Source: Antedon mediterranea
Taxonomy: Eukaryota > Echinodermata > Crinoidea > Comatulida > Antedonidae
Length of the DNA stretch: 64,000 nucleotides
Direction: 5' to 3'
NCBI RefSeq assembly: GCF_964355755.1
Contig: NC_092673.1
Span: 36,128,473 to 36,192,472 of the forward strand
Part shown: piece after piece, positions 1-64,000 of the stretch
How positions within the stretch are numbered: position 1 is the stretch's first letter
Layout of the letters: the number at the start of each line of letters is the position of its first letter
The notes under the pieces: generated by a model
The model's database searches: none
What the model was told of the DNA's origin: nothing
Seen by the model: the letters and a program-made list of their open reading frames with translations, nothing else
Position numbers and translations under genes: made by a program

Positions 1-3000
1 TGTTTGACATTATATGGATTATATGTTTTATGTTGATAGGTGTTTGACATTATATGGATTATATGTTTTATGTTGATAGGTGTTTGACATTATATGGATT
101 ATATGTTTTATGTTGATAGGTGTTTGACATTATATGGATTATATGTTTTATGTTGATAGGTGTTTGACATTATATGGATTATATGTTTTATGTTGATAGG
201 TGTTTGACATTATATGGATTATATGTTTTATGTTGATAGGTGTTTGACATTATATGCATTATATGTTTTATGTTGATAGGTGTTTGACATTATATGGATT
301 ATATGTTTTATGTTGATAGGTGTTTGACATTATATGGATTATATGTTTTATGTTGATAGGTGTTTGACATTATATGGATTATATGTTTTATGTTGATAGG
401 TGTTTGACATTATATGGATTATATGTTTTATGTTGATAGGTGTTTGACATTATATGGATTATATGTTTTATGTTGATAGGTGTTTGACATTATATGGATT
501 ATATGTTTTATGTTGATAGGTGTTTGACATTATATGGATTATATGTTTTATGTTGATAGGTGTTTGACATTATATGGATTATATGTTTTATGTTGATAGG
601 TGTTTGACATTATATGGATTATATGTTTTATGTTGATATGTGTTTGACATTATATGGATTATATGTTTTATGTTGATAGGTGTTTGACATTATATGGATT
701 ATATGTTTTATGTTGATAGGTGTTTGACATTATATGGATTATATGTTTTATGTTGATAGGTGTTTGACATTATATGGATTATATGTTTTATGTTGATAGG
801 TGTTTGACATTATATGGATTATATGTTTTATGTTGATAGGTGTTTGACATTATATGGATTATATGTTTTATGTTGATAGGTGTTTGACATTATATGGATT
901 ATATGTTTTATGTTGATATGTGTTTGACATTATATGGATTATATGTTTTATGTTGATAGGTGTTTGACATTATATGGATTATATGTTTTATGTTGATAGG
1001 TGTTTGACATTATATGGATTATATGTTTTATGTTGATAGGTGTTTGACATTATATGCATTATATGTTTTATGTTGATAGGTGTTTGACATTATATGGATT
1101 ATATGTTTTATGTTGATAGGTGTTTGACATTATATGGATTATATGTTTTATGTTGATAGGTGTTTGACATTATATGCATTATATGTTTTATGTTGATAGG
1201 TGTTTGACATTATATGGATTATATGTTTTATGTTGATAGGTGTTTGACATTATATGGATTATATGTTTTATGTTGATAGGTGTTTGACATTATATGGATT
1301 ATATGTTTTATGTTGATAGGTGTTTGACATTATATGGATTATATGTTTTATGTTGATAGGTGTTTGACATTATATGGATTATATGTTTTATGTTGATAGG
1401 TGTTTGACATTATATGGATTATATGTTTTATGTTGATAGGTGTTTGACATTATATGCATTATATGTTTTATGTTGATAGGTGTTTGACATTATATGGATT
1501 ATATGTTTTATGTTGATAGGTGTTTGACATTATATGGATTATATGTTTTATGTTGATAGGTGTTTGACATTATATGGATTATATGTTTTATGTTGATAGG
1601 TGTTTGACATTATATGGATTATATGTTTTATGTTGATAGGTGTTTGACATTATATGGATTATATGTTTTATGTTGATAGGTGTTTGACATTATATGGATT
1701 ATATGTTTTATGTTGATAGGTGTTTGACATTATATGGATTATATGTTTTATGTTGATAGGTGTTTGACATTATATGGATTATATGTTTTATGTTGATAGG
1801 TGTTTGACATTATATGGATTATATGTTTTATGTTGATATGTGTTTGACATTATATGGATTATATGTTTTATGTTGATAGGTGTTTGACATTATATGGATT
1901 ATATGTTTTATGTTGATAGGTGTTTGACATTATATGGATTATATGTTTTATGTTGATAGGTGTTTGACATTATATGGATTATATGTTTTATGTTGATAGG
2001 TGTTTGACATTATATGGATTATATGTTTTATGTTGATAGGTGTTTGACATTATATGGATTATATGTTTTATGTTGATAGGTGTTTGACATTATATGGATT
2101 ATATGTTTTATGTTGATAGGTGTTTGACATTATATGGATTATATGTTTTATGTTGATAGGTGTTTGACATTATATGGATTATATGTTTTATGTTGATAGG
2201 TGTTTGACATTATATGGATTATATGTTTTATGTTGATATGTGTTTGACATTATATGGATTATATGTTTTATGTTGATAGGTGTTTGACATTATATGGATT
2301 ATATGTTTTATGTTGATAGGTGTTTGACATTATATGGATTATATGTTTTATGTTGATAGGTGTTTGACATTATATGGATTATATGTTTTATGTTGATATG
2401 TGTTTGACATTATAATGACATTATATGTTTTATGTTGATAGGTGTTTGACATTATATGGATTATATGTTTTATGTTGATAGGTGTTTGACATTATATGGA
2501 TTATATGTTTTATGTTGATAGGTGTTTGACATTATATGGATTATATGTTTTATGTTGATAGGTGTTTGACATTATATGGATTATATGTTTTATGTTGATA
2601 GGTGTTTGACATTATATGGATTATATGTTTTATGTTGATAGGTGTTTGACATTATATGGATTATATGTTTTATGTTGATAGGTGTTTGACATTATATGGA
2701 TTATATGTTTTATGTTGATAGGTGTTTGACATTATATGGATTATATGTTTTATGTTGATAGGTGTTTGACATATGGATTATATGTTTTATGTTGATAGGT
2801 GTTTGACATTATATGGATTATATGTTTTATGTTGATAGGTGTTTGACATTATATGGATTATATGTTTTATGTTGATAGGTGTTTGACATTATATGGATTA
2901 TATGTTTTATGTTGATAGGTGTTTGACATTATATGGATTATATGTTTTATGTTGATAGGTGTTTGACATTATATGCATTATATGTTTTATGTTGATAGGT

Positions 3001-4118
3001 GTTTGACATTATATGGATTATATGTTTTATGTTGATAGGTGTTTGACATTATATGGATTATATGTTTTATGTTGATAGGTGTTTGACATTATATGGATTA
3101 TATGTTTTATGTTGATAGGTGTTTGACATTATATGGATTATATGTTTTATGTTGATAGGTGTTTGACATTATATGGATTATATGTTTTATGTTGATAGGT
3201 GTTTGACATTATATGGATTATATGTTTTATGTTGATAGGTGTTTGACATTATATGCATTATATGTTTTATGTTGATAGGTGTTTGACATTATATGGATTA
3301 TATGTTTTATGTTGATAGGTGTTTGACATTATATGCATTATATGTTTTATGTTGATAGGTGTTTGACATTATATGGATTATATGTTTTATGTTGATAGGT
3401 GTTTGACATTATATGGATTATATGTTTTATGTTGATAGGTGTTTGACATTATATGGATTATATGTTTTATGTTGATAGGTGTTTGACATTATATGGATTA
3501 TATGTTTTATGTTGATAGGTGTTTGACATTATATGGATTATATGTTTTATGTTGATAGGTGTTTGACATTATATGGATTATATGTTTTATGTTGATAGGT
3601 GTTTGACATTATATGGATTATATGTTTTATGTTGATAGGTGTTTGACATTATATGGATTATATGTTTTATGTTGATAGGTGTTTGACATTATATGCATTA
3701 TATGTTTTATGTTGATAGGTGTTTGACATTATATGCATTATATGTTTTATGTTGATAGGTGTTTGACATTATATGGATTATATGTTTTATGTTGATAGGT
3801 GTTTGACATTATATGGATTATATGTTTTATGTTGATAGGTGTTTGACATTATATGGATTATATGTTTTATGTTGATAGGTGTTTGACATTATATGGATTA
3901 TATGTTTTATGTTGATATGTGTTTGACATTATATGGATTATATGTTTTATGTTGATAGGTGTTTGACATTATATGGATTATATGTTTTATGTTGATAGGT
4001 GTTTGACATTATATGGATTATATGTTTTATGTTGATAGGTGTTTGACATTATATGGATTATATGTTTTATGTTGATAGGTGTTTGACATTATATGCATTA
4101 TATGTTTTATGTTGATAG
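1..4118. repeat. 40-bp minisatellite, about 103 copies, carrying a splice acceptor
   Basis: Near-perfect head-to-tail 40-bp units fill the window from base 1, so the array continues off the left edge. Each unit contains ATGTTTTATGTTGATAG followed by GTGTTTG. In the last unit this is the real 3' splice site and first seven bases of the MAK16 exon at 4119. Variants are few: G to C in TATGGATT (for example near 256, 1056, 1176 and 4096), GATAGG to GATATG (for example 638, 918, 1838), one irregular unit at 2401 and one shortened unit at about 2763. The array lies in a MAK16 intron. Confidence 0.97.
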
Positions 4119-5377
4119 GTGTTTGCTTTTTGTACATGAAAACAATAGAGAGAGCAGCATTTCCATCAAAGTTATGGGAAAAGGTTAAGTTATCAAAGAA
4201 TTATGAGAAGGCCTTACAACAAATAGATGATCAGCTACGATACTGGCCAAATTTCATCAAACACAAGTGTAAACAGCGTTTTACGAAAATCACACAATAC
4301 TTGATACGTATGAGAAAACTTGTTTTAAAAAGACAGTAAGTTAAAATTGGATCAAACTGAACAGAAAATGATGTGCAAATTTCAATGGTATAATAGCAAA
4401 AAATTAGAATTAGTAACAACATGTAATAATATATATGATAAATAACATTTAGGTTGTCTATAAAGCTAAATATAGTCAGCCCAATTAAAACCAAGCATGT
4501 ACTGTAGTCCATATCATAATATAATACATTTTGTCGAGTTCACATGATTTCAGATATTTTGATATTTTTACAGGAGAAAACTTGTTCCAATAAGCCGTAA
4601 AGTAGAAAGACGAGAGGAACGTAGGGAACAAAAGGCTTTGGTTGCAGCACAGCTTGATAATGCTATTGAGAAAGAGCTCTTGGAACGACTTAAAAAAGGA
4701 ACTGTGAGTATTATTGTTCCGTGTGTAGGCCTGCTTTTTATATTTCACATAGAACACCATGTATATGTGTGACTGGTCTTTTTTTGCAGTATGGCGATAT
4801 ATACAATTTCCCAGCACATGCATTTGATAAGGCGTTAGATGCTCAGGAAGAAGATGAAAGTGAAGTGGAAGGAGAACAAGAAGAAGAATATGAGGAAGAG
4901 GTAATGTCATTTAATCGCCTTTCTTGGATCTTTACACCTGAATATATGTTTGATAGTGTTAAGAAATTAGAAAAGTTGAGTTGGATTAACATTGATAAAA
5001 ATGCTTGTTACTTTAGGAACCTGAAGTAGAATATGTGGCAGAAGGTGACTTTGAAGAAAGTGATTTAAGTGACTTTGAGGTGAGTTGGAACACATGATAT
5101 AATAATAATCATTTTATTATTAATTTGTTATGTAAGTAGATGCAGATGCATTTGGTATTTAAAAGTATATTCAATTTGTGCATAAATCAATATTTGTATT
5201 TTTTTGCAGGAGATGGACAAACTCCACAACATAAGCGATGATAATTCAAGTAGTTCAGATGAAGAGCAAAAGAAAAGTGTGAAAAAAATGTTCAAAAAGA
5301 AAAGACCACGAGTTGAAATAGAATATGAAAAAGAACTTGATCAGCCATCAACATCAAAACTAACTCTAAAATCATGA
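4119..5377 (+). CDS. MAK16: MAK16 ribosome-biogenesis factor, 3' part (5 exons)
   Basis: MAK16 is a nucleolar protein of 60S subunit assembly, in yeast a partner of Rpf1. Exons I can splice are 4119-4335, 4574-4703, 4790-4900, 5017-5079 and 5210-5377 (stop TGA 5375-5377). All have GT-AG borders and continuous frame, giving 228 residues plus a split first codon; the human protein is about 300 residues. Recognised stretches are [16 protein letters not shown] at the start, [63 protein letters not shown] and [17 protein letters not shown]. An acidic region ([14 protein letters not shown], then DLSDFEEMDKL) and a basic C-terminal tail follow. The zinc-binding N-terminus must lie left of the window, beyond the minisatellite. 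A poly(A) signal AATAAA is at 5572. Confidence 0.95.
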
Positions 5378-5571
5378 ACATTTATTAAATACTGTAGTTG
5401 ATATTAGTTAATACAATGGCATCGATTGTGAGTATTTTGAGTGTTCCAACTTCCATGTTCATAAACCAATCTGTATTGTGAAAATCAATGTAATCTAAGT
5501 CTAATTTCTTTAGTCCAGACCCTTTTCTTTTGTTGAAATTACTCCCATTTGACCATGAATCTTAATTTTTC

Positions 5572-5577
5572 AATAAA
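5572..5577 (+). terminator. Poly(A) signal of MAK16
   Basis: AATAAA lies 195 bases after the MAK16 stop and about 300 bases before the ADISSP start. No other gene claims it. Cleavage site not determined. Confidence 0.55.
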
Positions 5578-5759
5578 ATAATTTAAGTACAGCATTACAC
5601 ATGTTGCATACCATAATTAAAGTTAGCAGGATGGGGACGAAAGCAAAGATGAATTGTTCATATAATTGTAGCTTTTCTCGTAAAGATCTTATCAAGGCTG
5701 ATTGACAAGTCTGACTTATCTTTTTTGATATTAAAAAACAAAGTAGTGTACTGTATTTG

Positions 5760-5878
5760 CTACCGCCCTCTACAATTAAATAAGTGAACCATCGCTCGTA
5801 CGACGCGTCTCTCGAGAGCTGATGAGAGGAGAGAGAGAGCTGAGAGAGAGAGGGGGATGTTGATGAACAGTCAAGAAT
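5760..5878 (+). promoter_or_regulatory. ADISSP promoter / 5' leader with GAGA tract and overlapping uORF
   Basis: A CTCF-like word (CCGCCCTCTA, about 5763) is followed by a GC-richer stretch (TACGACGCGTCTCTCGAG) and a GA-repeat tract at 5816-5856. An ATG at 5857 opens a 15-codon reading frame (stop 5902-5904) that overlaps the main ATG at 5879 out of frame. If the transcript starts upstream of 5857, this would be a start-codon-overlapping uORF. TSS not known. Confidence 0.45.
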
Positions 5879-8815
5879 ATGGCGGAGGCGAATACATTGA
5901 GTGATCAGTCTCCGACAAAATCAACGGTTGCTGGTGTAGTAAAGAGAGAAGGTAGAATTTATTATTTATGGTTAATTATTTAACAATTAAGGATACTGTA
6001 GCTCAGTTTTATTCGCCAAGGCTTAATCTGGCTATTCATTTTTAAAGATACCAGCTAGGCCAAGGCTATCGCGCCTAGACTAGTAGGAGGGCTAGGCTAG
6101 TTAGGCCAAGGTGCCTAGCTAGCGGGGAGTATGATCGGTTGAGCCGCCGGTAATTTCTATGAAACGCCCAGTGCGTCTTTTAGGACATTTCGCGTAGTGA
6201 TTAGAGTGGTTAGTAGTGTCCTAGTAGTACATAAGTTCATGCTTTAGGTTTGTTGTGTCATGAAAATAAATTACATGTTTATGTCATTTTTGGCTAAAAA
6301 CTATCATTTTTGGTGATGTTTTAGACCTTATATTTTGGAATCTACATACAAGTCAGATTTGTAATTGTAATATTTAATAATATATACTAAAATCATGATA
6401 TATAAACTTTTGAATATAGAACTTCTATTGAATAGAAACAAGCACCGGCGTTTCATAGAAAATAACGTTTTTATGGCGGCGGCTCAACTTGGCCTAATCT
6501 GGGCCTAGCCTAGTAGGCCTTGCTAGTATTTTTTGTTGTTTAAAAAGACCCACCACATTCACCGGGGAAATCCCGCTTTTTACCCTCGGGCCTGGCTAGC
6601 TACCTACTTGCTAAGTAGGCTAGAGTAATGGTGGTACCGTAGTATTGAGTATGATCCATGATGGGTCATGATGGTATGCCTAGCCTAGTAGGCCTAGTCT
6701 AGTGTAGTATTAGGCCTAGTGTAGTAGGCTCAGCCTAGGCCAGGTAGAAATTTAAAGCTCTAGGACAGGTTAGACTTTAATAATTAGTGTTCAGTCAGTG
6801 TAGAGTAGAGTAAGCGGCTACAATACATACAGCTGCCCATCTATATATATTTTTAATTATGATATTGGATAACTAACACCCAAACAACAATTATTGGCTC
6901 TTCCTCTACTAAACCTCTCCTAGATGCTACTCTTAATTTTTTATTATTTTAAGACAATACGCCATTTTCACAAAAAGAATGACATCTTTGATCGATGACA
7001 TACAATGCTTAGTCTTAATATTAGTAAAAGAGATAAATATTTTGGCACATATGGCGTTTCATACGTATACTACTTGATTTTAGATACTCCGTTTGGGAAA
7101 ACACGTACAAATCACATGGTTTGACACCAAGAATCCTTGGTGCATACGATTATCCAGTTGACTAGTTTCAGCCACATGCCATTGGCTACTCACTCGTATG
7201 CAGTTTTAATATTCATATTTCAGAATTTCAAAGACTCAACAACTAAGACGATGCGCATGCGCTATGTTACGTTTAGACAGTATGTGTTGGGTACATTGAT
7301 GAACGTTTCTAAAGGCTAGAAATGATTGATCGGATTTTTCCCAAGAACATGAAAACTCGTCTAAATATGATAGGCTGCCTTCTCCGCAAATCAAACATTG
7401 AATGGATCATTTATTATGTGGAGATAATTTGATTTAATTCCCACCCAGCCCAGACCCTGTCCCTGTGTGGTAGGTGTGTAGCTCTGTTGTGTACCGCTGG
7501 TGGTATGTACCTTATTGGCTTTTTATTTGGCAGGTCATACGTACCAGTTGAGTAGGCCTACGAAGGAAGCCTAGGCCAGGACTAAACAATTAGGCCTAAT
7601 AAACAAAACAACTTGGCAACACGATTTTATATTTTAACAGTTGTTCAGTCTCGATCGTACATTCAGCACTGTACGTACTCAATCTTTTTCATTTTGAAAC
7701 AAAATGATCATTGGTTGATTCGAAATCCATACATACCGCCCGCCCCATATAGCCAAATACGGTAACGATAACTTAGGTCTTTCTTATCGGATGTTTGCAG
7801 TCTGCAAATCGATTTCTATATGTGTTTCACAAGTCAGTATTTTCAGACAAAAATCGAAATAAAAACAAATAAATAAAATAATTTGTTTTTACTTAAGAAC
7901 ATTTTAAATACAGTAATTTGTTTTCTCATAAGACCCTCTGTACAGGAATTTTTAAATTAACATGGTGTCCTGAAATTTCCTGAAAACGCTGTTGGTTACG
8001 CTTCTCGATTGAATATGTAGTGCTAACTACCAGCAGCAGCTATTAATAATGGTCGTACCACGGTATCTGAAACAGGGAAGCGAGGCTGTACTTCTTGATT
8101 TTGCACAAATCTGAGTCCAATTTTATTATTTATTATTATTTTGCCATATTTATAAATATAAATTGTTTTTATAAAACAGACATATATATGTATATATACC
8201 GTTAAAATGTTATTTTTATTAAATAATCCAATGTTAGGTAAGAAAGGTCGACTACGAACTACGTCCAAGGTTCGCTTTCCAGAAGATGTGCACGAACCAG
8301 ATATTTTAGTATCCCGAGAGAATAATGGTGCAATCGATATAAATGTGGGTTTTTTACTAAGTCAACACAAGTATGAAGCTAGTTTTACTATAGAAGATTC
8401 TATTAAAGATGATATTGAAGTGCCTACAGATCAACAAATATTGCTCAGAGTTCGTAATATCTATACATCTCAAAATGGTATGCACTTGTTTTATTTATTT
8501 CCCTTTATGTGTTTTGTTTTTAATTAGTTTTCTGTCTACTTCATGTCTAGTTCAGATGGTCAGTATGAACCGGACATGGTTGCCAACATGATTGCTCACT
8601 ACTTTGCGTATTTTATCCGTTTATTTTATATTGACACTGATAGATTCGTCTATTTGTTATTTAAATATTTTTATATAGTTTATTATATATCATTGTTGTT
8701 ACTTTGGGAGTACGGAACCTGAACTCTTGTTATAGTGATTAGGTTCACTTTTAGGTTCCTACCTACTCCCTTAGTTTCTGTGTTTTTGTTTGTTTGTAAC
8801 TGGTTTTTGGCAATA

Positions 8816-8848
<33 letters not shown>

Positions 8849-11800
8849 TTCATTAAATTGTATCCAACAAAAGAATCGCTTGGCAAAAATGATACGTCAA
8901 ACATCTCTGGTTTCCTTAAATATAAAAAAAAAGTTGGGTCCTGATGCAAATGAATATCTCGACCTGAAATATGGCAAACTAAGTTTTAATGTCACTCCTG
9001 CCAGCCTCAAATAAATAATGTCTGCATCCAGTAAAAACATCTCAGCTAAGATGCCAGTAAAGCGTGGTTTCCAGTCGACGTAAGACTTGCTTCCGCTTAC
9101 GATTGCGTCGTTTTCTTACGATTACGCTTGCGTTCCGATCAGTTGACCAAAAACTAACGTCGACACAAAATTGTCATAATCACGTTGGACCGCACAAATT
9201 TAGATTATTACATGTGCTGATTCCGTCGTTATGAAAGTTGAATTTATCGCAAAGTCTGTCCTTCTTGCCCTTACGTCGAGTTGAAATTTTTCCTTGCGAT
9301 TACAACACATATGACGTGATAACAAGAAATGATTTCTGATTGGCTCATAAATTCCGCGCGAATAGAGGAGGCCATTTTCTAAAACATAAACAGTGCAGTG
9401 AGGCTATGACGTATTTTTTTACATAATCTTAATTAAAATGTTTATCAGTTCTTCTTTTGATAAGTTGCCGACAAATTTAATCTTTTTATTCTGAGAATTA
9501 TTTTATGAGCGGCTTAAACAATCCCATGATTTTACCCACCCAGGAGAGCTTGTTTATCGGAGTTTTACTTTTGTGTCTGCCGCCTTTTGTTTTGATTTTC
9601 TTTGTACCACCCTGCATGGCTTATTGTTTATGATTAGACTGTTGTTATAATTGTCTGTTCTTCGAATTATTTTTTATTCCTGATGATGATGATCTTTATT
9701 TGATGAACGTTGAATATCATGACTTGCCTACGATGTTGTTTATATACAGTACAGTTTATCTATTAGGTTTTTTTTACCCGGTTTTCATTTCTTTTTTTTA
9801 TAAATAGATAATTCAAATGATGTAGGCTAATAATTATTTATTTTCATCATCAAATTATCATATGCCTATAAATTATGTTTAGATTCAAGCAAACACTACG
9901 GTGAATTTAATAAATATATATTATTAATTTATTACCCAACATACCTTCATCATACAATTAAAACAAAATCATTACGTAATTTTTCCCCACCTACTTTTGA
10001 ATGCAAACTATATGCCAGGTGAAACGTATTGTTATCCTGATGATCCTGATGATGACACTGTTCTCTAACATTTTATTATTATTAATTTAGTCTGTCTGTG
10101 TGTATTATTTTTACCCATTATATCGTATTTTTACTATGTTTATATAATTATAATAAGTAACAAGCAAGACAATTTTGTATAGTTCTCACATCCATTTTGT
10201 ATTTCATCCACCTAAATTATTACATTCTATCACGAATTGAACAACATCGTGGTTCAGGTTTATTTACGTATCATTTATTGTCAACAATTCTTATATACGG
10301 TACTTTCTACTTTCTTTCACCTTTCTAAGCTTTGACCTTCTTGCCAACGTCACATAATCCTCGTCACTGATTAGCTGGTTCTTACGATCCTTGCGCTTAC
10401 TCTTACAAAAGTTGACTTCAAGCGTAAGCGGAAGGGTATAAAATCGCATCGTAAGACATGTTCATCCAGAAATTCACCGGTTTCCTGTCGAATCGTCGAA
10501 TATCGACGTAACAGACGGAAGCTTCAGTCATTGGTTTCCTGTCAAACACTTGTACTACGGCGATTTCTACTTGCGTTATGTCGTTTTGACATTTAGCTTT
10601 TTTCAACCGGTTTCCTGTCGATTTTCAATTTCCAATGTAAAAACGACGCAATCGTAAGAAATTCTAATTTATTAATTTTCTTACTTAACTAGTTTGTTTT
10701 GCAGTGTATTAATATGTTAAAACTAAAACATTGAGACTGAATGAAAATTATAATTTAAAAAAAAGTGTATCATAGGGCAGCCTTTATTTTTTGGATCATA
10801 AATAAAGTGTATCATAGGGCAGCCTTTATTTTTGGATCATAAACAAAGTGTATCATAGGGCAGCCTTTATTTTTGGATCATAAACAAAGTGTATCATAGG
10901 GCAGCCTTTATTTTTGGATCATAAATAAAGTGTATCATAGGGCAGCCTTTATTTTTAGATCATAAACAAAGTGTATCATAAGGTAGCCTTTATTTTTGGA
11001 TCATAAATAAAGTGTATCATAGCAGGGCAGCCTTTATTTTTGGATCATAAATACACATGAAATGCAAAAGATGTATGTCTGATATTTTCTTTTGGAAGAT
11101 TTATAAATTGTTTATTAAAACAAAATCAAGTTGATTCTCATACTTTCCTTTGCCATGTAGCACAACACAATATATCGTATAATAATTCTACAGTAAAAAG
11201 GCAATGTTTTCTGTCCACTGCCTCATGGTAATTTATACTGATAGTAATTCATAAATGAATTTGATTAATATACTAAATGCATAAATACATAACCAAGTAC
11301 TGTACAGTGTCATAGTTGATAAAACATGTATTGAATATACATGTATACTTATACTATTTTGGATAGCATATTTAGATGTGTTGATATAGTTTGGTTCTTA
11401 TTCTTTATAATTTTGTTTTCTTTTTGTTGCCATTATTGGTCGTTGCCATTATTTGTTTATGACCTAGTGGGGAAATTGGCTTTGCATGCTATATGTGGTT
11501 AGTACGTACCAAAATGTACGAATATATTCACATCATGTAGACTAATTATTCCAAAATTGTATTTTGCTCTAGGATGTGGACACGATATTGTAATGGAGAT
11601 CCACGCTCATAAAGAGGGAGTATGGTCTGAACAGATTCAGTTATCAAGCAAATTGGACAACAACAACAAAGTGATCTTAGTTGTTCATGCAAGAGTCATG
11701 GGTATATATCTTTTTATATCAATATACTGTATCTTTTTATATCAATATATTTTTAATATGAACACTTTTTTAATCAACAAATAAAACAAAGCAGACTATT

Positions 11801-11970
11801 ACTACTTCTATTATAATTTGATAAAAATGAACCATTATTTACATTTGTGAATAGATAAAGAGCAAGGCCATCCGTTATTAAAAGAGGGTATTCACTGTTT
11901 AGGATTGTTAAACCCAATAGCAGAAGCTGGGTCAGCATCTGAAGACAGTGACTGGAAGGGCTTTGAGTGA
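5879..11970 (+). CDS. ADISSP: ADISSP (C20orf27 / UPF0687 family), 4 exons
   Basis: Exons are 5879-5951, 8238-8477, 11573-11701 and 11855-11970. All have GT-AG introns, every junction splits a codon after its first base, and the total is 185 residues (human about 174). The protein starts MAEANTLSDQSPTKSTVAGV. Recognised family stretches are VRFPEDVHEPDILVS and INVGFLLSQHKYEASFTI (exon 2), HKEGVWSEQIQLSS and VVHARVM (exon 3), and DKEQGHPLLKEGIHCLG with the C-terminal EDSDWKGFE (exon 4). These parallel human C20orf27 HKEGVLKEEILL, VQARVMDRHHGTPML and EHSDWHGFD. In mammals it is reported as an adipose-secreted signalling protein; no signal peptide is visible here, and its role in an invertebrate is unknown. 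The AT-poor acceptor before exon 2 (CCAATGTTAG) is weak, but the frame supports it. Confidence 0.93.
6138..6488. mobile_element. Non-autonomous DNA transposon (MITE), copy 1, in ADISSP intron 1
   Basis: The element begins GTTGAGCCGCCGG and ends GGCGGCGGCTCAAC. Just inside both ends is TTTCTATGAAACGCC or its reverse complement, so it has imperfect terminal inverted repeats of about 35-40 bases. The interior (AT-rich, with ACATAAGTTCATG and CATTTTTGGCTAAAAA) is present in inverted orientation in the copy at 37491-38300. No coding capacity was seen. Confidence 0.8.
6489..8237. other. Rest of ADISSP intron 1
   Basis: From 6489 to about 6760 the sequence is dense in TAGGCCTAG-like words. The remainder is AT-rich intronic sequence in which I see no exon, RNA gene or clear element. 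Confidence 0.5.
8705..8848 (+). repeat. Short interspersed element tail ending in (AAT)n
   Basis: An imperfect hairpin (GGGAGTACGGAACCTGAAC against GTTCACTTTTAGGTTCCTAC...CTCCC) is followed by TTTTTGGCAATAAATAAT and a run of about ten AAT/ATA units. That is the usual look of the 3' end of a non-LTR retroelement or SINE. Family not identified. It lies in ADISSP intron 2. Confidence 0.4.
9065..10665. mobile_element. Probable non-autonomous DNA transposon with inverted ends, in ADISSP intron 2
   Basis: The left edge has CTTCCGCTTACGATTGCGTC, and the right part has the inverted words GCGTAAGCGGAAG (about 10423) and AACGACGCAATCGTAAG (about 10640). The right end also carries three spaced copies of GGTTTCCTGTC. 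The interior is AT-rich with no protein-coding signature. Exact borders and target-site duplication were not resolved. Confidence 0.5.
10762..11052. repeat. 41-42 bp minisatellite, about 7 copies
   Basis: The unit has the form AAGTGTATCATAGGGCAGCC followed by TTTATTTTTGGATCATAAA, repeated from 10762 with small variants (AAGGTAGCC; an AGC insertion at about 11021). It sits in ADISSP intron 2. Confidence 0.92.
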
Positions 11971-12189
11971 AATCAACACAACCAGATAATACAGGCCTAG
12001 CTATGTTGTAATATGACAATAATGGACGTCAGTAGCAGTCTTTACTAATTCATTATTGTCTGAATTACATTCCAAGACATTTTATTATGTTAAATTAATT
12101 AGTACAGACAGTTTTAGTAGGAATGTGAATAGTGGATGTACTATCAGGTTTGATTCAGATTTTATTTGTCCCAGAAAGTGGATGATATT

Positions 12190-12890
12190 CATTCACAGTG
12201 GATACAGTAGAGTTGTATCCATGTCACCAGTGATAGTCCAGTGACATGGTGACATGGATACAGTAGAATTGTATCCATGTCACCAGTGATAGTCCAGTGA
12301 CATGGTGACATGGATACAGTGGAGTTGTATCCATGTCACCAGTGATAGTCCAGTGACATGGTGACATGGATACAGTGGAGTTGTATCCATGTCACCAGTG
12401 ATAGTCCAGTGATATGGTGACAGTAGAGTTGTATCCATGTCACCAGTGATAGTCCAGTGACATGGATACAGTAGAGTTGTATCCATGTCACCAGTGATAG
12501 TCCAGTGACATGTCACCATGGATACAGTAGAGTTGTATCCATGTCACCAGTGATAGTCCAGTGACATGTCACCATGGATACAGTAGAGTTGTATCCATGT
12601 CACCAGTGATAGTCCAGTGACATGGTGACAGTAGAGTTGTATCCATGTCACCAGTGATAGTCCAGTGACATGGATACAGTAGAGTTGTATCCATGTCACC
12701 AGTGATAGTCCAGTGACATGTCACCATGGATACAGTAGAGTTGTATCCATGTCACCAGTGATAGTCCAATGACATGGTGACATGGATGCAGTAGAGTTGT
12801 AGCCATGTCACCAGTGATAGTCCAGTGACATGGTGACATGGATACAGTAGATTTGTATCCATGTCACCAGTGATAGTCCAGTGACAGAAA
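12190..12890. repeat. Hairpin-forming tandem array downstream of ADISSP
   Basis: About 12 units of roughly 43-60 bases. The fullest unit holds a 14-bp perfect inverted repeat, GGTGACATGGATAC then GTATCCATGTCACC, around a loop of about nine bases (AGTAGAGTT). This is followed by CAGTGATAGTCCAGTGACAT, which pairs again with ATGTCAC. The array starts about 220 bases after the ADISSP stop and could be in its 3' UTR; no poly(A) signal was seen before it. Confidence 0.93.
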
Positions 12891-14990
12891 TTCATTCTTT
12901 TTATAACAGAACTTGTTTTGTATAATCAGACAGTTTATATACCAATTATTATTATTATTAGTGATAATACTTTTAATAGGCTTTCTCAATACATACTGTA
13001 TTAAGCAAAAAGCTAAACATCTACTGTCGAAAATGAGGGTGGTTGGTAGTAGACAATACAATATTTTAACTTCAATTAAGAAATACAGTAGTTGGTATAT
13101 AAACTGTTTTTGGCGAGAAACAATCGCATTTAATTTAACTTATTTAATTTTAGATATTATTTGTAAATTTGTATTTTTTATACTGTGCCAAATTGTGTAG
13201 GATAAATAGAGTAGTAATTACTGTAATACATTGATAAGCATATTTAAAACTTTATTGAAACATAAGTTCATGTATTTTATTATAGTTACTGCAGCTTGTG
13301 GTTAGGGGTGTTTTATGCTGTCATTCTAGCAAGTGTTTCAAGGTGCAATTAACTCATTGCTAACTAGTCAAATTAGTATTATTACTGAGATAATGTACAG
13401 GGGCGGGCTATTCCATTTTGCATATATGTATAATTGAAATAATACTATTAAATAACTATCAATATATATATATAAACAAATCAGGCAAAGAACACTAATT
13501 CTAAACTGCCCGGTAATATACTGAAATTTAATTAATTAATTTGAAACGATAAAGATGAGGAAATCTGTGAGAATGAGAAAAAGTCGTATATATATATATA
13601 TATAGTATAATAAAAAAAAATTTGATTAAAATTTGATAATGGTAGAATAAAATGAATTATATTGCAGAGGATGCCTTTGCACCATCATTCCTTTAAATCC
13701 GCCATTGATATAGTACAGTGTATTTAGGGCTACGTTGGTGATGAATACAAACATGAGATGTAATTTGAATTCAATTTTTCCTCCATGTATTTTATTCATT
13801 AATACAAATTTATTGTGAAATAAAACTATCACAATGAAAACGAAGACAAATCGTGTTTATATAATTAAAGCTATTTTGGTTTGTTTATTTTATTTTCACA
13901 TGAACCAACTGCAAATACTTTTTACTAAATGTGAAACCCATGTTTTTTAAAATAATCAAATCTCATTTTATTATGCTTAGGTAGTGAGGCTGTATTTGAG
14001 GGCTGGAAAAAATCCTGCCAGAAAGACCCTTTGGAACTAGCAAGCACTAGCGCTGCAAAATACAGTACCTGTTGTTGTGAAAGAGTATTATCATCATTTA
14101 CTACTTGGAAAAATGCCAAGCACATTTCATTTTTGTTTGCAAGTGCCAGCCTTCTGTCTTTCGTCAAGTATTTCACTCAGTTTTTATAAACGCTTGATTT
14201 CCAACTGCTCTTCTGTTGTCATTGAGGGATGTTATTTCAAAACATGTACATCATCACTGCATAGACTTTATTGCAATCATACCAATTATTTCATGTCCTG
14301 TTATTCACTACCCGATTTATTCAACAACAAAATAAACAAATGTGTTATACTGTTTTTTATTTTATTTTTTGTCTTATTACATAAAAAGTGGAATGAATTT
14401 AACAATACAGTACTTCCCCAGACTTCAGTTTTGAATTTCTGAAGGTAAATATGTTGTATAAAATTGATTATATTTGGTAAAGCAGTGCTGGATTTGGTAT
14501 AGCAATTATCTTACTTGTTGTACTAGCCAGATTTCAGCGTAATGATTTTATAAAAACACGCTTGTAATGTACAATGGTATTGCTATAATATTGTTACTTT
14601 TCAGCTAAACCATAAAAATACTGTACATGATTTTAACATCCAAATGAAAACAATTATTTTCAGCAAATTGTGAAATTTAGAATTCTGCAACCCATTAATT
14701 TTTATGTTTTGAAATTATAATAGTAAAATATTTTTTAATATTGAAAATTCATTTTTTAGCAAAATATTATTAAATAGGCAACTAACTATACTGAACTCAA
14801 AATAACATGGTCTGCATTTTGTTGACAGATTAAAACTTTTTTCAAATTGTTCATTATCTACATTTGCTGTATCTTGACGATAACAGTAGTAAGTCATGAA
14901 TTGGTCATCACAATTTCTCAATGATAGTTTTTGTTGCTTGAAGACTTGTAAAAAGTAGTTGAAGATGCATATTCTAGAAGACTGAATTAA
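12891..14990. other. Intergenic region between ADISSP and the first G-gamma gene
   Basis: AT-rich. It contains a (TAT)n run near 12946, a SINE-related fragment at 13478-13590 and a TA repeat at about 13588. Open frames of 65-121 codons occur on both strands but have no recognisable domain or codon bias. The right part is probably the 3' UTR of the minus-strand G-gamma gene. Confidence 0.5.
13478..13590 (-). mobile_element. Fragment of the repeat family also at 53640-53870
   Basis: AAACAAATCAGGCAAAGAAC, then ATATACTGAAATT, TTTGAAACGATAAAGATGA, and GAAATCTGTGAGAAT, matches 53700-53816 with few differences. The tRNA-like head found there is absent here and is replaced by a TA repeat. Confidence 0.65.
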
Positions 14991-15005
14991 AAACTCCCAG
15001 CAGAT

Positions 15006-15208
15006 TTAGAGAATGCCACATTTGCCCTTATCCTTGTAATGATTTTCACCGCTTGGTGGGATTCCAGTCAAAAGCATATCCTTATCACGATGTTCCACAC
15101 AGTATTCACGTAGACTGGTTGCAGCTTGTGATACAAGCAAGCGTTTGATTGCCGCCTCACGTTTTAGTTGTTCGACAACTTTCTTCATATTCTGGACACC
15201 AGTCATGG
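15006..15208 (-). CDS. G protein gamma subunit, GNG5/GNG10-like (last exon holds the whole CDS)
   Basis: The CDS runs from ATG at 15206 to TAA at 15006, 66 residues, typical for a G gamma subunit. It is preceded by a 3' splice site (TTTTAAACAG then CC ATG), so a 5' UTR exon lies further right. Family hallmarks are NMKKVVEQLKREAAIKRL (helix 1), VSQAATSLREYC (helix 2) and DMLLTGIPP, then a C-terminal CaaX box CGIL. The final Leu predicts geranylgeranylation and membrane anchoring of a G beta-gamma dimer. The usual NPF loop is replaced by NHY. N-terminally it most resembles vertebrate GNG5 (AMKKVVQQLR). A paralogue lies 1.5 kb upstream on the same strand. Confidence 0.9.
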
Positions 15209-15339
15209 CTGTTTAAAATAGAAACAAATCAAATTATTTATAACAATCAATATGATAACAACAATTAAAAAAGGTCATGCTTCAAAATTTCAGAGGCTGC
15301 TTTATCTTCTGATCGGTTGTCACATTGTTGGTACAGTAA

Positions 15340-15720
15340 ATAGGCCTACAGTATATCAATAGGCTAGCTAGGCGGATCGGGTCATCCGGGGCTGGCTAGG
15401 CTACTGTAGGCCTAGGCTAGCTAGAGAATGTACGTCACTACTCGTGCTGATACCGATATGATAGCCTACGCCTGCTAAACTGGCTAACCGCCGTTCTGTT
15501 GATAAAAAAAATCAACAAGAATTTATTATAAATGAAATAAATGTTCCCACCGTGATAAATTTATTCTTGTAAACCTTAGATTGACAGTAAAAAAGATGTA
15601 TTTTCTGATGACTTCCGTTCTGGAATTACAGCATCAGACCAACTCTATCGGCGACGCCTATTTTGGTTGTTCTTTGAGGGTCTCTCGATAGAGGGCGCGC
15701 GGTGGGAAAATGTAACTCCT
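15340..15720 (-). promoter_or_regulatory. Probable promoter / first exon region of the GNG5-like gene
   Basis: This short stretch holds TAGGCCTA-rich sequence (15350-15430), a GC-rich block with TAGAGGGCGCGCGG (15689-15702) resembling a CTCF site, and locally raised CpG. It lies just upstream of the minus-strand gene. TSS and 5' UTR exon border were not determined. Confidence 0.35.
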
Positions 15721-16440
15721 CTCTGTTTTGGATTCTTTTATTCGGAAAACTTGTTTCCGCAGAGGGATTTTCTTCTTTTTTTCATCTTTTTTTCTTTTTC
15801 AACGTTCCACCATTATTATTTGAAATATCTTAATTTGTTAATTTGATAGGAGGCGGAACCAAAAAACTGATGTTATCATTTTTTATATGTTCAATATAGG
15901 CATTGCCAAGGAAAGTGACGGCCCTCTTTACCTTCTGGACCAACAACAAATTGTTCCTTTCGTTTAATAGGGGGACCGACCACCAAGTAACATTACAAAT
16001 TAAATGGGAAAATGAATGAATGACTAATTTGACAATACATGTTGGCATCAACCAATGAAAGCTGTCATAGACAATGCCTCATCATGTTCATATATTATGA
16101 AGATCCATGTTGTACTACCATCTAAATGAATGTAATTTTGATCTTTGTCAAGAGAAAAATCCTCCAAGGCGTATGACAGAGGATTTGAACCGGTAGTTTA
16201 TCCACCCCCTTCTCCACTTTATCGAATTTGTTTTTTTAAATGGTTGATCTCGACCCCACCACTGATGATAGTTCGCTAAATAAGCTATATATGTTTTATC
16301 CTTAACTGGGCCATAAACAAATAGAATAAGAACGCAACATGTTTGAATCACCGGCCAATTGTTATTTTATTTCACAATTTCAAATAATAAAGTCTTATAT
16401 ATGAATTCATGACTTGTGTTTTGCCAATCTTCCCACCAAT
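15721..16440. other. Spacer between the two G-gamma genes
   Basis: No gene seen. A B-box-like word on the minus strand (CCGGTTCAAATCCTC, about 16178-16192) hints at a decayed tRNA-derived element, but I could not find a matching A box. Confidence 0.35.
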
Positions 16441-16469
16441 GAGGCAATTAAGTTCTTGTCATCAATGGG

Positions 16470-16600
16470 ATCACATCTTTCACATAATGGAATTATTCAG
16501 TGAATGCCTCTCTGATGAGGACGGTTAGTAGAGGGACCACATCTTTCACATAATGGAATTATTCAGTGAATGCCTCTCTGATGAGGACGGTTAGTTAGCA
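16470..16600. repeat. 66-bp direct repeat, two copies
   Basis: CACATCTTTCACATAATGGA and the following bases up to GATGAGGACGGTTAG recur at 16472 and 16538. It sits in the 3' flank of the second G-gamma gene. Confidence 0.85.
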
Positions 16601-16713
16601 GGATGAGTAACGCGCGACATCCTCTTTTATGATTTTATTAAAATACCAGTTTTCACCACCAATAGATGAACGGATATACACATTATTAGTGGAAACAAAT
16701 GATTTATTTGGCT

Positions 16714-17208
16714 TTATATTAAACAACATGGTCTGCTACTCATTCTGTAAGGAGAAACACGTCCTGGGTTGTCAGCTGTTGGACCTCCTGTCAGTAAAAA
16801 GTCATTTTTTCCAAGTGAAATGCAGTATTGTTTGAGATCAAGTGCTGCTTCTGATACTGGGATTCGAACAATTGATGCCTCTCTTTTTAACTGTTTGATG
16901 TCCTGTCTTAAGCGCATTGACTCTGTTTTGATTCTATACTGAACTCTGTGGTATGAAGAAATAAACTTTATGATAGATACTAATTTAACCTTGTTCACTC
17001 AACTGAAATGTAATGCATTCGATCAGTAATAAAAATAATAATAATAATCAATAATATTAATGAAAGTACAGAGTAGCCTTGTCTACCAAACGTAACGTCA
17101 CATTTTATTTCCATTTGTCTTATCTTTCGTCATTTTCGTCATTACTTCTGTTCACTATAACAAAGTGTTATACATTCTCACAGTAAAAAATGCTTACCTT
17201 GGATCCAT
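16714..17208 (-). CDS. Second G protein gamma subunit, divergent paralogue (2 coding exons)
   Basis: Coding exon 1 is 17208-17198 (ATG GAT CCA AG, donor GTAAGC). Exon 2 is 16945-16714 (acceptor CCACAG). The frame is continuous and encodes 80 residues, starting MDPRVQYRIKTESMRL. Hallmarks are DIKQLKREASIVRI, VSEAALDLKQYC and FLLTGGPTADNP, then an unusual spacer (GRVSPYRMSSR) and the CaaX box CCLI. The final Ile suggests geranylgeranylation, and the two adjacent cysteines are notable. The NPF motif is reduced to NP. Shared QLKREA-I-R and VS-AA-L-YC words with the gene at 15006 suggest tandem duplication. If the short first exon is wrong, translation could start at the ATG at 16919 (MRLRQD). Confidence 0.82.
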
Positions 17209-18309
17209 TGTAATGTTGAAACTTCACCACTCAATCGTGTAGTTACAATAAGATTGAAATCCTATGTATGACAGCAGTTCAAACTTCACTTTCATTACCT
17301 ATTAAATTAGATTTATTCACAGCGATTCAATAATAAAACATCGATACTACTAAAGTAAATACATTAACCATCGGCGGTCGACGTCTAATTACGCATTACA
17401 CGCAAACAAGGGCGTATACTAAATAACCAACTTAGTTCCTACAACCAACTCTGGCATTATAAACTGCTCGATATACTACTACAATATTATAAGGCCCCTG
17501 GACAAACTGAGAACAACATAATTTACAGAAAATATGACTTACTTAGCTTTATAAATTCGACTGAATATGACTCATTATCACCTCTTCGTTCACGTTAAAC
17601 TGGTGTATAAGTAAGACAAGAAGAAGACTTAGCAGCCAATGTATGGAATGCTCAACTCTCATATCCGGAAGAAGTGACGTGGTATATTAAGCACAGTGGT
17701 AAAGGATATTGCTTTTATCTTTCCGGTAGTATGGTCGACCAAATAAGGTGTGATGTTAAAAAGATAACGGCGCGTCAATACACTTTTTTTTTTCAAATTA
17801 CAATTTTTAGTATTTAGTATAGTATTACTTTGTATGGAGTTTACACTTTATTTTCAATATAGTGGGCGCGCCTTTGACCGACTCATGGTTCTGTAACTAC
17901 TGGATCCTCTGTTATGCTTTTTAATTGCCATCATAGATAGGAACGGAATCCTCAGCGTCTACGCGCCGCCAAACATGTTTTTTTCTTGAAACAACGTCGG
18001 AGAATCGTGTTTATTGCTTAATTTTCGTAAAATCGAATCACAGAACGTGATGTCAAACCTGAATAGCTATTTGCATTACTTAAATCCATATGTAAACTGT
18101 TTTTTTAGTACTGAGATATTCATTGCGTTGTTTTGAATTTTTAATTAGCAGTGAACTTGCTAGCCAATCACAATGTAGCAAATTGGAATCCAGGGTGATG
18201 TTTATACCACGTGACCATAATCAAAATGGCGTTTTTGTTGTTGTAAAAATGAGGAAGGTCGTGTGAAATACAAAACATTATTAGGCCTAGACGTTGATTA
18301 AATAAGAAG
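17209..18309. promoter_or_regulatory. Head-to-head region between the second G-gamma gene (-) and DNAAF9 (+)
   Basis: About 1.1 kb separates the two start codons. It contains an ETS-like ATCCGGAAG with adjacent GTGACGTGG (about 17662-17682), a second TTTCCGG (about 17719), GGGCGCGCC (17862) and CTACGCGCCGCC (about 17959). Such motifs are typical of TATA-less divergent promoters. I looked for an RFX X-box, as expected for a ciliary gene, and saw no convincing one. TSSs unknown. Confidence 0.5.
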
Positions 18310-36268
<17,959 letters not shown>

Positions 36269-37358
36269 GAAAGAAGAAAATCATCAAATAGATAAGAAGG
36301 GTTACAGTTGTTTTTAGATGCCACAGTTGAAAGAAAAGCATTAAATATACTGTATAACAAGGGTTACAGTTGATACCACAGTTGAAAGAAAATGTAATGA
36401 AACAGAAGTATATTTCTTTCTTTTTTTCTATTGTGCCTTTGTGTATTCTCACATTTGAAGTATCAAACATAAAGCATAATCTGATTTTGTTGGCATTTAA
36501 ATATTCAATTTGGCTGAAGGCGCCATCAGGGTTGGTTTTGTTAGACAAAGGTGGTATCAGGATTCTGTATTATATTTGTAAAATGTTAAGTGTTTACAGT
36601 TACTGAATTGTTCTTAAAATAGTGTTAAAGGTTTTGCTGTGCAATGTTGTTCACTGTGAATACTTGGTTTTAATTATTCAATCCGTCCAGCCAGTACCTA
36701 AATGATGAAGCTTACTGTAAATACATATTTGTTGTATTTGTCACCTAATACCTTATGATGGTCTTAACATTAGGTTTAGAGGTCTCAAAACCATCTGTGG
36801 GAGTATGTATCAATATTATGTATTATACAAGTATCAAAAAATATAAAGTAGAAAATATTTATTGCCTAAAAAGTTTACTGGAATATATTCTTGCACATTC
36901 CATTTCCAACATACTGTACACTAAAAGTAGGCCTACATTAGTACGTACAGGGGGTTTCTTCCATATGACCTGTCTTTTTAGTATTTATATAATATTTGTC
37001 TTTTGATAAATCGTTAGAGCCATGTTAATACAATGCACATTTATTGTTCAATATGTTACACAATTCATTGTATTAAATATTGAAATATTATGATGAGTAT
37101 TTGTGTCTATGTTAACACCACAGCTACAATACAGTTGAGTCCATGTATTTTGACAAGAATTATTTCAAAGATGAAATTCTGTCCACAGAATTTCTTTCAA
37201 GAGAAAAATTGAGTAAATGGCGCCGCCAATAGTGTATCGTGTTTATTTGCATTGATCGAATAGGAAGTGTGATTTGTGATATCTTCATACTGGCTGCTCT
37301 AGGCTAGGCCTCGAAGTCTAACTGGGATCTCGGTCTACACTATCGTTGCCCGTCGATA
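36269..37358. other. Intergenic: DNAAF9 3' flank and DENND10 promoter
   Basis: A possible poly(A) signal ATTAAA is at 36340. The open frames here lack recognisable domains. The 200 bases before the DENND10 ATG include AAATGGCGCCGCCAATAG (about 37216) and ACTATCGTTGCCCGTCG, a plausible TATA-less promoter and leader. Confidence 0.45.
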
Positions 37359-40300
37359 ATGGCTGCATTGGGTGAGCTGCAAGGGGCGGGCCTGATTGGT
37401 ATGTAATTCTAAATACTTTGTGTAAATTATTGTATTTTGTTAAGCTAGATCTAATTGTCGGCCTACTATACTACGGATTAGGCCAAGTAAGTTGAGCCGC
37501 CGACAAGTTGAGCCGCCGCCAGAAAAACGTTATTTTCTATGAAACGCCAAATGCTTACTTTCGCCGGTGCTCGTTTCTATTTATTTAATAGAAGTTCTAT
37601 TTATATTAATTATTAGATATAACGATGTATATTCCAAAGTTTATATATCACGGTTTTTAGTATATATTATTAAATATTATAATTAAAGAGAAATAATTAT
37701 GAATATCTGACTTGTAGATTCCAAAATATAAGGCCTAAAACGTGACCGAAAATGATCGTTTTTAGCCAAAAATGACGTAAACATGTTGCCCCCTTTAGGC
37801 GGCAGTTGTATGAACTAGGCCTACTCCATTTTTCGGTAAAATAATTGCATAAAATCACCGTTTTTTAGTAAAATATTTTGTGTATTAACATTGTAAAATT
37901 CAATAAAATATGATATTAAAAGATAGTAGATAAAAAATAATAATTATTTAACCTCATTCGAAGAGTATCAATACTCTATTATATTAGTCCTGAGAGACAA
38001 CATGATTTTACGCGAGAAAAATATTATGGAGTGCACTGGACTTGAAAGAATTTGAAAGATTTGAAAGATTAAAAACAATTAAATTATTAAATATGACTAC
38101 TTTCCTTTGCTGTGTTGTTATGGCGGTTCAAACCAACAAAATTATAGTATGTAATTATTATTTATTTTCATGACACAATAAACCTAAAGACCATGAACTT
38201 ATGTACTAGGACACCCCTCTATCACTACGCGAAATGTCGTAAAAGACGCACTGGGCGTTTCATAGAAATTACCGGCGGCTCAACTTGTCGGCGGCCCAAC
38301 CGGTCATATCCCTATACTACTACAGGGTAGGCCTAGTAGGACCCAGACAGTAGGCCCTAGGCCTAGATAGAGATAGCATATAGCCTAGATAGGGCCTACT
38401 AAGCCCTAGCCTAGAGGTAGGCCAAGGGTTGGGCTGTCCCGCCCAACCCTTGAATTGTCCGGGTGTCTCGAAAACAGAGACCCGAGACCCAGGGTCTGTG
38501 TTTCCGAGAAAATCTCGAAAACAGAGACCCCCACTAAAACGTCTCAATATTACGTAATATAGGCCTAGGGGGTCTCTGTTTTCGAGAAAATCTCGAAAAC
38601 AGAGACCCCCACTAAAACGTCTCAATATTACGTTATATAGGGGGTCTCTGTTTTCGAGTTTTTCTCGAAAACAGAGACCCCACTAACTAAAACGTCTAAA
38701 TATTACATTATATAGTGGGTCTCTGTTTTCGAGTTTTTCTCGAAAACAGAGACCCCCACTAAAACGTCTCAATATTACGTTATATAGGGGGTCTCTGTTT
38801 TTGAGTTCTCGAAAATAGAGACCCCCACTAAAACGTCTCAATATTACATTATATAGGGGGGTCTCTGTTTTCGAGTTTTCCTTGAAAACAGAGACCCCAC
38901 TAAAACGTCTCAAAATTACGTTATATAAGGGTTCTCTGTTTTCGAGAAAAACTCGAAAACAGAGACCCCCACTAAAACGTCTCATTATATTGGGGGCCCG
39001 GTCTCTTTTTTCGAGATTTCCCGAGACCCCCTAATATAATTCCTGTTTATTAAGAGTGTTGCAAATACCCACCAACGAGCTTGGTCATAAATTATTAAAA
39101 CCCAACTTTTATCGCAAAAACCGTGAATTTATGTTTATTTATTTATCAATTTATTTATTTTTTTTTAATTCATTTCTTTTTTAAGGCTCGCCCAACACAA
39201 TATATTTGTCTTCATCCTCCAGTCTGCCTCAAAGTCTGACCTCATATCATTTTGTTATTGCATTGTACGTTTATTATCTTTTATGCTTGTAAATAAATGT
39301 TACGAAACTAGTGTCAGCTTTTGAAATAATCTCCCGCTTTTTAGCTTCTAAAAGGCACAACATGCATTTATACATCTTATTCTAGGACGTCGACCTTGTA
39401 TTCCAAAATGACAGTCTTTTCACACGCGTTCAAGAATTCATCAATCTCTTCTTATCGTTGCGGCATGTTCTTTGATCGGCATATCAGTTACCGTTTATTA
39501 CTGATGATACGTCATTCTGTGATTTTGAGACGTTTTAGTGGGGCCCCCTATATAACGTAATATTGACGTAATATTGAGACGTTTTAGTGGGGGTCTCTGT
39601 TTTCGAGAAAAACTCGAAAACAGAGACCCCCTATATAATGTAATATTGACACGTTTCAGTGGGGGTCTCTGTTTTCGAGAAAAACTCGAAAACAGAGACC
39701 CCCTATATAATGTAATATTGACACGTTTTAGTGGGGGTCTCTGTTTTCGAGAACGTCCCCCTATATTACGTAATATTGAGACGTTTTAGTGGGGGTCTCT
39801 GTTTTCGAGATTTTCTCGAAAACAGAGACCCTGGGTCTCGGGTCTCTGTTTTCGAGACACCCTGAATTGTCCCGCTTTCAAAATATTTTATGATGAAAAG
39901 AGTAGAGACCAGATTAAAAAGCTATCTGGTAATACACAGGGCCCAGCCTACTACTGTACTAAAAACTAGGCGTTTAATCCGGCCTGATAATATATCATAC
40001 ATAAAAATAGAGTATATAACTCTCTCTGTATGTTCATATTCATATTACAGAAAAGGATACCAATGATGATGTTTTGTGGACGTGGTCTTATCCAGTGGTA
40101 ACGGCTGATTTTCGTGATGTTCTTCTTTATAAGTGTCCGTTAACTTCTGATTGCCCTTATACACAATTCATCTTTGGTCAACACAAACATAAATGGTTTT
40201 ACATAGCCACTCAGGATGTTGCCAATCATCCAACATTAACCAAAGTAAGCAGTCTTGTTTTCTAGTATTGTTTATGTTTTTATAATTTAATTGCATTTTG

Positions 40301-42305
40301 GTTTTTCTTTGTTATTTTAAAACTTTCAGTAAGAAATTGCAATTGATGCTACAAAACAGTTTTAGAATAAATTATTGAAGAATAACATTGAGCTTGAGTA
40401 ATACAAATTATTTATATTGCAGGTAAAGGCATTTTCACTTGTTCTTTTATGCAAGGATTTTAATCCAGAGAAATATAAGGCACTGAGTTTAATACTGTAT
40501 AGCACATTTATGAGGACAGGCAGCCCTTCATCCATGCTTGAGAGTTATTTATCTGTTTTAACTAAAGGCTCTTGTCCAAGTGAAAACAATGGAACATTTT
40601 TAGTACAAGATTTTGATGTTAGGAAGGCTTATGCTGAATCAAATCTTAGTGGTAAGTACATTGCAATTAATAATATTTATCTGCCAGTTTTAGTTTTTAT
40701 TTAGTTGCTCTGCTCTTCACATTGATTCCATTCACAAGGCATTTATGAGGATGCCTATCAATTGGCAATATGAAAGTGAGTGCCCTAACCACTCGGCTAT
40801 CCAACTCCTACCCAGTATAAATATAAATTTCAATTTAATTCAATTATGAAATTAAAATCCTATGATATGTACTGTAGGATTTAATTTATTCAATTTCTGC
40901 AAAAATTACAAAACAGAAAACAATACAAAGGTTGCCAAGGATTATCAGAAGGGAACTAAATCTTTGTATGAAAACTTTAACAGAAATACACATAAATAGA
41001 AAATATAATTTTGAAAATAGCAAAAGATGCATGGCTAAAGATTTGATATAAATTAAATACAAATGTTTATTTTCTATAGAACTAATAGAAATGTTTGGAA
41101 TGGAAGCTATTTTGATTTATACAGCAATGCTTTTGAAGAGGAGAATTGTTGTTTATCATTCAAATGTACAAGAATTACTAGCTTTTACAAGGTATGTCCT
41201 CACTAGAATGTGTGATTCAAGTTTAATATAATAATTATACTATGAGTGGCCTTAGTCTGTTGTTTTCTGCTATTGTATGTATTCTAATTAATTGTGCAAT
41301 AGATCAGTATAAGCTGAAAATAATTGGTTTAATAATAACTCATACAAGTCAAGTCTCACTGATGTGAGGTGAGGCACACACTTCTTAACTAAAACTCTCA
41401 TGCCACACACACTTACGCTTTTTCACAAATCTCAATCTTTATTTTATTAAATCAAAGCCGATCCAGTAGGCCAAGCAAATTCTACGTAAAAATCCACTTA
41501 GGTAGTTTTGAAACAGTCGGGCGGGACCGTTTCAGCCAACTTTTGGAGGTCACCTTATACTGGACATGTGTATGATCATTGTGTAAAAAAATATTATTGT
41601 TTACAGATCTCTTCCTGCTTTAGTTTGGCACAGGCAGAACTGGTCAATTATGTCACCATATGTACATTTGAAAACCCAGGAGCTTGAAAGCCTAAACAGC
41701 ATTCTTTTAATGGGCTTCACAGATGCTGCTGTTGAGAATCATACTGAACTATATGATCTTTATGTAAATCTCCCAGCTAATGAGATTATGATAGCCACTC
41801 ATGCTAAAAGTAAGTTATAACTATATTTTAAATGTCATTGAAAAGCGACAACATTATATGCCTAAATAGTTATCTTATAGTACAATTCCAATTACAAATT
41901 TATAGTTATAAAGACAGTATTCAAGTTTTAAATATTAAAGTGTTTTAAAAATATTTGTTCTAGGCATATTTGGAATGGGTAAACTACACAAAGACATTGC
42001 TCAAACAATGGTAAAGTGTATGGAGGAAGGTAACACAGAACAACAGATTATTAAGGTATATAAATGTTACCATTGGAAAGAACTAAATTGAAAACTAAAC
42101 TGAAATCTTGTAACCATTAATTTTTATCTTAAAGGAATTGTCTGTGAAAACAAAAGAATTAATAAGCAATCTGAAATCATTAGGAGAAACATCAGGACAA
42201 AATCTGTGTATAACATTTGATATTCTAAAGAAGAAAAGTCTGCCACCAGCTACAGAAAACTTTTTATACAACTTGGCTGCAGCAGAGGGCTTTCTTCAAA
42301 TTTGA
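37359..42305 (+). CDS. DENND10: DENND10 (FAM45), DENN-domain protein, 7 exons
   Basis: Exons are 37359-37398, 40051-40244, 40423-40651, 41080-41191, 41607-41809, 41964-42055 and 42135-42305 (TGA 42303-42305). All are GT-AG and in frame, 346 residues; human is about 357. Matching stretches are AGLIEKDTNDDVLWTWSYP (start), KCPLTSDCPYTQFIFGQH, ARKAY-like VRKAYAESN, KDFNPEKYKALS, MLESYLSVLTKG, MLLKRRIVVYHSNVQELLAF, LPALVWHRQNW, MGKLHKDIAQ and the C-terminus PPATENFLYNLAAAEGFLQI. In mammals DENND10 acts on late endosomes and has been linked to Rab27. Intron 1 (2.65 kb) is filled with mobile elements. A poly(A) signal AATAAA is at 42511. Confidence 0.95.
37491..38300. mobile_element. Second copy of the GTTGAGCCGCCG element (inverted), DENND10 intron 1
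   Basis: The element starts GTTGAGCCGCCGACAA, repeated as GTTGAGCCGCCGCC, then AACGTTATTTTCTATGAAAC. It ends GCGTTTCATAGAAATTACCG, GCGGCTCAACTTGTCGG, so its ends are doubled by 16 bases. The interior is the reverse complement of 6138-6488, except for an extra ~370 bases at about 37787-38155 that copy 1 lacks. Confidence 0.8.
38461..39862. mobile_element. Foldback transposon with nested palindromes and a 10-bp target-site duplication
   Basis: The ends are exact inverted words GGGTGTCTCG (38461) and CGAGACACCC (39853-39862). Each is flanked by TGAATTGTCC (38451-38460 and 39863-39872), a 10-bp direct repeat expected of a target-site duplication. The left arm (to about 39030) and right arm (from about 39520) are built of ~70-80-bp units. 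Each unit holds GGTCTCTGTTTTCGAG and its inverse CTCGAAAACAGAGACC plus ACTAAAACGTCTCAATATTA. The ~500-base centre has no transposase signature. A 9-11 bp duplication is typical of Mutator-like and foldback elements. Confidence 0.9.
40745..40815 (-). mobile_element. tRNA-like SINE fragment in DENND10 intron 3
   Basis: On the minus strand, GGATAGCCGAGTGGTTAGGG is a good tRNA-type D-arm/A box, followed by CACTCACTTTCATATTGCC. No B box follows at tRNA spacing, so this is a truncated element, not a tRNA gene. Confidence 0.5.
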
Positions 42306-44140
42306 TATCGAAACAACAATTTGAAGTCACAACATGTAAAAGTCGCAAATATTAATAGACTAAATTAATAGATAGAATTAATAGTAAATTATTGAATTAA
42401 TAGTAAATTATTGTATAAATTGATTGGGTGTTTATGATGCTGGGGAGATGCAGCGACATGGTATATCCAGACCCTATATTAAATGGGGCACTCAATTACA
42501 CATTTAAACAAATAAAAAAGGACTAAAATAATAGTACTGTATATTTCATTTAAATGGTTGTTAATACTAATAGTAATTACAAAAATTGATCTTTATAATA
42601 AAATATAATAATGACTTTGACCAATGCATATACAGTTTCAGAGTTACTGTTACTCTACTTATAGTGCAGACCTCCCAACTCTACTGATCATTTTTCCTGG
42701 ATATTGGATAAATCACAACAAAATATCCCAAAATGTATTATTAGGCTCTAGAGATTAGATAACATACTATCGGTCAATGAAATTACTAATGTATATAAAT
42801 GCAAAATTATAATATTGGTGAAAGGCTTTCTTTGTTCCTAGTTGCAAACGAGTAATATTGTCAGTTTTGTCTGTTTGGGCAGAGGCCTAAACATACATCA
42901 TATTGCTTATTAAATAAAATAGGTTTCTAAATTAACTACTGTATATACTATATTTTGCTTTGAATAGAAATTTATTTTTGATCTTGACCCTATGAAATGG
43001 TGTCACGGTATTCAGCCCATGGGTAATGAATGAATTCCTTTCCTATTATCCAAATACCAAACATTGCCCATAAGATTCGCTATATCACAAGATATCAATG
43101 CTACTTTCTCAAGATTAAGGAACCAGCTTTGGCCACGTCATAAGTTTCTTACCCCGGCGCTCCAATTAGACAAATAGGAAATGAAATCTGCTGGACATGA
43201 TAATGTGCAATATTATCTAAATGTTTGCATGTGAGTTTCCCAAATGAAAATTATAAATGCTTGTGTTCCTCGGCAGTGGAAAGAATATCTGTGTTGAATA
43301 TATGATAAAATTAAGACAAGTTCGTTTGACATCACAATTTGCCGAAGTAACTGAAGGAATTATACAACCTTTTGTTAAAAGACATTGGACCGACATGGAC
43401 ACTAATATATACAACACATTTCTAATTGTCAATAAATTCATTGATTGACATGATCTAAAATTTACCAAGCAAATTTGATGCAATTTTTGATAAAAACTGT
43501 ATTTTGTGAACTGAACTTTTATTGTATCTCTTTTAAATCAGAGGCACAGTCTCAATGAGATGTGCAACAAGTTTACAGTGAAAAATAATACATACACACT
43601 TAAATATAAATACAAAACAAGAAATTAGACATAAGAACAAAATTACAAAAAAAAAAATTTAAGAGAACTGAGACAGATTAAATACTAAGAAAATGAATAA
43701 ATTAAGTTTGAGAAGGAATTGTATTATATATAATCATTTCGTGTGTTCCAAGCCATGGTCAGAAAAATTTTACAATGTTTGTCGAAAATAATACTTGCTA
43801 ATTCGTATACATCATGGGTCAATTGATTTGGTGTAATTTTAAATTCATTATGGATTTCAAGGTCATCGAAGAATAAGTGGTATTTAAGATCTAGAGAGCT
43901 AGTAGTAAACAATTCCCAGAACATGGATAGATTATTGTTGTTATCACTTCTCATATTAATAATTGTCATATCTAGGGGGTATTTATTTGATTACACATGT
44001 ATTTCCATAATAATTACACCAAAAAATGCCTTACCCGAATAAACGCCTCCCTCGAATAAACTCGCCCTAAAATCCCCTTCCTGAACAATAAACCCAGCCC
44101 CTCCCCACTGGGCGTTTATTCGAATAAAACGGTAACATAT
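42306..44140. other. Intergenic region downstream of DENND10
   Basis: After the DENND10 3' UTR (AATAAA at 42511 and 42599) the sequence is AT-rich. Short open frames on both strands (for example 43257-43448 and 43217-43483, which overlap in antisense) have no recognisable family. No RNA gene seen. Confidence 0.45.
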
Positions 44141-44357
44141 ACAGCGCCCTCTAGCAGACTAGTCGTGTTGCTTAGCTCACTGCTCACACCACCAGCAGCA
44201 GAGCTTAGCACCACCTATTCTTTGCTCCACCACCAACCAGCTCCTGCCTGCAGCTGGCTGTTGTAATCGCTTGGGACGTTTGTACCGATTATCAATATTC
44301 AGATCAGTTATTAAACACTTATCAAAGTTTGTTTCCCCCAAATAACGATACACACAG
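44141..44357 (+). promoter_or_regulatory. Candidate promoter and non-coding first exon of the nuclear receptor
   Basis: A CTCF-like ACAGCGCCCTCTAGCAG (44141-44157) is followed by about 200 bases of CAG/CACC-rich, locally GC-richer sequence. This ends in a strong donor, ACACACAG|GTAAGC (donor at 44358). No long frame is open, so it would be 5' UTR. Joining it to the receptor is inference, supported by strand, by the lack of another gene between, and by the acceptor before the receptor's ATG exon. Confidence 0.4.
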
Positions 44358-44666
44358 GTAAGCCAGTTGAATAGAACTCTTTTACTGAATTTGTTTGTAC
44401 CAAGACAGTAGGCATTATAAATCGTAATGTAGGCTATGTGGTATATTTAATACTGTATATTAACAATAATAGTCAACTTAAACTCATGGTGGTGGAGTTG
44501 ACAACTCCCTAGTCTAACCGAGAAATATGTGCTTGCGGAATGAGAAGGATTACTTTATTGCCCATATTCTGTTTTCAGAATGCTCCCAGTTGAAACAACA
44601 ATTCTGTGTTATTTTTTGTATAGCCGACAAAACTTTTTAAGAATAATTAAAACAGGCTCAGGTAGT

Positions 44667-44688
44667 CCATGGAGGTATACCTCCATGG
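44667..44688. repeat. 22-bp perfect palindrome
   Basis: CCATGGAGGTA is followed directly by its reverse complement TACCTCCATGG, with no spacer. The flanks GGTAGT and AGTCCTACC are partly inverted too. Confidence 0.9.
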
Positions 44689-45029
44689 GTAGTCCTACCA
44701 TTATGATTGGGTATTATAATAATAATCTACATGATGTACAGTAGGCAAAAATTATAATAAATGTATACTTCAAACGAACCATACACAACCGAGATAAAGA
44801 TAAACCATATTGAAGAAAACCCCATCATCTTCGCTTTCTTGGCAGGCAGTGTAAACTACAGTGTGCACCTGTCTTGTACTTTATTGTGAATATAGCACAC
44901 CTTCTTAAAGGTTGAGAATCACAGAAAAAATCTTGTAATTTAATTATGATTTTACAGTTGTCTAGTTTCCATATTCCCACTGTTAAATTGTGAATTTGGA
45001 AAAACATAGATATTAACATAAATAAAAAT

Positions 45030-45195
45030 TATAGTTTGTTGATTATTGTATTTAAAGATAATTTAAATTAATAAAATACACTGGGGCACCATTGAGGTAA
45101 GACAACTCCCTAGTCTAACATAATTATGTTGATTATTGTATTTAAAGATAATTAAATTAATAAAATACACTGGGGCACCATTGAGGTAAGAAAAT
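45030..45195. repeat. Tandem duplication, two ~90-base copies
   Basis: TTGTTGATTATTGTATTTAA through ACACTGGGGCACCATTGAGG and TAAGA occurs at about 45037 and 45127. The phrase GACAACTCCCTAGTCTAAC also occurs once more at about 44499. Confidence 0.85.
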
Positions 45196-45299
45196 GATAA
45201 GTAACTGTAAATTTAATGTATATTTATTACCTGCGAATTGATAGGGATATTTTCAATGTATTGGCATGAATGGCTTTACAATGATGATCAGAAATATTA

Positions 45300-45425
45300 G
45301 TATACTGTTAATGTAGCTACGGGCCTGTATACTGTTAATGTAGCTACGGGCCTGTATACTGTTAATGTAGCTACGGGCCTGTATACTGTTAATGTAGCTA
45401 CGGGCCTGTATACTGTTAATGTAGT
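45300..45425. repeat. 27-bp minisatellite, 5 copies
   Basis: TATACTGTTAATGTAGCTAC then GGGCCTG is repeated; the last copy diverges into TAGTTTTCACCC. Confidence 0.93.
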
Positions 45426-45934
45426 TTTCACCCTTTTTTTTCATCCGAAAATGAATTCTGACAATCTTAAAAATTGTAAGAAGATGTATGCGTGCATTTT
45501 CATGCACTATGCACAGAGAACGATAGCCTAATAAATATTGTGTACAAACTCAATAAGTTATATTGCATGATAATGCATGACCTAATATAAAGCAGCCATT
45601 ATGTTACAAGTTGAAAGGGTTCTATCCTCATTATTGTACTTTCCTGTATGTATATACAATGTGAAATATAAGAAATACATCTGTCATTTAAATAGGTTTA
45701 ATTAAGGTTATTTACACCACAGTGTGAAAGGCTAAATTCAGGTCAGACTGGTTTCACATTCACTTTTTGCAAAGCTTAGAAAGGCCAAATAGTGTGAAAC
45801 ACATCCTGGGTGGCACAAAAGATAAACTGTAGACAATGTTGGTAATATTTCATGCCCAATAGGCAATTATACAAATAGGGGTCAATTCACACAAAGCCCT
45901 GCTTTCATGCATCTTCCTTCCGTCCACAATTTTC

Positions 45935-46514
45935 TAGTTTCTTGTAACTTGGTGGATAACCACCCCTGATACGGCCAAAATATTGCAACAGTTTGTTTCT
46001 TGTAACTTGGTGGATAACCACCCCTGATACGGCCAAAATATTGCAACAGTTTGTTTCTTGTAACTTGGTGGATAACCACCCCTGATACGGCCAAAATATT
46101 GCAACAGTTTGTTTCTTGTAACTTGGTGGATAACCACCCCTGATACGGCCAAAATATTGCAACAGTTTGTTTCTTGTAACTTGGTGGATAACCACCCCTG
46201 ATACGGCCAAAATATTGCAACAGTTTGTTTCTTGTAACTTGGTGGATAACCACCCCTGATACGGCCAAAATATTGCAACAGTTTGTTTCTTGTAACTTGG
46301 TGGATAACCACCCCTGATACGGCCAAAATATTGCAACAGTTTGTTTCTTGTAACTTGGTGGATAACCACCCCTGATACGGCCAAAATATTGCAACAGTTT
46401 GTTTCTTTTAACTTGGTGGATAACCACCCCTGATACGGCCAAAATATTGCAACAGTTTGTTTCTTGTAACTTGGTGGATAACCACCCCTGATACGGCCAA
46501 AATATTGCAACAGT
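45935..46514. repeat. 58-bp minisatellite, 10 copies, each with a small hairpin
   Basis: The unit is GTTTCTTGTAACTTGGTGGA, then TAACCACCCCTGATACGGCC, then AAAATATTGCAACAGTTT, with a 58-base period and one base change (TGTAAC to TTTAAC near 46407). GGTGG-ATAA-CCACC can form a hairpin in each unit. The period is not a multiple of three, so the long overlapping minus-strand open frames cycle through all three frames of the same unit and are not genes. Confidence 0.95.
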
Positions 46515-46544
46515 AATGAAAATGAGGTTGTGAATTATACTTTG

Positions 46545-46825
46545 TACTATATTTGTTAGGGTTAGGATTGAGGCGTCCCTGAGAACACCCTTTATTTTGT
46601 CATGCTATGAGTAAAATATAGAACAATACCGTATTTTAGTGATTACAGAGTATCAAATCTATGTTTCACACTATAATCAATGTAAATAATATTCAATGCT
46701 CCTAACCCTAACCCCCCTAACCCTAACCCTAATATAGAACAATACCGTATTTTAGTGATTACAGAGTATCAAGTCTATGTTTCACACTATAATCCATGTA
46801 AATAATATTCAATGCCCCTTTGTTA
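46545..46825. repeat. 116-bp direct repeat separated by telomere-type CCCTAA repeats
   Basis: ATATAGAACAATACCGTATT ... AATATTCAATGC occurs at 46617 and 46732. Between the copies lies CCTAACCCTAACCCCCCTAA, then CCCTAACCCTAA. A GGGTTAGGATT fragment is just upstream (46558). Confidence 0.9.
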
Positions 46826-47130
46826 GCCTACATGTCATCTTTTTTGTGCTAAAATTGTAAAAAGTAAAGAAAAAAAAAATCAAATCATACTGTAGATCTA
46901 AGGGAGATGTCATGAGCGTAACATTATATAATAGTTAACATACTATTGGCCTGATTTTGATACAAGATGGAAGCATACTATAGTACAATGTATATATTGT
47001 AGATCACAACATACACCACTCACATTAAAAACAATGACGTAGGTCATTTAAAATTTTCATGGGTGAAATGCGATAAACAATTGTTCTGCTTAAAAATAAC
47101 AATGTGGCATTTTGTTTTGTTAATTATTTT

Positions 47131-47182
47131 TCAGATTTAATGCCTTTCAGATTTAATGCCTTTCAGATTTAATGCCTTTCAG
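47131..47182. repeat. 16-bp direct repeat, 3 copies
   Basis: TTTCAGATTTAATGCC is repeated three times, then TTTCAGAGC. Each copy contains TTTCAG, an acceptor-like word. Confidence 0.85.
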
Positions 47183-47916
47183 AGCTAAAAATAATAAGGT
47201 TCTTGGCATACAAAAACTGCAAGACCAATTTGTTTACAAAGTGGGCGGAGTTTGTATGTTGCATACATGTTTAAATATCATTGTGAAAAAGTGTGAAGCT
47301 TGATATTCCTACAGTATAGACAAGATGACTCATTAAACAACATTTATGTCAAATGTACAAACATCAAGAACATGTTTAATTTGACATAATGTTAACATGA
47401 CATCAGAACATTGGTAGCTATTTTTAAATGTAAATTTTATAATAAAATTGATTGTAATCACAGAGTGTGGCATATTTCATTCATTGGTTGAGTATCTTTG
47501 TCAAGACAACAAACATACTGAACAACATACATAGTAGTTCAGCCTATTCCAGCTGTTATTTGTAGTTCTCATCTCATTTACCATCCTACTCTATAAAGGT
47601 TTACATTATATTTTCATGCCGGAAATGTTTGACCCAGATTCTCACAAAAGGTTAAGACTTGACCAATCATCAACCAATCATTCAATTCCTGATCACCAAT
47701 TTAGTTATTAATTATTAATAAGCACATTCATTGTTTTTAAATAGTTATCAATCAGTCTCAATTAATTGTTCAGTTATCTGTTTTTAGATAATTCATTTGA
47801 GTTTTATGAAAAATTATATTAAAATTATAAAATACTTAAAGATGTCCTTTTATTTTTGTTTTAAATATTCTATTGTAATAATGCATAATAGTTATTCACT
47901 ATGACCAAACATTTGA

Positions 47917-47967
47917 TAGGGTTAGGGTTAGGGTTTGATAGGGTTAGGGTTTGATAGGGTTAGGGTT
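47917..47967. repeat. Interstitial TTAGGG telomere-type repeat
   Basis: GATAGGGTTAGGGTTAGGG is followed by two TTTGATAGGGTTAGGG units. This matches the metazoan telomere repeat TTAGGG, mixed with a degenerate GATAGGG unit. Confidence 0.88.
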
Positions 47968-48256
47968 AACAAAATTGTTTAATTTAAAGCAAAACATTCA
48001 AAATGTCTGTCAGACAAAGTTGTTTTGGCTGAATTTAGGCGTTTATTTAGTCTTTTTGGAAATGATATCATTTTTGCTTTTTTTTTGTGGAAGTGAATAG
48101 TTATATTAAAACACCAAAATGGTAAACAATCATTTTTATATACTATATTGCCAGCTCTCTGAAAGCTACAGCTTATATTTAATTGTGAGTTCTACAAAAT
48201 ATTATTGATATTTAGTTTTTGTCAATGATATTACATTTTTATTATTTTTGTTTCAG

Positions 48257-48352
48257 ATTTTTATACACGAAATGCAGAAATTAATTTTCAAAATGTGACT
48301 TTACAAGGAATGAAGAGGATTACGTTAAATAACACTAGAAAGGCCAGGAATG
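48257..48352 (+). other. Possible 5' UTR exon of the nuclear receptor
   Basis: A good acceptor (TTTTTGTTTCAG, ending 48256) and a fair donor (GGAATG|GTAGAG at 48353) bound a 96-base block without a long frame. It is compatible with a non-coding exon between 44357 and the ATG exon, whose own acceptor is CATGTTTTAAG, ending 48754. No expression evidence. Confidence 0.25.
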
Positions 48353-48767
48353 GTAGAGTAACCCTAAATCTCTTTCCGAAATCCTAAAAGTTTCTACAGT
48401 TGGCCTACCATTGCAGAATAGTAAAAGTAAACTACAGTAGGCCTACCATTGCAGAATAGAGAACTACATAACATTAAAACAATTTGTATAAACTAAAACA
48501 ATTAAGGAAAATTAAAATACCGTAATGTTGATTAAACAATGAAAAATAGGATTTTTTTAAAAGAAAGAAACGGCAGCAAAATTAGTACCTTGTCTTTCAC
48601 AATATTGTAAAATTGCTGACATATTAATCATAATGAATATTTATTGAAGTTGAATATTCATGAGGAGAAGTTATTAGGTGAAAAGTGATTGATGATAGAT
48701 ACAGGCATCTCGTTGTTTGATCTCACCTTCAACATATGGTTTTCATGTTTTAAGACCAAAAGTTACA

Positions 48768-51700
48768 ATGTCTACAGCATTGATTATGCCAGGTAAGACA
48801 ACAATATTTATATTTTTTTATTATGGTCCTGTTTCTGCTGCCAAAAAATAACTGGTTACCGTGTTAATACTTTAACCCCAGATTCTTGGCAGCAGAAACA
48901 GGACAAATTAACGATTAAACACCAAAATGATTGTCGCCATTTAACTGGTTATCGCTGTGCAACTTTTAGCTGAATGATGGTTATTTGATTGACAGTTGAT
49001 GGACTGTCTGATCACTTTGGGTCTTGGGTCATTTTAACTTTTTCTGTTAACAACCAACCACAAATTTAAACAGTTTGGGGAGCAGAAATGCGGTCGGCCT
49101 AAAAATTATAATTTTGAAATAAATGGTTTATTTTAACACTATTTTTATTCTATACTTATATTTTCAAACTATGAGCTCAATGTAATTTCTTTTTGGATAA
49201 CAAAATTTGAAGACCCTATGTGAAAAATATTATTTAAGTTGGTACAAATACAATGGATTTAGAAATAGTAATAGCAAGGAATTGTAATAGTGTGCACAGA
49301 AAAAAATGATATCTTGATCAACATTGTTAGAAATTTTGAATTGTTGGGTCTAGATTGAACTAAGATTTTGTATGTGACCAAGTTAAAATTGTGTAAAAAC
49401 CCAAACTTGTGACTAGTTTAGAAGTTAATAAATTGAGCATTGTTCATGATTAAACAATGATTTTGGTTAAAAATAATTGTCCCCCCCCCCCTTTTTTTTG
49501 TAATTGTAATATTTATTGCCATCCAAAGAAAAAAAAGTTGACAGATCAAACAATTTGTACAATTGAAATTTTGTTTTAATTTCACATAATAATAAAATAA
49601 TAATAATTGGATCCAAAAAATAAATATTTACCTGAAAAACTAATTTAAAGCAAAAAATAGTCAACGGGAAGTCAATGGGTTTCTTGTTGAATTCAATAAA
49701 CATTTATGTTGTCTTTTTATAAGTGAAAAGATCAACTTTATTAAAAACTGTGAAATATTGTAGGCTATTCAAATTATAATTTTTTTAATTTTTCATGTTT
49801 TCGGGGGACAATGCATCTTTAAATAGTGAAAAATGTGAGTAGCACATTGTAACAGCATTTGTTTTCCTACTTTTCAATGTTATTGAGATAGTCAATGTGT
49901 CAATGTGTTTCTTTTTTGGGGACTGCTCATTTAAATACAATATTTACGGTACCAGTTCCTAAATTTATAGTAATCTATTTATTTTTTTAACACTTTAATT
50001 TCACACTATAACAAAAATGATAGTCTATTTGATAATTTGCCTATATGTTTTTTACTTTTTATATCAATTTTTGTAAATTAAAACTTAAATAAAATAAAAT
50101 ACTGTAGTTAACTCAGAGAAATAATTCTGGAATTTTAGTAAGATAAGCATGCCAACCACTAAAAGTACAATTCCATCAATTATATAAATTTTTATCTTAA
50201 ATCTTATAGTTTTTTTAAAAACACTTAAAGGTATAATTAACTAATTTGTTGATCGGCCAAGCAAATTCTTTTTACATAGAGTGTTGATGATCTATACATA
50301 CATTACGTTATGAATGTGATACTCTGTACAGTCTTTCACCGTTGACCGAATGACCTGCAGACCTAATACAGCTTGTAATTTTATCACTAATTTTACATTA
50401 CAATGTTTATAATAAGGAAGGATGCTGGTAATAGTTTGTATGTTACATTCTTAACATAGAAACTCCTACTGCAAACTGAAATGGAATGGCCCTAATTTAT
50501 CCCAGTCAGTATGGGCTTATCTTTGTTTATTTTAGCAATAGTTTGAAGTGCCATAGATGGATAATTTACTGTGTTTATAGATAGAGATGGTCCAAGGTTC
50601 AGTGACTGTTTCAGTATTGTAGGCCTGACTTGTGATGTGTCTGTCTAGATTGGTAGTTAGCTAAACATAGCAAAGTTGTTAATTATAATAAATTTACATG
50701 ATTTAAAAATTGTCAGAGGAGGAAATGTTGCAATTACTGGAAAGTGTTGTTGTTAGAAGTGAAAGTCCAGCACTCCAGTTGAGTAAGTACTGTATTTGGG
50801 TGTCATTGATTTCTCCAACTTGTTTTACAGTCAATGTGTGAACTACTCTTGTAACAGTATGTACATGAGTATAAGTACTGTATTTTGGGTTTCATTGATT
50901 TCTCCAACTTGTTTTACAGTCAATGTATGAACTACTCTTGTAACAGTATGTACATGAGTATAAGTACTGTATTTGGGTGTCATTGATTTCTCCAACTTGT
51001 TTTACAGTCAATGTATGAACTACTCTTGTAACAGTATGTACATGTTCCTACTACTGTAGTAGTAGGCAGATGGCCTGTCATCTCATGTATTTTTGTAGAC
51101 ATTCAACTTTATGCTAATTTGTGAATTATATATTAGAACTAATTATACTAAGTGGTTACAAAAATAAATCTTTATCTGAGGATTGTTTTACAGTACTGTA
51201 GTAAGCATGGCTAGTCCTTATTTTGTAACTACTGTATACAATATTGTAGGGCAACTTTAAACAATATCTTAGTAATGTGCATAGCTACACTCATGCTTTT
51301 TGTGAATTTGTCTATGTTTTTGCTATAAGGACCCCATTGCCCAAAGCTTTTTAGCTTTATGGGTAATCCTTGGTATGTTGATTGTACCGAATAAAACAAA
51401 CAAAAACAAACAAACTTACTTTAAAGTATATTGAAATGTCTTAAACTCATTTTATATGAATTTTTCTTTGAGCCTGATACTTTAGAAGATGTACACACCA
51501 ACCTCACACCTACATGCCTGGTGAACAACATACTGTACACACCAACCACACACATGCGGCTAGCCCGGTGAACAACATACTGTACACACCAACCACACAC
51601 CTACATGCCGGGTGAATAACATACTGTACAAACCCACCTCACACCTACATGCCCGGTGAACAACATACTGTACACACCAACCTCACACCTACATGCCTGG

Positions 51701-53651
51701 TGAACAACATACTGTACACACCAACCACACACATGCCCGGTGAACAACATACTGTACACACCAACCTCACACCTACATGCCTGGTGAACAACATACTGTA
51801 CACACCAACCTCACACCTACATGCCTGGTGAACAACATACTGTACACACCAACCACACACCTACATGCCTGGTGAACAACATACTGTACACACCAACCTC
51901 ACACCTACATGCCTGGTGAACAACATACTGTACACACCAACCTCACACCTACATGCCTGGTGAACAACATACTGTACACACCAACCACACACCTACATGC
52001 CTGGTGAACAACATACTGTACACACCAACCTCACACCTACATGCCTGGTGAACAACATACTGTACAAACCAACCTCACACCTACATGCCTGGTGAACAAC
52101 ATACTGTACACACCAACCTCACACCTACATGCCTGGTGAACAACATACTGTACACACCAACCTCACACCTACATGCCTGGTGAACAACATACTGTACACA
52201 CCAACCACACACCTACATGCCTGGTGAACAACATACTGTACACACCAACCTCACACCTACATGCCTGGTGAACAACATACTGTACACACCAACCACACAC
52301 ATGCGGCTAGCCCGGTGAACAACATACTGTACACACCAACCTCACACCTACATGCCTGGTGAACAACATACTGTACACACCAACCACACACCTACATGCC
52401 TGGTGAACAACATACTGTACACACCAACCACACACCTACATGCCTGGTGAACAACATACTGTACACACCAACCACACACCTACATGCCTGGTGAACAACA
52501 TACTGTACACACCAACCACACACCTACATGCCTGGTGAACAACATACTGTACACACCAACCACACACCTACATGCCTGGTGAACAACATACTGTACACAC
52601 CAACCACACACCTACATGCCTGGTGAATAACATACTGTACAAACCAACCACACACCTACATGCCTGATAATGGGGGTCCAAATCATTCATTTGGAATTGA
52701 TTTTTTTTATTTTTTTGTTAATATTACTCATATTGTTTTTATGTTATGGTATATTTGTTTCTTTTTTTAGGGTCACATAATTTTGATAATGTAGATCTAC
52801 CAATGAAATGTCGTGTATGTGGGGATAAAGCCTCTGGATTTCACTATGGAGTACATTCTTGTGAAGGTTGTAAGGTAAGATAAAGTACTTTTTATATTGA
52901 TCAAAATTGACATTGATGTACATACTATTATATCTATGGAACACCGTTTACGCAACATTGGATGAATTTTATGACGCGATATGTGAATGAAATGCATCAA
53001 TATGAATTACATGACGCAGTGTGAATGAAATGCTTTGAATGAAATGTTTGAATTGAATGTGAATGAAATATTATTATTGAAGTAGTATTTGAGCCACTGT
53101 CCCCCTTCTCCATGGTTGGGGGAAGCAAATTTAGTTGCTGGAAATGGTAAATTTCATTCACATATTCTGGCAAAAAATTCATCAAAAATAAAAAAATCTG
53201 ATTTGAAAAAGTGGACATTTATTCATATGCATTATTTTATAAAAACATTTATTTAAATGTTTACTTTTTTTGCAGGGATTCTTCCGGCGAACCCATCGTA
53301 TGAAACTGGTTTACAAGCAGTGCCCGTTCTATAAATCTGAACCATGTAAAATAAACGTAGCAACTCGTAATAAATGCCAATTCTGTAGATTTCAAAAGTG
53401 TCTCACTGTAGGAATGTCTCATGATGGTATGTTATTATTCTATTTATTAAGTTATATCAATAATTAAGTTTATTAAACAATACTGTAGGTAAACCCCAAA
53501 TCTTTCTTTTTCTAAAGTAGTGCTGGTATTAGTTTTATAGGCCTTATATATTATATATATTTTTAAAGTACCAAATATATATATACACGGAAAAAAGGAG
53601 TTATCTGCACCATATAAATGTTACTATTCAAACAAATATATTATATATATA

Positions 53652-53689
<38 letters not shown>

Positions 53690-56600
53690 TATATATATAT
53701 AAACACATCAGGCAAAGAACAATAATTGTAAACCGCGCGATGATATACTGAAATTAAAAATTTTAACTAATTTGAAACGATAAAGATGATGAAATCTGTG
53801 AGAATTAGAAAAAGTCCCCCCAACCGAGACTCGAACCCGGAACCTTCTGCTTGATATGCAGATATATATAAACATCACAGGCACAGAATAAATTCTAAAC
53901 CGGCCGGTGATAATGGCATCATCATTTGAATAATCCAGGCTCATTCATGACAACATGATGGAGATCCTGAGATGATCGTTTTTTTGTGTGTCTGCCTTTT
54001 TTTATTTAAACTAATCTATGCAATTGATTTTGTAACTATGAACGTCCGTTTCCGAAATAAAAGTAAAATGATATTTACCATCATCTTTCTATACTACTGT
54101 TTATAACGTTATAGGTAAAAGGTAACACTGATTTAATAGGGCTGCACTTTAGCATAGTAACTCTGGACTTGTTTTGGTGTTGTTTTAATTTTGTTGTCTC
54201 GCTTCATTAATAATGTCTTAGGTTGTATGAACTCCATCTGTCCCATTTTATTCTCTATATTCTGATTTATTTTCTAATTAAACAATGTTTATACAATTGT
54301 GTCCATGTGAAAGAGAAATAATTTGAAGTAGTTGGTTTTAGGAAGATGCTAAAAGATGGCAAACATGAACTGTTACCTATTAAACTGGTTTATAGTGCAA
54401 TAGTTAGTGGTGTAGGTATTTAATTGCTGAGATTGTGTTAGATGAGTGGGCCTTGTTCTGGTCATTGTAGGTCAAAGGTATACCAATCCATCATGAATGG
54501 CTTTATTTATCATAAACTTACCACACAATACTAAAATACTGTCAACAGAATGGTTTGCAGCAATGGTTTATTATTTTCTAGACCTTTATAAAAAGTTGAA
54601 TGGTTTCTTCTCTTTACATTATGGTTGGAGTTTGGTACTAAAACACAATCAGTCAAAGAGTTGCTATTGCTTGCAAGAAGGAACAACAAAAACTCTGTAC
54701 ATTGTACAGGAATGAGAACATGTTGAATGTATAGATTGCTTGCAAGAAGGAACAACAAAAACTCTGTACATTGTACAGGAATGAGAACATGTTGAATGTA
54801 TAGATTGCGTGCATCTATCAAATTTTGGAAGTATATACGTTATATATCTTTACATTGTTTGGTGTTTGAAACTACTGCATGTTGGAATCAGATAATTTAA
54901 AAAAATGACGATAAACCTGGTATTTTGTTGCTGCTCTCATGTTTGTGGACCCTCTGGAATGTTTAAATATAGTGCAATACATTGTGTAAATAGTTATATT
55001 GTGTAAACTGTAAACCATATTCAAATAATTAAAGAAATGATCTCATCGTTATGTGTGACCTGGTTCATTCAAGAAGTAAATATTCAGGCTACAAAGTTCA
55101 TCCTCTCATATCAGTCTGCAAATTAATAAAACACACAAACTAATTGATGAGAAAGCTCACTTGTTAAAAGAAGCTAGCAAGCTAGGCCATTCTGAAGTCC
55201 AGCTGACGAATTAGGCAATATCAACTATCCATGGCCTATGGACATGATGACAATTTTAAACGCATCTATTTTGAATAAACTTGTTGAAGAAGGTAGAGCA
55301 TACAGTATTGGATTGTTCTTGCTAAAATTGTTGCTAAATTTAATGTAGAAGACTTAAAAAAAACAGCCACATTTTCTATTCTTCGTTATGTTTCATACAT
55401 GCTGTTTTGTGAAGTCGTTTTCTTCTTTATTCACAAAGGCACATAGAGTGGAACCAATTTTATTCATTTTAAAGTAAATGTTCTTTTTTTTTAATAACCT
55501 GGTTTTATATAATTTGTTATCTAGCTTCAAGATTTGGTAGGATGCCAAGAGAGGAGCGATTAAAACTGATGGAAGAATTGAGTCAAGAAGAAAATCTTGC
55601 AACTGAGGAAGACAAAAAGAAGATTGAGCTGAGGTCAATTACAGATAGAATCTATGAAGCCTTCAAGGAAATTTGGGTTGAGAGATTTGCTCCTTTACCA
55701 ACAGGCAGAACAACTAAATTCAAAATTGAAGAGGTAAGTACATAAGTAGGCTCATTCTTCTAGTCTAAAATTGTGTCAAATCATGTAAAATGGTAATTGC
55801 AAACGATACAAATCTCCCCCACCCCCCATATTTTTAATTTAGAGATGAAATATGTTCGGAAATAGCACATATGTTCTGAGCTTTTTGGAGAATAGGGCTG
55901 CTACGATGCCCGGAAATGGCACTTAATATGAAATATAGAGACGATTAGAGCTGCTAGGTTACCATAAATTGCCCTTTTAAGGGTTGGGGGAGGGATGTAA
56001 ATATATAATTGCGAACTGAAAAAACAAAACCCCTTTCATAATGGTTTCGTTCAATTGTCTCTACTTCTGGGGATCCAAACCTGCATGATCTCTGAAATAC
56101 AGCAACATAATTGCTCAATTGCGGTTAGGCTCTGTAGGCTTCGTTGTGCTGCCTGTGATTTTTTTTTTCGTACTCCTCATGAAACGTCACAGAATAAACA
56201 TGAATAATTCATCAGTTAAATTTGTTGTTCCGTGTGCACCCAAGCGTATACCAACAAGTGATTACAACTGCGATACGATACTTTCTACAGTAGGCCTAGG
56301 ATTCTAGGTCAATTCACGTGATTGCCTTTGCGCACTCTTCTTTACACACACCACTATGCAAAATGTGTCGAGGCTAATCGACAGCTAGGCAAGACACATT
56401 CAACTAAGTAGTAAAAAAGCTTAGACCCAAGAATGTGTATAATTTTTGTACTGTATTTTATTATCAAACAATATGCCTTTACTCAAAGGAACTTTAAAAA
56501 TCCGTGTATATGGACACATGAGATGGAATAATAAATGTATTTTTGTGTAATGTAATTGTTTAATTTTGCTGACTTATTACTCGGACTGTGTCATACCTAA

Positions 56601-59600
56601 CACACACACACGGACTACTAGAATAGACATGGGTTTAGAGACTAATAATTAGGCCTAATAGTATTAATAGAAACTATAATTTTAACACGTAATTCTTTAG
56701 TAATAAATTCTATTAAAAACACCAAACTAAAGGCTGATTATTTCGACAATCCACACAAAACGCCGCTATTCTTTTATGAAATTGCACGCCGCAACCACAG
56801 CAGAGATAGGCCTAGAATCGTATCACAGTTGTGTAATCACTTCTTGTTGCTATACGCTTGGGTGCACACGGAACAAGAACATTTAACTGATGAATTATTC
56901 ATGTTTATTTTGTGACGTTTCATGAGGGGTCCCCAACTTATGTACGAAAACAACCGTGTGCTGCCTATCGTGCACACACAGTAGTTTGTGAGCAGCCTTC
57001 CTATCCGAAGACTCGATCCGAAATGAAATGAAGGATAGAGGAACTATTGTATGGAAAAAACCTGACAGACCTGTTTTGTACGATATGGTATTGTACAAGG
57101 TAATATGCACGAAATTGCAAGATTAAAAATTTAAATATTATTCTTGTTCTGTGGTATATTGTTTTTGGGTTGTTAAAAAAAACACAAAATTATGTCAGAT
57201 TATGCTAAAAATGGCTAAATAATGCCGCTGCATTCCAGATGCTGTGGGCCTCCAAATAATGCCAGAAATGGCAACTATGGTCAATTGTGGTTTAAGCCTA
57301 GCCCCTCTTGGGTGTGATATAAAACAATTAATGAATGTTTTTATATTAGGGGATTTAAGAATAAATATTTTCATTCGGTGAAAAATTTTATGAGGCGAAA
57401 CTATAGGATTTTAGTTGTGAACATTTTTGTCGGCCTATGATTCTCTGATTCCTTTTACCGTATGTGAAATTCTTAAAACAAACAATAACATTCATCATCA
57501 TTGGCTTAGCATTAGGTAGTGAAATAAAAAAATGATTTATTTCTAACATCGTTGTTTCGTATACCACCTACATCACACATTTGAATGAGAATAGAGGTAG
57601 TTGACCTTCATATTATGTCAGTGATATTTGTGTTGACCACTCACCTTTTTAATCTTACAATATTATAATCATGTCTAAACATTTCCTGAAAGAAGCTTTA
57701 GAATGGTGGTATGAATTCAATAAAGCGTGGAAAAGCTTCCTCTTTCCAATCCTGTATTCCAAGTCGTGACCTAAATTTGTTGAACCTGGCAGAAAACACT
57801 GAAAGGTCATAGTCGGTCATCAACGATTTTATGAGGAAGCTTTCTGCATTGTAATCCAGTTTTATGTTCAATACCATTTCAACTTAAATATTAGCTTTTG
57901 TTTGATAGTTTTGTGTGTTTTTGTACATGTTGACATACTAGCTGTGTAAAACTATGATTAGATGTGTTTATATTTATCTTAATTTTATAATACCTGAGTG
58001 AGTGACTGAGCAGTTAAGGCAGTGGAACCGTAAAAATCATAGCTGTACAGCAAGGGTGTCGAGACTCACTCATTCCATGGTTCTGGTGGTAGATTGAGTC
58101 TTCTCAGATGACTATATGCATAGGTTAAGTGTACACAAAATGCTTGTGTGGGAAATAGCAAACCCCACATGCCCACATCCTCTAAAAAAAAAACACATCT
58201 CTGACAATCCACAGACTGTAGTTAAGTTCTTATAATTTGATGTATTAGACGTACAACTATTGCTTTTAATAATAATCACTAATTGAAAATTTGTTCTACA
58301 GTATTATGTATGAGAGTACCATTTCCGGTCCTCTAGGGGTGTCATTTAACTAAATTCACTTTTTATCAATCAATACTTCTTTATTTGGCGCTTCTACTTG
58401 TGTTTTATAAACAAATGCAGCTGGCCGGGCTGTGGCTTGGTGTCTGGAACCAGCTGCAAAATGAAAAGTAATAATTTAATGGTCCAGTGTAAACCTTTAT
58501 GTTTATCAGTGAAACAGAACTTCTAAATTTTTCTTCATTTACATTCCTAATCTTTGTGATAATTAGGTGATCTTTTAGAATACAGATTTTGTGTGTCAGT
58601 TATTTCAAAAAGTAAAATGTTATTAATCACAAAAATCTCAAAATTAATTTTGATCAATTTAGAGCATGAATTAGGCCATTTGCGTGCTTTAAAAAATTAC
58701 TGCCCAAAAACATGTTTTTGCACAAGCGATACTTAAAAAACTTTAAATTACAATTTTTTGTACAAATCGCATTCTACTCACCATCCTTAGTACATTGACC
58801 AAATTTGAGTCCGTTCCGACTTAAAATAACGCTATACGAGCAGGTTAAAAATGACAAAATGCGCACATTAATTGCATAAAAGTGCTGAAAATAAGGCATT
58901 TTTAAAATGAAAATAATTCTTCCAAATGTACGAAGACCCCCAATTTTTAAAACTGATTCTGGAAGCCATTGAGTTGTAGATATGAATTCATTGACATTAA
59001 TTGCATAAAAGTGCTAAAATAATTAAGGCATTTTTAAAATGAAAATAATTCTTCCGAATGTACGAAGACTCCCAATTTTTTAAACTTATTCTGGAAGCCA
59101 TTGAGTTGTATATATGAATTCATATACCTATTTTACATACAAAATGTTGTGACGTCATCAAATGGCCACTTGAATTAAAAAATTAGGTTTTTTCTCTTTC
59201 ATCATAGATTATCATATGCAACAGAGCGCATCTCGGTTATTTTGTGCCTGATTTTCACTCAAATTTTAGTATATGATTGCTCAATTAATTATCTTTCTCA
59301 TGAGTTGTCAAGATTTTCATTTTGATGGCGTAAAAACTTGAATAACTTAGGTCGTGTAATTTCACCTACACCATATTTTTGAATATCTTACAGCTCTTCA
59401 GAATTAAAGGTGACCTTGATGATTATAATATATTATAAAAGCTGATATGTAGATATGAATTCATATAAAAATTAAGCCTATGGGATGTTGTGACGTTATG
59501 AAATGGCCAGTTGAAGTTAAAAGTAGTTTTTTTCTCTCTTTCCTCAAATTTATACAAATTTCAAAGAGCGCGCAGTGCCCTTATACGCGGCAAATTTTCT

Positions 59601-61228
59601 TCCAAATTTTTGGCTCAATTCATTATCTTTTAAAATTGTGATCTTCAAGTTTATTTTGACGTCATCATACCAAAAAATTAGAACATGGTGTGGTTCCCGT
59701 AATTTCACCCATGTTACACTGTATATAGTTATACTGTACAGTACACTGTACCGTATAGAGTATATATTCTATGACACATAATAGGCACCAATAAGCACCA
59801 TATATGCATCCGGTAATAGGATTGCAAAATCAATATTTTGCGGTCATATTTAACGTATGTGCATGTTTAAAAAAAAAATAAATATCAGTAAAATTTTAAA
59901 AATGATCAGCTATAATTCGTCAAAGTGATTTTTGTTTTAGGGTGACCCTACTATTGCAAGTAAACCAATGCGGGAACTTACACAACTCAACGATATATCA
60001 CATTTCTGTATTGGTGCTTTACATGCTGCTGTTGAAAGTCTTGCAAAATTTGCAAAGAAACTTCCTGAATTTAGAATGCTTGATATAAACGATCAAGTAG
60101 CACTTTTGAAACATTCTGGGTTTGAACTTGCTATGATTGCAACCTCATCACGGTACACAGCTGATGGACTCTGGTTTCCAACTGATGGAGTGTATTTCAG
60201 ACGTCAGGTGCTAGAAGATTTAGATGTCATGTTTTTCTCAACAAAATTTCGCTTTTTTGAGAAGATGAACAAGTTGAATTTAACAGATCGAGAGTTATCC
60301 TTATTCTGTGTACTAGCTCTTGCGGCACCTGGTAATTTGAGTGTTTTTATTTTTTTTCCAATATATATATATTTTTAATTGTATGGTTTACATACATACT
60401 ACAGTTCACAGAGTTTGTTATAGGTTACTAACTTCATATTTAATTGGCTAGAATGTTTACATTTGATGCATGCTTTTGCTTGCTTGTTTGTTTGATTTAA
60501 CCTTTGTCTAGAAGCCCATATACCTGATCTGCCATTCTACTTTAAACAAATCATATTCAATACAAAACACTGATATTATGTAAACAAATACAACCTGCTT
60601 AAAGGTTACCTTGTTAGTTGGTATTCATAACAACAGTTATTTCTCATTAGCCTGGTGTTTTAGGTTAATATGCCCCATTTATTAATATGCTCCGTTCACT
60701 AGGATTTAGACAGCGATTTACCTCAATATTTGTAAAAAAAAAAAAAAAAATATCAATTGAAATTTTTTTGGAATTATCAATGATATAGAATCTAGCAATC
60801 AAATGGCAATGCTATGTCTGTTAAATCAATGATTACATTAATTTAGCAGACAATGGCATGGTGGCAGCAGATATAGTTTAACCAATGTGTTGATTCATTG
60901 ATTGTGTACTCAGATCAGTATTGTTAATTACCTATTAACCAATTTACTGATAACAATTTTCTTTTTCTCTCCTTTGTTAGATCGAGACGATCTTGTAGAG
61001 AGAAACCGAGTTGAACAAATGCAAGAAACAATTTTGGAAGCTTTGCAATTAGAACTACGTCAAAACCACCCTGGCAACTCATTGGTTCTTCCGAGACTTT
61101 TAATAAAACTTGTAGATTTACGCGAGTTAGTTCCGGAGCATGTTGAGCAAGTTAGACAAATGATGTTGATGGATGATCCTAGATATACAGGCCCCACACC
61201 ACTCATGAAAGAAATCTATGGCTTATGA
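48768..61228 (+). CDS. Nuclear receptor most like PPAR (NR1C), 7 coding exons
   Basis: Coding exons are 48768-48792, 50717-50782, 52771-52874, 53276-53426, 55525-55733, 59941-60331 and 60981-61228, all GT-AG with continuous frame, 397 residues. The short A/B region begins [18 protein letters not shown]. The DNA-binding domain (about residues 43-110) has [21 protein letters not shown]-box [20 protein letters not shown], then [39 protein letters not shown] resembles the PPAR SHNAIRFGRMP. The ligand-binding domain has [57 protein letters not shown] and [16 protein letters not shown], and ends PLMKEIYGL (helix 12). His in PEHVEQV and Tyr in EIY correspond to the PPARgamma polar ligand contacts. 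The second finger has seven residues between its first two cysteines. A Rev-erb/E75-type or unassigned NR1 receptor is the alternative. Confidence 0.9.
48826..48904. repeat. 79-base hairpin with 19-bp perfect stem just after the receptor's first coding donor
   Basis: GTCCTGTTTCTGCTGCCAA (48826-48844) pairs perfectly with TTGGCAGCAGAAACAGGAC (48886-48904). GGTTA and TAACC can pair inside the loop. A similar but weaker end (GGGGAGCAGAAATG, about 49078) suggests it may be one end of a longer inverted-repeat element. Confidence 0.85.
49467..49822. mobile_element. TTAA-ended inverted-repeat element, receptor intron 1
   Basis: Left end TTAAAAATAATTGTCCCCC; right end GGGGGACAATGCATCTTTAA. The right end matches the termini of the element at 61425-61980 (TTAAAGATGTATTGTCCC). 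The interior is AT-rich and non-coding. TTAA at both ends fits piggyBac/Kolobok-type insertion. Confidence 0.55.
50780..51042 (+). repeat. ~92-bp tandem repeat starting at the donor of the receptor's second coding exon, 3 copies
   Basis: The donor TTGA|GTAAGTACTGTATTT opens a unit running through TTGATTTCTCCAACTTG, TTTTACAGTCAATG and ACTACTCTTGTAACAGTATG. The next copies begin GAGTATAAGTACTGTATTT, so the donor is altered by a TA insertion. Each copy also contains an acceptor-like TTGTTTTACAG. Confidence 0.93.
51490..52668. repeat. ~44-bp minisatellite, about 27 copies, receptor intron 2
   Basis: The unit is CTGGTGAACAACATACTGTA, then CACACCAACC(T/A)CACACC, then TACATGC. A variant unit with ACATGCGGCTAGCCC occurs twice, at about 51551 and 52300, suggesting block duplication. 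Confidence 0.95.
53640..53870 (-). mobile_element. tRNA-related SINE with TA tail, receptor intron 4
   Basis: On the minus strand, ATATCAAGCAGAAGGTTCCG then GGTTCGAGTCTCGGTTGGGG is the anticodon-arm and T-arm half of a tRNA with a perfect B box. A body (ACAGATTTCATCATCTTTAT, then CGTTTCAAATTAG) shared with 13478-13590 follows, ending in a TA repeat (53635-53700). The 5' half with the A box is missing. Confidence 0.65.
54655..54808. repeat. ~69-bp tandem duplication, receptor intron 4
   Basis: TTGCTTGCAAGAAGGAACAA ... ATTGTACAGGAATGAGAACA TGTTGAATGTATAGA occurs twice, at about 54668 and 54737. Confidence 0.92.
56160..56950. mobile_element. Inverted-repeat (foldback-like) element, receptor intron 5
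   Basis: Left arm (about 56168-56306) has CTCATGAAACGTCACAGAAT, GAATAATTCATCAGTTAAAT, TTCCGTGTGCACCCAAGCGT and GCGATACGAT. The right arm (about 56808-56948) is its reverse complement with scattered changes. About 500 bases lie between the arms. The arms are open in places but non-coding by eye. Target duplication not found. Confidence 0.75.
57975..58190 (+). mobile_element. tRNA-derived SINE, receptor intron 5
   Basis: TGACTGAGCAGTTAAGGCAG (A-box region) is followed at tRNA spacing by GGGTGTCGAGACTCACTC (B-box region). A body ending in an A-run (AAAAAAAAAACACATCTCTG) follows. The B box differs from the consensus, so it may be inactive. Confidence 0.6.
58865..59700. repeat. Tandem and diverged duplications, receptor intron 5
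   Basis: A 129-base unit (ACATTAATTGCATAAAAGTG ... AGCCATTGAGTTGTA) occurs at 58865 and 58994. The following block, with ATGTTGTGACGTCATCAAAT and GGCCACTTGAA, recurs in diverged form at about 59485. It looks like an old, partly tandem repeat element. Confidence 0.7.
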
Positions 61229-61424
61229 CCTATTTTAATTTTCAATTTACATTTTGTATTTGGTTTTTCTTTCATTTATTCAGCTATTTTAATACCTGCT
61301 TGTTCCAATAATCAACCATAATTTTTTTGTATATAAATCTGACAATTTAACTTTATATCAGAGGATTGAGTTCCAACAGTTAAAACTACAAGTTATAAAA
61401 TGTTTCCCTTAAACTTAGCATTTG

Positions 61425-61980
61425 TTAAAGATGTATTGTCCCTTGAAACACAAAAAATGAAAAAAAAATATTCTAAATTTAAATTGGCCATATCAAAGTA
61501 ATATTAAAGTTATTCACTTTAAGTCGAAAATTCGAGTCAAAAACAACAAGTTTACGTAATTAACAGGTAAATTAATTTGATTACATTTCGTCTGGAAAAT
61601 CGTCACGTGTGAAAGTAAACAAAGATGTGAAACCATTAGTATGCATTATGCATGACGCTAATTAGGATTGTTTACAACTCGTCGCAGTTGAGAAGGTGTT
61701 TTCACTCAGATCGCAAAGAAGTTTTATAATTATGCATACAGAGTACCCAAACAAGCACGTTGCATTATGAGATATGTTTTGATCGAAAACTTTGACTGGA
61801 AGTCAAAGTTATTTTTTGAACAAAAAAACGTCTGTATTTCGGTTAAATTATTTTTTTTTTCGACTCATTTTTGGTGAACGTCACGTTAATAACTAATGAT
61901 ACTTCAAAATGACCCACTTTTTTTCAAAATATAAAAAAAATATTTTTTTTTAATTAGTCAAAGGGACAATACATCTTTAA
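61425..61980. mobile_element. TTAA-ended inverted-repeat MITE in or after the receptor 3' UTR
   Basis: Terminal inverted repeats are TTAAAGATGTATTGTCCCTT at 61425 and AAGGGACAATACATCTTTAA at 61961-61980. The 556-base body is AT-rich and non-coding. It shares its ends with 49467-49822. It begins about 200 bases after the receptor stop codon. Confidence 0.8.
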
Positions 61981-62248
61981 CCTATAGGTAATAAGGGTAT
62001 TTCGAATATATGCTTATGACATTTATAATATAATGGTATATGCAGTATATAAAAATCTGTGTGTTGTATTGATGCAAGGGATTAACAAAAGTGGTAACAT
62101 GTACATGCTACCTGAATTTATGTATTGACAGATAAGGGTGTACTATATTAAAACCAGATATAAACACACTTTACATGCATATTATTATTTGTTAGATATT
62201 TTTTCATGTGCCTTTTTATTTTTATGTTTTCATAAAATGGCATATTTA

Positions 62249-62254
62249 AATAAA
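62249..62254 (+). terminator. Candidate poly(A) signal for the nuclear receptor
   Basis: AATAAA lies about 1 kb after the stop, beyond the MITE. Using it would put the MITE inside the 3' UTR. Earlier variant signals cannot be excluded. Confidence 0.3.
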
Positions 62255-62744
62255 ATTGGTAAAATATTATACAGTAGAAAAAGTTTTTTTTGTAATACAG
62301 GGTTTGTGGTGATCTCTTTTTGTATTTTGGAAGTTATTCATATATTATAATTATGATTATTACTATACGTATAATTAATATATTTAAAGGGTTGCATCTT
62401 ACCTGTAGCTGGGTCATGTTTATGCATTTAAAACAATGTGAAAGAAATTTAAAAGCATCAATGTTTAACTGAAGCGCACATCCTCAGGTTGTCATGTTGT
62501 CACATGCCTGTCTGTTAGCATCAATTATACCATGCAATGGTCTGTATGTCTGTCTGTTTTTTTACACTTAAAGTATGTATATTCTTGTAGATCATTACAC
62601 ATATGTTTGTATTCTTGCAATTTGATTGGTTAAATCACATGTGATTTGGTATTTTAGTTTTACCTAACTGAAAAGTGATTATATAATGCTTTGAACATTT
62701 TGTTTCCATGTGAGGTTGGTGGCTGATCCATAGTCAAAATTTAA

Positions 62745-63840
62745 CCTGTAGTGTGTGCAGTTGATATTTACTGTTCTACTAAGTTGTAGCATTGTTTTTA
62801 AAATCAACCTGTAGTGTGCGTACTGTTCTACTAAGTTGTAGCATTGTTTTTTAAATCAACCTGTAGTGTGCGTACTGTTCTACTAAGTTGTAGCATTGTT
62901 TTTTAAATCAACCTGTAGTGTGCGTACTGTTCTACTAAGTTGTAGCATTGTTTTTTAAATCAACCTGTAGTGTGCGTACTGTTCTACTAAGTTGTAGCAT
63001 TGTTTTTAAATCAACCTGTAGTGTGCGTACTGTTCTACTAAGTTGTAGCATTGTTTTTAAATCAACCTGTAGTGTGCGTACTGTTCTACTAAGTTGTAGC
63101 ATTGTTTTTAAATCAACCTGTAGTGTGCGTACTGTTCTACTAAGTTGTAGCATTGTTTTTAAAATCAACCTGTAGTGTGCGCACTGTTCTACTAAGTTGT
63201 AGCATGGTTTTTTTAATCAACCTGTAGTGTGCGCACTGTTCTACTAAGTTGTAGCATGGTTTTTAAAATCAACCTGTAGTGGGCGTACTGTTCTAATAAG
63301 TTGTAGCATGGTTTTTAAAATCAACCTGTAGTGGGCGTACTGTTCTACTAAGTTGTAGCATGGTTTTTAAATCAACCTGTAGTGTGCGCACTGTTCTACT
63401 AAGTTGTAGCATGGTTTTTAAAATCAAACTGTAGTGTGCGTACTGTTCTACTAAGTTGTAGCATGGTTTTTTTAATCAACCTGTAGTGTGCGCACTGTTC
63501 TACTAAGTTGTAGCATGGTTTTTAAAATCAACCTGTAGTGGGCGTACTGTTCTACTAAGTTGTAGCATGGTTTTTAAATCAACCTGTAGTGTGCGCACTG
63601 TTCTACTAAGTTGTAGCATGGTTTTTAAAATCAAACTGTAGTGTGCGTACTGTTCTACTAAGTTGTAGCATGGTTTTTTTAATCAACCTGTAGTGTGCGC
63701 ACTGTTCTACTAAGTTGTAGCATGGTTTTTAAAATCAGCCTGTAGTGTGCGCACTGTTTTACCAAGTTTTAGTATGGTTTTTAAAATCAACCTGTAGTGT
63801 GCGCGGTTGATAAATGTTCTACTAAGTTGTAGCATGGTTT
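62745..63840. repeat. ~52-bp minisatellite, about 20 copies, with internal length drift
   Basis: The unit is AATCAACCTGTAGTGTGCGT, then ACTGTTCTACTAAGTTGTAG, then CAT(T/G)GTTTTTTA. Left copies read GCATTG and GCGTAC; right copies read GCATGG and often GCGCAC. A four-unit block repeats (about 63200-63440 and 63460-63690), a higher-order pattern. Confidence 0.95.
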
Positions 63841-64000
63841 TTAATGGCTTAGCTTTCGTCGATGATTTAGGATGGATAAATTGAATAAAAGTTATAAAAC
63901 AATTACAGTAATGAATGTTCGCATTCATTGTATGCAGAGAATATTTCACTTGTTGAAAGATTGACTGCTCTATTATAAGTCATTAAATAACTCGTAAAAT

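Follow-up and report, generated by a model that had tools for sequence, protein, structure and literature searches.

Tandem arrays at splice junctions in Antedon mediterranea genes: siting close to chance, none within exons, and rows of decoy splice sites

Tandem duplications of exon–intron boundaries, termed mirages, have been described in amphioxus in the genes for Adh3, globins (BflGb6 and BflGb9 among them), troponin C and PGBD5. Two reports describe them as unstable in length and, according to their authors, as leaving splicing undisturbed (PMC3087553, PMC3902484). Boundary duplications were also linked to intron gain in a potato gene (PMC4974935) and in human paralogs (PMC2812944). A search directed at echinoderms returned no recognised case of a junction minisatellite among the matches listed.

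In their anatomy, the junction arrays described here fit the published amphioxus mirages. Both are minisatellite-like, straddle a donor or an acceptor, have units of 10–160 bp and carry AG or GT in many copies. A unit composed of exon plus adjoining intron sequence was found in 12 of 34 arrays, the nuclear-receptor array not being one of them, and AG or GT signals were present in the copies. What is unusual is how many copies there are, since some arrays contain about 80 to 103 decoys as good as the real site; the longest have 82 and 110 copies in the one assembly analysed, compared with 3 and 6 in the two amphioxus BflGb6 haplotypes. The arrays share with the Rogers model, as quoted in PMC3087553, a boundary-crossing tandem copy that carries splice signals. 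Unlike in that model, existing introns are lengthened here and no new intron is demonstrated. Human internal tandem repeats likewise include exon-edge minisatellites that alter gene structure, but in PMC2812944 they lie in recent segmental duplications, with about half in coding sequence, whereas here no array lies wholly in a coding exon.

The window, the whole stretch of 64,000 nucleotides that was analysed, occupies the final 64 kb of contig C4 in a genome of 354 Mb and 18 contigs, and it yielded 52 TRF rows. A tektin-1 exon of this genome was much closer to PDB 8snb, a sea urchin entry (182 bits), than to 7ung, the second-ranked chain (139 bits), and a tektin-3-like exon was closest to Tektin-3 chains of other entries, a neutral result for the affinity of the genome. 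Searches for the GFP family, COX1 and glycosyl hydrolase 6 gave no match here, negatives of little weight, as GFP and glycosyl hydrolase 6 matched none of the control genomes and COX1 matched 8 of 14. The DNAAF9 model has consistent phases and a single 1176-aa frame across its exons, with four Pfam matches (DAAF9_N, DAAF9, DAAF9_2 and CobW_C_DAAF9) and a GC donor in intron 17 (position 28276). The MAK16 product matched PF01778 and PF04874, and the nuclear-receptor gene matched PF00104. Exons 3–7 of MAK16 are inside the window, and exon 2 is just upstream, in piece L001. The other window genes, named by sequence resemblance, are presumably ADISSP/C20orf27-like, two G-gamma-like and DENND10-like. 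The gene models and the arrays, whose positions were observed directly, are as follows (window coordinates unless a piece is named).

18310..36268, + strand: DNAAF9, 33 exons, read by eye, with Pfam matches
4119..4335, + strand: MAK16 exon 3, read by eye, its frame joining exon 2 in L001
L001:9538 to window 4125 (1..4125 in the window), + strand: MAK16 exon 3 acceptor array, 40-bp unit, TRF
About L001 8620-9474 (widest 8560-9474), outside the window: MAK16 exon 2 donor array, 122 bp × 7
19621..19824, + strand: DNAAF9 exon 4 array, 50 bp × 4.1, containing the entire 29-nt exon and both splice sites
27386..27606, + strand: DNAAF9 exon 15 acceptor duplication, 2 copies, exon at 27537-27648, self-BLAST
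28793..29302, + strand: DNAAF9 exon 20 acceptor array, 102 bp × 5, exon at 29262-29408, TRF
29747..29839, + strand: DNAAF9 exon 22 donor array, 46 bp × 2, exon at 29695-29790, TRF
30544..30867, + strand: DNAAF9 exon 24 donor array, 118 bp × 2.7, exon at 30477-30635, TRF
31320..31851, + strand: DNAAF9 exon 26 donor array, 65 bp × 8, exon at 31280-31361, TRF
50784..51044, + strand: nuclear-receptor array, 89 bp × 3, adjoining a junction without spanning it, exon at 50717-50782

Eight arrays had been listed in the earlier note as spanning splice junctions. Seven of them do so (MAK16 exon 3 and DNAAF9 exons 4, 15, 20, 22, 24 and 26), while the receptor array is only adjacent to its junction. It starts at intron base +2, and since its first copy reads GTAAGT and the later copies read ATAAGT, it provides no decoy donors. 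The ladders of decoy splice sites that the same note had described are real, and MAK16 exon 3 alone has 103. The array of this exon begins 263 bases upstream of the window and has 109.7 copies in all, as counted by TRF. It contains 104 AG/GTGTTTG sites, namely the real acceptor and 103 decoys, and about six additional copies have AT in place of AG. The putative functional acceptor is at 4117-4118, within the last copy, and the first 7 bases of the exon are common to the repeat unit. All 103 AG-bearing decoys have a splice score equal to that of the real acceptor. Intron 2 of MAK16, about 5.2 kb long, consists almost entirely of two junction arrays, one on the donor side and one on the acceptor side, with about 63 bases outside them (about 99% array, calculated from coordinates).

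Decoy strength varied among the DNAAF9 arrays. All four donors in the exon 4 array scored 10.1, and the acceptors scored 6.5 in the first copy and 2.3 in the other three. The exon 15 duplication, with an offset of 109 and 87% identity, was found by self-BLAST and is absent from the TRF rows. In the exon 20 array, four decoy acceptors scored the same as the real one. The first donor of exon 22 is a strong GTAAGT (13.2), and the outer second copy is weak (4.6). The donor of exon 24 is retained in two copies, giving one decoy of equal score, and the exon 26 decoys kept the full score in 4/7 and were weakened in 3/7.

Outside the window, the sample comprised 15 pieces, each 10 kb long and surrounding dynein heavy-chain exons (PF12780 profile search, 67 matches), together with one extra piece 60–70 kb from the end of C2. 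Dynein exons were predicted from paralog homology and splice-site scores. An exon predictor without homology recovered 28 of the 33 DNAAF9 exons exactly, but DNAAF9 had also been its training gene and drew 70 predictions in all, so only homology-supported exons were kept. Four donor arrays were plain in dynein heavy-chain sequence, the exon borders of those in L006 and L010 being set by eye:

L006: dynein donor array, 42 bp × 2
L007: dynein donor array, 31 bp × 8
L007: dynein donor array, 28–33 bp × 3
L010, continuing with L033: dynein donor array, 68-bp unit, 82 copies

The L010/L033 array contains 81 GGTAAGTCAC sites, the real one among them, and in its scored part 32/32 decoy donors scored 12.1–12.2, like the real donor. 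The L007 decoys had the full score in 7/7. The second donor in L006 is weak (1.4 vs 7.1), and by eye it keeps the frame and is free of stops. Across all arrays, splice signals were weak or lost in the second donors of exon 22 and L006, the later acceptors of exon 4, 3/7 of exon 26 and about six MAK16 copies. No equal-strength decoy gave an open in-frame extension in the tested set, which excluded the exon 4 acceptors and the dynein copies beyond L010, and this was a direct observation. Two clusters of dynein matches, C1:2219609-2221073 and C1:2604668-2606143, are separated by 385 kb and have almost identical scores; they may have arisen by a recent duplication or be duplicated in the assembly. 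At window 19407-19456, in DNAAF9, and also in L002, L007, L009, L011 and L014–L016, there are about two repeats of a 21-bp motif that seems to belong to a dispersed element. Several predicted dynein exons overlapping it were discarded along with the motif.

The siting of arrays at junctions had been regarded in the earlier note as non-random, and the density of junctions had been overlooked. With arrays collapsed to one unit, DNAAF9 has 5.7 junctions per kb. For the comparison with chance, every array was reduced to roughly a single unit, which was then given random positions along the gene, itself collapsed in the same way. Arrays were dropped before counting when the period was below 10, when the TRF score was below 100 or when they lay beside the 21-bp element, as were dynein exon predictions with homology support below 30% or not longer than 30 bases, repeated exon predictions within the L010 array, arrays outside annotated exon spans and low-complexity runs in the receptor gene. 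Arrays in the other window genes, for example at 10758-11051, 12199-12886, 16467-16595 and 45300-46514, stand outside all counts. A first count over 18 loci gave 11/27 spanning arrays, with 10.9 expected when none were allowed in exons and 9.0 unconditioned. The full count added to this set the receptor gene, the exon 15 duplication and two 300-bp duplications in L004, which are 80% alike and may be something else.

In the full set of 19 loci, 12 of 34 arrays spanned a junction, compared with 9.6 expected under random placement anywhere (P=0.21) and 11.5 expected with exon interiors barred (P(≥12)=0.50). Junctions are so dense that roughly one random unit in three falls across one, which matches the observed share. 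With exon interiors barred, the observed and expected numbers were 12 and 10.6 for units only, 9/24 and 8.5 for arrays of at least 2.7 copies, 4/15 and 3.9 for the dyneins alone, 4/19 and 4.3 without DNAAF9 and MAK16, and 5/12 and 5.05 for DNAAF9 alone with TRF arrays only. The lowest tail probability, P=0.115, was obtained for units only under any placement (12 vs 8.7 expected), in a small sample of 34 arrays from conserved genes with partly predicted exons in which a modest enrichment would escape. An enrichment at junctions was not supported by this collapsed-unit test, in which observed and expected counts agree. Of 568 junctions, 13 (about 2%) lay in arrays, and 9 of the 13 were in DNAAF9 and MAK16. 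The arrays included 9 donor ends and 4 acceptor ends, an imbalance that is not a prediction of the random model and was reckoned not significant.

The alternative suggestion of the earlier note, that arrays are purged from exon interiors, was supported over all loci. No array lay wholly inside an exon (0/34 vs 6.2 expected, P=0.0008), and for DNAAF9, MAK16 and the receptor gene alone the result was 0/19 vs 2.5 expected, which is not significant (P=0.066). These counts against random placement were observed directly, as was the absence of arrays from exon interiors. Chance-level spanning together with this absence suggests that arrays arise at random and are then lost from the interior of exons. 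We therefore consider it very probable that they are ordinary minisatellites, born approximately at random in exon-dense genes, with those inside exons removed. Tandem duplication would yield minisatellites at roughly random positions within such genes. Where the duplicated segment crosses an exon edge, additional copies would pile up towards the intron. The copy nearest the exon, the last in an acceptor array and the first in a donor array, would join the exon body in frame, and the remaining copies would become decoy splice sites within the intron. Purifying selection would eliminate arrays wholly inside exons, since these alter the protein, and intronic and junction-spanning arrays would survive. 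We infer that the arrays originated by slippage or unequal exchange, that the exon-proximal copy is used in vivo and that decoy products decay.

A different reading is that splice junctions are hot spots where arrays form by way of DNA structures or repair tied to transcription or splicing. A transcription- or splicing-linked origin had been offered in the earlier note as a possible cause, and it is needless, since the spanning counts match chance. Some genes do carry several junction arrays (six in DNAAF9, two in MAK16), and the excess of donors points the same way, as do counts slightly higher than expected under placement anywhere. With exon interiors barred, however, observed and expected numbers were about equal in all tested subsets, despite the window having been chosen for its junction arrays, and we regard junction hot spots as improbable.

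It is less probable still that junction arrays are functional, with extra splice sites that buffer or tune splicing or aid exon selection. The full score kept by every scored decoy of MAK16 exon 3, the large dynein array and L007 would suit such a role, as would the stronger first donor of exon 22, but near-identical copies are also expected from recent expansion or homogenisation. The weaker decoys in exons 26 and 4 and the MAK16 copies without AG argue against it, the use of decoys would mostly introduce stops, and the position of the arrays is no better than random. That some arrays are assembly artefacts is similarly very unlikely: long, near-perfect arrays of 110 and 82 copies are difficult to assemble, but substitutions distinguish the copies in some of them (exon 26, MAK16), arrays of varied size occur at many loci, and for a 108-bp triplication in lancelet PGBD5 re-sequencing, according to the authors, spoke strongly against assembly error (PMC3902484).

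Random birth with purging of exon interiors reduces an apparent hot spot to a simple rule that is testable genome-wide. A more tentative proposal, which we think may well be wrong, is that junction minisatellites occur throughout the genome in this lineage, at about 2% of junctions and in some cases with about 80–103 matching decoys, that the spliceosome picks the exon-proximal copy on grounds other than the strength of the site, and that introns such as MAK16 intron 2 have grown almost wholly from their own two junctions. If so, growth from an intron's own splice junctions would be a route of intron lengthening that is seldom considered. Junction minisatellites may extend beyond amphioxus, and these natural ladders, in which as many as about 100 splice sites match, could reveal how the spliceosome chooses among equals.

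Arrays with a period of at least 7 cover 27.9% of the window, and tandem coverage is 5.0% in the 15 dynein pieces. Eight pieces 30–36 kb from other chromosome ends had a mean tandem coverage of 38% (range 0.7–87%), and the pieces beside the C2 and C4 ends had 13% and 24%, respectively. In humans, subtelomeres are enriched in VNTRs that have long, GC-rich units (PMC7608644). Position at a chromosome end may explain the density of arrays, in samples that are small, overlapping and unmatched in gene content. Five unselected pieces further inside C4 had 1% to 63% tandem sequence (mean 21%), and since interior pieces also reach 63%, an enrichment at chromosome ends is not established. No telomere repeats close the window, although it stops at the contig end. 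It does contain short interstitial runs resembling telomere sequence (CCTAACCC and TAGGGTT), located at 46701-46729 and 47923-47967. On either side of 39 kb, at 38492-38988 and 39568-39810, there are 72-bp repeats with a long palindrome.
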